Shown here piece after piece: positions 1 through 64,000 of a stretch of DNA of 64,000 bases (positions are counted from its first letter, which is position 1; every line of letters begins with the position of its first letter). Origin of the DNA: Janibacter sp. Soil728 (GTDB taxonomy: Bacteria; Actinomycetota; Actinomycetes; Actinomycetales; Dermatophilaceae); the NCBI RefSeq assembly GCF_001428305.1, contig NZ_LMRZ01000007.1, forward strand, positions 62,001 through 126,000, read 5' to 3'. A program made the translations under genes and the position numbers. The notes under the pieces were generated by a model that saw only the letters and a program-made list of their open reading frames with translations, searched no databases and was not told where the DNA came from.

Positions 1-154
1 CGAAGAAGACCTGGTTGAGCTCGTAGTCGTAGTTCTGCCCGGTGTGGACCAGGACGTGGTCGATGCCGGCGGTGTCGTCCAGCCTGTGGAGGACGCGCGA
101 GAGCCGGATGAGCTCTGGGCGCGTGCCGACGACGGTCATGACCTTGAGCGTCAT
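1..154 (-). CDS. UDP-GlcNAc 2-epimerase family (CapG/WecB-like), 5' part only
   Basis: Only the first 51 codons are inside the window; the gene runs off the left edge. The N-terminus reads MTLKVMTVVGTRPELIRL, the signature of non-hydrolysing UDP-N-acetylglucosamine 2-epimerases, followed by HTGQNYDYELNQVFF, also typical. The ATG overlaps the stop of the upstream acetyltransferase gene by 4 bp (ATGA). Because capE and capF homologues lie just upstream in the same operon, the best reading is CapG/FnlC, the C2 epimerase that finishes UDP-N-acetyl-L-fucosamine. WecB (ManNAc formation) is the alternative; the visible part cannot separate them. Confidence 0.85.
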   Translation of the reverse strand, partial: MTLKVMTVVGTRPELIRLSRVLHRLDDTAGIDHVLVHTGQNYDYELNQVFF

Positions 155-765
155 GCGAGCGCCTTCCTGTAGAGGTTCATGAGCCGACCTTCGCGCGTCC
201 GGTACTCGCGGTCCAGGACCCACCCGGAGGAACGATAGAAGCCGTTGGCGGCGTCATTGTCACGGGCGTCCGTGCTCAGGTGGGCGGTCGAGGCGCCCTT
301 CGCCCTGGCCTGGTACTCCCACTCGACGAGGAGCCGCTTGCCGAGGCCCGTGTTCTGAGCCGACGGGGCGGTGCAGATCGAGCTGAGCAAGGCGCCGGTC
401 GGTTTGCCGTCGTCGCCCGCCTCTCCACGGTAGAAGGCGCCGCGTGCCAGGCGGAGGATCGCCTTGGGCCTGCGGGCAGCGGCCACTGCGCTCGCGACCA
501 CCAGACCCGCGAGTCGCCTCCTGAGGAGACGTCGGTAGTAGCCCGCAGGTTCGGTAGTACCCACCGCTGCTCCGACAACAACGCCACCCGCGTCACGTGC
601 GACGACTGCCACGGCCGTCGGGTCGCCGAGGAACCCGGCGTAGAACTCGGTGAGGAAGCGCAGACCCAGCGCCGAGAGGAAGAACTCCGGGAAGGCGCTC
701 TCGTGGACCCGGGCCAGGAGGGCGGGGTCCTGTGTCGTCATCGGTCCCAGTCGGTGGTCGCTCAT
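151..765 (-). CDS. GNAT-family N-acetyltransferase in a sugar-nucleotide operon
   Basis: A 204-residue protein starting MSDHRLGPMTTQDPALLARV. It has a GNAT fold signature: a central strand ending in LLSSICTAPSAQNTGLGKRL, which resembles the acetyl-CoA pyrophosphate-binding loop (Q/RxxGxG/A), and a C-terminal segment NGFYRSSGWVLDREY typical of the family. It starts 1 bp after the capF-like stop and overlaps the capG-like start by 4 bp, so it is translationally coupled inside the UDP-FucNAc block. Its substrate is not visible. It could acetylate the 4-amino sugar made by the upstream dehydratase/aminotransferase pair, a job done elsewhere by PglD-type hexapeptide or GNAT enzymes. The substrate assignment is inference. 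Confidence 0.8.
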   Translation of the reverse strand: MSDHRLGPMTTQDPALLARVHESAFPEFFLSALGLRFLTEFYAGFLGDPTAVAVVARDAGGVVVGAAVGTTEPAGYYRRLLRRRLAGLVVASAVAAARRPKAILRLARGAFYRGEAGDDGKPTGALLSSICTAPSAQNTGLGKRLLVEWEYQARAKGASTAHLSTDARDNDAANGFYRSSGWVLDREYRTREGRLMNLYRKALA

Positions 766-766
766 G

Positions 767-1867
767 TCAGGACGTCCGTACAGGCTGGACGAAGGTGTCC
801 GGTGCCTCGGGCCGGAAGAGCTCGTGGCTCCAGAACTGCGTGAAGAGCACCTCGTCGCCGGTGTTGGTGATGTTGTGCACCCAGCCGACCGGCATGTCGA
901 TCGCCACGGGTGCCTCACCATCTGTCTCGAAGGTGAGCACCTCGTCGGTGAACATCTTGCGCAGTTCCATCGTGCCCGTGCCCCGGATGACGGCGAAGCG
1001 CTCGATCTTGTGCAGGTGGTAGTGCTCGCCGCGGGTGACGCCCGGCACCGTGGTCGAGAAGGAGGTCTGCCCCTCGCCGCCGCGACAACGCACTGTCTCG
1101 ACGAAGGCTCCGCGGGCGTCCGCGTGCGGCACCAGCCGGATCGGGTAGTGGTCGGGGAAGAGGGCCGCCCGGTAGGTGTTGAAGAGGTCGATCCGAAATT
1201 TCGTCGCCAGGTCGGGGATCTCGCCGGTTGGCACGTAGGTGCTGTGGAACTCCTGCAGCAGGTCCCAGACCTCCTGCACACCGTGGGCCTCTGGCTCTGG
1301 ACGCAGGACCGGGTCGGCGGTGAACAGCCCGTCGAGGAGGCCCTGAGCTGCGTCCTGGGCGTGCAGCAGACCGACCTCGTTGTCGTTGATCGTCACGTCC
1401 TCGCCCGAGACCGTGGCGTGGACGAAGGTGGCGACGAAGGAGTTGTATCCGGGGCGGCCGTGCTCCCCGAAGACGTTGGGGAGGCGGACGTCGACGAGGT
1501 GACCGCCGACAGCGGACGCCGCGTCGCGCAGGATTCGCGCGGCCTCCTGCTTGCCGTCACCGTAGGGGCTGCCGTTGCCGGCTTGGGTCGAGTTCGCATA
1601 AACGACACGAAGGGGGGACCCCCCCTTCGTGATCGCTGCGGCGAGGTCCTCGGCCAGGGACACGTTGCCCTCGCGGACCTCATTGTCCGTCTCAGCACGG
1701 TTGACTCCGGCCACGTGGATCACGGCGTCGGCACCCGCGACGAGTCGGTCGAGCCCCCCCCACTCCTGCCGCCCGACTGGCACGACCTCGTGGTCGGTGA
1801 GCGCGTGCAGGCGCAGTCGGGTGTGCCACCCGAGGAAACCGTTGCTGCCGGTGAGGAGGATCTTCAC
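767..1867 (-). CDS. CapF-like NAD-dependent epimerase/reductase with C-terminal cupin
   Basis: A 366-residue two-domain protein. Residues 1-250 are an SDR with the nucleotide-binding motif LLTGSNGFLGWH at the N-terminus. The C-terminal third is a cupin with the metal-binding stretch RGEHYHLHKIERF. This SDR plus cupin layout is that of CapF/FnlB/WbjC, which performs C3 epimerisation and C4 reduction in UDP-L-FucNAc synthesis. GTG start overlapping the capE-like stop (GTGA); 1 bp gap to the GNAT gene. A perfect 12-bp inverted repeat built on G6/C7 tracts lies inside the coding sequence near 1606-1631. Confidence 0.88.
   Translation of the reverse strand: MKILLTGSNGFLGWHTRLRLHALTDHEVVPVGRQEWGGLDRLVAGADAVIHVAGVNRAETDNEVREGNVSLAEDLAAAITKGGSPLRVVYANSTQAGNGSPYGDGKQEAARILRDAASAVGGHLVDVRLPNVFGEHGRPGYNSFVATFVHATVSGEDVTINDNEVGLLHAQDAAQGLLDGLFTADPVLRPEPEAHGVQEVWDLLQEFHSTYVPTGEIPDLATKFRIDLFNTYRAALFPDHYPIRLVPHADARGAFVETVRCRGGEGQTSFSTTVPGVTRGEHYHLHKIERFAVIRGTGTMELRKMFTDEVLTFETDGEAPVAIDMPVGWVHNITNTGDEVLFTQFWSHELFRPEAPDTFVQPVRTS
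1606..1631. repeat. Perfect inverted repeat inside the capF-like gene
   Basis: The arms CACGAAGGGGGG and CCCCCCTTCGTG (12 bp each) are separated by two bases. The element is entirely within coding sequence and in frame. Its homopolymer tracts would be prone to slippage, and it could slow transcription or translation. No regulatory role is demonstrated. Confidence 0.6.
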
Positions 1868-2886
1868 GACAGTGCCCTCAGGACGTCGACCATCTCCGGG
1901 AGGGAGGCCACGAGGCGCCTCGTCGCCTCGAGATCCAGACGCTCGGTGTTGTCGGAGTCGAAGTCCGCGGCGACTATCGCCTCGTCCTCGCCCTCCTCGA
2001 CGTACTTCGAGTAGTCGAGGCTGCGCGCGTCGAGGGGCACGCGGAAGTAGTCGCCCTGGTCGGTGGCCTTGAGCATCTCCTCGCGGGAGAGGAGGGTCTC
2101 GTACATCTTCTCGCCGTGCCGGATCCCGATCCTGCGGATGTCGGGCTCGACCCCCATGAGAGACGAGACGGCGCGCGCCAGCGTGTCCACCGTGCAGGCC
2201 GGTGCCTTCTTCACGAAGAGGTCGCCGGGCTCGGCGTGGACGAAGGCGTGCTTCACGAGGTCGACGGATTCCTCGAGAGACATCAGGAACCGGGTCATTC
2301 GCGGCTCGGTGACCGTGAGCGGCTTTCCCTCGCGGATCTGCCGGACGAAGAGGGGGATGACCGAACCGCGTGAGTACATCACGTTGCCGTAGCGGGTGAT
2401 CGAGACTGTGGTGGGGGAGTTGGGGTTGTTGCGGGCGAAGGCCTGCGCGGTCTTCTCCATGAGGGCCTTGCTCATGCCCATCGCGTTCACCGGGTAGACG
2501 GCCTTGTCGGTGCTCAGGCAGACGACGGAGCGCACACCGTGGACGTGGGCGGACTCGATGACGTTCTGGCTGCCGACGACATTGGTCTTCACCGCCTGGT
2601 CGGGGAAGAACTCGCAGCTCGGTACCTGCTTGAGGGCAGCCGCGTGGAAGACGAAGTCCGTGTCCGCCATCGCCGCGTCCACGCTGCCGCGGTCCCGGAC
2701 GTCCCCGATGAAGAACTTCACCCGTGGGTCACCGAGCGACTGCCGCATCTCGTCCTGCTTGGCCTCGTCTCGGCTGAGGACGTTGATGCTCCCGACCCCG
2801 TCGGCGAGGAGGTGCTGGACCATGGTCTTGCCGAAGGATCCGGTCCCTCCGGTGATGGTGACCGTCGAGTCCGCGAAGGCGCTCAC
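1864..2886 (-). CDS. CapE-like UDP-GlcNAc 4,6-dehydratase/5-epimerase
   Basis: A 340-residue extended SDR. The Rossmann motif is TITGGTGSFGKTM near the N-terminus. The active-site region reads CLSTDKAVYPVNAMGMSKAL, where Met replaces the usual catalytic Tyr, as in the inverting 4,6-dehydratases CapE, FlaA1 and WbjB. The family acts on UDP-GlcNAc and gives a 4-keto-6-deoxy-L-sugar, the first step to UDP-L-FucNAc. CapF-like and CapG-like genes follow, completing the set. GTG start sharing GTGA with the upstream glycosyltransferase stop. Confidence 0.9.
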   Translation of the reverse strand: MSAFADSTVTITGGTGSFGKTMVQHLLADGVGSINVLSRDEAKQDEMRQSLGDPRVKFFIGDVRDRGSVDAAMADTDFVFHAAALKQVPSCEFFPDQAVKTNVVGSQNVIESAHVHGVRSVVCLSTDKAVYPVNAMGMSKALMEKTAQAFARNNPNSPTTVSITRYGNVMYSRGSVIPLFVRQIREGKPLTVTEPRMTRFLMSLEESVDLVKHAFVHAEPGDLFVKKAPACTVDTLARAVSSLMGVEPDIRRIGIRHGEKMYETLLSREEMLKATDQGDYFRVPLDARSLDYSKYVEEGEDEAIVAADFDSDNTERLDLEATRRLVASLPEMVDVLRALS

Positions 2887-4178
2887 GAGGGTGCTCCGAT
2901 CTGTGGTGTCTGCGTGGCTGCGGACCGCAGCAGGGTCTCGAGTCGGCCGATGGCGCGCTCGAGGGAGAAGTCGCTCTCGTAGACCGAGCGGGCGTGCTCA
3001 CCCATGGACGCACGCTCGGCCGTGGAGGTGCTGAGCAGCAGTCCGATCGCCCGGGCGATGTCCTGCGGGGAGCCAGGGTCCGCGGTCCAGCCCAGACCGC
3101 GGGCGTCCACCAGCTCACGGACGTCGCCAGTCGCCGCGACGACGACCGGGGTCCCGGAGGCCAGGGCTGCCTGGGTCTTGCTGGGGATGCTCACCCTGCC
3201 GAGGGGCGTGTCGCGCAGGGACACGAAGCTGGCATCGGCGGACGCAAGCAGGTCGGTCATCGCGTCCTGGGAGACCCTGCCGATGAACCGCACCTGGTTC
3301 ATGCCGGCGGCCCGTGAGCGCAGGGCGGACTCGGAGCTTCCGGATCCGGCGATGACGCACACGAATCGAGGGTCGTCGACGAGAGCGCAGGCGTCGACCA
3401 GGGCCTCCAGACCCTGGGCCTCGCCGAGTGCCCCGGCGTAGAGCAGGACGACCGCGTCCGGCGAGATCCCGAGGTCTGTGCGCACGCTGACGCCGCCGGG
3501 GTGGAATGTTGCCTCGTCCGCCCACATCGGGATGTGGTGGAGCTTGGCCTCCGGGACGCCTCTGGAGAGGAGCAGGTCCCGCACTCCCGGTGCGATGTAC
3601 GCGACGTGGTCTGACGCTCGGTAGATGGAGCTGGTCCATCCCTCGAGCAGGCGGGAGGCGGCGCGATGGTCCGCCATGGAGGCGAACCCGCTGGCGTAGA
3701 GGCTCTCGGGCCACAGGTCGAGGATGTGGCTGACGACCGGGACGCGGTGCGCCTTCAGTGCCCAGATGGGCCAGGCGAGGGTGATGGGGGAGGCGTTGAC
3801 CCAGATGACGTCCGCATGTCGCAGGTGGCCGAGCCCGTTGCCGATGGCGGACAGGGCGAAGGACCCGTAGTTGGTGATCCTGCCCAGTGCCGACCCGTGG
3901 TCCGGGTGGAGGTATACGCGTCGTACGTCGACCCCGTGGCGGACCTCGTCCATCCGTCTCGTCAATCGGTAACCGGGCATCACCGTGCCCGTTGGGTAGT
4001 TGGGGAACCCCGTGACGACGCGGACGGAGTGGCCGCGGGCCGCCAGCCCCTCGGCGAGGTTCGCCGGCAGCTGGGCCGGTCCCGGCTCGGGTGCGTAGAA
4101 CTGGCTGACGATTCCGATCCGCAGCGCGCGCTGAGGGCGCATGGACGAGTGCGTGGACCGCTCGGTCGCGACGTTCAT
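2883..4178 (-). CDS. WbuB-like GT4 glycosyltransferase
   Basis: A 431-residue GT-B fold enzyme. After about 20 variable residues comes IGIVSQFYAPEPGPAQLPA, the opening of WbuB-type transferases; HILDLWPESLYASG follows mid-protein. The donor-binding part contains VSIPSKTQAALASGTPVVVA, where Gln sits where many GT4 members have Glu. WbuB-family proteins are usually encoded beside UDP-FucNAc genes and are thought to add L-FucNAc to the lipid-linked first sugar; the CapE/F/G neighbours fit. ATG start with a 4-bp overlap with the sugar-transferase stop. Confidence 0.85.
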   Translation of the reverse strand: MNVATERSTHSSMRPQRALRIGIVSQFYAPEPGPAQLPANLAEGLAARGHSVRVVTGFPNYPTGTVMPGYRLTRRMDEVRHGVDVRRVYLHPDHGSALGRITNYGSFALSAIGNGLGHLRHADVIWVNASPITLAWPIWALKAHRVPVVSHILDLWPESLYASGFASMADHRAASRLLEGWTSSIYRASDHVAYIAPGVRDLLLSRGVPEAKLHHIPMWADEATFHPGGVSVRTDLGISPDAVVLLYAGALGEAQGLEALVDACALVDDPRFVCVIAGSGSSESALRSRAAGMNQVRFIGRVSQDAMTDLLASADASFVSLRDTPLGRVSIPSKTQAALASGTPVVVAATGDVRELVDARGLGWTADPGSPQDIARAIGLLLSTSTAERASMGEHARSVYESDFSLERAIGRLETLLRSAATQTPQIGAPS

Positions 4179-4753
4179 CCGGTAACCGTCTGCCAGATCA
4201 GCCGAAGGTCCCCGACGAAGGTGCGGTGGAGCACGTAGTCCACGTACATCGCGGCCTTCTCCGGGAGGATGGTGTCGATGTAGTACGCCTCAGGGTCGTC
4301 CTGGACGCCCATCTGGGCGCTCTCGTCGCGAAACCTGATGCTCGCCGGGTCCGTGATGCCCGGTCGGACGCTGAGGATCACGGCCGCCTGCTCCGGGGCC
4401 CAGTGTCGGGCCAGGCTCGGCACTTCCGGACGCGGTCCGACGAGCGACATCTCGCCGCGCAGCACGTTGACCAGCTGCGGCAGCTCGTCCAACTTCGTCG
4501 CTCGCAGCACGGCGCCCACGGGCGTGATCCGGGAGTCCCCGGCGGAGGTGACCTCCGGCCCGCACTCGGAGGGGCGCATGGTCCGGAACTTGAGGATCTC
4601 GAAGCGGGTGTCCGCCCGCCCCACACGCACCTGCCGGAAGATGATCGGTCCATGGCTCGATACCCCGACCATCAGGGCGACGACGGCGAGCAGGGGACTG
4701 AGCACCACGAGTCCCACGCCGCTCGCGGCCACGTCGAAGGCTCGCTTCACCAC
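4175..4753 (-). CDS. Initiating sugar transferase (PglC-like polyprenyl-phosphate phosphoglycosyltransferase)
   Basis: A 192-residue protein of the bacterial sugar transferase family, the size of the minimal monotopic PglC/WbaP catalytic unit. It starts [20 protein letters not shown] with one re-entrant membrane helix, followed by LKFRTM and [20 protein letters not shown] with the catalytic Asp-Glu pair. It would move a sugar-1-phosphate from a UDP-sugar to undecaprenyl phosphate at the inner membrane face. The neighbouring dehydratase/aminotransferase pair suggests a 4-amino-6-deoxy-GlcNAc-type sugar. GTG start overlaps the aminotransferase stop by 7 bp. Confidence 0.9.
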
Positions 4754-5907
4754 ACGATCTCCCGGACGGCCGTGACGACGCGCTCGACGTCACCGTCCGT
4801 CATGGAGGAGAAGATGGGCAGACTCACCACGCGGGCATAAGCCGCAGTCGCCGCCGGGAAGTCTTCGGGCGACAACGCGTAGCGGTCGCGCCAGTACGGG
4901 TGCAGGTGCAGCGGGATGAAGTGCACCGAGGTGCCGATGCCGCGCTCGGCCATCGCCTGCACGAAGGAGTCCCGATCGACAGGAGCGTCGTCACCAAGCC
5001 GGATCACGTAGAGGTGCCAGGCGTGCTCCATCCCGGCCGAGGCCTCGGCCGGGAGCACCAGCGGCAGGTCCGCAAAGGCCTCGGTGTACGTCGCGGCGAT
5101 GGCGGCACGGCGGGCCCCCATGGCTGCAGCGCGGCCGAGCTGGACGCGCCCCATGGCGGCCGCCGGATCGGGGAGGTTGTACTTGAACCCAGGGGCCACG
5201 ACCTCGTAGTGCCACGCAGGGGTCGTGCTCTGGTACCGGTCGAAGACGTCACGGCTGATGCCGTGCAGGCGCATGGTGCGGATGCGGTCGGCCAGGGCCG
5301 TATCGGTCACGGTCACCATGCCGCCCTCGCCCGTCGTGACCGTCTTGGTGGCGTAGAAGCTGAACACTGCGGCCTCGTTGTGCCCGGCGCCGACATGGGC
5401 GGAACCCACCCTGGCCGGGATTGCGTGCGCGGCGTCCTCGACGACCGTGAGCCCGTGTCGGTCCGCGAGGGATCGGAGAGGCTGTTGCGCGACGGGAAGC
5501 CCCGCGAAGTGCACGGGCATGATGGCGCGCGTCCGGTCGGTGATCGCGGCCCCGGCAACGTCGAGGTCCACGTTGAGGGTGCCCGGGTCGACGTCGACCA
5601 TCACGGGGTCGGCCCCGAGGTATCGGACGACCTCGGCGGTCGCGGTGAAGGTCCAGGTCGGGACGAGCACCTCGTCACCGGGGCCGACTCCGAGGGCCTC
5701 TAGCGCCAGGTGCAGTCCTGCGGTGGCGCTGTTGACGGCCACGGCGGTGATGTCACCGCCGACGAACTCGGCGAACTCGGACTCGAAGGCGGCGGCGTTG
5801 GGCCCGGTCGTCAGCCAGCCGGAACGGATCGCGTCCGAGGCCGCGTCGACCTCGGCCTCGGTGATGTCCGGTCGGGCGAAGGGGAGGAAAGGAAGGTCAG
5901 CGGGCAC
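4747..5907 (-). CDS. DegT/DnrJ/EryC1/StrS sugar aminotransferase
   Basis: A 386-residue PLP enzyme. It opens [20 protein letters not shown] and has the Schiff-base lysine at about residue 188 in [15 protein letters not shown], preceded by [10 protein letters not shown]. This is the sugar 4-ketone aminotransferase family (PglE, ArnB, WbpE). Immediately upstream is the 4,6-dehydratase that would make its 4-keto substrate, overlapping by 11 bp, so the pair probably produces a UDP-4-amino-4,6-dideoxy sugar from UDP-GlcNAc. GTG start lies inside the last codons of the dehydratase gene. Confidence 0.9.
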
Positions 5908-7717
5908 TCAGCGCCTCGTTCGTTTTCGCGTCGGGCGCCGCGGAGTTGTCACGCATCCACCGCGCAGCGGCGGCCGGCGTCGGGTGGTGCGCGCCGCGCA
6001 CATCGGCGGCGGCCAGAGCGGGGACGTCGACGCTGTTGACCAATGGGTGGTCGGTTGCGCGGATCTCCTCACTGCTGGCGAAGAGCTCCTCCGACAGCTT
6101 CTCGCCGGGCCGCAGACCGGTGTACTGGATCTCGACGTCGTCCCTGCCGGACATGTCGATCAGTGTGGTCGCCACGTCGTTGATCTTGGCAGGCGTGCCC
6201 ATTTCGAGCACCATGACCCGTCCATCCGTGCCGATGGCAGCGGACTGGAGGACGAGCTGGCAGGCCTCGGGAATGAGCATGAAGTACCGCTCCACGTCCG
6301 GGTGGGTCACCGTCACGGGACCGCCGACCTCGATCTGGGCGGTGAAGGCGGTGATCACTGACCCACGAGAGCCGAGTACGTTGCCGAAGCGCACGCTCAC
6401 ATACGTGTTCGCGTCCCGAGCCGCGAACTCCGAGGTGAGCCGTTCCGTGAGTCGCTTGCTGTGCCCGAGCACGCTGGTGGGGTTGGCCGCCTTGTCCGTG
6501 GAGATGTTGACGAAGGTTCGTACTCCGTGGTCGAAGGCTGCCTGGAGCACGTTGAGAGTGCCCAGGACGTTGGTCTTCCATGCCTCCATGGGGTAGCTCT
6601 CGAGCAGCGGCAGGTGCTTGAGAGCTGCCGCGTGGAAGACGACGTCGGGGCTGTGCTGGGCGAACACCTCATCGAGCCGCGCGGCGTCGCGGATGTCGGC
6701 CAGGATCGTGTCCTCGCCGTCGAGCAGGCCGTGGCCCGACAAGTTGATCTGGGTGGCGTGCAGGCCGGACTCGTCGCGGTCGAGGAGGAGGAGCAGGCGC
6801 GGGCCGAACTGCGCGATCTGGCGGCACAGCTCCGATCCGATCGACCCGCCGGCGCCCGTGACGAGGACGACCTTGCCGCTGATCGTCCCGGCGATCGCCG
6901 CGGAGTCGAGCTCCACCGGCCGGCGGCCGAGAAGGTCGGCGAGGTCGAGTGCGCGAAGGTCACGACCGGTCGGGCTGTGGAAGAGCTCGCTCGTCGGAGG
7001 CAGCACGAGGACTTCGAGGTCGGCGTCGCGGGCGATAGCGCGCACCTCGGTGAGCAGGGACGAGTCCGCGGACGGGATGGCCACCGCGATGGTCGACGCG
7101 TTGGTCTGGTCCGCGATGCGCGGGATGTCCGCGCGCGTCCCGCGTACCCGGACACCGTCGATGCTCAGCCTCGCCTTTGCCGGGTTGTCGTCGACCAATG
7201 CCACGGGCTGGAGGCCAGCTCGCGGATCCTTGATCATCGTCCGCACGAGCTGTCGTCCACCCTCACCGGCGCCGAGCACGATGACCCGCTTGTCGCCCGG
7301 GGTGCTCCGCCCGCGGTCGCGTAGGGTCCGCCACACGGTGCGCGCCGCGAGCATCGCGATGATGGCGGCCAGCGTGCCCGTGATGGGGACCGACCGGGGG
7401 ACGAGCTGGGCCGGCAGCAGCGCGTTGACGACCAAGCCCAGAGCGCCGACGGCTCCGGCCGTCTTCGTCAGGTCGATGATCTCCTCGAAGGAGCCTCGGG
7501 AGTGACCGACGGCGTAGGGCCCGGCGAGCCCGCCGAGGACGAGATGGACGACGGCGCACGCCAGGGCGAAGAAGAGGGTGTCTACGGCGAAGGCTTCGGT
7601 GAAGTTGAAGTCGAAGCGCAGGAAGACTGCGCCCACCACGGCGAAGAACCACAAACCCCCGTCGACTCCGGCCCACCGCCACCGGTTCATCGCCGACGTC
7701 GCCGCATCACTGGTCAA
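5897..7717 (-). CDS. Membrane UDP-sugar 4,6-dehydratase (PglF/WbpM/CapD-like)
   Basis: A 606-residue protein. The first ~130 residues form about four membrane helices. A small Rossmann-like domain begins [16 protein letters not shown], then the catalytic SDR domain begins [15 protein letters not shown]. The active site reads [17 protein letters not shown], carrying the Thr-Asp-Lys triad of PglF/WbpM. These enzymes turn UDP-GlcNAc into UDP-4-keto-6-deoxy-GlcNAc. First gene of the leftward operon. The start is TTG at 7717, chosen because a perfect AGGAGG lies 5 nt upstream and a TATACG -10-like box about 55 nt upstream. Confidence 0.9.
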
Positions 7718-7770
7718 AGTGTCCTCCTGGTTCCAGCAGGTCGACTTCCCGCCCCGATTCCCCGAAGCAT

Positions 7771-7776
7771 CGTATA
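7771..7776 (-). promoter_or_regulatory. -10-like element of the leftward polysaccharide operon
   Basis: TATACG on the minus strand, about 54 nt upstream of the TTG start at 7717 and within the divergent intergenic space. No convincing -35 is visible. Position and context are the only support. Confidence 0.4.
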
Positions 7777-7862
7777 GGCCCGGTCGCTTGCCTTCGGCAA
7801 TGCGTCAAGACGTGACGCACGCGACCCGATCCTCCGAGGGACCGGGGGGCTCCCTACGCGCC

Positions 7863-7868
7863 TATACT
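7863..7868 (+). promoter_or_regulatory. -10-like element of the rightward kinase/exporter operon
   Basis: TATACT (one mismatch to TATAAT) on the plus strand gives a leader of about 55 nt before the GTG at 7931. The two divergent -10 boxes are about 90 bp apart, so the two operons may be co-regulated from this space. Confidence 0.5.
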
Positions 7869-7930
7869 GGCCGCGGCCACGGGGGAGTGAGATCAGCTCG
7901 AAGACCCGCTGGGCCCGACGAGGAGATCGA

Positions 7931-9421
7931 GTGACCCTGCAAGACCTGTGGAAGATAACCCGCCGCCAGTTCGTCGCGATCGCGACCTGTGCGCTGCTTG
8001 GCGTGCTCCTCGCCTTCGGGTGGATGCTGATGCAGCCCAAGGTCTACACAGCGAGCGCCGGTGGTTACGTCACGGCCGGTGGCGGGACGAGCATCGGGGA
8101 GTCCTTCTCCTCCCAGACGCTGGCACAGCAAAAGGCACAGGCCTACGTCACGCTCTTCACCAACCGCCGGGTCGCCGAGGCCGTCATCGAGGACCTCGGT
8201 CTCGACAGCACACCCCAAGATCTCGTCTCCCGGATCTCTGCGGCGGTCCCGGACCAGGGCGTCACGATCACCGTCACCGCGACGGGACCCACGCCCGAGG
8301 AAGCCCGTGACGTGGCAGACGCCGTCGTGACCGCCGCGGCCAAGGAGGCCAAGCGCATCGAGGAGTCGGGCCCCACGCGTCAGGTGGTCGGTGCCGACGG
8401 CAAGACGCGCAAGGTCAAGTCGACTGCCCAGGTGCTCATCGAGCCCAACGAGTCCGCGGTACTGCCGAAGTCCCCCACCTCTCCCAACCCGACCCGTATC
8501 TTGCCGCTCGGGCTCCTGTTGGGGCTGCTCGCGGGATACGGGGTCGCGGCACTGCGGCACCACAACGACACGAAGCTGCGTCACGTCGACGAAGTCGAGG
8601 CGACAGCTGGGGCGGGCGTCCTCGGCGTGCTGCCGCAGAGTGCCGCACTCTCCTCGGAGCGGGGGCAGGCCTACCACCCCAAGGCGTTCCACGAGGGCGA
8701 GGCGCTGCGCAAGCTGCGGACCAACCTGCGGTTCGTGGACGTCGACAACCAGCCCCGATCCATAGTCGTCACGAGCGCCAACCAGGGTGAGGGCAAGTCG
8801 ACTGTCGCCGCCAACCTCGCGACCGTGCTGGCGGAGTCCGGCGAGCAGGTCGTGCTCGTCGACGCAGACCTGCGACGCTCGGCCGTGGCCCGCGCCTTCG
8901 ACATGGACGGTGACGTCGGCCTGAGCGAGGTGCTGGCGGGGGCCATCCCCCTCTCCGACGCGCTGCAGGAGACCCGGACGCCGGGACTGCAGATCCTCGC
9001 TGCTGGGGCGACGCCGCCCAACCCCTCCGAGCTGCTGGGGTCGCACCGCATGGAGGCGTTGATCGAGCAGCTGTCCAGGGAGCACTTCGTCGTGCTCGAC
9101 GCACCTCCGATCCTTCCTGTCACGGACGCAGTGCTGCTCACCCGGAGCGCGGACGGGGCCGTGCTCGTGGCCGCCGCCGGCAGGACCCACAAGGAGGCCC
9201 TGGAGCGGGCGGCCGGGTCACTGCGCGCCGTCGACGCCAAGGTCCTCGGTGCGGTGCTCAACGGTGCATCAACCAGCCGGGTCGACCGCGTCCGGTACGG
9301 CGACGTCGAGTACGGCTACGTGAAGTCGTACTCGGACGACTACGTCTACGAGTCCGAGGACGCCGCGGCGACCAGCCGCCAGGACGTCAAAGCCAAGCGG
9401 CGCCGCCGCGTGCGCGGCTGA
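7931..9421 (+). CDS. Polysaccharide co-polymerase/tyrosine autokinase (Wzc/CpsCD-type BY-kinase)
   Basis: A 496-residue fusion of a Wzz-like membrane domain and a BY-kinase. Membrane helices are at about residues 13-34 and 190-209, flanking an extracytoplasmic segment. The kinase part has Walker A SANQGEGKST (282-291), Walker A' VVLVDADLRR (307-316) and a Walker B-like FVVLDAPPI. The C-terminus (456-473) has six tyrosines, the expected autophosphorylation cluster, then a basic tail KAKRRRRVRG. Such proteins control polysaccharide length and export. GTG start preceded by GAGGAG. The phosphatase gene follows within 7 bp. Confidence 0.92.
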   Translation: MTLQDLWKITRRQFVAIATCALLGVLLAFGWMLMQPKVYTASAGGYVTAGGGTSIGESFSSQTLAQQKAQAYVTLFTNRRVAEAVIEDLGLDSTPQDLVSRISAAVPDQGVTITVTATGPTPEEARDVADAVVTAAAKEAKRIEESGPTRQVVGADGKTRKVKSTAQVLIEPNESAVLPKSPTSPNPTRILPLGLLLGLLAGYGVAALRHHNDTKLRHVDEVEATAGAGVLGVLPQSAALSSERGQAYHPKAFHEGEALRKLRTNLRFVDVDNQPRSIVVTSANQGEGKSTVAANLATVLAESGEQVVLVDADLRRSAVARAFDMDGDVGLSEVLAGAIPLSDALQETRTPGLQILAAGATPPNPSELLGSHRMEALIEQLSREHFVVLDAPPILPVTDAVLLTRSADGAVLVAAAGRTHKEALERAAGSLRAVDAKVLGAVLNGASTSRVDRVRYGDVEYGYVKSYSDDYVYESEDAAATSRQDVKAKRRRRVRG

Positions 9422-9428
9422 CCCCGGC

Positions 9429-10016
9429 GTGACCGTCCGCATCCTCACCGTCTGCACGGGAAACATCTGTCGCTCGCCGTACGCCCAGCTGGCGATCGGG
9501 CATGCGCTGGAGGCCGTCCGGCCAGGGGCCTTCGAGGTGACGAGCGCGGGTACGCACGCTCTCGTCGGCGACCCGGTCGACGCCGGCAGCGCGAGCATCC
9601 TGCACGCCCGAGGAGTCGCCACCAAGGCCTTCGCGGCCCGTCAGCTGCGCGAGCGGCTGCTCGCCGACATCGACGTCGTGCTGCCACTCGAGGTGAGTCA
9701 CCGCAAGATCGTGCTTTCCTACTCGCCGCGCCATCTCAAGCGCGCCTACACCGTCCTGGAGCTCGCCCGTCTGCTCGACTCGGCGGGTGAGCGAGAGCCG
9801 TGGCCCGAGCGACTCGCCGGCCTAGCCACGGTGGAGGAGCGGTGGGCAGCCCTCCCTTCGCACCTCGCCAGAGAGCGTGGACTCAACCGAGTCGGCGAGG
9901 GCGCGGACGACATCGCCGACCCCTACCGTCGGCCGCAGGAGGCCTTCGACCGGATGGCGCGTCAGGTCGACGCGGCGGTGGAGCGGGTCGTCGCCTTCGA
10001 GAGGCAGTTCGACTGA
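9429..10016 (+). CDS. Low-molecular-weight protein-tyrosine phosphatase (Wzb-like)
   Basis: A 195-residue protein with the LMW-PTP P-loop CTGNICRS near the N-terminus and the acid loop DDIADPY near the C-terminus. The family dephosphorylates the partner BY-kinase, and the kinase gene is immediately upstream. Slightly longer than the usual ~150 residues because of extra helical sequence before the DP loop. GTG start, 7 bp after the kinase stop. Confidence 0.92.
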   Translation: MTVRILTVCTGNICRSPYAQLAIGHALEAVRPGAFEVTSAGTHALVGDPVDAGSASILHARGVATKAFAARQLRERLLADIDVVLPLEVSHRKIVLSYSPRHLKRAYTVLELARLLDSAGEREPWPERLAGLATVEERWAALPSHLARERGLNRVGEGADDIADPYRRPQEAFDRMARQVDAAVERVVAFERQFD

Positions 10017-11245
10017 GCCCGGCCACCCAGGTCGGCGCTCTGGCCGCCTTCGTGCTGTGCGCGGTCCCTCCGGCCACCAACGTCGGTCCGGGGCAAGTCG
10101 GCTACCTGCTCGCGCTGATCGTCCTCGTGGGTGTACTGGCGTGGGCCCTGCTCGAGGACACGCACCGCTCACTGCTCTCCCGTCGCCAGACTGTGCCCCT
10201 CGTCCTGTTCGGCGGGTGGTTGGCGGTGTCGCTGCTGCGGTCCGGACCCTGGTGGGAGACCGCGACGGTCGCGACCCTGCTGGCCGTCTTGGCCGCTGCC
10301 GCACCCTGGTCGCTCGCGCGCGTGCAGGCTCGTGAGTCGACCGCGGAGAGGGTCACGCTGGTCATGGCCGCGTCCGTGCTCGGTTCCGCGGTGGCGGCGT
10401 GGATCGTCCCGCTCGTGCTGGGCGAGGGTCTCCACTGGCGGCAGGCGCTGCCGATCGGTGGCGCGTCCAACAGCGCGGTCGGACTGACGCTCGCGTTGGC
10501 CGGGACCCTGACCGGGGAGCGGCTCCACCCCGACCGTACGTGGCTGTGGAGGGGGCTGTCCGTCGTCACCGGGCTCCTCGTGGTGCAGAGTCTTTCGCGC
10601 GCGGCCTGGTTCCTCGCGCTCGTCCTCGTGGTCGTCGCTCTCGCAGCCCGCCGCCGGCACATACCCGGGTGGCTGGGCCCCGTGGCCGGACTGCTCGTCG
10701 TTGCCGTGGTCGGGCTGCTGGCGCGTCAGCGGGGAGTGGACCTGATCATCGACCGCAAGCGGTGGGACAACGCCAACACCGGGCTGGAGGCGTGGTCGGA
10801 CTCATGGGTGTCGGTGATCGTCGGGCTTGGGCCCAGCCGCATGTGGCCGTGGTTGGGACTCGAGCGAGGGCATCCGGTCGGAGACGACCGCGCGGCCTTC
10901 TACCACGACAGTCCGTGGGGGACGGTGCTCCACCACGCGCACTCGACCTACCTCGAGGTGCTCGTGGAGTACGGCCTCGTGGGGCTCCTGCTCTTCATCG
11001 CCGTGCTCGCGGTCGTGATGTCGCGATGCGTCCGCGAGATCCGACAGCGCGGGGTGCTGTCACTCCTGGCCGTGGCCGTGCTCCTGGCCTTGCCCGCGAT
11101 GCTGGTGGAGCTGTACCTGCTGCGGGGGTTCCCTTCGGCGGTGCTCTTCTGGACGGCCGTGTTTGCTGTGGGCGGAGGAGGGGGCTTCGAGGCGCGCCCC
11201 AGCGCGCGCTGGCACGTCCGCCGGAATCGTGGCCGTCTCATCTAG
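10013..11245 (+). CDS. O-antigen ligase/polymerase-like membrane protein
   Basis: A multi-pass membrane protein of about 400 residues (at least ten hydrophobic segments), with a loop containing HDSPWGTVLHHAHSTYLEVL. That His-rich loop before a late helix is typical of the O-antigen ligase (WaaL/RfaL, Wzy_C) family. It could polymerise or transfer repeat units outside the membrane. The start is uncertain: no ATG or GTG exists between the phosphatase stop and residue 14. CTG at 10013 has GAGAGG 8 nt upstream and overlaps the phosphatase stop as CTGA; the alternative is GTG at 10052, with a weak ribosome site. Confidence 0.8.
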   Translation: MSPATQVGALAAFVLCAVPPATNVGPGQVGYLLALIVLVGVLAWALLEDTHRSLLSRRQTVPLVLFGGWLAVSLLRSGPWWETATVATLLAVLAAAAPWSLARVQARESTAERVTLVMAASVLGSAVAAWIVPLVLGEGLHWRQALPIGGASNSAVGLTLALAGTLTGERLHPDRTWLWRGLSVVTGLLVVQSLSRAAWFLALVLVVVALAARRRHIPGWLGPVAGLLVVAVVGLLARQRGVDLIIDRKRWDNANTGLEAWSDSWVSVIVGLGPSRMWPWLGLERGHPVGDDRAAFYHDSPWGTVLHHAHSTYLEVLVEYGLVGLLLFIAVLAVVMSRCVREIRQRGVLSLLAVAVLLALPAMLVELYLLRGFPSAVLFWTAVFAVGGGGGFEARPSARWHVRRNRGRLI

Positions 11246-11365
11246 TGTCGAGGATGTGGGCCCATACGACCGCGACGTGCCGATCCGCACTGCGCTGCAG
11301 TGGGCGAGTTCGGGAGGCCCGCGTCGGTGGGGCAGAATGCAGCCCATGTGTTTCCGGGGGGTGTC

Positions 11366-14341
11366 GTGCGCATACTCCTGATCACAGACCACTACGCCCC
11401 TGAGATGGGGGCTCCACAGCAGCGGTGGGACGGCCTCGCCGGATGGTTCATCGACAACGGTCACGACGTCGCCATCCTCACCCCGCTGCCGCACCACCCG
11501 AGCGGCAAGGCCTGGCCCGAGACGGAGCACCTCCACCCCGGCAGCGTCCAGGTCGGCGCCCACGGTGAGGTCATCCACCGGGTGGGGTACAGGCCGACGA
11601 CCGGCTCGGTCTGGTCGGTGCTCGCCGACCAGCTTTACGGGGCGGCCCAGTCTGTGTGGACCGCCCGCCGATTCCGCGGCAGCGCGCGACCCGACATCGT
11701 CATCGCCACGGTGCCGGCGCTCCCTTCGCTCCCTGCGGGTGTGGCGATCTCGCGACTCATGCGTCGTCCGCTCGTCCTCGAGATGCGCGATGCCTGGCCG
11801 GACCTGCTCGCCGTCATCGACCGGTGGGAGGGGGATCGCCTCTCCGGAGGGCAGCACGTCAAACGCGCCCTGGCCAAGGTCGCCGCGCTCACCACGAGCC
11901 AGCTGCAGCGCCGAGCCTCCGTCGTCGTGACGACGACCCACTCCTTCGCCGAGCAGCTGCGAGCGCGCCGGTTCCGTCACGTCCGCGTCATCCGCAACGC
12001 CGCCCACCCCTTCAGCGCTCCGCTCGAGCTGCTGCCCCGCGAACCGGCGGGGGAGCTGCGGGTCGTCTATGTCGGGACCGTCGGGCGCGCGCAGGGGTTG
12101 GAGACCGGCGTCGAGGCCGCGCGTCTCGCGCGACTCGACGGCGTGACCGTGCACCTGCGGATCGTCGGTGGCGGAGCGGGACGAGCCCTCGTTCAGGAGG
12201 CGGCCCGGGAGTCCGGGATCGACGTCGAGCTCCTCGGCATCGTGCCCCGCACCCAGGTGCCGGCCCACTATGCCTGGGCCGACACCGCTCTGGTCATGCT
12301 GCGCGACTGGCCGGGCTTGCTCCTGACGATCCCCTCCAAGGTCTACGAGCTCATGGATGCCGGCATGCACATCAGCGCCAGCGTCTCGGGCGAGGCGGCC
12401 GACGTCATCGACGAGGCCGGCGGCGGCGACGTCGTCCCCGCGGGGAACGCCCGGGCGCTCGCCGACCTGTGGATCGACCTGGCTCGGGCCGACGGCCCAC
12501 CCCTGCCGTTGCCGCAGGCGAAGACATGGGTCGAGCAGCACGCCCGGCGCACGGTCACCGGTGAGCAGTACTTGGGCCTGCTCGGTGAGCTGCACGTCGC
12601 CGTCGGCGACCGTGGCCTCAGCGGCGGGCAGCGCCTGAGGGCGCTCGCGGACAACGCCGCGCTCCTCGCGACCACCGCCGCCGACCACCTCGACGACGAC
12701 CATGTCTCCTTCGCAGTCCTCGTCATGCGCAGGTTGCCGGCTCCGCTGCGCAACCGGCTCGCCGGGTCGCTGACCGCACTGCGGTCGCGGCCCACCGCGG
12801 CCGCTCTCGGCCACGTGTTGGCAGACCGGCCGGAGCGGGCGCGGACGGACCTCGAGCGGGCCGCGCCCTCTCGCCTGCGCGACGAGCTCGAGCTCGTGCT
12901 CTCCGGCACGTTCACGGGCGAAGGGAGACTGGCCGCCCGCGCGCTGTGGGCAGGCGGCGAGATCACGGCCGCGATCGCCGCCCTGGAGGGGAGCGCTCGT
13001 CGAGGCGATCAGCGGTACGCCCACCGGCTCCGGTCGGAGCTGCGCCTGCTCACCTCCGGCCACCGGCTGGCCGTGCCCCCGTCGCCGGCCCCGCGACCGC
13101 GGGCGCGACGCCGCAGCGTCACGCACATTCTCACCAACTCGCTGCCCCACACGAGCTCCGGCTACGCCCTGCGCACCCACGCGATCCTCCAGGCCCAGTC
13201 GGCGGTCGGCATCCGGGCCCGTGGCATCACCCGACCGGGCTACCCCGTGATCGTCGGCGCCCCGTGGGCCCGGGGGACCGACTTCGTCGACGGGGTGCCC
13301 TACCACCGGGTCCTCGGCGCCCGGCTGCCCGAGACGACCGAGGAGCGGCTCGAGCTGTGGGCCGAGGCGGTCGTCGACCTCGGGGCACGCTCCCGGACCG
13401 AGGTGCTCCACGCGACGACGCACTACCCCAACGCGCTCGTCGCACAGGCGGCCGCGAAGTCACTCGGCATCCCCTGGGTGTACGAGATCCGTGGGCAGCT
13501 CGAGAAGACCTGGGCGACCTCGCGCCCCCTCGGGGCCGACGCCGTCGCGCTCGCCAGCGAGCGATACCGCCTGTGGCGGGCCCGCGAGATCGAGATGGCC
13601 TGCGCCGCTGACGCCGTCGTCACGCTCTCTGAGGCACTGCGCGACGACCTCGTCGTCCGTGGCGTGCCGCCCGAGCGCATCACCATCGTGCCCAACGCCG
13701 TCGACGCGTCGCTGCTCGTCGAGGCCCCACCCGCGCACCTGGCGCGCCGACGTCTCGAGCTGCCCGAGGACGGCATCTGGGTCGGCACCGTCTCCTCGAT
13801 CGTCGGCTACGAAGGGCTGTCGACGCTCGTCGACGCCATCGCGCTGGCGAGAGAGGCGGGAGCCGATATCCGCGGCGCGATCGTCGGCGACGGAGTGGCC
13901 CGACCGGCCCTCCTCGACCAGGTGCAGCGACTCGGCCTCGAGGAGCACGTCTTGCTCCCCGGTCGGGTCAGCCGCGGGACCGCGAGGCTGTGGCACCAGG
14001 CGCTCGACGTCTTCACCGTGCCCCGCCGCGACGTCGAGGTGGCGCGGACGGTCACCCCGCTCAAGCCCATCGAGGCAATGGCGGTCGGTCGTCCGGTCGT
14101 CGCGAGCGACCTGCCGGCGCTCGCCGAGATCGTCGATATCCCCGGCAGCGGGCTGCTCGTGCGGCCCGACGACCCCGATGACCTGGCTCGCGCGCTCGTC
14201 CGGCTCGCTGGTGACGAGACGCTGCGCTCGGACCTCGGACTGCGCGGCCGCGCCTTCGCCGAGACCCGCACCTGGTCGGCGCTCACGCACCGGTACGCCA
14301 CCCTGTACGACAGACTGACAGCCGCGGAGGTGAGTGGATGA
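11366..14341 (+). CDS. Bifunctional glycosyltransferase: two GT4 domains fused
   Basis: A 991-residue cytoplasmic protein. The N-terminal GT4 domain (about 1-410) starts VRILLITDHYAPEMGAPQQR and carries TIPSKVYELMDAGMHISASV. A helical linker (about 420-580) follows. A second GT4 domain (about 590-990) starts THILTNSLPHTSSGYALRTH and carries LKPIEAMAVGRPVVASDLPA with the conserved Glu. The second domain resembles the first GT4 module of the 1532-residue protein at 19108-23706 (same NSxPHTxSGY/NTNGYSTRT opening). GTG at 11366 was chosen because a GGGGGG run lies just upstream and the Rossmann strand follows directly. Probably adds two sugars in succession. Confidence 0.85.
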   Translation: MRILLITDHYAPEMGAPQQRWDGLAGWFIDNGHDVAILTPLPHHPSGKAWPETEHLHPGSVQVGAHGEVIHRVGYRPTTGSVWSVLADQLYGAAQSVWTARRFRGSARPDIVIATVPALPSLPAGVAISRLMRRPLVLEMRDAWPDLLAVIDRWEGDRLSGGQHVKRALAKVAALTTSQLQRRASVVVTTTHSFAEQLRARRFRHVRVIRNAAHPFSAPLELLPREPAGELRVVYVGTVGRAQGLETGVEAARLARLDGVTVHLRIVGGGAGRALVQEAARESGIDVELLGIVPRTQVPAHYAWADTALVMLRDWPGLLLTIPSKVYELMDAGMHISASVSGEAADVIDEAGGGDVVPAGNARALADLWIDLARADGPPLPLPQAKTWVEQHARRTVTGEQYLGLLGELHVAVGDRGLSGGQRLRALADNAALLATTAADHLDDDHVSFAVLVMRRLPAPLRNRLAGSLTALRSRPTAAALGHVLADRPERARTDLERAAPSRLRDELELVLSGTFTGEGRLAARALWAGGEITAAIAALEGSARRGDQRYAHRLRSELRLLTSGHRLAVPPSPAPRPRARRRSVTHILTNSLPHTSSGYALRTHAILQAQSAVGIRARGITRPGYPVIVGAPWARGTDFVDGVPYHRVLGARLPETTEERLELWAEAVVDLGARSRTEVLHATTHYPNALVAQAAAKSLGIPWVYEIRGQLEKTWATSRPLGADAVALASERYRLWRAREIEMACAADAVVTLSEALRDDLVVRGVPPERITIVPNAVDASLLVEAPPAHLARRRLELPEDGIWVGTVSSIVGYEGLSTLVDAIALAREAGADIRGAIVGDGVARPALLDQVQRLGLEEHVLLPGRVSRGTARLWHQALDVFTVPRRDVEVARTVTPLKPIEAMAVGRPVVASDLPALAEIVDIPGSGLLVRPDDPDDLARALVRLAGDETLRSDLGLRGRAFAETRTWSALTHRYATLYDRLTAAEVSG

Positions 14342-15222
14342 CGTCGGTGGAGTACATCGAGCAACCCACGGTGCGGACAGAGTACGTCGACGCGCGGGGA
14401 CTGGTGCCGGTCGGGCGGCGCCCTTCGCTGCACGACTACATCGCCGACCTCTGGCGACGGCGGTCCTTCATCGTCGCCGACTCCCGGGCCAAGAGCGCGA
14501 CCTCCAACAAGGACTACCTGCTCGGCAACCTGTGGCTCGTCGGGCGCCCCCTCCTCGACGGGCTGACCTACTTCGTCATCTTCGGCCTGATCTTCGGCGC
14601 CCGCGACGGGGTCGAAAACTTCGTCGGGTTCCTCCTCATCGGCATCTTCCTCTTTGGCTACACCTCCCGCTGCCTGACCGGCGGGCTCGGCTCGATCGCG
14701 TCCGGCAAGAACCTCATTCGGACCTTCGCCTTCCCCCGAGCGGTCGTCCCGCTCGCGAGCACGCTGCGCGAGATGCTCTCGACCTTCCCCGTCATCGTGA
14801 CGATGATCGTGCTCATCCTCGTCATCCCGCCGCACGCACGGCTGAGCATCTGGTGGCTGCTCTTCCCCGCCGTCTTCCTCCTGCAGACCCTCTTCAACAT
14901 CGGCGTCGGCCTCTACGCGGCGCGCTTCGGCGCTCTCGTCCCTGACGCCAAGGTGGCCATCTCCTTCATCTCCCGACTGTGGATGTACGGGTCCGGCGTG
15001 ATGTTCTCCATCGAGCAGATCAGCGACGGTCACCCCCTCGTCATGGCGATCTCCCAGCTCAACCCGCTGTACTGCGTGCTCGAGCTCTCGCGCGACCTCC
15101 TGCTCTACGAGAAGCCGGGCGATGCCACCTTGTGGGTCGTGCTGACGGCGTGGGCCGTCGTCACGCCCGTGATGGGGTTCATCTTCTTCTGGCACGGAGA
15201 GGAGCACTACGGACGTGAGTGA
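14338..15222 (+). CDS. ABC-2 polysaccharide exporter permease (Wzm/TagG-like)
   Basis: A 294-residue membrane protein with about six helices and a soluble N-terminus of about 60 residues. FAFPRAVVPLASTLREML and ISQLNPLYCVLELSRDLLLY are characteristic of polysaccharide/teichoic-acid ABC-2 permeases. ATGA overlap with the glycosyltransferase gene; the ATPase gene starts 8 bp before its stop. Partner of the 15215-16075 ATPase; together they would export the lipid-linked polymer. Confidence 0.9.
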   Translation: MTSVEYIEQPTVRTEYVDARGLVPVGRRPSLHDYIADLWRRRSFIVADSRAKSATSNKDYLLGNLWLVGRPLLDGLTYFVIFGLIFGARDGVENFVGFLLIGIFLFGYTSRCLTGGLGSIASGKNLIRTFAFPRAVVPLASTLREMLSTFPVIVTMIVLILVIPPHARLSIWWLLFPAVFLLQTLFNIGVGLYAARFGALVPDAKVAISFISRLWMYGSGVMFSIEQISDGHPLVMAISQLNPLYCVLELSRDLLLYEKPGDATLWVVLTAWAVVTPVMGFIFFWHGEEHYGRE

Positions 15223-16075
15223 CCCCCTCATCACCAATGCCAGCGTCGTCGTCGACGACGTGCGCATGATCTACCGGGTCAATGCCGAGGAGGGCGACGG
15301 GCGCCGCCGCAGACTGTGGCACCGGGCCACCCAGGTGCACGCTCTCAAGGGTGTCAGCCTCGTCGCGCGCCAGGGCGAGACGATCGGCATCCTCGGGCAC
15401 AACGGATCGGGCAAGTCGACGCTGCTGCGGATCATCGCAGGCTTCGAGCCGCCCACCTCCGGGTCCGTCCTCGCGTCCAGCACCCCGACCTTCCTCGGCG
15501 TCAACGCCGCGCTCCAGCCCGAGCTCAGCGGCACGCGCAACGTGCGCCTGGGCCTGCTCGCCATAGGGCTGACGCCCAAGCAGGCGGACGCCGCGATGCC
15601 GGACGTCCTCGAGCTGGCCGCGCTCGGAGACGCGATCCACCGCCCGATGAAGACCTACTCCTCGGGCATGGGGGCGCGGCTTCGCTTCGCCATCGCTGCC
15701 GCGGCGCAGCCCGACATCCTGCTCATCGACGAGGCTCTGGCGACCGGTGACGCGGCGACCAAGGCCCGCAGCGACGAGCGGATGAAGACGATCCGCGAAC
15801 AGGCCGGCACGATCTTCCTCGTTTCCCACGCGGCACAGGTCATCGAGGAGATGTGCACCCGCGCGATCTGGCTGCACGAAGGACAGATCATCTCCGACGG
15901 CCCGGCGCACCAGACCGCGCGGGCCTACCGATGGTGGGCGTGGTGCGAGGCGAAGGGCGAGACCGACAAGGCTCAGGTCGTGCTCGACGACGTGATCTCC
16001 AGGTACTCCCGGGTCCGCGTCTCCCTCGCGGAGCCGCGCAACAAGCGGACGCGGAAGGCCCGGGCCCGGCGATGA
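15215..16075 (+). CDS. ABC polysaccharide exporter ATPase (Wzt/TagH-like), no glycan-binding domain
   Basis: A 286-residue ABC ATPase with Walker A GHNGSGKST, signature KTYSSGMGARLRF, Walker B DILLIDEAL and the H-loop LVSHAAQ. The YSSGM signature is typical of Wzt/TagH. It ends soon after the nucleotide-binding domain with a short basic tail, so it lacks the C-terminal carbohydrate-binding domain that reads chain ends in O9a-type Wzt. Chain length is therefore likely set by something else. GTG start overlapping wzm by 8 bp. Confidence 0.92.
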   Translation: MSDPLITNASVVVDDVRMIYRVNAEEGDGRRRRLWHRATQVHALKGVSLVARQGETIGILGHNGSGKSTLLRIIAGFEPPTSGSVLASSTPTFLGVNAALQPELSGTRNVRLGLLAIGLTPKQADAAMPDVLELAALGDAIHRPMKTYSSGMGARLRFAIAAAAQPDILLIDEALATGDAATKARSDERMKTIREQAGTIFLVSHAAQVIEEMCTRAIWLHEGQIISDGPAHQTARAYRWWAWCEAKGETDKAQVVLDDVISRYSRVRVSLAEPRNKRTRKARARR

Positions 16076-18354
16076 ACCTGCCCCGACCGGCAGACGGGTG
16101 GCGGCCCGTCGGCGCCGACTACTCGAAGCTGGATCCCGTGCGCGTGTGGTCCTGCCTGGACGACTTCGTGGCCGGCGCGACCCTCGAGCGGGGGGTCGAC
16201 GTCATCCGGTTGCCCAGCGGGGACCACCTCGACGTCCTCGTCGGGGGCGAGCCAGACGCCGAGGGCACATGCGTGCCAGCCTTCTTCGGGGGCGCCATGC
16301 CGACCCGCCCGCAGCACACGCCCCCCTTCTTCTCCGGTCACAACCTCGGGCGTCGCGCCGGTGGTCGGTACCTCGCCTTCTCCGACTCGCTCGTGGCGGC
16401 CGAGGTCGACCTCACGCTCGGCTGGTACGCCGGACGGGCCGCGGACCGTGCCCAGGACGCCGTCGCCACCGTGCTCGAGCTGGCCCACCAGCGGTGGGGA
16501 CGAGAGCTGTTGCTCGTCGGCGGATCCGGCGGTGGGTTCGCGGCGCTGGAGCAGCTGCGGCGCGCTCGTGTGCCCACGTCGGCTTTCGTGTGGAACCCCC
16601 AGACGGACATCCAGCGCTACATCAACACCTTCGCCGATGCCTATCTCCGCACGGCGCTGGGGTTGAGCCAGGTCGCGCTCGACCGGCTCTCCCCGGAGGC
16701 CAAGGCCGAGCGGGCAGGTGCGGCCGGCATCGAGCTCGCCGCTGCGGGTCGGCCGATCGCTGCCCACGGTGATGGAGGCCGTCTGCTCGTCCTGCAAAAC
16801 GCCACGGACTCCCACGTCGCCGACCACATGGGTCCCTACCTCGACCGGGCCGACCTCACCGACCGTGGCGCCGGGGTGTACTCCGACGGGCGCGAGACGT
16901 GGCTCATCGCCGACATGGGGAATGGGCACGCCGTCCCACCCCGCCAGGCCCTCGAAGCGGGTTTCCTCGGCATGCTGCGGGAGGGCGGCGACTCCCTTCG
17001 CCTCGCCGTGGACATGCGGGAGCGCCGCGTGGCGCCGCTCCCACCCCGGGCCAAGATGCCCGTCGACCTGCGGGGCGGGGAGGGCAACCTGCTGCGTGCC
17101 GGGCTGCGCGTCACCCAGGACGCGTGCGGTGTCGTGCGGGTCTGGCTGGGGCGACCCGAGCAGCTGACGGACCCGGTGCGCCTCAAGGTGCAGATCCGCT
17201 GGACGGACCGGGCCACGTGGCGTGATGTCGCGCCGAGCGGTCTGGCGGCCCTCGCACCCGGGGCGGTCGCGGCGACGGTCCACCTGCGTGACTGGTTCGG
17301 TCACACGGTCGACTCGGTGACGGTCCCGCTGGAACCGAGTCCCGGTCGGGGCATCAGCGTGGTCGGCAGCTGCGTCTCCCGCGACGCCTGCGAGCATCTG
17401 CCGCCGGGCATCTCGCTCGTCGCCTATGAGGCACGACAGAGCCTCATCAGCGCCTTCGCACCTCCGGTGCCGCTACCGCCCGAGCACCTGCGGCTGACCA
17501 GCCCCTTCCAGCAGCGGGTCTTCGAGGCCGACCACGCGAGTGCACTCCCGGACCGGGTCCGTGCCATGGCACCCGTCAGCGACCTGCTCGCCCATGACCT
17601 CGTCGACGAGCGCCTCGGGGTCTTCGTGCACCCGGACGGTGGCGTCACGACCCGCACCGTCGAGTGGCTCGCCCTGCACACTGACGGTGCGCCGCCGCAC
17701 GGCGCGCGGGTCGTCCCCTTCGGCAGCTCCGAGCATCTCGAGCTCTTCCGCTCCGCACTCGTGCGCTGGCGGGCCCTTCTCGAGGAGACCGGGCTGCTCG
17801 AGCGCACCGTGCTCGTCGCCCCACCGTGGGCCACCCGGACGACCGTGGGCAAACCGACGGGGGAGAGCTTCGGCATGGACGCCGGTGCGGGCAACGCCGC
17901 CATGGAGCCCTACGTCGCGAGCGTCCGGGAGATCGTCGGAGTCGACGTCGTCGGCAGCGACCTCGACACCGCCGCCGGTGAGTCCCACCGTTGGGGGCCG
18001 GCGCCTTTCCACTACGACGACGCCAGCGAGCGGGCGCTCGCCGCCGCTCTGGTCGAGCGGCTCCCGCACCCGCCGGCTCTCGGCGGCATCGTCGACGAGG
18101 GCGACGGCATCGCCGTGTCCGTGGGCCCATCAGGCCAAGGCTCGCTGGTCGTCGGCGTGACTCTGCCGCCCGGGGACAAGGTGGCCTTCCACCTCTTCCG
18201 TGGGGCCGAGCGCGTCGACATGACGGGGTACGACACCACACCCGGACGCAGCTACTGGCGCCTGGACCCGGGTCGCTACATCGTGCGGGTCTTCGTGCTG
18301 CTGCCCGACGGGACCAGGCTCTCCCGGGCCTCCGTCGGCGTCAACGTCGGCTGA
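16072..18354 (+). CDS. GxSGGGF alpha/beta hydrolase fused to a DUF6270 domain
   Basis: A 760-residue protein without a signal peptide or membrane helix. The N-terminal half is alpha/beta-hydrolase-like: nucleophile elbow GGSGGGF (Ser152), LGWYAG before it, NPQTD after it, a likely acid in QNATDSH (Asp246) and a likely base in GNGHAVPP (His286). A beta-rich linker follows (about 320-425). The C-terminal part is DUF6270: GSCVSRD at 432-438, EARQSLISAF, SPFQQR and a late WGPAPFHY. The GSC block and late His resemble SGNH esterase blocks I and V. ATGA overlap with the Wzt stop shows coupling to the exporter. I infer glycan acyl transfer or deacylation in the cytoplasm; no substrate is visible. 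Confidence 0.75.
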   Translation: MNLPRPADGWRPVGADYSKLDPVRVWSCLDDFVAGATLERGVDVIRLPSGDHLDVLVGGEPDAEGTCVPAFFGGAMPTRPQHTPPFFSGHNLGRRAGGRYLAFSDSLVAAEVDLTLGWYAGRAADRAQDAVATVLELAHQRWGRELLLVGGSGGGFAALEQLRRARVPTSAFVWNPQTDIQRYINTFADAYLRTALGLSQVALDRLSPEAKAERAGAAGIELAAAGRPIAAHGDGGRLLVLQNATDSHVADHMGPYLDRADLTDRGAGVYSDGRETWLIADMGNGHAVPPRQALEAGFLGMLREGGDSLRLAVDMRERRVAPLPPRAKMPVDLRGGEGNLLRAGLRVTQDACGVVRVWLGRPEQLTDPVRLKVQIRWTDRATWRDVAPSGLAALAPGAVAATVHLRDWFGHTVDSVTVPLEPSPGRGISVVGSCVSRDACEHLPPGISLVAYEARQSLISAFAPPVPLPPEHLRLTSPFQQRVFEADHASALPDRVRAMAPVSDLLAHDLVDERLGVFVHPDGGVTTRTVEWLALHTDGAPPHGARVVPFGSSEHLELFRSALVRWRALLEETGLLERTVLVAPPWATRTTVGKPTGESFGMDAGAGNAAMEPYVASVREIVGVDVVGSDLDTAAGESHRWGPAPFHYDDASERALAAALVERLPHPPALGGIVDEGDGIAVSVGPSGQGSLVVGVTLPPGDKVAFHLFRGAERVDMTGYDTTPGRSYWRLDPGRYIVRVFVLLPDGTRLSRASVGVNVG

Positions 18355-19111
18355 GCGAGGACCGGAGACCAGCAGCGAGGTGGGCGTAGGCCGCAGCGGT
18401 GTAGTGGAAGGGACTCGCCCCCCACTTGTGGTCCCGCGTGGACGCCGTGAGCTCCGCGGGAAGGCTGACCACCGGCCAGCCGAGGGCGCGGACGCGGTCG
18501 TAGTAGCGGCGGTACTTGACGTTTGCTCGGTGTGGAGGAAGATCCCAGTCGGGGATGTCGAGCGACTCGCCGTCATCCATGGTGCTGGCCCACTCCGTCT
18601 CCAGCAGGATGACCCGGTCGCTCAGCCCGAGCTCCGCGATGCCTGCGGCCAGACGGGCGACGGCCGGTGACCACAGCGCGAAGTGCTCGTCGGTGCCGAA
18701 GTCCACGCGGTGACCGTCGCGGGTCGCCGCGTCGCCCCCGGCCTGCCACAGCTCGGCGTGACGGCTCACGTAGCCGCCGCCGACCTCGATGACGCCGCCA
18801 CGCTCGTCGATGAGGTCGAGCACGAGCAGGTCGATCTCGTCGGCGCGGCGAGCGATCTCTGAGAGCGCATTGCCCTCGATGTCGCCCTGCACCATGCGCC
18901 GCTGGAAGGGGGACTCGATGTGGGTCAGCTGCGGCCAGACACCCTCGGCGGGACGGCCGGCGCTGATCGCGGACTGACGGGCCACGTAGGCGAGGAGCTC
19001 GTGGGTGTCAGCCATTGTCTCCAAGGTGTCCCGTGAGACGCAGCTGCCGTAGATGAAGGTACGGACCCGGCCCGACCCGGTGTCCTCCCGGGACGTGTCG
19101 TCCGTGCTCAT
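18341..19111 (-). CDS. Stand-alone DUF6270 protein
   Basis: A 256-residue protein. GSCVSRD is at residues 22-28, then VARQSAISAG, ESPFQRRMVQGD, LLVLDLIDERGG, and DHKWGASPFHY at 227-237. These blocks match the DUF6270 half of the 16072-18354 protein, and it carries little else. An SGNH-like esterase/acyltransferase role is plausible (Ser/Cys in GSC, Asp227/His236), but function is unproven. It is the second gene after the giant glycosyltransferase (ATGA overlap) and converges with the hydrolase-DUF6270 gene, the two stops overlapping by 14 bp. Confidence 0.75.
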   Translation of the reverse strand: MSTDDTSREDTGSGRVRTFIYGSCVSRDTLETMADTHELLAYVARQSAISAGRPAEGVWPQLTHIESPFQRRMVQGDIEGNALSEIARRADEIDLLVLDLIDERGGVIEVGGGYVSRHAELWQAGGDAATRDGHRVDFGTDEHFALWSPAVARLAAGIAELGLSDRVILLETEWASTMDDGESLDIPDWDLPPHRANVKYRRYYDRVRALGWPVVSLPAELTASTRDHKWGASPFHYTAAAYAHLAAGLRSSLSRR

Positions 19112-22100
19112 GCCCGACCGCCTGTGATGATCTCACTCAGTCTGGTGGTGGTGCGCTCGTGGGAGAAGGCCGTGTGCGCCTGCTCGACGTACGCCCGGGC
19201 GTCACGCTGCTCGCCGGCGATGCGCTCGACCATCGACTCGACGTCGGGGCTGATCCAGTCGCGGGGGTAGATGAGGTCGGAGCCGGGCCAGGCGAGCAGG
19301 GCCGGGAGCGCTCCGGACGCCGCGCCGTCGGCGACGGTGAGGTGGAAGGACTCCCAGTCGCTCGTCGACAGCGCGACGCCGATGCCCTGGTACCACTGCG
19401 CCATGTCGTCGCCGTGCGGGTCGAGGACCACGGTGCCGGGGTGCTCGGCGTTGAGCCGGTCGATGCGGGCGAACTGCTCGTCGTAGTAGGCCATCTCGTC
19501 GGGCCGCTGGGCCATCCACGGGTAGTCGGCCGGCGTCCTGCCCTTGATCCGCAGCGAGTAGTCGAGGCCGCGACCCCGCAGCCCTTCGAGGACGTCGAGG
19601 GCCCGGTCGAGCCGCTTCGATCGCGCGACGATGCCGACGAGGCCCAGCGTGGTCTCGACGCCCGGCAGCTTGGGTGCGTCCAGGCCCTCGAGGTCCACGG
19701 CGTTGGGCACGACGTGGGCCTTGCCCTCTGGGACGCCGTGGCTCGCCACTGCAGCATCGCGGATGAGCTCACCGACGAAGACGTAGGCGTCGACGCGCGA
19801 GTGCTTGATCGTCGACAGGTAGGGGCGGCGCAGCTCCTGCGAATGCACCCGCACGACCAAGCGCTGGCCCGGCATGACGTGCTGGCTGTACCAGACGGCA
19901 TTGCCCAGACCCCACTCGCAGACGACGATGTCAGCGCCCTGGAGCAGCTGGTTCGACCGCTCCTCGTCGTGGTTGGCGTGGTCGCGCCATTCGTCGACCT
20001 TCACCTCGTGCCCATGAGCGCGCAGGTCGCGGATCATGGCGCGGGCGAACTTCAGGTCGTGACCGGCCACGACGACCCGCAGCCGCCGCGGCGACGTCGC
20101 GTTCGTTGCCGGCTCCGCCTTCTCGCCCGCGCGGACGTGCGGCTCCGGCAGGGTGAGGTGGATTCCCTTCGCGTCGTCGCTCTCGAGCGCGCTCTCGTAG
20201 GGGTGCTGGCTGGCGTGGTGCGTGCGGATCAGGCTCCGGTGGACCAGCGCGGGCGCGGCCATCGGGGTGCGCATCTCGTGGGCGAAGGCGTCACCGGCCG
20301 CGTGGTCCGGGTCCACGGTGCCGCTGATGCGCTCCCAGTTGCCGAAGGCGCGGGCGTGCAGCAGGTCCTCCATACCGGTGCGCGCGGCGACCGGCTCGTC
20401 CAGGCGGGTGATGTAGTCGGCCGTGACGGCGGCGTAGAGGTTGCGGCCGTCCCACTCCAGCACATCGATACCGAGGCGGGTGAGCCGCTCGCGCGCCGCG
20501 GTGGCGTCGCCCACGACGAGCACGCGCGTCGGCAGGACTGACTGGTGGGCGAGGGAGTCGAGGACGTCGGTGCGGAAGTCGTCGACGACCGCGGCGTAGG
20601 TGGGCAGCACCTGCGCCCGGGTCGCGATGCCGGCCGTGCGGGTGAGCAACAACATCGCACTCGTCACCGTGTGCGAGCGCAGCACCGTGCGCATCTGGCG
20701 CCAGGCCTCGCGCAGGCGGGCCTGCGGGTCGCTCGACCACAGGCCGAGGGACGCGCGCCACACGTCGGCGTCGTTGACCGCGGGGATCGTCGGGCCGAGC
20801 GACTCGACGATGCCGCGGCCGGGACCGGAGAGCACGACGCCACCGCATGCCGCGACCTCGACGACCCGGCGGGAGAACATCGTCGGGGAGTCCGCGACCG
20901 AGTTGACGTTGAGGTTGGCCAAGTGTGACTTGTACGAGTCGATGACCGCGTCGTAGGGGAGGGATCCGCGCACGTTGCCGCGAAAGATCGCGGGGAAGTG
21001 GTACGGCGAGTCAGGGATAGCGGCCTGTCGGTCGTAGATGCTCAGCCCGAAGGGCTGGGCGACCGTGAGCACCCGGCTCAGCTCGGCCGACCGCTTCGCG
21101 TACCGGTCGCCGTAGTAGGTGCCGGCGTAGGCGACCGAGGGGTCGTACGGTCGGTTGCCCGGCAGCGGGTTGTGGATGAGCGGTTGGGCGTAGAAGGGCA
21201 GGCCGGACGCCGTGCGGACCGTGCCGACACCGGCGGCGAGGTAGCGCGGCACGCAGTTCGCGTCGGTGGTGAAGACGTGGTCACACAGCGAGGCGGCGGA
21301 GATGAAGCGCTCGATGTGGACCGGGTCCTCCTTGTTCCAGAAGACCGACGGGATGCCGAGCTCACGGGCCCGCGTGAGCAGGGCGACGATGTCGGCGAAC
21401 TCGTCATCGTCGTAGCGGCCGACCCCGCGGTGCCACTGGCCGTCGTTGCCCTTCCACGCCGACTCGACAAAGACGAGGTCGAGCCCGTCGAGCTGGTCAC
21501 GCCACCCCGCACGGTCGAGGGGCACCAGGTCGAAGGTCGGGCGCAGGGTCTCGGTCGTGAACTCGTCGGCGATGATGCCCACCCGTAGCGAGCGCAGCTC
21601 GCGGTCGGTGCTCGGGTCGTGCGCGGCGACGGCCTCGGTGGCTCGGGCGTGGGCGCCGCGGAAGGACTGCGCCACGCGGACCCAGGTGCGCTCGTCGATG
21701 GTCCACAACCGGCTGCGGCGACCCAGATCGGCGCGGAGATCCTCGTCCGCGAGCAGGGGACGCAGAGCGTCGGCGAGGGCGCGGGCGTCATCAGCGGGGA
21801 CGAGCACGGCGCGTTCGCCGTCCGCCCCGGCCAGCGTGCGGTGCGGGGAGACATCGGAGAGGACGACCGCCTTGGCGCAGGCGAAAGCCTCGAGCGGCTT
21901 GAGGGGGGAGACCATCTCGGTGACGGGCAGCGAGCGGCGCGGGCACGGCATGACGTCGAAGAGGCTGATCATCCGCTGCATCTCGCTCGCGGGAACCCGA
22001 CCGACGAACCGCACGGTGTCACCGAGGCCGAGGCCTTCGGCCTGCTTCTCCAGGGCCGGCTCGGCCGCGCCGGAGCCTGCGAGGACGAGCTGGGTGTCCA

Positions 22101-23706
22101 CCCCTTCGTCCCGGAGCAGGGCGACGGCCTCGATGAGCAGGTCGAGGCCCTCGTAGGGGACCATCGAGCCGGCGAAACCGATGACTGGGACGTCGGTGCG
22201 CACCCCGTGCTTCTTCGCATAGGCCTCGTCCTTGGGCAGCGGGACGAAGACCGTCGGGTCGACGGCGTTGGGCGCCAGAGTGATCTTGTCGCCCGGCACT
22301 CCCCGGCGGATGAGCTCCTGCCGGGTCTCCTCGGTGATCGCAAGGACCGCGTCGGCCTCGGACGCGACGAGGGTCTCGAAGTCGACCTGCTGCTGGTAGC
22401 GCTCGGTCGAGTCCCAGCCCTCCTTGCCGGAGGCCTCGGTCACCTCCCACAGGCCCCGCACCTCGTAGACGAAGGGGACCCCGACCCGGCGCGCCGCGAT
22501 GAGGGCGGCGAGCCCCGTGACGTGGTTGGAGGCGGACTGGATGACCGCCGGCCGGCGCAGCCGAGCCTCGCGGACGAAGGCGTCTGCGCAGGCAAGGATG
22601 TAGTGGTCGATCGGGGTCGAGCCCAGTCGCGGGCCGGGAAGGTGCGTGTACTCGACGTCGTCGAGCGTGACGACCTGGCGATGGGCCTTGGGGGCTTTCT
22701 TGTCGACCTGGCTGTCCCAGGGATAGCCGGCGCGGGCCACGACCGCCACGTCGACGCCGGCGTCGCCGAGGCCGGCCGCGACACCGCGGGTCCGGGTGGA
22801 GTACCCGTTGGTGTTGTAGGCGGGGGTTGAGTGGACGCAATACAGGACGCGTCCTGGCTCCGGCACGTAGGCGGCACCGGCGGAGCGGGGCGGCACGGGG
22901 ATGCCCTGCGCGCGCACCCGCGCGGCCGCGACCGCCCGGTCCATGAAGATGCGCTGCTTGGCGTCGAGCGAGGTCACGAGGCCGGGGTGCTCCGAGGCGA
23001 TGCGGTGGGCCTCGGTGATGGACCCGAGGCCGAACCACGCGCGGTTGAGCGCGTTGACGAGGTTGCCGGCGGTGGGGCGTTCGGCGAGCTCCGCGAGCAG
23101 TTCCTCGTAGGCCTTCGCCGAGGCGCGGGCGTGCTTAGGCTTGGCCAGCTGTGCAGGGACCTGCGCAGGTGCAGCCGCGGCGGCCTGGATCGGCGCGGGG
23201 GACGAAGGGGAAGCCGCCGCCTTCGTCGTGGGGGCCGGCTTGGCGCCGGGCCTGAAGACACGGCCGGGGGAGGTGAGGGCCTTGCCGACCCTCATCGAGC
23301 GGGAGGTACGGACCCGCTGCAGGTCCTCCTTGAGACGCGCGGTCTCGGCGCGGTACGCGCGCAGCGCTGCCTCGGCCGAGGCGAGCTCGGCGCGGGATCG
23401 GTCGGCGCGGGCGAGAGCGCCTTGGCGCTTCGTGTCGGCGGTGGCCAGGTCCGACTTGGCGGACTTGATCTTGGCCTCGACCGCATCGAGCTTCGACCTG
23501 AGGCCCTTGGCCTTGGCGGCTTGGCGACGAAGGGTCTGCAACTCTTCGAGTACTGCTGCCGGGTCGGAAACGATCTCTTCGAGAAGCTGGCGGGTCAACG
23601 CCTCGTCGTCCTGGAGTTCGTCTGGGTGCACGCACAGTCCTTCGGCTCGGCTCATGTCGTCGAGGGCCACCAAGTCCGCGCCGGCGACGTTGATCTCGCC
23701 GTGCAC
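19108..23706 (-). CDS. Giant multidomain glycosyltransferase with N-terminal coiled coil
   Basis: A 1532-residue protein with no membrane helices. Residues ~40-135 are a Lys/Glu/Ala-rich predicted coiled coil (EELQTLRRQAAKAKGLRSKL onward), then a Pro/Ala linker. A GT4 domain follows (about 285-690; LKPLEAFACAKAVVLSDVSP), then a CgeB/DUF3880-type domain (about 710-1060; DLVFVESAWKGNDGQWH, FWNKEDPVHIERF). Next is a region resembling a degenerate GT2 (about 1070-1200), then a last GT4 (about 1215-1530). The CgeB part closely resembles that of the 34343-36196 protein. Start uncertain: GTG at 23706 (used) or ATG at 23655. A TAGTCT box lies 17 nt before 23706. Confidence 0.82.
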   Translation of the reverse strand: MHGEINVAGADLVALDDMSRAEGLCVHPDELQDDEALTRQLLEEIVSDPAAVLEELQTLRRQAAKAKGLRSKLDAVEAKIKSAKSDLATADTKRQGALARADRSRAELASAEAALRAYRAETARLKEDLQRVRTSRSMRVGKALTSPGRVFRPGAKPAPTTKAAASPSSPAPIQAAAAAPAQVPAQLAKPKHARASAKAYEELLAELAERPTAGNLVNALNRAWFGLGSITEAHRIASEHPGLVTSLDAKQRIFMDRAVAAARVRAQGIPVPPRSAGAAYVPEPGRVLYCVHSTPAYNTNGYSTRTRGVAAGLGDAGVDVAVVARAGYPWDSQVDKKAPKAHRQVVTLDDVEYTHLPGPRLGSTPIDHYILACADAFVREARLRRPAVIQSASNHVTGLAALIAARRVGVPFVYEVRGLWEVTEASGKEGWDSTERYQQQVDFETLVASEADAVLAITEETRQELIRRGVPGDKITLAPNAVDPTVFVPLPKDEAYAKKHGVRTDVPVIGFAGSMVPYEGLDLLIEAVALLRDEGVDTQLVLAGSGAAEPALEKQAEGLGLGDTVRFVGRVPASEMQRMISLFDVMPCPRRSLPVTEMVSPLKPLEAFACAKAVVLSDVSPHRTLAGADGERAVLVPADDARALADALRPLLADEDLRADLGRRSRLWTIDERTWVRVAQSFRGAHARATEAVAAHDPSTDRELRSLRVGIIADEFTTETLRPTFDLVPLDRAGWRDQLDGLDLVFVESAWKGNDGQWHRGVGRYDDDEFADIVALLTRARELGIPSVFWNKEDPVHIERFISAASLCDHVFTTDANCVPRYLAAGVGTVRTASGLPFYAQPLIHNPLPGNRPYDPSVAYAGTYYGDRYAKRSAELSRVLTVAQPFGLSIYDRQAAIPDSPYHFPAIFRGNVRGSLPYDAVIDSYKSHLANLNVNSVADSPTMFSRRVVEVAACGGVVLSGPGRGIVESLGPTIPAVNDADVWRASLGLWSSDPQARLREAWRQMRTVLRSHTVTSAMLLLTRTAGIATRAQVLPTYAAVVDDFRTDVLDSLAHQSVLPTRVLVVGDATAARERLTRLGIDVLEWDGRNLYAAVTADYITRLDEPVAARTGMEDLLHARAFGNWERISGTVDPDHAAGDAFAHEMRTPMAAPALVHRSLIRTHHASQHPYESALESDDAKGIHLTLPEPHVRAGEKAEPATNATSPRRLRVVVAGHDLKFARAMIRDLRAHGHEVKVDEWRDHANHDEERSNQLLQGADIVVCEWGLGNAVWYSQHVMPGQRLVVRVHSQELRRPYLSTIKHSRVDAYVFVGELIRDAAVASHGVPEGKAHVVPNAVDLEGLDAPKLPGVETTLGLVGIVARSKRLDRALDVLEGLRGRGLDYSLRIKGRTPADYPWMAQRPDEMAYYDEQFARIDRLNAEHPGTVVLDPHGDDMAQWYQGIGVALSTSDWESFHLTVADGAASGALPALLAWPGSDLIYPRDWISPDVESMVERIAGEQRDARAYVEQAHTAFSHERTTTRLSEIITGGRA

Positions 23707-23759
23707 TCCCCGAAGGCGTCCCTAGACTAACCTTCGGGAAGCGGTGCTACCGATACAGC

Positions 23760-24692
23760 GTGCGGGAAGGTTGGAGATTGGGTTCGGCGATTGGCTTCAC
23801 AACTCTTGAAGAGGCTGGATCCGGGGGCCTGAACGCTCCAGTCAACCGCATAGACAACCCACGCGACTGCCAGCCGGTCGGGAACTCGCCCGTCTCCCGA
23901 TGGCAACTGGCCACCGGTGACGGAGTGCTCGATTTCTTGGTGGTCTACAAGAGGGCAGGCGCGCCCTTGGTCTGCAGCTTCCACGGTGCTCTCGATCGCG
24001 AGAAGTACGAGCTCCCTCGATTCGAGCGCATGGCATCGCTGGTTGCCATGGACGTCAATTCCGTGTACGTCGCCGATCCGCTGCTGGCCCTTGACGACAA
24101 GTTGCAACTCGCATGGTTCGAAGGCGGCAGGGGATCCCGCCTAACCCGCGATATAGCCGCCGTGGTTGAGCACCTGAAAGCCAGTACGAGCTCGCGGGCG
24201 GCGTTGCTCACCGGCTCGTCGGGAGGCGGGTTCGCATCCTTGCAGGTCGCCCCGCACGTTCCGGGTTCGGTGGCGGTCGTCTTCAACCCGCAGACCACCA
24301 TCGGCGGGTATCTCGCCGGAGGGACCGGTCATGGCGCCAAGCGGGACTATCTTCGAGCCGTCTGGCCTGACGAGCACGCCGCCATCGGAGGCAAGGTGGA
24401 GGCACTCGAGGGTCCTCTGGGCTTCGAGTCCCTCACAGATCCTCGGACTACCGTTTGGCACCGGTATGAGTCGCCCGTCTCCTGCTCGATCGTCTACTGC
24501 AACAATCGCAACGACTTCCATGTGACGGACCACTATCAGCCTTTCGCGGATGCGATCACACGAGGCAACAACAAGGCCAAGATGTATGTTCTCGAGTACC
24601 CAGGGGGGAACGGCCACATGCCACCGTCACCTGAACAGTTCGAGCTTGGGTTGGCTCTGGGCTTGCGCTTGGCGACCAAGGAGGCCCCATGA
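23760..24692 (+). CDS. Stand-alone GxSGGGF alpha/beta hydrolase
   Basis: A 310-residue protein matching the N-terminal half of the 16072-18354 protein by motifs. The nucleophile elbow is TGSSGGGF (Ser154), preceded by LQLAWFEGG and followed by FNPQTT. The acid candidate lies in NNRNDFHVTDH and the base in GGNGHMPP. No signal peptide, so probably cytoplasmic. First gene of a rightward operon, overlapping the next by 4 bp. Base composition from here to ~31.2 kb looks less GC-rich than the flanks. GTG at 23760 is used; TTG at 23778 with GGAAGG upstream is an alternative start. Confidence 0.7.
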   Translation: MREGWRLGSAIGFTTLEEAGSGGLNAPVNRIDNPRDCQPVGNSPVSRWQLATGDGVLDFLVVYKRAGAPLVCSFHGALDREKYELPRFERMASLVAMDVNSVYVADPLLALDDKLQLAWFEGGRGSRLTRDIAAVVEHLKASTSSRAALLTGSSGGGFASLQVAPHVPGSVAVVFNPQTTIGGYLAGGTGHGAKRDYLRAVWPDEHAAIGGKVEALEGPLGFESLTDPRTTVWHRYESPVSCSIVYCNNRNDFHVTDHYQPFADAITRGNNKAKMYVLEYPGGNGHMPPSPEQFELGLALGLRLATKEAP

Positions 24693-25111
24693 CGTCGGCG
24701 CGTATCTCGTTCATTCACCCGGTGCAGGAACTCGAGATCGGGGGCGGCCAAGGCTCGCAGAACGTCCTCTTCCCCGCGGCGTCCTTCGCGGTGGTCCTCG
24801 ACGAGGTCGAAGCTGCCGACAGGTCCATCCCCCGGGTGGAGTGCAGTGGCTGGAGTTACTCCACCTCTCTGCAAGCTCGCTACTCCTACTTGTCCGATGT
24901 GTCCGTCAGAGGACACATCGCTTGGACGCTCGGCAAAATGGAGTTTGATGTGCCAGTGGCTTCCGTTCGGGTGACGGTCGTGCCTTGGAGTGCTCGCAAG
25001 GCTCCATGGCTTGACGAAGTCGTCTGGGAATCGGTCGTGTACCGAGCCAGTACACCGGGCTCGGCTGGGCAGACGACGTTGTCCGGAATCGCAACCCTCG
25101 AGGCAAGCTGA
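24689..25111 (+). CDS. Unrecognised protein in the glycan operon
   Basis: A 140-residue protein I do not recognise. It looks beta-rich, with no signal peptide, no membrane helix and no cysteine pair (one Cys in VECSGWSYSTS). The ATG overlaps the hydrolase stop (ATGA), and the GT2 gene starts 1 bp after its own stop, so it is almost certainly translated. It may be an accessory or carbohydrate-binding partner of its neighbours, but nothing in the sequence proves this. Confidence 0.6.
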   Translation: MTSARISFIHPVQELEIGGGQGSQNVLFPAASFAVVLDEVEAADRSIPRVECSGWSYSTSLQARYSYLSDVSVRGHIAWTLGKMEFDVPVASVRVTVVPWSARKAPWLDEVVWESVVYRASTPGSAGQTTLSGIATLEAS

Positions 25112-25112
25112 C

Positions 25113-27152
25113 ATGAGTGCTCTCGTCAACATCATCGTCCAGCACCCACCTGTTCCGGGGTCAGATGCGTGGGCTGCCCTCACGGCCAGTGCGCAGTCGG
25201 GCCACGTCGAGGTGTCCCTCCTGCTGCCGGGTGAGGGGCGGTCACGTTACGTGGACGTGCCGGCGGGCGTCTCTATCGTGGATCAGGGCGACCTGTCACC
25301 GACCCAAGGTGTCAACCTTGCGGTTGGCCTCAGCAGCAGCGACATCGTCCTCGTCCTGGAGGGCGAGACCATGCTCGAAGGCCGAGCAGTCGAACCCATG
25401 GTTGAGCTCGCCGATGGTTGTGCCGGACGCCAGTGGGCCGTCCTTGACCGCCGCGTCGACGCAGGGCAGGGAATCCGCTCGGCCTCGCCTTCAGCCACTC
25501 CCGGTGGGGCACTGCTCTGCGACCGGGAGACCTTTCTTCTGCTGCGGGGTCTTGACGAGTCGGTTCACACCGCGGTGGGGCTGCGGGACCTGACAAGGCG
25601 GGCACGGGACTTCGGTGTCCCCGTCCGCGCTGTGGAGGGCACCGATCTCTTCGTGACCCGCTTTCCGTCCAGCTACGAGTCGTCGATCTGGCACGAGCCA
25701 GCTGCGACACTGAACAAGACCTACGCCGAGGTGGACGCCCGCGAGGAGATCTTCGTCAACCTCCGGGATTGGGCGGTCCCCGTGAGTCTGCGTCAGCCGC
25801 TGGTGTCGGTAGCGATCTCGACCAGGAACCGAGCGGGCTTCCTGCGCGACTCCTTGCAGTCCGTTCTCTTCCAAACCTTCCAGGACTTCGAGGTCGTGGT
25901 TGTCGACGACGGCTCGACGGATGACTCGGCGCGGCACGTCGTGGCTGAGCTCGCGGATCCGAGGATCACCTACCTGCGGCAGGAAGCCCGGGGGATTTCC
26001 GCTGCCCGCAATCTGGCCGCGGACAAGAGCGCTGGATGGTTCACGGCAGTGCACGACGACGACGACATCATGCTGCCGTGGCGCCTTGAGAAGGGCTTGG
26101 CGACCTTTCGCCGAGGTGTCGACGCCACCTATGGGGCGTGGGTCAACTTCGACGAGAAATCCGGAGAGTTGCGGCGGTTCCTCACCAAGAAAGACTTCGG
26201 TGTCGCGCTGAATGCCTTCTCGGGTCAGGGCCCGGGGCACGGGACCTGGACCCTCCCGACTCACCTCATCCGCTCGAACCGATATGACGAGGGCCTCACC
26301 TCTTCCGTCGATCACAACTTGGCAACCCGCTTGGCCTGGAACGGGGTCAGATGGCGGCACACCGAGGACGTGCAGTACCTCAGACGAGTTCACGCTGGTC
26401 AGATCTCGAATGTCGAGGCCGCTACGCAGAAGGCGGGACACATCCTCACGATCTTCGCCAACACCTTGTCCGCGGGCCCGGCCGATGTTGCGGCGCTGAA
26501 GGCGGCCGGGAAACAGTTGCACTACCCCAAGATCGGAGAGGGTCAGGACCTCTTCCAGACCTATGGCCCTTGGCTGCCTGACGACCTCGTGGTTCGCCAG
26601 GCGAAGGTGACCGGCAGCGTGACGCAGCGGCTCTTCGAGCTCGACATGCCGCCTGTCCTCAACTACATCCTCGAAGAGCGCGACGCCCAGACCGGAAGGC
26701 TGCGGACCGAGATCGGTGAGATCGGTGAGATCTCGTTCGCGGACCTCGTCGAGTTCCGCCGTTGCGGGGTGCCTGAGCTTCGACTGACGGCGCAACTTCG
26801 ATCCTCCGACGAGGCAAACGAGCACGCGTTGCCGGTGGCTTCCGCTTCAGCCTTCGAGAGGCTGGCGGCGCTGCTTCGGACTCGGGCTCCCGAGCGGAGC
26901 TGCTTGGTGCTCCAGACTCCGGACGACGGGTTCACCGCTCCTTCCTTCGGTGAGGCCTATGCCGCGATCCGAGTGGCAGCTGCCAGCAGGTTCGACGGGA
27001 GAGTCAAGTTGCTCGGCTTCTTCTTCGCTGACGACGACGCCGCGCTGAAGGCCCTTCGGTGGATGCATCGGCAGCATCCGACAGTGCTAACGCATCTGGT
27101 GACGACTGGGCGCCCCGCCCCTTCCATGATCACCTTGGGAGAGGAAGGCTGA
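25113..27152 (+). CDS. GT2-family glycosyltransferase, multidomain
   Basis: A 679-residue protein. The first ~220 residues are a divergent region with a weak GT-A look (LVNIIVQHPPVPGSDAW, SSDIVLVLEGETML). A canonical GT2 domain begins at about residue 230: LVSVAISTRNRAGFLRDSLQ, VVVVDDGSTDDS, GISAARNLA and the metal-binding AVHDDDDIMLPWR. The last ~180 residues are unrecognised, with an acidic patch GEIGEISF. It would transfer a sugar from a nucleotide donor in the cytoplasm. ATG at 25113, 1 bp after the upstream stop. Confidence 0.82.
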   Translation: MSALVNIIVQHPPVPGSDAWAALTASAQSGHVEVSLLLPGEGRSRYVDVPAGVSIVDQGDLSPTQGVNLAVGLSSSDIVLVLEGETMLEGRAVEPMVELADGCAGRQWAVLDRRVDAGQGIRSASPSATPGGALLCDRETFLLLRGLDESVHTAVGLRDLTRRARDFGVPVRAVEGTDLFVTRFPSSYESSIWHEPAATLNKTYAEVDAREEIFVNLRDWAVPVSLRQPLVSVAISTRNRAGFLRDSLQSVLFQTFQDFEVVVVDDGSTDDSARHVVAELADPRITYLRQEARGISAARNLAADKSAGWFTAVHDDDDIMLPWRLEKGLATFRRGVDATYGAWVNFDEKSGELRRFLTKKDFGVALNAFSGQGPGHGTWTLPTHLIRSNRYDEGLTSSVDHNLATRLAWNGVRWRHTEDVQYLRRVHAGQISNVEAATQKAGHILTIFANTLSAGPADVAALKAAGKQLHYPKIGEGQDLFQTYGPWLPDDLVVRQAKVTGSVTQRLFELDMPPVLNYILEERDAQTGRLRTEIGEIGEISFADLVEFRRCGVPELRLTAQLRSSDEANEHALPVASASAFERLAALLRTRAPERSCLVLQTPDDGFTAPSFGEAYAAIRVAAASRFDGRVKLLGFFFADDDAALKALRWMHRQHPTVLTHLVTTGRPAPSMITLGEEG

Positions 27153-27153
27153 G

Positions 27154-27861
27154 ATGCACGCCGCAACAACTTGGGACAGCTCCGGTCGGACGACGGTCGG
27201 GATCTCACGTGACGTCGATTCTGAGATGACCGCGCTCTTGGTCGTGGATGCGCCGGTCACCCCCTCCGCGGACGTGGCCGTGGTGGCCATCGCCCTTATC
27301 GCCCCGCACCGGCTCGTCGAAGGAATGACTGTCGGAGGAGCCGGCGTCAGCGGTCCGGTTGCTCGCGCACTGCTGCGCGAGTTCGGGGATCAAGGGTTGA
27401 CCATGTCCTCGGACCGCCAACTGCGAGAGACTGTGGGAGGAGTTGGTCTGACAGCAGTCCTCGACTGGTCCGGCCAGGGATGGTCAACAGGCTCTGGAGA
27501 CGGCGAGCGCAGGAGCATTGTCATTGCTCCGGTTCCGCTCGGTACGTACTCCGGACGGCTGTTCTCCACGGGACGGTTTGTCCTCGCCGCGTCCGCTCAT
27601 GATGGTCGCAGCGCGGAGACTACAGCGGATCTCGCCGCCCAGATCGTGACGACCCTGCTTGTTGCCGAGAGACTTCGGTGCGACGAGATCCTCATTCCGC
27701 GTCTTGGGTTGGTGGCCGACCCGGACTTCGAGACGCGTGCCAGAGCGCTCACCTGTCCGTTGGGAGTCACATTGTCGTTCGTGGATTCCTTCGCTGTCGC
27801 TGGGACCGTTGGCATCGACCGAGCGCATGGCCTCCGCGCACCCGGAGGTGAACTTCGTTGA
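27154..27861 (+). CDS. Unrecognised protein between GT2 and GT4 genes
   Basis: A 235-residue protein with no family I can name. It contains alternating hydrophobic strands (TALLVVDAPVTPSADVAVVA), glycine-rich turns and no signal peptide. It starts 1 bp after the GT2 stop and ends in a TTGA overlap with the next GT4 gene, where its own GGAGGTG sequence serves as that gene's ribosome site. Tight coupling says it works with these transferases; its role is unknown. Confidence 0.55.
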   Translation: MHAATTWDSSGRTTVGISRDVDSEMTALLVVDAPVTPSADVAVVAIALIAPHRLVEGMTVGGAGVSGPVARALLREFGDQGLTMSSDRQLRETVGGVGLTAVLDWSGQGWSTGSGDGERRSIVIAPVPLGTYSGRLFSTGRFVLAASAHDGRSAETTADLAAQIVTTLLVAERLRCDEILIPRLGLVADPDFETRARALTCPLGVTLSFVDSFAVAGTVGIDRAHGLRAPGGELR

Positions 27862-28937
27862 GTCACGTCGTCATGCCCGTCCGCACAGTGGCCGACTGGG
27901 GCGGAGTGCACGAGTGGACCGTAGACGCGGCTAGTACGCTGCGAAGGCACGGACACCGCGTCACCATGGTGGGGTCTGGAGAGACCTTCGAGAGCCGGGC
28001 GCGGGCCACAGGCGCGGAGTTCCTCACGGTGGACTGGACCCGTCTGGACGAGGCAACGACCCGCATCGTGTCCGAGACCTCGGATGTGGACCTCTTCTTC
28101 GCTCATGCCCCGCAGGCGCGCATGGTTGCGCTCGACGCAGGACGACGCATAGGGGCTCCGGTTCACGTGATGTGCCACGGCGCGTACCACGACTTCATGT
28201 ACGAGTGGGCCGGCGAAGCAGAGTCCGTGGCCGCGGCCAGCCCTTCGTTAATGTACTTCGTGCAGCAGATCGGCAAGGTCGAGCCGTGGAAGTGCGCACT
28301 GGTGGCCAACGGCGTGGACGAAGCGGTCTTCGACCTCCCGATTCATGACATCGAGGCGAAGGTTGCATCAGGAACGGGACGCATCGTCACGGCCTCGAGG
28401 CTCGCTGTCGACAAGATCCGGCAGATCGACGTCGTCCGCGACGCGTTAGCTGCGTGTCTCAAGGCGTATCCGGACGTCGCGTGGGAGATCGATGTCTACG
28501 GTGATGGGCCGGAGCGCGCCTACTTCGAGAGTGCCTACAGGCTCATGCTCGGCGACCTCGGGGCGGGCAAGGTGAACTTCCACGGGTGGGTTCCCCCGTC
28601 GTCGATCCCCTCTGCACTGAACGCCGCAGCCGTCTCGGTGATGGCGGGGATGGGAGGCGTCCGATCCGTTGCTGCCGGGACGCTGACGATCGGCGCCGGT
28701 GCTCGAGACAACCTAGGGGTCCAAGCGGGACGCAACCTGCGTGCCGGCATCTTCAGCAACTTCGGGGATCACGGTTGCCCGAGATTTACGCCAACTCCGG
28801 TCGACCGTGACCTCGAAGACCTCCTCAAGCCTGGCGCGTACAGCGAGACCTTGGAGCTGAATCGAAGCATCCTGCGGCGGACGAATGCACAGGGAGTCGT
28901 CGATGGGCAAATGCTCGGGGCGCTCCAAATCATCTAG
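27858..28937 (+). CDS. GT4-like glycosyltransferase
   Basis: A 359-residue GT-B type protein. The N-terminal Rossmann half includes WGGVHEWTVDAASTLRRHGH, like GT4 acceptors. The C-terminal half has GRIVTASRLAVDKIRQIDVV and YGDGPERAYFESA, typical of the donor domain. The usual E-x7-E region is poorly conserved (GVRSVAAGTLTIGAGARDNL). TTG start at 27858, supported by GGAGGTG 7 nt upstream and a TTGA overlap. Its TAG stop shares the palindrome CTAG with the stop of the convergent gene. Confidence 0.75.
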   Translation: MSHVVMPVRTVADWGGVHEWTVDAASTLRRHGHRVTMVGSGETFESRARATGAEFLTVDWTRLDEATTRIVSETSDVDLFFAHAPQARMVALDAGRRIGAPVHVMCHGAYHDFMYEWAGEAESVAAASPSLMYFVQQIGKVEPWKCALVANGVDEAVFDLPIHDIEAKVASGTGRIVTASRLAVDKIRQIDVVRDALAACLKAYPDVAWEIDVYGDGPERAYFESAYRLMLGDLGAGKVNFHGWVPPSSIPSALNAAAVSVMAGMGGVRSVAAGTLTIGAGARDNLGVQAGRNLRAGIFSNFGDHGCPRFTPTPVDRDLEDLLKPGAYSETLELNRSILRRTNAQGVVDGQMLGALQII

Positions 28938-31195
28938 GCTCGCCCGGCGGTTCCGCGCCCGTCTGCAAAGCTTCTGACGTCCGCGACAATGCGCTGGGCG
29001 CGTCGCAGGAAGGTGTGCTGAGCGCGGATTCTCGCCGAGGTGGTCGCCAACGTAGCTGGATCAGGCCGATGGCCCGTCAGCAGCGCTTCGAGTTGGTGAA
29101 GGTTCTCGTAGGTTCGGACGGAACTGTCGAAGATGTCGTCGATGCCCGATACCGGGTCCGAGATGCAGGCAGCTCCTGCCGCCGTGGCATCGAAGAGCCG
29201 ATTCGACACGAAAGCGTGGTTGGCCATGTCTTCCCAGTGATCGTTGAGTACCCACGCGGCCTGGCCATAGGCGAAGGGGAGTTGTTCGTTGGGGAGGTAA
29301 TGACCCCCGAGAAGTGACGACGGGATGAACTCGTCCCAACCCGCTCCGTACACGAGCGGCTCGAGTCCCAGCTGGAGGCAGTCGTTCACGATCTTCCGGC
29401 CGCCTGGGCGTGCGTTACCGACGAAGAGCAGGCGGCCCGCCGCAGGATGACGAACGTGCGCCGTCGATGGATGGAAGCGTCCGGCGTCCGTGCACTGGAG
29501 GAGGGGTGTGATGTCGATATCCGCCCAGGGTGCCCACTGTCGGGAAGCGGCGTACACCAGATCGGCGGACAAGAGTTCGTCGCGTCCAACCTCTTCTGGG
29601 TGACTGATCACCCAGACGACGTTGAGGGCGCCGTCCCGCGCAGGGAGCGGAGTGGTGCCTCGTAGCTGGACAACGACGTCGGCGTCGCGAGTCTGAGGCT
29701 CTTCCCTTCGCACCACGGTTGCGGTGTGCCCCATCTGTCGGAAAGCGTGGGCCAGAGCAATCGCATAGTGATAGTCGCCCCAAAGCAACTCGTTCGGACC
29801 ACGCGTGGCGGACGTTTCGATGTCCACCGTGAGCACGTCACCGAGGCGCCGAGTCGGTGAGTCGTCTCCGACGGGTCGGTTCGGAGGTTCCAGTCGTGAG
29901 GGCTGGAGGGGATAGCTAGTGACGGCCAGCGAGGTGAGAGTCAGCTGGGCGTCTGGCTCGGCGCCGCTGAGCCCGATCTCCTGAATCTTCATCCCGGCCG
30001 GGATGTACACCTTGGACGTTCGAGGCGCCGATCCGCTGAGCGGGACTGTCGCCGTGTACCCCAACTCGAAGGGCGTCAGGCCGTAGTGTTCCACGCCCGC
30101 CGGGTGGGGGCGGACAGACCGAAATTCGACGCGTGCCGTGTTGTTCGCGTCATCATCGTCGGTCGCGATCGTGATGTCGATGGTTTCTCGCAGTCCGTCG
30201 ACCAGAGGGAAGATGGACCCACCACGCAGGGCTGCCTTCCCACGGAAGAGTTCCCGCCTGTGCGGTGAAGGGCTGGAGCAGATCAGCGACTCGAGTTCCT
30301 CGCGTGACCGAACCACAGCGCTTCCGAGGACCTGAGGGAACTGCTCGCCCGTCGCGACGAGACTGAGCAGAGAGTCGAGGAATCGAAGGAGATAGCCCGG
30401 CGGAGGTGCGGTGTGTCCGGCACCCCAGTGCTGGACCAACGTCTGGACGTTCCCGTGTGGCGCCGCTGCCTCGATCAGGGGTTGAAGATGGTCCAGAAGG
30501 TGATGCTCGTCGGTGGTGTTGGTGAGGCAGTAGGCGAAGTTTGCAGGACCGTCCGCGTAGTCAACGCACACGTCGTGCCGAAGATCGGCCGTGTTGACCT
30601 GACCGTCGACCGTCCAGCAGCGCTCGAGAAATGCGTCCTTGAGGGTGTCGGAGTGCCGCAGGATGTCCGTCTGGGCATTGACAGCCACTGCAAGGCTCCC
30701 GGGGGACGACGCGCTGTACCGCAGCGCCGCGAAGCCGCCACCACTGATGCCGAAGTAGAGCTCACGTCGTGCCCCGGACAGCTCGACGAACTTGTCGATG
30801 ACCTGACGTAGCTCCGACGTGTAATCGAAACCGATTGCACCCGCGTACCAGGCCAAGCTCATCGTGCCGCTCAGGTACAGCGTCGCGTCGTGTACGAAGA
30901 GGAAGTTGGCCCGCGCTGCTCGTCGCCACTGGGCGAACATGGACATGCCGTTGAAACCGGGGCGAATGCCTGGGGCGGCGAAGCCCGAGGCGTTGAAGAC
31001 GACGATGAGTGTGTCGGCACCCGTGTCCCAATACACCGCATCGGTGAAGACGCCGGCACTGGTTGGAATGGCGTAGAGACCGGAGGGCGCCTCCGCCAGC
31101 GTTAGAAAGTCACCCAACGACTCGAACTCGAAATGCGGCTCCCGGATGCGTATGACGTCCCGAGTCAACCCATCAGGGTACTGCTGTGGTTCCAT
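28934..31195 (-). CDS. GxSGGGF hydrolase fused to a CgeB-like glycosyltransferase
   Basis: A 753-residue two-part protein. The N-terminal hydrolase part has SLAWYAG, the elbow GISGGGF (Ser151), NAQTDI, an acid candidate in NTTDEHHLLDH and a base in GAGHTAPPP. A beta-rich linker (about 300-430) follows. The C-terminal third is a GT-B half of the CgeB/Glyco_trans_1_2 type: GDYHYAIALAHAFRQMGH, FVGNARPGGRKIVND and NRLFDATAAGAACISDPVSG. This links the hydrolase family physically to glycosyl transfer. A TAAGTT box lies 8 nt before the ATG, suggesting a leaderless transcript of its own. Confidence 0.75.
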   Translation of the reverse strand: MEPQQYPDGLTRDVIRIREPHFEFESLGDFLTLAEAPSGLYAIPTSAGVFTDAVYWDTGADTLIVVFNASGFAAPGIRPGFNGMSMFAQWRRAARANFLFVHDATLYLSGTMSLAWYAGAIGFDYTSELRQVIDKFVELSGARRELYFGISGGGFAALRYSASSPGSLAVAVNAQTDILRHSDTLKDAFLERCWTVDGQVNTADLRHDVCVDYADGPANFAYCLTNTTDEHHLLDHLQPLIEAAAPHGNVQTLVQHWGAGHTAPPPGYLLRFLDSLLSLVATGEQFPQVLGSAVVRSREELESLICSSPSPHRRELFRGKAALRGGSIFPLVDGLRETIDITIATDDDDANNTARVEFRSVRPHPAGVEHYGLTPFELGYTATVPLSGSAPRTSKVYIPAGMKIQEIGLSGAEPDAQLTLTSLAVTSYPLQPSRLEPPNRPVGDDSPTRRLGDVLTVDIETSATRGPNELLWGDYHYAIALAHAFRQMGHTATVVRREEPQTRDADVVVQLRGTTPLPARDGALNVVWVISHPEEVGRDELLSADLVYAASRQWAPWADIDITPLLQCTDAGRFHPSTAHVRHPAAGRLLFVGNARPGGRKIVNDCLQLGLEPLVYGAGWDEFIPSSLLGGHYLPNEQLPFAYGQAAWVLNDHWEDMANHAFVSNRLFDATAAGAACISDPVSGIDDIFDSSVRTYENLHQLEALLTGHRPDPATLATTSARIRAQHTFLRRAQRIVADVRSFADGRGTAGRA

Positions 31196-31203
31196 GACTC
31201 CTC

Positions 31204-31209
31204 AACTTA
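31204..31209 (-). promoter_or_regulatory. -10-like box of a probable leaderless transcript
   Basis: TAAGTT on the minus strand ends 8 nt before the ATG at 31195, so transcription would start at or next to the A of the start codon. The GAGGAG in the spacer is only 2 nt from ATG, too close for a normal ribosome site. Confidence 0.4.
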
Positions 31210-31284
31210 CGCATCCCGGCCGTCCTGGCCGGTTCAGTGGGACTGCTGGAGCAAAGGTAGTCCAACCTACGAGGGGGATCCATC

Positions 31285-31314
31285 GAGGGAGGCGACGTCT
31301 GCGTCGCCTCCCTC
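31285..31314 (-). terminator. Hairpin after the decayed hydrolase gene
   Basis: A perfect 13-bp stem, GAGGGAGGCGACG and CGTCGCCTCCCTC, with a 4-nt loop. It sits about 70 bp after the end of the leftward pseudogene and before the next leftward gene, so it probably ends the 36196-to-31385 transcript. There is no T-run, as is common in actinobacteria. Confidence 0.65.
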
Positions 31315-31384
31315 TCGGTGCCTGCGTCCCGCGCGTACCTGCCGCCATCTCGATATGACGAAACAACGTCAGCGCCAACCAGAG

Positions 31385-32511
31385 CTATGGAGCACGTGAG
31401 CAAGCGTCTCCCTCCACCATCCGGCGCTGGAAGGCGCTCAGCAGGACCGACGGATCGAAGGGCGGCTCTCCGGCCGGGCCGAAGGCGCTGATGAGGCTCT
31501 GCCGGGCGACGAAGGCATCGAGGCGGAAGAGGCCGGGGTCGAGGAAGGCGAAGGTGTCCCGCGTGGCCTGGCTGCCCGTGACGAGCACCCGCACCCGCTG
31601 CGGGGTGCGGGTGAAACCGCCCGGCACGGTGACGATCTCGTGCAGGAACCCATCACGCAGGTGTGCTCGCACACCTACGGCCCGAGGATCTGCGTCGAGC
31701 AGCACGAGGGCGTTGTCACGCTGCAGGTGGCTGGAGATGACCGTGCCGTGACGGTCGACGACCTCGAACCGGGTGGTCACACCGCCGTAGCGGGAGGGGC
31801 GCCCCTCCCAGACGACGGTAGCTCGCGCGCTCCCGTCGGCCTCCCGGGTCGCGGCGATGCTCGTGCGGCCGGCGATGTCGTCGACCTCGCCGCGGAGGTC
31901 GCTGCCGGGACATCGCAGTGACGCTTGCCCGCTCCAGCCCGAGCGCGACGCAGAGGTAGTCGAGGACGGGACCCTCGTCGTAGTCGAGCAGGTCGGTCTG
32001 CGGGTTCCACACCATGGCTGAGGCGGGGACGTCGAGCCGCGCGCCGAGGAGCATGCAGGAGAAGCCGGCACCCGAGCCGCCCGCGAGCAGCACGGGGCGG
32101 TCGACCCGGCGCTGAAGATCCTCGAGCAGGCGAGGTGCCCCTGGACGTCCTCGCCGGCGCGCCCGGCGTACCAGCCCAGACGCAGCACGGGGTCGACGGT
32201 GAGCGTCGGGTCGCTGATCGCGACGAAGGGGGTTTGCAGACTCATACCCAGGCCGATGCCGGAGAAGAACGGGCCGGGTCTCCCTTCCCGCTTGGACACC
32301 GCCCCGGACAGGACGAAGGGCACGCCACGACCGGTTGCGATCGTCGTGAAGTCGCCGGCAAGCATCATGTCGATGTGAGCGCCGGAGGGAGCATGACGAC
32401 GTGCACCCCGGTCGACCATGTCGGGGCGGCGACGAACTGCTCGATGGACTTCCAACGGAGCACGTCCGGTAGGTACCTCGTGTAGTCGCTGTCCCCGGGC
32501 AGGGTGCTCAT
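31385..32511 (-). pseudogene. Decayed hydrolase-DUF6270 fusion gene
   Basis: Read leftward, the protein matches the 16072-18354 fusion but changes frame at least three times. MSTLPGDSDYTRYLPDVLRW starts at 32511. The frame shifts near 32385 (HVVMLPP then SGAHIDMMLAGD), again near 32100-32140 (LGWYAGRAG then LLAGGSGAGF), and again near 31915 before GEVDDIAGRTSIAA. The DUF6270 part begins VTGSQATRDT (Cys of GSC lost), keeps FVARQSLISAF and SAFQRRMVEGD, then stops at 31385 without the WGxxPFHY end. So it is both frameshifted and truncated. Its ATG overlaps the upstream gene's stop (ATGA), showing it was once a working operon member. Confidence 0.8.
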
Positions 32512-34346
32512 GGCTGTGACTCGTCCCCGAACCACATGAGCATGGCGCTGGCCGAGTACAGGTGGCGCACCCGGGTGCGGTTCCAGGTGCCCGTGCGGGC
32601 GAGGTCCTGCAGGTACGACACGTTGACGACGTCGGTGTAGGTGCTCAGGTCGGTCTGCTCGAGGACCCGTCGCAGCACCGTCTGGGTCGACTCGAGGTTG
32701 ACGGACTGCCAGTAGATGATGTCGAGCGCCTTGGCCCGTCGCAGGACGGTCTCGCGGCGCTCCGCCGACATCGGTGCCGGGGTGGGGCCGCTCGCGGGAC
32801 GAGCGGGCTTCGTCGACCACGTGATCTGCCCGTCGGCGAAGGGCAGGCCGCGCCGCGGTCGTCGCTGCCGCCGGTACTCGATCGAGGAGCGATCCTTGTC
32901 GAAGGGGTACCGCGAGAGGTCGTGGCCGAAGGACTCGAGCAGGTCGTAGCCCAGGACGTTGGCCCGGCGGGCGAGCCCGGGGAGCTCGCACGCCGCTTGG
33001 AGCGCAGAGACGGAGTAGAGCGGGTTCACCCGTGCCCCGACACGGCTCCAGCTGAGCGAGGTGGCGCCCATGTGGTAACGGTTGCGCACGTCGGAGTAGT
33101 AGACGTCGCCGACGAAGTCGGCGGGCACGCCCGAGTCGTGGATGCCCGTGAGCAGATCGGTGAGGCGACCAGCGAGCAGATCGAAGGCGTGCGGGCTGAG
33201 GATGCCCTGGTCAGGGGCGGAGCCCACCATGGCGGTCATCAGCGCGTGCCCGTCGGCCCACGGGGATGGGCCCTGCCCGGGGATGGCGTGCGTGTAGAAG
33301 GAGCGGAAGAGCTCGCCGTAGCCGCCGCCGGCCGCGACGACATCGAGCGGGTCCTCAGTGCCGGTCGGCCCGACGTTGGACATGCCGGCGGTGTACCCGA
33401 GCAGAGCGAGCTGTTGGTCGGCGAAGCTGCCCAAGCGGTGCGGGACGAGCCCCGCCGACGGGGAGCGCACGAGCCCCAGCGTGCGGGCCAGGCCGTCGGC
33501 GACCTCACGGTCGCGGGACTCCGGCGGGCCGCTGCAGAAGAACTCGAAGCGGTCTTGCACACCCGCCTCGAGGATCGCGCCGAGCACCATGCGGGAGTCG
33601 AAGCCGCCGGTGAGGTGGGCGATGCGCTCCTCGGCCGGGGCTGCGGCGATGGCCGCGATCGAGTCGAGGACGTCGGCGCGCACCGAGGCCAGACCTTCGT
33701 AATAGCTGCGCGGCTCGTCGAGGACCGGCGCCACGTCGTAGCGGACCTCGCGCAGTTCGGCCGAGGTGATGTCGAGGTGGGTGAAGGTCGGGACTCGGCG
33801 CCCACCCTCGTGGCTCGTCTCGTAGAGCCCGCCGCTGCCGAAGACGGTGCGCTCGACCTGGTACATGAGGTCCTTGCCCGGGCGCAGTCCGAGGTCGTCG
33901 AGCACCTCGATCAGGGCGGCGTAGTCGGAGGAGAGGACCTGCACGCCGCCGACCTCGTGGACGAAGACGGTGGCACCGCCGAGCGCGTCGGGCAGAACCA
34001 CGAGCCGCTGGGTGGGGGCGTGCCACACGTAGGCGCAGGATGCCTGGCGCGCGTGCCGGCCCCACCAGTGGGCGAAGGTCACCGGATCACGCCCGCCCCA
34101 CACCTGCTGGAGGTCCTCGCCGGAGCGCAGGAGCCGGCCGTCGGCGATCGCGACGCCGTCGAGCGAGACGCGTCCCTCGGCACCGGTCGCCGTCTGCGCG
34201 CCACGCGACCAGCGCACGTGGAGGCCGTTGCTCAGCGTCATGAGGTCCGCGGGTCGTGGGAGCCCGTCGAGGGCGCCCACGACGACGACCGTCCCGGGGG
34301 CGATCCCGCCGTCGAGTGGGGCAGCATCCTTCGGTGTGAAGGTCAT
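32508..34346 (-). CDS. Asparagine-synthase-like amidotransferase of the glycan cluster
   Basis: A 612-residue protein. The C-terminal part has the PP-loop ATP-binding motif as HLTGGFDSR (about 244-252), a variant of SGGxDS seen in asparagine-synthase relatives from surface-glycan clusters. The N-terminal ~190 residues resemble the Ntn glutaminase fold (LSSDYAALIEVLDDLG), but no catalytic Cys follows the initiator Met, so glutamine hydrolysis is unlikely. It may amidate or aminoacylate a sugar acid, perhaps using ammonia; this is inference. It overlaps the upstream transferase by 4 bp. Confidence 0.72.
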   Translation of the reverse strand: MTFTPKDAAPLDGGIAPGTVVVVGALDGLPRPADLMTLSNGLHVRWSRGAQTATGAEGRVSLDGVAIADGRLLRSGEDLQQVWGGRDPVTFAHWWGRHARQASCAYVWHAPTQRLVVLPDALGGATVFVHEVGGVQVLSSDYAALIEVLDDLGLRPGKDLMYQVERTVFGSGGLYETSHEGGRRVPTFTHLDITSAELREVRYDVAPVLDEPRSYYEGLASVRADVLDSIAAIAAAPAEERIAHLTGGFDSRMVLGAILEAGVQDRFEFFCSGPPESRDREVADGLARTLGLVRSPSAGLVPHRLGSFADQQLALLGYTAGMSNVGPTGTEDPLDVVAAGGGYGELFRSFYTHAIPGQGPSPWADGHALMTAMVGSAPDQGILSPHAFDLLAGRLTDLLTGIHDSGVPADFVGDVYYSDVRNRYHMGATSLSWSRVGARVNPLYSVSALQAACELPGLARRANVLGYDLLESFGHDLSRYPFDKDRSSIEYRRQRRPRRGLPFADGQITWSTKPARPASGPTPAPMSAERRETVLRRAKALDIIYWQSVNLESTQTVLRRVLEQTDLSTYTDVVNVSYLQDLARTGTWNRTRVRHLYSASAMLMWFGDESQP

Positions 34347-36196
34347 CGAGCCCGACCTCTTCGGATCGTGCCGAAGCCGTGGACGTCGGCGTTTGCCAGC
34401 ATCTCTGCGTCACTCGCGTCCCACGTGTGCTCGCCGGCTCCGCGCCGCACCTGCTCGAACTCGAAGCGGTCTGCGGAGTACACCCGCCCGCCGGAGTCGA
34501 CTACCCGCCGGAGCAGCTCGCTGTCCTCGCCGACCTGGCTGTCGGGGAAGCGGTGCTCCAGGGCGACTGGCCTCGGCATGACCATCGTCGGTCCGGCGAC
34601 GAAGTCGGTGAACCGGTGCTCGCGCTCGGGGAAGCGCACGATGTGCACGCCCTGCTGCTGCAGGTGCATCTGGTGGGCCTGCTTGCCGACGACGTCAGCG
34701 CCGGAGTAGTCGAGCGCCTGCAGGCTGTCGAAGAGGTAGTACTCGCCGTAGAGGTCGTCGTCGTCCATCTTGGCGACCACGTCGCCGGTCGCTGCGTCGA
34801 CGAGTCGGTTGAGGCACGCGCCGAGGCTCGCCTCCTGCTCGGCGTGCAGGACGAGGAGGTCCTCGATGCCGTGTTCGGCGGCGAGCGAGCGCACCCGGGT
34901 CTCTTCGTCGAAGCCGTGCATGAGCAGAGCCAGCTGTACCCGGACGTCCCGCTGCTGCCCGACCTGGGCGATGACGTGCTCGAGCTGGTGCGGTCGGTTG
35001 GTCGACACGAGGGCCGTCACGGTGCGTGAGGTCCGCACGTGCTCCTGCAGCCCGATCTGGGCGAGCACGTCGTCGATGCGCGCGGCATAGGTGTGCTCGC
35101 GCCAGATGCGGCGCTGCGCGCGGTGGACCATGTGGTCGCGCAGCAGCGGGCTGCGCACCAGCGCACGCAGCATCCACTCGGCGTCCTTCGGCTCGCTGAC
35201 CCGCACGACCTCGTCGTCGGGGAAGAACGCGTCGAGCGCGGGACTGGGCGTCGACACCACCGGGGTGCCGCACGCCGAGATCTCGAAGACCCGCCGTGCG
35301 CACATGCTGGGGCTGCCCACGACGGAGTTGACGTTGAGGAAGACCTTGAAGGACCGGTAGGCCGTGAGCGTCTGCAGGTAGCTCAGCGACCCGACGACGC
35401 GCGCGTCGAGCGGCGGGGGGAACTGGTAGTTGGCGTCGCCGCCCGCGAAGCGGGAGAAGATCTCCAGCCCGTGCTCCATCCGCGAGGAGACCCGGTCGGC
35501 CGCGCCCAGCAGCAGATCCATCTGCTCGCGCCGCTCGGGGTACTTGTGCGCGAAGTACATGCCGGCGAAGGCGATGTCGCGGCTCGCGTGCCCTTGCTGG
35601 GGACGGATCGGGTTGTGAATCCGCTCCTGGGCCGCGAAGGGCATGACACCCACCCTGTCGTGGCCCAGCCGCTCGCGGTACCGCGGCAGCATCTCGACGT
35701 CCGTCGTGAGCACGTGGTCGAAGATCGCGGCGGTGTCGACGAAGTCGTCGAAGTGAACCGGATCCTCCTTGCACCAGAAGACGGTGGGCACGCCGACGGA
35801 CCGGCAGTGCTCGACCAGCGCCACGAGCTCGGCGGAGGGGGCCTTGCTGCCGGTGAGCTGGTAGCGCCACGTGCCGCCGTTGCCGTGCCACGCCGACTCG
35901 ACGAAGAGCAGGTCGACGCCCCCTTCGACCTGGGTGCGCCACCCCGCTGGGGTGACCTCGATCTGCTGCCACTCCGGGGCCAGCGCCAGCCGGCTGAAGT
36001 CGTCGAGGACAACCGCCACGCGCAGGTCGGGGCGGCGCGGTGGACGTTGTGGGATCGGCCACTCCGGCAGCTCCGCGTCCTCCCGAACGGCGACCCCGCC
36101 CTGCTGCATCCGCTGGCGGCGGCGCCACGTGCGCACCTGTGAGATCCCGCCGTGGCGTAGGTGCCAGAAGGCGGAGCGCGCGGTGGACAACGACAT
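34343..36196 (-). CDS. CgeB-type glycosyltransferase fused to a GT2 domain
   Basis: A 617-residue protein. The N-terminal module (about 55-390) is CgeB/DUF3880-like: DLLFVESAWHGNGGTWRYQL, FWCKEDPVHFDDFVD, VFLNVNSVVGSPSMCARRVF. It is clearly paralogous to the middle of the 1532-residue protein. The C-terminal module (about 400-610) is GT2-like: TALVSTNRPHQLEHVIAQVG and VAKMDDDDLYGEYYL with the metal-binding DDDD. ATG at 36196 is preceded by GGGGAAGG about 8 nt upstream. First gene of a leftward operon with the asparagine-synthase-like gene and the pseudogene. Confidence 0.82.
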   Translation of the reverse strand: MSLSTARSAFWHLRHGGISQVRTWRRRQRMQQGGVAVREDAELPEWPIPQRPPRRPDLRVAVVLDDFSRLALAPEWQQIEVTPAGWRTQVEGGVDLLFVESAWHGNGGTWRYQLTGSKAPSAELVALVEHCRSVGVPTVFWCKEDPVHFDDFVDTAAIFDHVLTTDVEMLPRYRERLGHDRVGVMPFAAQERIHNPIRPQQGHASRDIAFAGMYFAHKYPERREQMDLLLGAADRVSSRMEHGLEIFSRFAGGDANYQFPPPLDARVVGSLSYLQTLTAYRSFKVFLNVNSVVGSPSMCARRVFEISACGTPVVSTPSPALDAFFPDDEVVRVSEPKDAEWMLRALVRSPLLRDHMVHRAQRRIWREHTYAARIDDVLAQIGLQEHVRTSRTVTALVSTNRPHQLEHVIAQVGQQRDVRVQLALLMHGFDEETRVRSLAAEHGIEDLLVLHAEQEASLGACLNRLVDAATGDVVAKMDDDDLYGEYYLFDSLQALDYSGADVVGKQAHQMHLQQQGVHIVRFPEREHRFTDFVAGPTMVMPRPVALEHRFPDSQVGEDSELLRRVVDSGGRVYSADRFEFEQVRRGAGEHTWDASDAEMLANADVHGFGTIRRGRAR

Positions 36197-36282
36197 CTGA
36201 CAGGCCTTCCCCGGGGAGCACTCGACCGGTGTCAACCTAGCCCCCACCCACCTTTGGCTGCGAACCCATGGGACGCGTGGGT

Positions 36283-36288
36283 CATACT
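36283..36288 (+). promoter_or_regulatory. -10-like box, probable leaderless start
   Basis: CATACT ends 8 nt before the GTG at 36297, the same spacing as at argS. No ribosome site is visible between them. Confidence 0.35.
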
Positions 36289-36296
36289 GGTGTCTT

Positions 36297-37427
36297 GTGA
36301 GGCGCACACGTATGAAGGGGGTCATGACCGGTCTGGTCGTGGTCCTTGTCAATGTTGCCCTCGTGGTGGGCCTCGTCGTGTGGCTCCAGGGGCGGCCCGA
36401 CCTGTCGGCGGTGTCCGAGTCGTCGTCGACGACGGAGGCGCCGACCTCCTCGTCGTCCTCGTCCTCCTCCCCGACCTTCGCCGAGCCGGCGACAGTCCTC
36501 AAGGAGGACGAACATCCCTTCGTCGTCGTCCTCGGGGGCGACGAAGGCACGGGCGAGACGGGCTGGGTCCAGCGAATGGCGACGATCGCGCTCGAACGAC
36601 CCCGCACGGTGAGCTACAGCGCTCTCGAGCCTTCCGACCCGACGAAGTACGCCGACCCGACCCGGTCCGGTACCGGCAAGCGCCTGTGGCTGCGCAACGG
36701 ATCCGTCGCCGGCAGCTCGATCAGCTACGCCGCGAACAGGCTGCGCTTCCTCGTCGCGCGCAACGCTGACGTCGTCGTCATCAGCTTCCAGCCGACGACG
36801 ACCAAGGGTCTGGACCGTGACCTCAACGACCTGCTCAAGAAGGTCCGCAGGCAGGCGCACGAAGCGACCGTGGCGATCGTCCTGCAGCCCGTCGCGGCGG
36901 ACGGATCCGGTCGGACGGTCCGGGCGCGACAGGAGGCGTGGGCCGAGCGCAACAGGGTGCCGACCATCGACGTCAACAAGGCCTTCGTCAAGGCCGAAGG
37001 CGTCCAGCTGCGGTCGGAGTGGGCCGACAGCCACCTCACCGAGCAGGGCGCCGACCTGTGGGCTCGGACGGTCCTCGACCGGCTCATCGGCCGCGGTCGC
37101 AAGGCCTCGAGCTCCACGACCGCCGCCGAGACGCCGACCGTGGTCCCCCCGACAGAGGCGATCCCCGAGCCCACGACGACCGAGGTCCCGATCCCCGAGA
37201 CGACCACGCAGGCGCCCGCCCCGACCCAGACGGCTCCCACCGACGTGCCGCCGACCTTCGTGCCGCCCAGCACCATTGCCCCCGAGCCGCCGCCCGCGGA
37301 GCCGACCTCGACCACCGAGTTGCCGCCGGTGGACCCAACGACGACGAGCGACCCGACCTCCAGCGAGGACCTGACTCCCGGTGCGTCCACGATGGGGGAG
37401 AGCGCGGCCAGCGGCTCCGGAGGCTGA
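36297..37427 (+). CDS. Membrane-anchored SGNH-hydrolase-like protein with Thr/Pro-rich tail
   Basis: A 376-residue protein with one N-terminal helix (about 9-29) and a Ser/Thr-rich spacer SSSSSSSSP. A compact domain (about 70-265) follows, with FVVVLGGDEG at its start, TTKGLDRDLNDLLKKV in the middle and DSHLTEQGADLW at its end. The last block resembles the DxxH of SGNH hydrolases, but the first block lacks the GDS serine, so activity is doubtful. The final ~110 residues are Thr/Pro/Glu repeats typical of cell-wall-spanning or glycosylated stalks. Probably faces the cell wall. Confidence 0.65.
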   Translation: MRRTRMKGVMTGLVVVLVNVALVVGLVVWLQGRPDLSAVSESSSTTEAPTSSSSSSSSPTFAEPATVLKEDEHPFVVVLGGDEGTGETGWVQRMATIALERPRTVSYSALEPSDPTKYADPTRSGTGKRLWLRNGSVAGSSISYAANRLRFLVARNADVVVISFQPTTTKGLDRDLNDLLKKVRRQAHEATVAIVLQPVAADGSGRTVRARQEAWAERNRVPTIDVNKAFVKAEGVQLRSEWADSHLTEQGADLWARTVLDRLIGRGRKASSSTTAAETPTVVPPTEAIPEPTTTEVPIPETTTQAPAPTQTAPTDVPPTFVPPSTIAPEPPPAEPTSTTELPPVDPTTTSDPTSSEDLTPGASTMGESAASGSGG

Positions 37428-37433
37428 ACCGCC

Positions 37434-40397
37434 TCACCCGACGTCGACGGCCACCAGCCGGTCACCGGCTCCGACGACCAACCGGTCGCCGACCCGCACC
37501 AGGCCGCGGGCCGTGACCCCATGTCCCAGCGGGGTGGCGATGCGCAGGCTCACCGGGTCGACCGCGTGCAGCCGGCCCCGGGCGCGCAGGTAGAGGTACC
37601 CACCGTGGCTCACCAGGTCGGTGTCGCGGTACGTGGGGCGGTCCGCGGTCGGCGTGGGGTCCACGGTGATCGAGCGCAGCGTCTCCCCGTTCGTCGGGTC
37701 GAGCTCGTGCAAGGTGCCCCCGTCGGCCGCCCAGAGCGTGCCCTGCGGGCCGATGACGACGGCCCCCATCGACTGGGTCCCGTCGCCCGGCGCCACCGAC
37801 CACAGCATCCGGTCAGCACGCGTGTCGTAGGCGAAGACTTGAGCCGTCGGTGTGATGGGCGTCGCGCCCAGCCCTCCCCAACGAGAGGTTCCGCCGTAGA
37901 CGATTCCGTCGCGCGCCGCGAGGGAGACGATCGCCTGGCCTGGGACGATGTCGCGATTGAAGCTGCGCATGGTCGTCCCGTCGATCGTGCCGAGGCCGCC
38001 GCCGAGCGTGCCGTAGGCCGGGACGGTGCCCACGTAGACATGCTCTCCGTCGGTGGCAAACGCTGTCGGTCGGTCCTGCCACTGGGCGGCCCCCAGCGCG
38101 CTGACGAGAAGCGGGTTGCGGCCCGCCACGACCGGTTGCGCCGGGTCGTGCCGCCAGATGCGCGCACCTGTGTAGGTGCCGAGGTACTGCACGCCGCGCA
38201 GCGGGATCCCTCCTTCGAGCTCGCCGAGCTCTGGCGCTGCCTGCCCACTCACGAGGGGCCGAGCGGAGCCTGTCGCGACGTCGACGACCGTGGGGTCGGA
38301 GCCTCCGTAACCGCTGACGAGGACCGTGCCGTCACTTCCTTCGACAACCGCCTTGAGCGGCAGCGCACCCGGCTGGAGGTGAAGGGAGAAGCGCCGGTCA
38401 TCGGAGCTGTCCAGCAGGTGCGCGTAGATGATCTGCGCGGTCGGGTCCACCGCGATGAGCCACTCGCCGCTGGTCCCGTCGATCTTCGCGCGCACGATGT
38501 GGCGGTCGCGGCCGGCCTTCGTCGTCGTGGGCGGCCCGATCGTGGTGGTGCCGGTGCGGGAGTCCACCGACCGGACCCGACCCTCGGCGATGTAGTGGAA
38601 GCGTCCGCGGCTGTCGAGCGGTGTCGGGGTCTGGCCGGTGACGTTGGCGGGGACGTCCCACGACCGTGCCGTCAGGTCGTAGAGGTGCCGCTCGGTCGGT
38701 CGTGGCGACCCGTCCGGGCGCGTGCCGGCGGGCACACGCACCGCGAGGTACCGGCCGAGCACATCAAGCTCGGTGATGACGCCCGAGGGGGTCCTGCCCG
38801 GCAGCGGGATGACGGTGCGTCGGCTGGGATGGTCCACGTCGACCCGGACGACCGAGGGCTGCGAGGACCCCACGCCGACATAGACGTGGCGTTCGTCGAC
38901 CGCGATGGTGCGGGCGTACTCCTGGCCCTGCCGCACGGCCCCGAGGTTGGTCGAGCGGCCCGTGTCGGGGTCGATGCGCCACAGCTCGCCGCGCGGGTAG
39001 CTGCCACCCCACACAGTCCCGTCGGGGGCGACGGCGAGGTCGAAGACGGTGGTGGCCGAAGGGGTCGGCTTCCCGAGGTCCTGCGCCGAGCCGGTACCGG
39101 GCGTCCACCGCAAGACCGTGCCACCGTCGCCGCCGACGTAGACCCGCCCGTCCGTGCCGACGACGACGGCGTGACCGTTGGTCGTCCCCGGCAGCGGGAC
39201 CCGGTCCGTCAACCGCCCCGACTCGAGGTCGACGACCTGCAGCTCGGCGGGGGACCCAGTGACGACGGAAGCGACCTGTACTCGGCCCTCGTGGACAAAG
39301 ACCGCGCTCGTGCGGGTGCGCGGCTCGCTCTGCAGCGGGCGCCCGAGGTCGCTGGTCGTGAAGGTCGGCTCCGGTGCCGGGGGAGTCGGGGTGAGGCTCA
39401 GGACGTCCCAGGAGGCAGTGCCGGTGCCGGCGACGGACGTCCTCGTCCGGAGTGCGGCGAATTGTGCGTTGTCCGGCGCGACGACGGCGCTCGACGTGAG
39501 GAGGCTCCAGCGGCCGACGGGACGCGTGCCCGAGAGGGTGTTCGTCCCGACCTGCTGACCTTCGTCGTCGTACCAGAGCACGTCGACGGCTGTGGTGCCG
39601 CTCACCGGGTGCACCCAGCCACGGAAGGTGTGGGTGACACCGGGCTGCACGCGCATGCTGTCGCTCGTAGCACTGGCGGCGCCGGTGGTGGTCTCGTCGG
39701 TCAGCAGCAGGGACCACCGGCCAAGACGCGCGCGGTCGAAGGAGCGGGTCGCCGACGTGCCGCCCGTGGTGCTGGTCTTCCATCCCAGCACGGGGTCGGA
39801 GCCGGCGTCGGCGGGAGCAGTCTCGAAGCCGGAGTTGGCCACGGACGAGTCGGTGACCGTCACCTCGTCCCACCATGCGCGACTCGCGCCGGCTCGGGTC
39901 GACGCGATCTGCAGCTCGCCGTAACGCGCGCCCTCCGGCGCGGTCAGGTCGAGCGAGACGCGCTGCCACGCGTCGATGGTGCCGGTGGTCGAGGTGGCGG
40001 CATGCCCGACCGTCGTGCCGCGCTCGTCGATCCACCGCACCCGCAACTGTTGGTGGCCGTCGGTCTGGAAGGCGCGTGCCCCGACATAGTGGTGCCGACC
40101 CGGCGCGGTCTCGAAGTACGACCACCGGGCCCGCGCGTCGCCCGAGCCGACCTCGTCGGCCACGAGCAGAGCGTGCCCGCCCGAAGACGCGTGCTCGCTG
40201 GACCGGATGAGCTCGCCCTGGGTAGGCGGTGACAAGGTCCAGGTCGGGTGGGTCGCGACGCGGGTCTCGAAGTCCTCGTAGGCCGCGTGGCCGATCACGG
40301 GTACCGGCGGGTCCTCGCACCAGAGCGCCCACGCGGTGAGCGCGGCGAGGGTGAGGACAAGCAGCACCGGGAGCGCCAGGAGACGTAGCGTCCTCAT
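37434..40397 (-). CDS. Large secreted beta-propeller protein with jelly-roll-like modules
   Basis: A 987-residue protein with an N-terminal signal or anchor (MRTLRLLALPVLLVLTLAAL). Residues ~40-360 hold two repeated modules of carbohydrate-binding-like type (WQRVSLDLTAPEGARYGELQ and RWSLLTSSAVVAPDNAQFAA, each with a short Trp-containing ending). Residues ~380-987 are a WD/PQQ-like propeller with repeated blades such as GHAVVVGTDGRVYVGGDGG and GIVYGGTSRWGGLG. Such proteins bind or display glycans outside the cell; no catalytic residues are evident. It converges with the membrane-anchored gene, 6 bp apart. Confidence 0.7.
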   Translation of the reverse strand: MRTLRLLALPVLLVLTLAALTAWALWCEDPPVPVIGHAAYEDFETRVATHPTWTLSPPTQGELIRSSEHASSGGHALLVADEVGSGDARARWSYFETAPGRHHYVGARAFQTDGHQQLRVRWIDERGTTVGHAATSTTGTIDAWQRVSLDLTAPEGARYGELQIASTRAGASRAWWDEVTVTDSSVANSGFETAPADAGSDPVLGWKTSTTGGTSATRSFDRARLGRWSLLLTDETTTGAASATSDSMRVQPGVTHTFRGWVHPVSGTTAVDVLWYDDEGQQVGTNTLSGTRPVGRWSLLTSSAVVAPDNAQFAALRTRTSVAGTGTASWDVLSLTPTPPAPEPTFTTSDLGRPLQSEPRTRTSAVFVHEGRVQVASVVTGSPAELQVVDLESGRLTDRVPLPGTTNGHAVVVGTDGRVYVGGDGGTVLRWTPGTGSAQDLGKPTPSATTVFDLAVAPDGTVWGGSYPRGELWRIDPDTGRSTNLGAVRQGQEYARTIAVDERHVYVGVGSSQPSVVRVDVDHPSRRTVIPLPGRTPSGVITELDVLGRYLAVRVPAGTRPDGSPRPTERHLYDLTARSWDVPANVTGQTPTPLDSRGRFHYIAEGRVRSVDSRTGTTTIGPPTTTKAGRDRHIVRAKIDGTSGEWLIAVDPTAQIIYAHLLDSSDDRRFSLHLQPGALPLKAVVEGSDGTVLVSGYGGSDPTVVDVATGSARPLVSGQAAPELGELEGGIPLRGVQYLGTYTGARIWRHDPAQPVVAGRNPLLVSALGAAQWQDRPTAFATDGEHVYVGTVPAYGTLGGGLGTIDGTTMRSFNRDIVPGQAIVSLAARDGIVYGGTSRWGGLGATPITPTAQVFAYDTRADRMLWSVAPGDGTQSMGAVVIGPQGTLWAADGGTLHELDPTNGETLRSITVDPTPTADRPTYRDTDLVSHGGYLYLRARGRLHAVDPVSLRIATPLGHGVTARGLVRVGDRLVVGAGDRLVAVDVG

Positions 40398-40437
40398 CTC
40401 AGCGGTGCTCCGAGCAGTGGGTGGTGGGGCCTCCGCG

Positions 40438-40443
40438 AGCCTA
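40438..40443 (-). promoter_or_regulatory. -10-like box of the propeller gene
   Basis: TAGGCT on the minus strand, giving a leader of about 35 nt before the ATG at 40397, with CGGAG as a possible ribosome site. Confidence 0.35.
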
Positions 40444-40477
40444 ACCTCTGGTGCTGACTCCGGCGCGGTCGTGGCGC

Positions 40478-41341
40478 TCAGTGGCCGAGAAGGTCCAGCA
40501 GGTACTGGCCATAGCCGCTTTTGACGAGCGGTTCGGCGCGCTCGCGCAGGCCGTTGTCGTCGATGAAGCCCATGCGCCAGGCGACCTCCTCGGGACAACC
40601 GACCTTGAGCCCCTGCCGATTCTCGAGGGTGCGCACGTAGTTGCTCGCGTCGTTGAGCGAGGCGAAGGTGCCCGTGTCGAGCCAGGCAGTGCCGCGGGGG
40701 AGGACCTCCACGTGCAGCCGCCCCTCGGCGAGGTAGCTGCGGTTGAGGTCGGTGATCTCCAGCTCACCGCGAGCCGAAGGGCGCAGGGTGCGCGCCCGCT
40801 CCACCACCGACTCGTCATAGAAGTACAGGCCGGGCACGGCGTAGCGGCTGCGCGGCTCGGCCGGCTTCTCCTCGAGGGTGAGGGCCCTCCCTCCGCCATC
40901 GAACTCGACGACCCCGTAAGCGCGCGGGTCGGCCACCTGGTAGCCGAAGACCGCCGCGCCATCGAGCCCGTCGAAGTGCCGCAGCTGGGTGCCCAGACCC
41001 GGCCCGTAGAAGATGTTGTCGCCGAGCACGAGCGAGGCGGTCTCGCCAGCGACGTGGTCGGCGCCGATGAGGAACGCCTGGGCGAGCCCGTCGGGGCTCG
41101 GCTGCTCTGCGTAGGTGATTGAGATCCCGAAGCGTTCTCCGTCACCGAGAAGGCGGGTGAACTGCTCCGCCTCGTGCGGCGTGGTGATGACGAGGACGTC
41201 TCGGATCCCCGCCAGCATGAGGGTGCTCAGCGGGTAGTAGACCATGGGCTTGTCGTAGACCGGGACGAGCTGCTTCGAGATGCCGAGGGTTATCGGGTGC
41301 AGCCGGGACCCCGTGCCCCCGGCGAGGATGATGCCGCGCAT
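40478..41341 (-). CDS. rmlA: Glucose-1-phosphate thymidylyltransferase
   Basis: A 287-residue nucleotidyltransferase of standard RmlA length. It has [20 protein letters not shown] with the nucleotide-binding loop, [28 protein letters not shown] and [20 protein letters not shown]. It makes dTDP-glucose, the first step to dTDP-L-rhamnose. Divergent from rmlCD with only 45 bp between the two ATG codons. The minus-strand TACGCT ends 6 nt before its ATG, so it is probably leaderless. Confidence 0.95.
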
Positions 41342-41386
41342 GGGGCGAGCGTATGGGGTGACGGCGATCGCCGATAGCCTCCCGTC
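41342..41386. promoter_or_regulatory. Compact divergent promoter between rmlA and rmlCD
   Basis: The 45-bp gap holds two -10-like boxes: TACGCT on the minus strand (41353-41348) and TAGCCT on the plus strand (41375-41380). Each ends exactly 6 nt before its ATG. The palindrome GGCGATCGCC lies between them (41363-41372) and could bind a shared regulator. Both genes appear leaderless. Confidence 0.5.
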
Positions 41387-43880
<2,494 letters not shown>

Positions 43881-43912
43881 GCCGCGTGTCATTCGGGTCC
43901 GAAGGTGATCTG

Positions 43913-43918
43913 TAGCAT
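43913..43918 (+). promoter_or_regulatory. -10-like box upstream of the nucleotide-sugar dehydrogenase
   Basis: TAGCAT, 54 nt before the GTG at 43973. AAGGAG lies nearer the start as the ribosome site. Confidence 0.4.
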
Positions 43919-43972
43919 GGCCGCTGGCGCTCTCAGGGAGAGGGCCTGCTGCCTACAAGGAGAATCGATCAC

Positions 43973-45256
43973 GTGACTGCTCTTCCGGCCAACATCCACC
44001 TCGGAGTCATCGGCCTCGGTTACGTGGGTCTCCCGCTGGCGGTCTCTTTTGCCAAGCACTACCCGGTGACCGGGCTCGACATCAACCAGCGTCGGATCGA
44101 TGAGCTGTCCCGAGGGTTCGACCGGACGCTCGAGGTGGCGGCAGAGGACTTGCAGGGGGCGGCGCGCCTGACCTTCACCGCCGACCCGGCGGCGCTGAGC
44201 GAGGCGAATGTCTACATCGTCACCACTCCGACGCCCATCGACGAGTACAAGCAGCCGGACCTCACCCCACTGCTGGATGCGACCCGCTCGGTCGCGGGCG
44301 GGCTCCGCTCGGGCGACGTCGTCATCTACGAGTCGACGGTCTACCCGGGTGCGACCGAGGAGGAGTGCGTCCCCCTCCTGGAGGAGATCAGCGGACTGAC
44401 CTTCAACGAGGACTTCTACGTCGGGTACAGCCCCGAGCGGATCAACCCCGGTGACAAGGAGCGCGGCTTCGAGAACATCACCAAGGTGACGTCTGGCTCG
44501 ACCCCGGACGCTGCCCGCTTCGTCGACGACCTCTACAACACGGTGGTGACGGCTGGGACGCACCTCGCGTCGTCGATCAAGGTGGCCGAGGCCTCCAAGA
44601 TCATCGAGAACACGCAGCGTGACGTCAACATCGCCCTGATCAACGAGTTCGCACTGATCTTCGACAAGCTCGGCGTCGACACCCTCGACGCACTCGAGGC
44701 TGCTGGCACGAAGTGGAACTTCCTCCCCTTCCGCCCCGGTCTGGTGGGGGGTCACTGCATCGGTGTCGACCCGTACTACCTCGCGCACAAGGCGCAGTCG
44801 GTGGGCTACAACCCCGAGATCATCCTGGCGGGACGTCGCCTCAACGACTCGATGGGGCAGTACGTCGCCGACGGACTGCTGTCGGCCATGATCCGTGAGC
44901 GCGTTGACGTCCGCGTCGCCAAGGTCCTCGTGCTGGGCCTGACCTTCAAGGAAAACACGCCGGACCTGCGCAACACGCGTGTCGTCGACCTGGTGAGGCA
45001 CCTCGAGGGGTTCGGCATCACGGTCGATGTCCACGACCCGTGGGCGGACGCCGCAGAGGCCAGTCACCAGTACGGCATCAACTTGGTCGAGGAGCCGGTC
45101 AAGGGTGCCTATCAGGGCATCGTCCTGGCTGTGGCGCACGACGTGTTCAAGGAGCGCGGCGCCGACGAGCTGCGTGCCTACGCCGACCCCACGGCGCACG
45201 CCATCTTCGACCTCAAGGGCTTCCTGCCGCGCGGGCAGGGACACCGGCGACTCTGA
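43973..45256 (+). CDS. Nucleotide-sugar 6-dehydrogenase (TviB/WecC-like)
   Basis: A 427-residue UDP-glucose/GDP-mannose dehydrogenase family member. LGVIGLGYVGLPLAVSFAKH binds NAD, ESTVYPGATEEECVP and GYSPERINPGDKER follow, and the catalytic cysteine is in GGHCIGVDPYYLAHK. The PERINPGD and IGVDPYYL wording is that of enzymes oxidising UDP-HexNAc (TviB, WbpA/O) rather than UDP-glucose. It would supply a uronic acid of an amino sugar to the polymer, which fits an amidating enzyme in the cluster. Own promoter; GTG start with AAGGAG. Confidence 0.9.
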   Translation: MTALPANIHLGVIGLGYVGLPLAVSFAKHYPVTGLDINQRRIDELSRGFDRTLEVAAEDLQGAARLTFTADPAALSEANVYIVTTPTPIDEYKQPDLTPLLDATRSVAGGLRSGDVVIYESTVYPGATEEECVPLLEEISGLTFNEDFYVGYSPERINPGDKERGFENITKVTSGSTPDAARFVDDLYNTVVTAGTHLASSIKVAEASKIIENTQRDVNIALINEFALIFDKLGVDTLDALEAAGTKWNFLPFRPGLVGGHCIGVDPYYLAHKAQSVGYNPEIILAGRRLNDSMGQYVADGLLSAMIRERVDVRVAKVLVLGLTFKENTPDLRNTRVVDLVRHLEGFGITVDVHDPWADAAEASHQYGINLVEEPVKGAYQGIVLAVAHDVFKERGADELRAYADPTAHAIFDLKGFLPRGQGHRRL

Positions 45257-45258
45257 GC

Positions 45259-45334
45259 AAGGCGGACGCGCCCGCGAGGGCGTCCGCCCAAGCAAGAGCG
45301 GGGCAGTGCCGACATCGGCACTGCCCCGCTCTTG
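45259..45334. terminator. Tandem hairpins between convergent genes
   Basis: A first imperfect stem pairs GGCGGACGC with GCGTCCGCC (about 45260-45289). A second is a perfect 20-bp inverted repeat, CAAGAGCGGGGCAGTGCCGA, with only two bases between the arms (45293-45334). Lying between two convergent genes, it can serve both strands as a terminator and marks the end of the polysaccharide locus. Confidence 0.8.
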
Positions 45335-45368
45335 TCCATCGACAGGGTGCTAGGACCCGCGAAGGGCC

Positions 45369-46028
45369 TCAGCCCATCCACTCGCCCCAACCGTGGTGCA
45401 GCACCAGCCAGGCGATCAGGCCGTAGCCGGCCTGGCCGGGGTGCACACCATCGATCGAGGCCGCGATGTCGGACTCCCACTGGTCGTGACCGGCCAGGGG
45501 GGTGAAGGTGTCGACGAAGGTCACGCCGCGCCGGTCACAGACGTCACGCTGGGCCTCGACGACCTGACGCAGCGCGTCATTGGTCTCGGCATCGGCAGCC
45601 GGGGGAGGGCCGACGACGAAGGCCGCGACACCCTGGCTGGAGGCCTCGTCGAGGATGTTGGCCAGGTTGAGCCGCAGCCGGGCGATCGAGGTACCGGCCA
45701 GCACGTCGGCGTGACCGAGCTGCACGACGAGACGACGCTCGCTCACGCCCTGGAACCGGCGCGCCCCCTCGGTCTGCCAGCGCTCGGCCACCCCACCGGC
45801 GGTCTCACCGCGCACCCCGAGGTTGTAGTGCGCCACGAGGGCGCCGGGCACCTCGGTGCGGGCCATGACCCGACCGGTCCAGCCCAGCGCCTTCTCGTCC
45901 CCGACACCGGCGACGAAGCTGTCGCCGATGAAGACCAGCGCGATCTCCCTTCGCCCGTCCTCCGTGCCGAAGGTCGCGCTGGGGGTGAACTCGTTGCCGG
46001 CTGCGTCCGTCATCGGGTGGGCGCTCAC
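45369..46028 (-). CDS. SGNH/GDSL-family hydrolase
   Basis: A 219-residue protein with the SGNH blocks: FIGDSFVAGVGD (Ser nucleophile), YNLGVRGETAGGV (Gly block), QLGHADVLAG (block III with His-Ala replacing the usual Asn) and DGVHPGQAGY (catalytic Asp-His). No signal peptide. It probably hydrolyses an ester of unknown identity. GTG at 46028 is preferred because AGGAG lies 9 nt upstream; ATG at 46013 has no ribosome site. It follows the DUF6104 gene on the same strand. Confidence 0.85.
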   Translation of the reverse strand: MSAHPMTDAAGNEFTPSATFGTEDGRREIALVFIGDSFVAGVGDEKALGWTGRVMARTEVPGALVAHYNLGVRGETAGGVAERWQTEGARRFQGVSERRLVVQLGHADVLAGTSIARLRLNLANILDEASSQGVAAFVVGPPPAADAETNDALRQVVEAQRDVCDRRGVTFVDTFTPLAGHDQWESDIAASIDGVHPGQAGYGLIAWLVLHHGWGEWMG

Positions 46029-46074
46029 GTCGAGGTGCTCCTGAGTGATCTGGGGTGCGGGGTACGGGCCGACG

Positions 46075-46259
46075 TTACTCGTCGTCGAGCTCTTCGTCGT
46101 CGAGGCGTGCCAGCCACGACGCGAGTCGCTCGACCGGCGTCTCGAACTCGGGGTTGAGATCGACGAAGGTGCGGAGCTGGTCACTCAACCACTCGAGAGT
46201 GACCTGCTCCTCACCTCGCCGATCCGCGAGCTCTTCGATGCCGCGATCGGTGAAGTACA

Positions 46260-46260
<1 letters not shown>
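46075..46260 (-). CDS. DUF6104 family small acidic protein
   Basis: A 61-residue protein, MYFTDRGIEELADRRGEEQV at the start and an acidic tail LDDEELDDE. It matches the actinobacterial DUF6104 family, commonly found directly after the 2-oxoglutarate dehydrogenase gene. The ATG shares one base with the kgd stop (TGATG), so it is translationally coupled. Function unknown. Confidence 0.8.
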
Positions 46261-50057
<3,797 letters not shown>

Positions 50058-50124
50058 GGCGCATACGCCTCTTTCGTCACAGTCGAGAATCAGGGCCCGA
50101 AGTCAGCGCGGACCCACCGGGGCA

Positions 50125-50130
50125 AGCCTA
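50125..50130 (-). promoter_or_regulatory. -10-like box of kgd
   Basis: TAGGCT on the minus strand, about 67 nt upstream of the kgd GTG start. No clear -35 box. Tentative. Confidence 0.3.
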
Positions 50131-50179
50131 ACGTGACGAACGCCATTAGCCGACCTCCGACCCCCCGGATCACGACGAC

Positions 50180-50212
50180 GGGACCGCCCCCCTTCGAACG
50201 GAGGACGGTCCC
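50180..50212 (-). terminator. Hairpin after the ABC-2 transporter operon
   Basis: In minus-strand RNA, GGGACCG pairs with CGGTCCC and the stem extends through TCCTCC:GGGGGG with two G-U pairs, giving about 13 bp and a 7-nt loop. It lies 30 bp after the permease stop. Confidence 0.6.
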
Positions 50213-50242
50213 TGACGACTCATCGCAGGTAGAGGTGTCTCG

Positions 50243-51039
50243 TCAGCTGATGTCCTTGCGGGTGGTGATCAACGTCCCCACGCCGGCCAGCAGAGCGGCG
50301 TAGGCCATCAGGACGAGCGCTCCGGCCCACCAGCTGAGCTGGTCGGCGTTGCCCATCCCGCTGGTGTTGACCCCGCTGACGATCGCCTGGGTCGCGGACG
50401 ACGGGAGGAACTGCGCGACCTCGCCGCCCCAGTCGAAGAGCTGCAGGCCAAAGCCGATGAGTGGCTCGACGATCCACGCGACCGCGACCGAGATGAGCAG
50501 CGCCGCCACCTGGTTGGGGATGAGGATGCCGGCGCCCAGACCGATGAGCGCCCACAGGCCGAGCACGAGCAGGCTGAGCACGAGCGTGCGCCCGACCTCG
50601 GCGCTCGGGAAGACCTCGGCGCCGCGGCTGGCCAGGACGAGCGCCCCGACACCGACCGAGCCGATGAGCGAGACGACGCCGTACATCGCGCCGATCGCCA
50701 GGAGCGAGATGACCTTGGCCGCCATGACGCGGACGCGGCGCGGCGTCGCGAGGAAGGTACTCGTGATCGTCTTGTGCCGGTACTCGCTGCCGATGTGCAT
50801 GACACCGACGGTGAGTGTCAGCAGGTACGCGACGCCCAGGCCAGCGGTGTAGACGGAGTTGGCGACATTGGTCGGGTCGCTGTTCATCTGGGCCTCGGGC
50901 GGGACCCCGGCCTGGTCCATCGTGAAGAGGAACCCGAAGGCGAGCGCGAAGACGGCGCTGAGGAGCAGGATCGCGATCGCCATGCCCCACCACATGCGGG
51001 TGGAGAAGAACTTGCGGAACTCAGACTTGATGGCGCCGA

Positions 51040-51043
<4 letters not shown>
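50243..51043 (-). CDS. ABC-2 type transporter permease
   Basis: A 266-residue protein with about six membrane helices. It starts MIGAIKSEFRKFFSTRMWWG, the amphipathic N-terminus usual for this class. HIGSEYRHKTITSTFLATPR is the conserved cytoplasmic loop of the ABC-2 drug or lantibiotic-immunity type. Its start overlaps the ATPase gene stop by 4 bp, so the two form one transporter. Substrate unknown. Confidence 0.88.
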
Positions 51044-52014
<971 letters not shown>

Positions 52015-52134
52015 GGAGGTCCCCTTGATCTGTTGATGTCGCCGCAATCCTTGCAGTCGTCGTGAGCCCGGACATCATCCCCTCGGATGAATCCGGGCTC
52101 CCCCCTGAGGGGGAGGCGGCAAAACCCCTTCGGT

Positions 52135-52168
52135 CCCTGAGGAGGCCGCCCGCGGCCGTCTCGAAGGG
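52135..52168. repeat. 34-bp interspersed palindromic repeat, copy
   Basis: Begins CCCTGAGGAGGCCGC and ends GGCCGTCTCGAAGGG, with an internal GC-rich dyad. The same unit recurs, in either orientation, at 42759, 52187 (diverged), 52323 and 52717. Confidence 0.75.
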
Positions 52169-52223
52169 CCCCACCCCCGCTCCCTGCCCTTCGAGACGGC
52201 GCTGGCGCGCCTCCTCAGGACCC

Positions 52224-52328
52224 GGAGGCCGCGCGCGCAGCCCACCCCCGCTCCCTGAGGAGGCCGCCCGCGCAGCCCACCCCCGCTCCCTGAGGAGGCC
52301 GCGCGCGCAGCCCACCCCCGCTCCCTGA
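52224..52328. repeat. Three tandem 35-bp units
   Basis: The unit starts GGAGGCCGC and ends CACCCCCGCTCCCTGA; copies begin at 52224, 52259 and 52294. They differ at one position (GCCGCG or GCCGCC). Each unit starts with part of the 34-bp element, so the tandem appears derived from it. Confidence 0.75.
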
Positions 52329-52356
52329 GGAGGCCGCCCGCGGCCGTCTCGAAGGG
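52323..52356. repeat. 34-bp interspersed palindromic repeat, copy
   Basis: Identical to the copy at 52135-52168, in the same orientation, ending just before the GIY-YIG leader. Confidence 0.75.
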
Positions 52357-52418
52357 ATTCCCACCTCGACTGTGGAAAAGCTCGACCCGACCACCGTCGA
52401 CACTGCTGGGATCGACCC

Positions 52419-52703
52419 ATGGCCCACGTCTACATGCTCAGGTGCGCCGACGGCACGTACTACGTCGGAAGCACGCGCAACCTCGCCTCACGGATGCGCC
52501 AGCACGGTGCGGGTGGAGGGTCGGCCTACACGAGCAAGCGGATGCCGGTCGAGCTGGTGTGGTCTGCGGAGACCGAGAGGATCACGGAGGCGTACGCCTT
52601 CGAGAGGCGACTGCACGGATGGTCGCGCGCCAAGAAGGAGGCACTCATCCGGGGGGACTTCGACGCGATCCACTTCTTGGCGAGTCGACGGTGGAAGGGG
52701 TGA
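52419..52703 (+). CDS. Stand-alone GIY-YIG nuclease-domain protein
   Basis: A 94-residue protein consisting only of a GIY-YIG domain: VYMLRCADGTYYVGSTRNL (the GIY and YIG strands as VYM and YVG), RMRQHGAGGGSAYTSKR and the conserved late Glu in AYAFERRLHGWSR. Members of this YhbQ/UPF0213-type group are small and chromosomal. It is surrounded on both sides by the 34-bp repeats. Cellular role is unclear. Confidence 0.88.
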   Translation: MAHVYMLRCADGTYYVGSTRNLASRMRQHGAGGGSAYTSKRMPVELVWSAETERITEAYAFERRLHGWSRAKKEALIRGDFDAIHFLASRRWKG

Positions 52704-52716
52704 GGTGCGCCTGGGT

Positions 52717-52792
52717 CCCTTCGAGACGGCCGCGAGCGGCCTCCTCAGGGAGCGTGGGGCTTGTCAGCCTCAAGGAGCGTGGGGCTTGTCAG
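52717..52792. repeat. 34-bp repeat followed by a 19-bp direct repeat
   Basis: The 34-bp element in inverse orientation (52717-52750) starts CCCTTCGAGACGGCCGC. It is followed by two copies of GGAGCGTGGGGCTTGTCAG (52749-52767 and 52774-52792). Confidence 0.7.
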
Positions 52793-52814
52793 CGAGCCTT
52801 CAGCGGACTCCCCG

Positions 52815-52820
52815 TAGAAT
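52815..52820 (+). promoter_or_regulatory. -10-like box of the CNNM/CorC gene pair
   Basis: TAGAAT, ending 10 nt before the ATG at 52831. Very short leader, CCGAGGCATT. Confidence 0.45.
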
Positions 52821-52830
52821 CCGAGGCATT

Positions 52831-54225
52831 ATGACCGTCGGTCTCTTAGTCCTTGCCCTTGTCCTCACCTTGGGCACCGCTCTCTTCGTCGCGGCAGAGT
52901 TCTCGCTCGTCGCCCTCGACCGGCCCACGGTCCAGCGGGCCGTCGACCACGGTGACGCCGGCGCCAAGCCGGTGCTGGCCTCCCTTCGCTCGCTGTCGAC
53001 GCTGCTGTCCGCCTGCCAGATCGGCATCACGGTCACGACGCTGGCGCTGGGGTACATCGCCAACCCGGCGATCGGCGCGATCATCCGGCCGGGGCTCGAG
53101 GCAGCCGGCATGCCCGCGGGCGGCGCTGCCTCCACCGCGAGCGTCCTCGCGCTGATCATCGCCACGGTCTTCTCGATGATCCTCGGCGAGATGGTGCCCA
53201 AGACCCTCGCGGTCTCGGTGCCGCTGCGCACGGCCAAGATCGTCGCCACTCCGATGCGCGTCATCGGTGTCCTCTTCAAGCCGCTGATCTTCATCCTCAA
53301 CGGGTCGGCCAACTGGGCACTGCACCGCATGGGCGTCGAGCCGCAGGAAGAGCTCTCCGCAGCCCGCAGCCCCGCCGAGCTGGCCTCCTTGGTGCGCAGC
53401 TCCGTCGAGGCCGGCACGCTCGACTCCGGCACCGGCCGGCTGGTCGCGCGCTCGCTCGGCTTCGGCGAGCAGACCGCCGTCGACGTCATGACGCCCCGCA
53501 ACCGCGCCAGCGCCATCGACCGGACCGCCTCCGCCGAGGACCTCGTCGCGCTCGCGCGCCGCACCGGCCACTCCCGCTTCCCCGTCACGGGTGAGGACTG
53601 GGACGACATCGACGGCGTCGTCCACGTCAAGAAGGCCATCGCCGTCCCGCACGAGCGCCGCGAGTCGGTGCCCGTGTCCGCGCTGATGATCGACCCGGTC
53701 GTCGTGCCCGAGACCCTGCGCCTGGACCCGCTGCTCATCCAGCTGCGCGACTCCGGTCTGCAGATGGGGATCGTCGTCGACGAGTACGGCGGTACCGCAG
53801 GCGTGGTCACGCTCGAGGACCTCGTCGAGGAGATCGTCGGAGAGGTCAACGACGAGCACGACCTGGCCCAGACCACCGGTCGCGAGGTGAGCGACGGCGT
53901 GTGGACGGTGCCGGGCCTGTGGCGCCCCGACGAGGTGCGCGACCGCATCGGCGCACCCGTACCCGAGGGCTCCTCCTACGAGACCGTCGGTGGCTGGGTC
54001 ATGGCCGAGCTCGGCCGAGTCCCCGAGGTCGGGGACGTCGTCCAGATCGACGGCTGGGAGATCACCGTGGCCGACATGGACACCCGTCGGGTGGATCGGC
54101 TCCGCTTCGTCGAGCACGAGCACACCGATGACGAAGGCGATGTCCTGAGGCGCGACGAAGGCGGTGCCCTGAGGCGCGACGGAGGAGCCTCGAAGGGAGC
54201 CTCGAAGGGGGGTGAGTCGGCATGA
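52831..54225 (+). CDS. CNNM/CorC-type membrane protein (hemolysin family), first copy
   Basis: A 464-residue protein. The N-terminal DUF21/CNNM transmembrane domain (about 1-190) starts MTVGLLVLALVLTLGTALFV, with FVAAEFSLVALDRP and MILGEMVPKTLAV. Paired CBS domains (about 210-330) precede a CorC_HlyC domain with VVDEYGGTAGVVTLEDLVEE. The ~25-residue tail is low-complexity (repeats of LRRD and ASKG). The family is linked to Mg2+/Co2+ transport. ATG 52831; the next paralogue overlaps its stop by 4 bp. Confidence 0.9.
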   Translation: MTVGLLVLALVLTLGTALFVAAEFSLVALDRPTVQRAVDHGDAGAKPVLASLRSLSTLLSACQIGITVTTLALGYIANPAIGAIIRPGLEAAGMPAGGAASTASVLALIIATVFSMILGEMVPKTLAVSVPLRTAKIVATPMRVIGVLFKPLIFILNGSANWALHRMGVEPQEELSAARSPAELASLVRSSVEAGTLDSGTGRLVARSLGFGEQTAVDVMTPRNRASAIDRTASAEDLVALARRTGHSRFPVTGEDWDDIDGVVHVKKAIAVPHERRESVPVSALMIDPVVVPETLRLDPLLIQLRDSGLQMGIVVDEYGGTAGVVTLEDLVEEIVGEVNDEHDLAQTTGREVSDGVWTVPGLWRPDEVRDRIGAPVPEGSSYETVGGWVMAELGRVPEVGDVVQIDGWEITVADMDTRRVDRLRFVEHEHTDDEGDVLRRDEGGALRRDGGASKGASKGGESA

Positions 54226-55250
54226 CCGCCGCCCTCATCACCGTCGTGCTGCTGCTGACCAATGCCTTCTTCGTCGGCGCCGAGTTCGCGGCGATGTCCG
54301 CGCGGCGCTCGCAGCTCGAGCCGCTCGCCGACGCGGGTGACAAGCGGGCCGCCATCGCCGTGGACGCCCTGCAGCACACCGGGGTCCTGCTCGCGACCTG
54401 CCAGCTCGGCATCACCATCTGCTCGGTGCTCCTCGGTGCGATCTCGGAGTCGGCGTTGCACCACGTGCTGCAGCCGCTCGCCGAGCGTGTCGGCGTGCCC
54501 GATGCCTTCACCGACGCGACCTCGCTCGTCCTGGCGATCCTCATCGTCGTGTACCTGCACGTGGTCATCGGCGAGATGATCCCCAAGAACCTCGCCATCG
54601 CCGGGCCCGAGCGCGCCGCGATCCTGCTCGTGCCCCCGCTCATGTGGGTCATGAAGCTCGCCAAGCCGGTCATCTACGGGATGGACTGGGTCTCCAAGGC
54701 CTTCGTCAAGGCGATGGGTGTCGAGCCCAAGGACGAGGTCGGGTCGGCCTTCACCGCCGAGGAGGTCCACCAGATCGTCCACGAGTCGCACCGCGAGGGT
54801 CTCGTCGAGACCGAGAAGTACGGCCTCGTCGGCGCTGCCCTGGAGTTCTCGGACAAGGACGCCGCCGATGTCGGCGTGCGCGTCGAGGACCTCGTCACCG
54901 TGCACCGTGACGCGACGCCCGATGACATCGAGCGGCTCGTCGCCAAGCACGGCTTCTCCCGCTACCCGACGGTCGACGACTCCGGCGAGCTCGCGGGGTA
55001 CCTGCACCTGAAGGACGTGCTCTACGCCGACGACACCGAGCGCAGCGAGCCGGTCCCGCGCAAGCGCCTGCGCCGCATGGCGACGGTGCTGCCCGACGAC
55101 GAGGTCGAGGACGTGCTGGCGACGATGCAGCGGACCGGCACCCACCTCGCCCGGGTCGTCGACGCCGACGGGTCCGTGCGCGGCGTGGTCTTCCTCGAGG
55201 ACGTCATCGAGGAGCTCGTCGGAGAGGTGACGGACTCCACCCAGCGGTGA
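54222..55250 (+). CDS. CNNM/CorC-type membrane protein, second copy
   Basis: A 342-residue paralogue of the gene before it. It has the CNNM domain (NAFFVGAEFAAMSARRSQLE, VIGEMIPKNLAIAGPERAA) and CBS domains (FSRYPTVDDSGELAGYLHLK, ending VVFLEDVIEELVGEV), but lacks the C-terminal CorC_HlyC domain. The first copy likely evolved as its partner; they may form a heterodimer. Overlaps upstream gene by 4 bp. Confidence 0.9.
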   Translation: MTAALITVVLLLTNAFFVGAEFAAMSARRSQLEPLADAGDKRAAIAVDALQHTGVLLATCQLGITICSVLLGAISESALHHVLQPLAERVGVPDAFTDATSLVLAILIVVYLHVVIGEMIPKNLAIAGPERAAILLVPPLMWVMKLAKPVIYGMDWVSKAFVKAMGVEPKDEVGSAFTAEEVHQIVHESHREGLVETEKYGLVGAALEFSDKDAADVGVRVEDLVTVHRDATPDDIERLVAKHGFSRYPTVDDSGELAGYLHLKDVLYADDTERSEPVPRKRLRRMATVLPDDEVEDVLATMQRTGTHLARVVDADGSVRGVVFLEDVIEELVGEVTDSTQR

Positions 55251-55273
55251 CCCACCCCCTTCGCGCCCCACTT

Positions 55274-55337
55274 CCCGAGGCAGGTCACGTCATGCACCAA
55301 TTTCTGGATCTAGATGCATGACGTGACCTGCCTCGGG
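55274..55337. repeat. 64-bp hairpin element, left copy
   Basis: Two perfect 23-bp arms (starting CCCGAGGCAGGTCACGTCAT) around an 18-nt loop. It sits just after the CNNM pair and before the DUF559-like gene. It could double as a terminator. A second copy of the same length lies at 56407-56470. Confidence 0.8.
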
Positions 55338-55412
55338 AGGGGGCTGCGGGTGGATGAGCCTGGGTGTGGAGAACTCAGCGGCCCGATCACGTGAATCCGG
55401 CACGCTGCGGGG

Positions 55413-56366
55413 ATGTCCAGGCCGATCGACCTCCCTGTGGAGTACGCGACTGGGGCCTTCGCCGTGGAGGCCGCCACGCGCGATGGCGTCAAGATGAGCA
55501 GTCTGCGCACACTCGCCAACCCCTATCGCGGGGTGCGCTGCCATGCATCGCCGGACACCCTCGTGGAGCGGGCCTCGGCCCTGAGGCTCGTGAGGCGGGA
55601 CGGCTTCGCGCTGTCGCACTGCTCGGCAGCAAGCCTGCACGGACTACCTCTGCCTCGCGAGTGCGAGCATCCGCAGATCCATGTGATGAGCTCGGGGTCT
55701 CGCGCGCGTCGGCCCGGCGTGGTGGGGCACCGAGGGCTGGAGACGCGTGAGGTCCTGACGGTCCACGAGCAGGCGGTGACCGGGCTCGTCGACACGTGGC
55801 TCGACCTGGCGCCCCTGCTGACGCTCGACGAGCTCGTGGTCCTCGGCGATGCCGTCGCCCAGCGTCTCGACTCGCTCGACGCGTTGGAGGACGGTGCAGC
55901 CCGGGCCAGGACGTACGGCCGGCGGGTGCGTGAAGCCCTGAGCTGGATCCGGGTCGGCTCGGCCTCGCCGATGGAGACGCGCTCGCGAGTGCTCTGCGCC
56001 CGCGGCGGGTTGCCCGAGCCGGAGCTCAACGCGCCGATCCATGACGTCGACGGCGGCTGGCTGGCATACGGCGACCTGGTGTGGCGCGAGGCCAAGGTCG
56101 TGGGGGAGTACCAGGGCGAGCACCACTTCGGCGACTACGGCCGCGGGGACAAGGACATCGTGCGCCGCCGTGCGGTGGAGGCCGAGGGCTGGGTGTACGT
56201 CGACTTCACCAAGGACGACTACTACCGACGGGCTCGCCGCATCAGTCTCGTCGACCGACTCGCCGCTGCCGTGGGCGTCGAACCGACGCAGGCACAGCGG
56301 GCCGAGGTCGCCCGTGGACCCAACCTGTGGGGGCCCGCCCCCGGTCGGTGCACGAAGGGGGCGTGA
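55413..56366 (+). CDS. DUF559-like/AbiEi-type protein
   Basis: A 317-residue protein. The N-terminal ~100 residues (RDGFALSHCSAASLHGLPLP) resemble the AbiEi-antitoxin-like actinobacterial domain. The C-terminal part looks like a restriction-endonuclease-like DUF559 fold: VVGEYQGEHHFGDYGRGDKD then RRRAVEAEGWVYVDFTKDDY, with Glu and Asp in the expected places. No AbiEii partner is next to it. It is bracketed by two near-identical hairpin elements, so it may be a mobile or exchangeable cassette. Function unproven. Confidence 0.65.
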   Translation: MSRPIDLPVEYATGAFAVEAATRDGVKMSSLRTLANPYRGVRCHASPDTLVERASALRLVRRDGFALSHCSAASLHGLPLPRECEHPQIHVMSSGSRARRPGVVGHRGLETREVLTVHEQAVTGLVDTWLDLAPLLTLDELVVLGDAVAQRLDSLDALEDGAARARTYGRRVREALSWIRVGSASPMETRSRVLCARGGLPEPELNAPIHDVDGGWLAYGDLVWREAKVVGEYQGEHHFGDYGRGDKDIVRRRAVEAEGWVYVDFTKDDYYRRARRISLVDRLAAAVGVEPTQAQRAEVARGPNLWGPAPGRCTKGA

Positions 56367-56406
56367 TCCCCCCTTCGGCCCGCGCCCACTCCAGACCTCA
56401 CCCCAG

Positions 56407-56470
56407 CCCGAGGCAGGTCACGTCATGCACCAGATCCAGGATCTTGCTGCATCACGTGACCTGCCTCGGG
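56407..56470. repeat. 64-bp hairpin element, right copy
   Basis: Same arms as the left copy; the left arm is identical over 23 bp and the right arm differs at one base. The 18-nt loop differs but keeps CCA and GGATCT at the same places, so both copies lie in the same orientation. Confidence 0.8.
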
Positions 56471-56496
56471 CCGGGGGGCAGGTCAGAGAGGGGGGC

Positions 56497-56967
56497 TCAG
56501 CCGTTGCAGTGCGGGCTGGCGGGGATGGTCGCTGACTGCGTCGTGCCGTCGCCGATCGTGTAGGTGATCGTGAGGGACGAAGGGGAGGACGCGGCCTGGA
56601 CCACGTACTCCCACACGCCGGGGCGCAGCTGGACCGGACCGACGTCCAGGACGGTGCCGGTGGAGCCGTTGCCGAGCACCACCGAGAGGACCTTCGGGGC
56701 CGGGGCGTCGGGGGAGGAGACCGTCAGCTCCATGCGGTAGCCCTGCTTGGGCCAGCCGCCGGGGACCTCGGCATTGCCCTGACACTTCTCGGCGAAGCTG
56801 GAGCCCTCCACGACGACCGGAGGCTGCGAACCACCGTCGCCGGGGGTGCCCTCGCCGGGTCCGTTGGACGGGGACGCGGCCAGGCTCGGAGCAGAGGCAG
56901 CGATCGCCACCGCAGGGATGGTCCACGCGGCACCCTTGGCGAGGTGGCGGCGAGAGACGTGGGTCAC
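56497..56967 (-). CDS. Small secreted protein with Tat-type signal
   Basis: A 156-residue protein. The N-terminus MTHVSRRHLAKGAAWTIPAV fits a twin-arginine signal (SRRHLAK), followed by a hydrophobic stretch ending ASAPSLAA. A Gly/Pro-rich spacer precedes a beta-rich domain of ~100 residues with two cysteines (KCQG near its start and the final HCNG), probably bridged. I do not recognise the domain. GTG start with AGGAG 6 nt upstream. Transcribed away from the PucR gene. Confidence 0.65.
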   Translation of the reverse strand: MTHVSRRHLAKGAAWTIPAVAIAASAPSLAASPSNGPGEGTPGDGGSQPPVVVEGSSFAEKCQGNAEVPGGWPKQGYRMELTVSSPDAPAPKVLSVVLGNGSTGTVLDVGPVQLRPGVWEYVVQAASSPSSLTITYTIGDGTTQSATIPASPHCNG

Positions 56968-57182
56968 GAGAGCTCCTGAGATGGTCAGTCAATGGTCAGC
57001 AATTGGTAAGGCTGGTGAGGCTCGCCCATGATCGCCGGACGGAGGGGTCGCGCTCCATCGCGTGCGGTGACACCAATTTTTTGGGGCGTAGCACGTCGTG
57101 ACAGTTCTCGCATCCGGGGCCACGAGCAGGCATGATGCGACGGCAGGCAGTGCTGACGGCCTTGCCGGAGGGGGATGGCATC

Positions 57183-58319
57183 GTGCCGGAGCAGGGAAAC
57201 AACTTTGCGGTGCAGCTGCTGGGGGCCAACGAAGAGAGGTTGGCGCAGCTTGCACTGCATCTCGTCGAGAGCGTGACTCAGGAGTTCGGGCTGCCGCCGA
57301 TCCCGATCCAGCACCAGTGGCCGGTGAGCGTCGTGGACGTGGTGCGCCAGTTCCTCGTGCACGTGGCCAGCGACGACGTGGCGGGGATCCGTGTGCACGG
57401 CAGCGTCTTCGAGACGCTGGGCATCGAGGCCTCCCGCGGCGGCCTGGACATGGACGTCCTCGCCGCGACGATCCGGCACGCGGTCAGTCTGGTCCAGAGC
57501 CAGACCCATCGAGCCGTCCTCGCCGATCGCGACGAGGTGGACAAGGAGGCCGTGCTGGAGCTCCTGCAGCGCGTGCTCCTGGCAGGCGAAGCCGTGGTGG
57601 ACGCCGCCCGGCACGGGTACGAGATCGCCGAGCTGGCCTCGGAGGGCGACGGAGAGCTGGCCCGACAGCTCGCTGCCGAGCTCATGTCGAGGGGTGCACG
57701 AGCGCCCGAGCTCGCCCAACGCCTCGGCTGGAAGCCCGACGGGCTCGTCTGCGCGATGATCGCCTCGCCGGTCAGCGGCGCGGCCATCGCCGGGGCGGTG
57801 CCCGGAACTCCGGCGTACTTCTCTCGGACCGCCGACGTCGTCATCGCGATCCCGCTCCCTCGGGAGTACCTCGCCACCTCGATCCGCTCACGGCTCGAGG
57901 GCATCCAGTGCGTCGTCGGCCCGGCCGTGCCACTGGACGAGTTCTGCGACTCCCTCGCTCTGGCCCAGCGCGTCAGCGATCGCGACGAGCTCCCGGCGCA
58001 CCGCCCCGTCTTCGTCGACGACGAGTTGTTGGCGCTGACCTGCACGTCTGACCCGATGGCCGTGGAGGCATTGCGCCGCAAGCACTTCGTGGGGCTGGAC
58101 CAGCTCGCGCCTGACGTGCGCGCCATGCTCGTCGAGACTCTTCACGCCTGGCTGCGGCACTGGGGCCACCGTCCGGCCATCGCCGCCGACCTCCACGTAC
58201 ACCCGCAGACCGTGAGCGGCCGCCTGCACCGGCTGCGCGATCTGCTGGCCGATGACCTGGAGGACCCGACGACGCGCTCAGAGCTGTTGGTGCTGCTCAC
58301 GGCAGAAGGGGCCGCCTGA
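57183..58319 (+). CDS. PucR-family transcriptional regulator, copy 1
   Basis: A 378-residue regulator. Its C-terminal helix-turn-helix of the PucR/CdaR type reads RPAIAADLHVHPQTVSGRLH then RLRDLLADDLEDPTTR. The N-terminal part has the HQWPVSVVDVVRQF pattern shared with the next gene. The start was set at GTG 57183 because GGAGGGGG lies 8 nt upstream and the length then matches the paralogue; ATG 57132 is an alternative. Likely regulates nearby transport or nucleotide/amino-acid use; ligand unknown. Confidence 0.85.
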   Translation: MPEQGNNFAVQLLGANEERLAQLALHLVESVTQEFGLPPIPIQHQWPVSVVDVVRQFLVHVASDDVAGIRVHGSVFETLGIEASRGGLDMDVLAATIRHAVSLVQSQTHRAVLADRDEVDKEAVLELLQRVLLAGEAVVDAARHGYEIAELASEGDGELARQLAAELMSRGARAPELAQRLGWKPDGLVCAMIASPVSGAAIAGAVPGTPAYFSRTADVVIAIPLPREYLATSIRSRLEGIQCVVGPAVPLDEFCDSLALAQRVSDRDELPAHRPVFVDDELLALTCTSDPMAVEALRRKHFVGLDQLAPDVRAMLVETLHAWLRHWGHRPAIAADLHVHPQTVSGRLHRLRDLLADDLEDPTTRSELLVLLTAEGAA

Positions 58320-58332
58320 CTCAGGCGACCCC
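58308..58332 (+). terminator. Hairpin overlapping the end of PucR copy 1
   Basis: GGGG-C-CGCCTGA and TCAGGCG-A-CCCC form a stem with one mismatch; the stop codon lies in the left arm. No T-run. Confidence 0.5.
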
Positions 58333-58618
58333 TCCGGCTCACGCCTCTCCACGGGAGAAGGCACCGGCGCCGCGCACGTCCCCTGACTGCGCGACACCGG
58401 TGCCGGTCTGTGCTGCTCCGCTGGCTGTCTCCTCGTGACGGTGCCCAGCAGGCTCACGCAAGCATTCCCGAGCGGGGTCCACGAGTCGCTCGTCCGACGA
58501 CACAAAACGGTCGTCACCGTTGTCACGCGGTGATAGTCCCGTCCGGGCTCCAGTCCATTGATAATCAGCACCGCACGGGGATCGCCCCGAGCAGGTGACA
58601 CGACAGGCGGGGTGAGGG
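58333..58618. other. Intergenic region between the two PucR genes
   Basis: About 290 bp without a supported gene. It is less GC-rich near 58500-58580 (AAAACGGTCGTCACCG and TTGATAATCAGC), which is the likely promoter region for the second PucR gene. I see no clear operator. Confidence 0.4.
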
Positions 58619-59776
58619 ATGGCGGCGATGGACCAGCAGGTGATGCGGGCGGCCGACCGGCTGCGGGAGGTGCGCGACGAGCTGGTCGAAGAGCTCGCTG
58701 CGATCCTCATCGAGCGGGCGGGGGAGGCCACGGGCAGCCTCCCCCTGGCGGCCCGCCACCACTGGCCGACCGATGTCCAGGACGCGCTGCGCCGCTTCGT
58801 CGACGCGGTCGTCGACGAGGACCTGGCGCGGGTGTGCGACCCCGGTGGGGTCTTCGTCGCACTGGGCGCCGAGTGCGCCCGCGGCGGGGTGGCCTTCGAC
58901 GACCTCGCCGCCAGCATCCGGGTCGCCAGTCGCGTGACCCACAAGCACGTCCACCGGGAACTCCTGTCCGTACCGGGCGTCGGCCTCGACGACGTGCTCG
59001 AGGTCCTCGACCGCTTCGCCGAGGGCGGCGAGCTCGTCGTCAAGGCTGCCCGGATCGGGTACGAGGGTGGCGCCCGGCAGCCGGAGAGCGACGAGGACTC
59101 TCGCACGCGGCGCCTGGGCGGGGCGCTGCTGCACGGCGACGCCAGCGCGGTCGCGCTCGCCCGCGCGTGCGGGTGGGACGACGACGCAGTCATCGCCGCG
59201 ATCATCACGACCCCGCAGGACGCCGCCACCATCCGCCGTGAGTCGGAGTGCGTCCTCGCTCACTACCCCCGCGCCCGCGACGTCGTCCTGTTCCACCCGA
59301 TCGCCGAGGACAAGCTGGCGACCACCCTTCGTCCCCTCCTCGCGGGGCACCGGTGCGCCGTCGGGCCGGCGGTCCACATGCTCGACTCCGTCCGTTCCCT
59401 CGACCTTGCGTACCGGGCACAGCTCATCGCGGGGGACGAGGAGCTGACCTTCGCCGATGTCCACATGCTCGAGATCGCCTGCAGCGCAGACCGGGTCGTC
59501 ATCGAGTCGCTGCGACGCACCTACCTCGACGAGCTCGACGACGTGCCCGAGGACCAGCGCACCATGCTCCTGCAGACCCTCTTGGAGTGGTTGCGGCAGT
59601 GGGGCCACCGACCCAGCGTCGCCGAGGCGCTCGGCGTCCACCCGCAGACCGTGAGCCACCGGATCAACCGGCTGAAGGACCTGCTGTCCGACGAGCTCGA
59701 CGACCCGGTGGTGCGCGCCGAGCTGCTCGTGGTGCTCACGGCCATGTCGGTGCGCAGGGCCTGGCAGGTCCCCTGA
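58619..59776 (+). CDS. PucR-family transcriptional regulator, copy 2
   Basis: A 385-residue paralogue of copy 1. The shared patterns are HHWPTDVQDALRRF near the N-terminus and the C-terminal HTH RPSVAEALGVHPQTVSHRIN with RLKDLLSDELDDPVVR. ATG at 58619 is preceded by GGGGTGAGGG. It lies about 80 bp before the metP-like gene on the same strand, so control of methionine/alanine import is a reasonable guess. Confidence 0.87.
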   Translation: MAAMDQQVMRAADRLREVRDELVEELAAILIERAGEATGSLPLAARHHWPTDVQDALRRFVDAVVDEDLARVCDPGGVFVALGAECARGGVAFDDLAASIRVASRVTHKHVHRELLSVPGVGLDDVLEVLDRFAEGGELVVKAARIGYEGGARQPESDEDSRTRRLGGALLHGDASAVALARACGWDDDAVIAAIITTPQDAATIRRESECVLAHYPRARDVVLFHPIAEDKLATTLRPLLAGHRCAVGPAVHMLDSVRSLDLAYRAQLIAGDEELTFADVHMLEIACSADRVVIESLRRTYLDELDDVPEDQRTMLLQTLLEWLRQWGHRPSVAEALGVHPQTVSHRINRLKDLLSDELDDPVVRAELLVVLTAMSVRRAWQVP

Positions 59777-59788
59777 GCGAAGATCGGC

Positions 59789-59822
59789 GTGGCGCGCGCC
59801 ACATCTGTCTCAGATATTGAGA
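59789..59822. promoter_or_regulatory. Palindromic sites upstream of the metP-like gene
   Basis: A perfect 14-bp palindrome GTGGCGCGCGCCAC (59789-59802) is followed by an inverted repeat TCTCA-N5-TGAGA (59808-59822) containing GATATT, which could be a -10. They are candidate regulator sites; the PucR genes just upstream are possible partners. Confidence 0.35.
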
Positions 59823-59858
59823 GCATGCTGGGGTTCAACGTCGACCAGGAGTGTGAGC

Positions 59859-61412
59859 ATGTCCAGCACCGAGACCACGGAGGTCAAGCCCAAGGAGGGC
59901 TTCTCCTCGCGCAAGGTGTTCATCTTCGCCGCGATCGGATCAGCCGTCGGGCTGGGCAACATCTGGCGATTCCCCTACGTGGCGTACGAAGGGGGCGGCG
60001 GCGCCTTCATCATCCCGTACCTCATCGCGTTGGTCTTCTTCGGAGTTCCGATGCTCTATCTCGACTACGCGATCGGTCACCGCTTCCGCGGGTCGGCTCC
60101 GCTCTCCCTTCGCCGGCTGCACCGTGGTGCGGAGTGGCTCGGCTGGTGGCAGGTGCTCATCTGCATCGTGATCGCCGTCTACTACGCCGCGATCCTTGCC
60201 TGGGCCGGCAAGTTCGCGATCCTGTCCTTCACCAAGGGCTGGGGAGATGACCCGGAGGCGTACTTCTTCGGCGACTACCTCCAGGTGGCCGACAAGGCCG
60301 GGCCGACCTTCGACTTCGTCCCCGAGATCCTGCTGACGATGATCATCGTCTGGGTCGTCACGATCGGTGTCCTGGCCATGGGCATCCAGACCGGCATCGG
60401 CCGCACCGCCGTCATCTTCATCCCCGTGCTGGTCGTCGCCTTCGTCGTCCTCGTCATCCAGTCGCTGACCCTCCCGGGTGCGGGCGCGGGCCTCAACGCC
60501 TTCTTCACCCCCGAGTGGGGTGCGCTCACCGACGCGAGCGTGTGGATCTCGGCCGTCGGCCAGATCTTCTTCAGCCTGTCCGTCGGCTTCGGCATCATGA
60601 TCACCTACGCCGGCTACGTCTCCCGCAAGACCGACATGACCGGCTCGGGTGCCGTCGTCGCCTTCTCCAACTCCGGCTTCGAGCTGCTCGCCGGCATCGG
60701 TGTCTTCGCGGCGCTGGGCTTCCTGGCGCAGGCCGCAAACACCGAGGTGGGTGAAGTGCTGGGGACCGGCGGCATCGGGTTGGCCTTCATCGCCTTCCCC
60801 GCGATCATCAACGAGGCTCCGGGCGGGGTCATCATCGGAGTGCTCTTCTTCGTCTCGCTCGTGCTGGCCGGCATCACCTCGCTCATCTCGATCGTCGAGG
60901 TGGTCATCGGAGCCGTCCGCGACAAGGTGGGCATCTCCCGGCAGGCGGCGACCTTCGTGGTCGGTGTCCCGATGGCTGTGGTGAGCACCCTGATGTTTTC
61001 CACGACGGGTGGCCTGTACGTCCTCGACACGATGGACGCCTTCATCAACTCATTCGGCATCATCGCCGTCGCGGCCGTGCTGATGCTGGCCGTCACCTAT
61101 GCCTTCCGCAAGCTGCCGCTCCTGCGCGAGCACCTCGACTCGATCGGCTCGATCAAGCTCAAGGGCTGGTGGCCCGCGCTGATGGCGGTCGTCATCCCGA
61201 TCCTGCTGCTCGTCATGCTCTACCAAGCGCTCACCGAAAAGCTCGGCACACCGTACGAGGACTACCCGGCCCAGCTGCTCAATGTCTTCGGGTGGGGCAT
61301 GGTCGTGGTGCTGCCGTTCATCGCCATCGGGATCTCCCTGCTCCCGTGGCGCGGCGATGTCTCTCTCGAGGACAAGACCGAGGCGCTCGTCGACGGAGGT
61401 GAGCAGGTATGA
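59859..61412 (+). CDS. metP: Sodium-dependent NSS transporter, MetP-like large subunit
   Basis: A 517-residue neurotransmitter:sodium symporter family protein with about 12 helices. The first helix has the sodium-site motif IGSAVGLGNIWRFPYVAYEG. The second gene is a tiny membrane protein, the same arrangement as MetPS, the methionine/alanine importer of Corynebacterium glutamicum. ATG at 59859, preceded by AGGAG. The small subunit gene overlaps the stop by 4 bp. Confidence 0.85.
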   Translation: MSSTETTEVKPKEGFSSRKVFIFAAIGSAVGLGNIWRFPYVAYEGGGGAFIIPYLIALVFFGVPMLYLDYAIGHRFRGSAPLSLRRLHRGAEWLGWWQVLICIVIAVYYAAILAWAGKFAILSFTKGWGDDPEAYFFGDYLQVADKAGPTFDFVPEILLTMIIVWVVTIGVLAMGIQTGIGRTAVIFIPVLVVAFVVLVIQSLTLPGAGAGLNAFFTPEWGALTDASVWISAVGQIFFSLSVGFGIMITYAGYVSRKTDMTGSGAVVAFSNSGFELLAGIGVFAALGFLAQAANTEVGEVLGTGGIGLAFIAFPAIINEAPGGVIIGVLFFVSLVLAGITSLISIVEVVIGAVRDKVGISRQAATFVVGVPMAVVSTLMFSTTGGLYVLDTMDAFINSFGIIAVAAVLMLAVTYAFRKLPLLREHLDSIGSIKLKGWWPALMAVVIPILLLVMLYQALTEKLGTPYEDYPAQLLNVFGWGMVVVLPFIAIGISLLPWRGDVSLEDKTEALVDGGEQV

Positions 61413-61552
61413 CTACGACGGCCATCATCATGATGATCATCGCGATGCTCACCATCTGGGGCGGGCTGGTTGCGGCGATCGTCAACCTCACCAAGCGCGG
61501 CGACGCTTCCGCTGAGGACGTCCGCGGCGCGGAGCTGCACCGGGACCTGTAG
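61409..61552 (+). CDS. metS: MetS-like small subunit of the NSS transporter
   Basis: A 47-residue protein, MTTTAIIMMIIAMLTIWGGL followed by VAAIVNLTKRGD and an acidic tail. One membrane helix. It overlaps metP as ATGA. MetS-family proteins are required for MetP activity and have this size and helix-plus-charged-tail design. It ends HRDL at 61552. Confidence 0.85.
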   Translation: MTTTAIIMMIIAMLTIWGGLVAAIVNLTKRGDASAEDVRGAELHRDL

Positions 61553-61566
61553 GACATCACCGCCTC

Positions 61567-61675
61567 GGTGGAGGTAAACGCGCGAGCAATTCGTCCGCGC
61601 GTCTACCTCCACCCATCCGTCGGCGTCCGGCGAGTGGATGCCAACTCGCCGAGGAATCGTCCGCGCGTATACCTC
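61567..61675. repeat. Inverted and direct repeats downstream of metS
   Basis: GTGGAGGTAAACGCGCG (from 61569) and CGCGCGTCTACCTCCAC (to about 61613) form an inverted repeat with one mismatch. A further copy CGCGCGTATACCTCCAC follows (to about 61678). No gene is supported here. Confidence 0.6.
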
Positions 61676-61678
61676 CAC

Positions 61679-61740
61679 CCGGCATCAGGGGCACCGGCAT
61701 CAGGGGCACCGGCATCAGGGGGCCCGGCATCAGGGGGCCC
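61679..61740. repeat. Four tandem 15-bp repeats
   Basis: CGGCATCAGGGGCAC twice, then CGGCATCAGGGGGCC twice. A 15-bp period would keep frame if translated, but no supported gene covers it. Confidence 0.75.
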
Positions 61741-61750
61741 GGGCACGACC

Positions 61751-61780
61751 AAGGGCCGCCAGCAGGTGCTGGCGGCCCTT
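61751..61780. terminator. Strong hairpin between metS and tRNA-Arg
   Basis: Perfect 14-bp arms AAGGGCCGCCAGCA and TGCTGGCGGCCCTT separated by two bases. It lies where the convergent metPS and tRNA transcripts would meet, so it may act on both strands. Confidence 0.7.
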
Positions 61781-61802
61781 CGTCGCACTCACACAAAATT
61801 TG

Positions 61803-61875
61803 TGCCCCCGGCAGGATTCGAACCTGCGGCCCCTGGTACCGGAAACCAGTGCTCTATCCCCTGAGCTACGGAGGC
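61803..61875 (-). tRNA. tRNA-Arg (anticodon CCG)
   Basis: 73 nt. The acceptor GCCTCCG pairs with CGGGGGC (one G-U pair), with discriminator A. The D-arm GCTCAGGGGATAGAGC, the anticodon stem CTGGT/ACCAG around loop TTCCGGT (anticodon CCG, reads CGG) and the T-arm GCAGGTTCGAATCCTGC are all intact. CCA is not encoded. It lies back to back with argS, about 95 bp away. Confidence 0.95.
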
Positions 61876-61890
61876 GGGATGTGCCCGGTG

Positions 61891-61896
61891 AGATTA
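61891..61896 (-). promoter_or_regulatory. -10-like box of tRNA-Arg
   Basis: TAATCT on the minus strand, 15 nt upstream of the tRNA 5' end. No clear -35. Confidence 0.4.
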
Positions 61897-61955
61897 GCAC
61901 CGGCGTGGCCCGTCCCGAGAATCGACCGCCGCTACGGGCACGGCGCTCGCGCACC

Positions 61956-61961
61956 TAGACT
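61956..61961 (+). promoter_or_regulatory. -10-like box of argS
   Basis: TAGACT ends 8 nt before the argS GTG, with no ribosome site between, suggesting a leaderless mRNA. Confidence 0.45.
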
Positions 61962-61969
61962 GGGCGATC

Positions 61970-63613
61970 GTGACCCCCGAAGAGCTTTCTGCAGCGATCC
62001 GTGCCGCCCTGACCGCCGCCGTCGAGGCCGGCGAGCTGACCGTCCAGGTGCCCACCGAGCTCAGGGTCGAGCGACCCAAGCAGAAGGGCCACGGCGACTG
62101 GACGAGCAATGTCTCCATGCAGCTGGCCAAGCCTGCGGGGATGAAGCCGCGCGACGTCGCCACGATCGTCGCTCAGCACCTCGGCGCTCATGAAGGCATC
62201 GCCGGCATCGAGATCGCCGGGCCCGGGTTCCTCAACATCACGCTCGACGCCGCGTCAGCCGGGGCGCTCGCGCGGGCGATCGCCGAGGCGGGTGCGGTCT
62301 ACGGCCACAACGACGCGATGACCGGCCACGTGGTCAACCTCGAGTTCATCTCCGCCAACCCCACCGGGCCGCTGCACATCGGCCACACCCGCTGGGCAGC
62401 GCTCGGCGACTCGATGCGCCGCCTGCTCACCGCCTCCGGCGCCGAGGTCACCGCCGAGTACTACATCAACGACGCGGGCGCCCAGATGGACAACTTCGGC
62501 GCCTCCGTCCTGGCCCGCGCCAAGGGCGAGCCCACCCCCGAGGGCGGCTACCCGGGTCCCTACATCGACGACCTCGCGCAGACCGCCCTCGCCGCTCGCC
62601 CCGACCTGCTCGAGCTGCCGGACGCCGAGGCACTGGCCACCGCGCGGGAGCTCGGCTACGAGGCCCAGCTGGCCGACATCCGCTCCACGCTCGAGGACTT
62701 CGGCGTGTACTTCGACGTCTGGTTCTCCGAGAAGACCCTGCACGAAGGGGGCGCCGTCGAGTCCGCGATCACCCGCCTGCGCGAGCAGGGCCACGTCGAC
62801 GACCGGGACGGCGCGGTCTGGTTGCGCACCACCGACTTCGGCGATGACAAGGACCGCGTCCTCATCCGGACCGATGGCGTGCCGACCTACTTCGCCGCCG
62901 ACGCCGCGTACTACCTGAGCAAGAAGGACCGCGGCTTCCCGGAGAAGATCTACCTCCTGGGCGCCGACCACCACGGCTATGTCTCCCGTCTCAAGGCGAT
63001 CGCGGCCTGCGCGGGAGATGACCCCAAGGCCAACATCGAGATCCGCATCGGCCAGCTGGTCAACCTCGACGGGGCCAAGCTGTCCAAGCGTGCGGGCAAC
63101 ATCATCGAGCTGCGTGACCTCGTCTCGTGGATCGGTACCGACGCCGTGCGCTACTCGCTGGCCCGCTACCCGGCGGACAGCCCGCTCAGCCTCGATGGTG
63201 AGGAGCTGCGCAAGCAGACCAACGACAACCCGGTCTTCTACGTGCAGTACGCCCACGCGCGCACCGCCAATGTCGCGAGGCTGGCCGCTGAGGACGGGGT
63301 CGTCCGCGAGGAGGGCTTCGACCCGGCGCTGCTGTCCGACCCGACCGAGGCACACCTGCTCGCCGCGCTCGGCGACTTCCCGCGGATCGTCGCGCACGCC
63401 GCCGAGCTGCGTGAGCCGCACCGCGTCGCCCGCTACCTCGAGGACCTCGCCGGCCACTTCCACAAGTGGTACGACACCTGCCGGGTGCGCCCGCGCTCCG
63501 ACGAGGAGATCACGGACCTCCACCGCACCCGCCTGTGGCTCAACGACGCCACCCGCCAGGTGCTGGCCAACGGTCTCGACCTGCTCGGCGTCTCCGCGCC
63601 CGAGCGGATGTGA
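61970..63613 (+). CDS. argS: Arginyl-tRNA synthetase
   Basis: A 547-residue class I synthetase. The HIGH motif is in NPTGPLHIGHTRWAALGDSM and the KMSKS counterpart is GAKLSKRAGNI. The C-terminal anticodon-binding domain includes LEDLAGHFHKWYDTCRVRPR. The tRNA-Arg(CCG) gene lies divergently next to it. GTG start; lysA follows 7 bp after the stop. Confidence 0.96.
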   Translation: MTPEELSAAIRAALTAAVEAGELTVQVPTELRVERPKQKGHGDWTSNVSMQLAKPAGMKPRDVATIVAQHLGAHEGIAGIEIAGPGFLNITLDAASAGALARAIAEAGAVYGHNDAMTGHVVNLEFISANPTGPLHIGHTRWAALGDSMRRLLTASGAEVTAEYYINDAGAQMDNFGASVLARAKGEPTPEGGYPGPYIDDLAQTALAARPDLLELPDAEALATARELGYEAQLADIRSTLEDFGVYFDVWFSEKTLHEGGAVESAITRLREQGHVDDRDGAVWLRTTDFGDDKDRVLIRTDGVPTYFAADAAYYLSKKDRGFPEKIYLLGADHHGYVSRLKAIAACAGDDPKANIEIRIGQLVNLDGAKLSKRAGNIIELRDLVSWIGTDAVRYSLARYPADSPLSLDGEELRKQTNDNPVFYVQYAHARTANVARLAAEDGVVREEGFDPALLSDPTEAHLLAALGDFPRIVAHAAELREPHRVARYLEDLAGHFHKWYDTCRVRPRSDEEITDLHRTRLWLNDATRQVLANGLDLLGVSAPERM

Positions 63614-63620
63614 GCTGAGC

Positions 63621-64000
63621 ATGGCGATCAACATGAGGGCCCACGAGGCCGGCATCCTCCACGCCGAGGGCTATGGCGCCGCGCCCCAGTGGCTGCCCTT
63701 CCCGACGGACGTCATGGAGCTGCTGCCGCAGCTGTGGCCGAGCAATGTCGCCCGTGACGCCTCGGGCGTCCTGAGCATCGCCGGCATACCGGTGACCGAC
63801 ATCGCCCGCGACTTCGGCACGGCCGCCTACGTCGTCGACGAGGACGACTTCCGTTCTCGCGCACGGGCCTTCCGCGACGACTTCACCGCTCCCTTCGCCG
63901 CAGTGGCCGGTGCCGACGTCTACTACGCCGGCAAGGCCTTCCTGTGCACCGCGGTCGCCCGCTGGATCATGGAGGAAGGGCTCAACCTCGACACCTGCAG
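63621..64000 (+). CDS. lysA: Diaminopimelate decarboxylase, 5' part
   Basis: The first 126 codons are present; the gene continues beyond the right edge. MAIN...HEAGILHAEGYG, GIPVTDIARDFGTAAYVVDE and the PLP-lysine segment DVYYAGKAFLC match LysA, which makes lysine from meso-diaminopimelate. The argS-lysA order is common in actinobacteria. ATG 63621, 7 bp after argS. Confidence 0.9.
   Translation, partial: MAINMRAHEAGILHAEGYGAAPQWLPFPTDVMELLPQLWPSNVARDASGVLSIAGIPVTDIARDFGTAAYVVDEDDFRSRARAFRDDFTAPFAAVAGADVYYAGKAFLCTAVARWIMEEGLNLDTC

Follow-up and report, generated by a model that had tools for sequence, protein, structure and literature searches.

What do the related α/β-hydrolase modules in one glycan locus of Janibacter sp. 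Soil728 do? Four of them lie within the 64,000-nucleotide stretch of DNA analysed here (the window), and a preliminary description had proposed that they are cytoplasmic enzymes of glycan acyl transfer or trimming, perhaps with one transferase for each. We think it likely that the modules are cytosolic α/β-hydrolase-fold glycan O-acyltransferases acting ahead of Wzm/Wzt-like ABC export. The features used below are as follows.

14338..15222, plus strand: Wzm-like ABC exporter permease (NF050109 at 2.7e-9 and NF050053 at 6.9e-7, both below cutoff)
15215..16075, plus strand: Wzt/TagH-like ABC exporter ATPase (NF010065 best at 2.8e-50, NF050108 at 9.4e-45, below cutoffs)
16072..18354, plus strand: gene A, α/β-hydrolase module (about 16072-17025) joined to a DUF6270/SGNH-like domain (PF19786, about 17359-18015)
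18341..19111, minus strand: stand-alone DUF6270, convergent with A, predicted SGNH/GDSL-like fold
19108..23706, minus strand: multi-domain glycosyltransferase of 1532 aa (Pfam), syntenic with A and DUF6270
23760..24692, plus strand: gene B, stand-alone α/β-hydrolase module, by structure model, Foldseek and profile search
24219..24221, 24291..24293, 24513..24515 and 24615..24617, plus strand: codons of the putative catalytic residues Ser154, Gln178, Asp252 and His286 of B
28934..31195, minus strand: gene C, α/β-hydrolase module (about 30296-31195) joined to a glycosyltransferase (PF13524, Pfam, about 28985-29359)
31385..32511, minus strand: D, decayed hydrolase-DUF6270 gene, with motifs over two frames and DUF6270 truncated

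Using B as query against its own genome (3.64 Mb), we found four places, every one inside the window, with E values of 9.6e-13 for C, 1.9e-11 for A and 0.012 for a D piece. A profile from a 92-row alignment of the family gave 3e-70 for C, 4e-69 for B, 5e-54 for A and 1.3e-14 and 1.8e-9 for the D pieces, and no further copy in this genome. Hence, chance is excluded, and the four modules are where they had been described. By their sequences, A, B and C are true homologues with a complete set of predicted catalytic residues. D is related but decayed, also as described: its motifs are split across two reading frames, DUF6270 positions 1-62 out of 222 are present, and its Asp/His part was not found in a six-frame search, in which both profile matches end at profile position 191. 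The two reported fusions were recovered in a Pfam scan of the window proteins, with DUF6270 (PF19786) at E 1.9e-55 in the 760-aa product of gene A, which has short regions between and after its two domains, and the glycosyltransferase (PF13524) at E 1.1e-13 in the 753-aa product of gene C. The hydrolase part of A, B and C matched no Pfam or NCBIfam family above cut-off, and generic α/β-hydrolase Pfam models matched the module weakly.

The motifs W(Y/F)xG, GxSGGGF, N(P/A)QT and NxxD.(.)H are common to A, B and C. GxGHxxPP, which had been assigned to all the intact copies, is present in A and C; B has GNGHMPP, shorter by one residue. We found 19-residue hydrophobicity maxima of 1.32, 1.28 and 1.19 for A, B and C, compared with 2.49 for the Wzm control. 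None has a strongly hydrophobic stretch, and from this absence the three proteins look cytoplasmic, in keeping with the earlier proposal.

The structure model of B (pLDDT 89.8, pTM 0.89) confidently predicts an α/β-hydrolase fold with Ser-Asp-His at the canonical positions. In the DSSP assignment of the model, Ser154 joins strand 148-153 to helix 155-166, while Asp252 and His286 follow strands 243-249 and 275-280, so the triad suggested from the motifs agrees with the model. Foldseek comparison of this model with the PDB, a check that the preliminary description had called for, returned 776 matches at E <= 0.001, among them α/β hydrolases, CsaC and the Asp2-like Gap2. Ordinary esterases lead the E ranking among the best 50 of the 776, and we take these 50 to be esterases, lipases and other α/β-hydrolase-fold proteins. 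Within these best 50, CsaC (6yuo_A) ranked 5 with E 1.2e-8 and the top target-normalised TM of 0.67, and Gap2 (6oyc_B) ranked 35 with the top query-normalised TM of 0.56.

Conservation was read from two alignments. The first holds 28 rows collected without the help of a sequence pattern; all of them keep Gln178, Trp119 and Asp106, and Ser, Asp and His each reach at least 90% conservation, with L030 having Cys in place of the catalytic Ser. The 92-row alignment (A4) consists of the 3 rows from the window plus 89 taken from 98 listed rows, with a match over at least 190 profile positions required. Its counts exclude the nine copies left out, which are four near-duplicates with all residues, three near-duplicates with Ser at the Asp column and two divergent copies that lack the catalytic residues. 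Loci L035-L112 come from a pattern search with GxSGGGFA[ASV]L. Hence, conservation of Ser and Gly is built into their main matches; Gln, Asp, His, Trp119 and Asp106 lie outside the pattern. In the 92 rows we found Gln in 90, Asp in 88, and His286, Trp119 and Asp106 in 92, with Ser in all 92, in part fixed by the search pattern. The Ser-to-Gln spacing is 24 in 82 of 90 rows, and a His follows at Asp+3 in 65 of 88 rows, at +2 only in 20 and at neither place in 3. Some family copies are, to judge from these residues, catalytically broken. Second copies in Brevibacterium/Brachybacterium carry Ser at the Asp column (four of the 92 rows and the three left-out rows), and two divergent second copies left out of the 92 (L037:9075-9905 and L093:9008-9820) are without Ser, Gln, Asp and His and stand directly ahead of an intact copy.

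Searching 177635 PDB sequences with the 92-row profile, we found Asp2 (6lnw) first at E 2.7e-5, SacC/CsaC as weak matches in rows 2 and 3 (E 0.008 and 0.014), a carboxylesterase next (E 0.029) and ordinary hydrolases from there on. What had been put forward only as an idea, the resemblance to Asp2, proves to be genuine though remote, and CsaC joins it. The 28-row profile put a plain hydrolase (3fsg) first at 0.094, with SacC (0.31) and Asp2 (0.51) behind. Asp2 and SacC lead only with the 92-row profile, which covers more phyla than the 28-row profile.

CsaC (SacC/MynC), the capsule O-acetyltransferase of N. meningitidis serogroup A, shares with the family the α/β-hydrolase fold, the Ser-Asp-His triad, a Gln at Ser+24 (114 to 138) and a His at Asp+3 (198 to 201). 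The PQ of the profile aligned on CsaC P137-Q138 (NPQT vs APQA), with the elbow Ser at 114 when counted from chain residue 95. CsaC Tyr144 falls on family Tyr184, which is conserved in 75 of 92 rows; at the spacing of CsaC Tyr79 (Ser-35), 61 of 92 family rows instead have Trp119, and the alignment has a gap at the acceptor-binding Arg148. Like the window modules, CsaC sits in a surface-glycan (capsule) locus, and the serogroup A capsule is exported by an ABC exporter. Unlike the family, CsaC is a single small chain, with 255 residues in the PDB. The CsaC numbering of our alignment agrees with PMC7501274. In its available text, that paper describes a Ser114-His228-Asp198 triad extended by His201 and Gln138, states that Q138 'appears to be a unique element of CsaC', and reports an acetyl-CoA-dependent acetyltransferase that also hydrolyses acetyl-CoA without an acceptor. 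In our alignments the present family carries, at the level of sequence, the CsaC-type Gln/His extension (Q138, H201).

Asp2 shares with the family the stretch FxG...SDPxL...YxG...GxSxGxFxAL, in which SDPxL...YxG lies upstream of the elbow, and the matched stretch stops just before the NPQT glutamine. Unlike the family, Asp2 is about 510 aa long and tied to accessory Sec; the available text of PMC5578698 describes GlcNAc O-acetylation of a serine-rich-repeat glycoprotein coordinated with export. The Pfam Asp2 model PF16929 touches 12 of the 92 members (best E 7.5e-6) and the NCBIfam model TIGR03712 touches 15 of 92 at E 0.1 (best 3e-5), the best TIGR03712 score among the 10 members listed being 20.2 bits against a cut-off of 210.75. 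In this genome we found 0 matches to Asp2 and, for SecY2, only a below-cutoff match (163.8 vs 249.6 bits) of a kind also seen in 9 of 14 control genomes, which agrees with the earlier remark that no SecY2 is in sight. Membership in Asp2 was rejected on the 0 own-genome matches and on listed member scores far below the cut-offs, and Asp2 is kept as remote kinship.

The XcbB/CpsF model NF033892, with 291 positions similar in length to the family, touches 34 of 92 members at E 0.1 (best 9.8e-6); none of the window proteins matched it at E 0.1. Its best score among the 10 members listed is 25.1 bits against a cut-off of 125. For three of these ten the match spans residues 125-184, 8-173 and 111-176, and the spans 125-184 and 111-176 cover the nucleophile elbow to NPQT. 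Hence, with the listed scores far below the cut-offs, the family is kin to Asp2 and XcbB/CpsF and not a member of either. The serogroup X capsule is not known to be O-acetylated, and no function is listed for CsxB/XcbB; both points count against the O-acyltransferase reading. According to the available text of PMC11666461, CsxB showed no transition-transferase action on the Kdo acceptors tried. Two further α/β-hydrolase capsule O-acetyltransferases, OatC (CssE) and E. coli K15 ORF5, are likened to the family by description only; the available text of PMC7387560 gives a Ser-Asp-His triad, a GXSXGG elbow and capsule loci. Our literature search found, apart from the capsule nomenclature paper PMC3647402, none treating the CsaC, Asp2 and XcbB themes together.

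Across 77 loci we collected 99 distinct hydrolase reading frames, run from stop to stop, and found 71 alone and 11 with another long extension. Hence, some of these 11 may be non-coding read-through. DUF6270 stands ahead of the module in 9 of the 99 frames, and a heparinase II/III-like domain stands ahead in 6 and behind in 2. Counting anywhere in the fetched stretch, DUF6270 occurs in 24 of the 77 loci and a heparinase-like domain in 14; at least two modules occur in 21. Fusion to a glycosyltransferase was found once (L095) in 20 long proteins scanned from other genomes, and in window C. The usual partners are DUF6270 and heparinase II/III-like proteins, each fused in both orders, and one transferase per module, as had been suggested, is not the prevailing arrangement.

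Hydrolase-first DUF6270 fusions were found only in the host's family (window A, L006-L012, L025 and L026), and they form a clade with support 1.0 that holds 10 fused rows and L013, in which DUF6270 is in a separate frame. The DUF6270-first clade has support 0.994 and three rows. Hence, with both orders in separate clades, hydrolase and DUF6270 were probably joined more than once. Among 186 genomes of the host's family, DUF6270 is in 25 and the module in 22 (own genome counted). The two occur together in 17 genomes compared with 3.0 expected (Fisher p 4.5e-14, kinship ignored), with 5 genomes having the module alone and 8 DUF6270 alone. In 16 of the 17, the starts of the stronger DUF6270 and module matches lie at most 15 kb apart.

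The DUF6270 model (pLDDT 94.8) gave 20 PDB matches at E <= 0.001, with titles such as GDSL-like lipase, acylhydrolase, aryl esterase and PatB, the last a peptidoglycan O-acetyltransferase. DUF6270 models as an SGNH/GDSL-like esterase/acyltransferase fold, in which a Ser lies close to the N-terminal end and a His close to the C-terminal end. His228 is invariant in 29 rows; the GSC motif is absent in L085, L096 and L103 (9263-9961) and altered in L098. We found no paper on DUF6270 in the literature searched, and searches on GSCFA/heparinase and on polysaccharide O-acetyltransferases returned nothing on these fusions.

Flanking genes were taken from loci other than the window, and 17 of 159 were dropped at >85% identity. 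Among the remaining 142 we found Glycos_transf_1 23 times, Glycos_transf_2 16 times, GSCFA 8 times and polysaccharide pyruvyl transferase 5 times. In the control, 77 genes from 16 random stretches of the own genome, no glycosyltransferase family occurred more than once among the top 25 of 86 families listed; gene calls in both sets came from a codon-based heuristic. The pattern and neighbourhood search that had been advised shows a family in many bacteria with flanks rich in glycosyltransferases and no dedicated model in Pfam or NCBIfam.

In a midpoint-rooted FastTree tree of 28 modules (A2, local support values), A clusters with further hydrolase-DUF6270 proteins, B with relatives that stand alone and C in a third group. 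Hence, A, B and C, in three separate clades, are not local duplicates, and the picture of one expanded set has to be given up. The D pieces, searched apart, are closest to L009/L010 among the loci compared (45-61% identity, and 39-42% to A). Local duplication of the modules was rejected on the differing clades of A, B and C and on this placement of D. L009 and L010 belong to other genera. The module is also in 7 of 396 genomes of a phylum sample (own genome counted) and is patchy in its own genus (7 of 16 among the genomes listed, own included). One pattern scan of the GTDB collection found 170 relatives in 314 matched stretches, from which we retained the best 80, spread over 78 loci. To judge by record title, these best 80 of 170 are mostly from Actinobacteria and alpha-, beta- and gamma-proteobacteria, plus one record each from Aliarcobacter, Syntrophus, Chlorobiaceae and Myxococcota. 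One scan of viral contigs with B found no relative, and a phage origin of the module was rejected on that scan.

Homology, fold, conserved catalytic residues, architectures and neighbourhoods are computed; from these we infer donor, acceptor and reaction direction. For glycans exported by Wzm/Wzt systems, the chain is assembled in the cytoplasm. Hence, decoration ahead of export needs cytosolic enzymes and a soluble donor, and given the homology to CsaC and Asp2, the module should form an acyl-serine and pass the acyl group to a sugar hydroxyl. In the proposed mechanism, the glycan would be built up in the cytosol and leave through the Wzm/Wzt-like ABC transporter. An acyl-CoA, probably acetyl-CoA, would acylate Ser154, with an extra Gln178-His arm steadying the Ser-His-Asp triad as in CsaC, and a sugar hydroxyl of the glycan would then receive the acyl group. 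The copies would differ in the hydroxyl or sugar that they serve. The SGNH-type DUF6270 joined to the module in A, and once in D, would add or remove a second ester, and in C the fused glycosyltransferase would couple sugar addition to acylation. Uronate epimerases have folds related to the heparinase-like domain, and we speculate that the heparinase-like partners in other genomes are lyases or uronate epimerases.

The fold and triad are compatible with either direction of the reaction, since CsaC, in the available text of PMC7501274, hydrolyses acetyl-CoA without an acceptor. Glycan acyl transfer, the first half of the earlier proposal, agrees with sequence, fold and context; the second half, trimming, becomes the chief rival, a cytosolic de-acylase. 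Here the modules would be glycan esterases that de-acylate intermediates so that a lyase or SGNH partner can act, in turnover or in quality control before export. Heparinase II/III-like domains fused in 8 of 99 frames and DUF6270 in 9 of 99 suit such esterases, as do the predicted SGNH/GDSL-like esterase fold of DUF6270 and a Foldseek ranking with mostly esterases and other hydrolases among the best 50 of 776. However, among proteins of solved structure the 92-row profile scores highest with two O-acetyltransferases, the CsaC-type glutamine is in 90 of 92 rows, and the structural matches of DUF6270 include an O-acetyltransferase, PatB. The window genes, moreover, stand with glycosyltransferases and an exporter, and a Pfam search found no heparinase domain among 18 window proteins. 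We therefore regard de-acylation as unlikely, though it is the alternative we take most seriously. A heparinase II/III-like fusion could in itself point to breakdown, not synthesis.

The modules might instead transfer another acyl-type group (amino-acyl, succinyl, pyruvyl-like, or a glycan fragment) to glycan or protein in a ligase-like reaction. XcbB/CpsF, touched by 34 of 92 members, has no assigned reaction, and CsxB was no transition transferase with the Kdo acceptors tried (available text of PMC11666461), which leaves room for such chemistry. We rate it as improbable: no feature that we found points to a specific alternative donor, and CsaC and Asp2 are reported as acetyltransferases in the available texts of PMC7501274 and PMC5578698. 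It is more improbable still that these are ordinary metabolic α/β hydrolases standing in a glycan locus by chance. The weak matches to generic α/β-hydrolase Pfam models are what such enzymes would give, but the glycan-gene neighbourhoods compared with the random-gene control, the recurrent fusions and the absence of cut-off-level Pfam or NCBIfam matches to the hydrolase modules of A, B and C all speak against it.

On the O-acyltransferase reading, a family for which Pfam and NCBIfam have no model receives a hypothesis of function and an active site open to experiment, and DUF6270 gains a predicted SGNH-like fold and a partner. This reading brings CsaC, Asp2 and possibly XcbB/CpsF together on a single catalytic core, and it suggests that many bacteria may have cytosolic enzymes for tailoring the surface glycans they export. 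A wider idea, which we put forward tentatively and with some doubt, is that the GxSGGGF family forms a clan, so far without a name, of glycan O-acyltransferases that work in the cytosol and are built on one α/β-hydrolase core. CsaC, Asp2 and XcbB/CpsF would be its specialised outliers, the Gln arm of CsaC its ancestral signature, and the SGNH-type and heparinase-like fusions single-chain glycan editors before ABC export. If so, a fused chain would set one ester and, ahead of export, add a second, remove it or work next to it.

In the locus itself, the stop of the Wzt-like gene and the ATG of A share 4 bases, ATGA (16072 to 16075). The order Wzm, Wzt, A, DUF6270 and 1532-aa glycosyltransferase was found in 3 of 3 same-genus relatives examined, in which A is 53-72% identical over the whole protein and a stand-alone DUF6270 adjoins A in all three. 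A large glycosyltransferase gene stands ahead of Wzm in two of the three, the stretch of the third ending too early. The genes lying between the 1532-aa glycosyltransferase and D were not found in the stretches fetched from these three relatives, save for weak hydrolase cross-matches. Third-position GC of the genes between the 1532-aa gene and D is 0.74 for B, then 0.79, 0.69 and 0.79, and 0.75 for C, compared with 0.88-0.92 for A, DUF6270, the 1532-aa gene and an asparagine-synthase-like gene. Hence, the genes from B to C, with lower third-position GC and no counterpart in the relatives' stretches, are as expected of a later-acquired cassette.

DUF6270 (PF19786), which occurs in the window both beside and fused to the GxSGGGF hydrolase module, is predicted from structural modelling to adopt an SGNH/GDSL-like fold, and our literature search found no paper naming the domain. 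Window features include:

17359-18015, DUF6270 (PF19786), predicted SGNH/GDSL-like fold
18341-19111, DUF6270 (PF19786), predicted SGNH/GDSL-like fold
32508-34346, asparagine-synthase-like protein

We found the GSC motif is absent from the hydrolase-fused DUF6270 domains of three relatives from other genomes (L085, L096 and L103, 9263-9961 in the last), and these domains may be inactive. Among the 142 genes flanking the module in L035-L112 (lists A6 and A7), eight encode GSCFA (PF08885), and list A7, which covers the loci from L072 onward, accounts for seven of the eight. GSCFA genes may stand in for DUF6270 there.

Heparinase II/III-like proteins are a further partner. In the Burkholderia sp. 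loci L070, L071 and L073, the hydrolase is followed directly by a heparinase II/III-like gene and then by a large DUF6270 protein, and L070 and L073 carry another heparinase II/III-like gene before the hydrolase. Hydrolase and heparinase II/III-like domains are also fused, with both orders represented, in L072, L099, L067, L084, L107 and L111.

Some second hydrolase copies have altered catalytic residues. Those at L037:9075-9905 and L093:9008-9820 lack Ser, Gln, Asp and His, and each is directly followed by an intact copy; perhaps they are dead partner subunits. The second copies of L048-L053 and L060 are divergent paralogues with Ser in the catalytic Asp column.

For the asparagine-synthase-like protein, Pfam at E 0.1 gave no match and TIGR01536 matched weakly (E 0.052); a homologue in L134 adjoins a hydrolase-DUF6270 gene. 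The genes at 23760-31195, which lie between the conserved 1532-aa glycosyltransferase and the decayed hydrolase copy, have a lower third-position GC.
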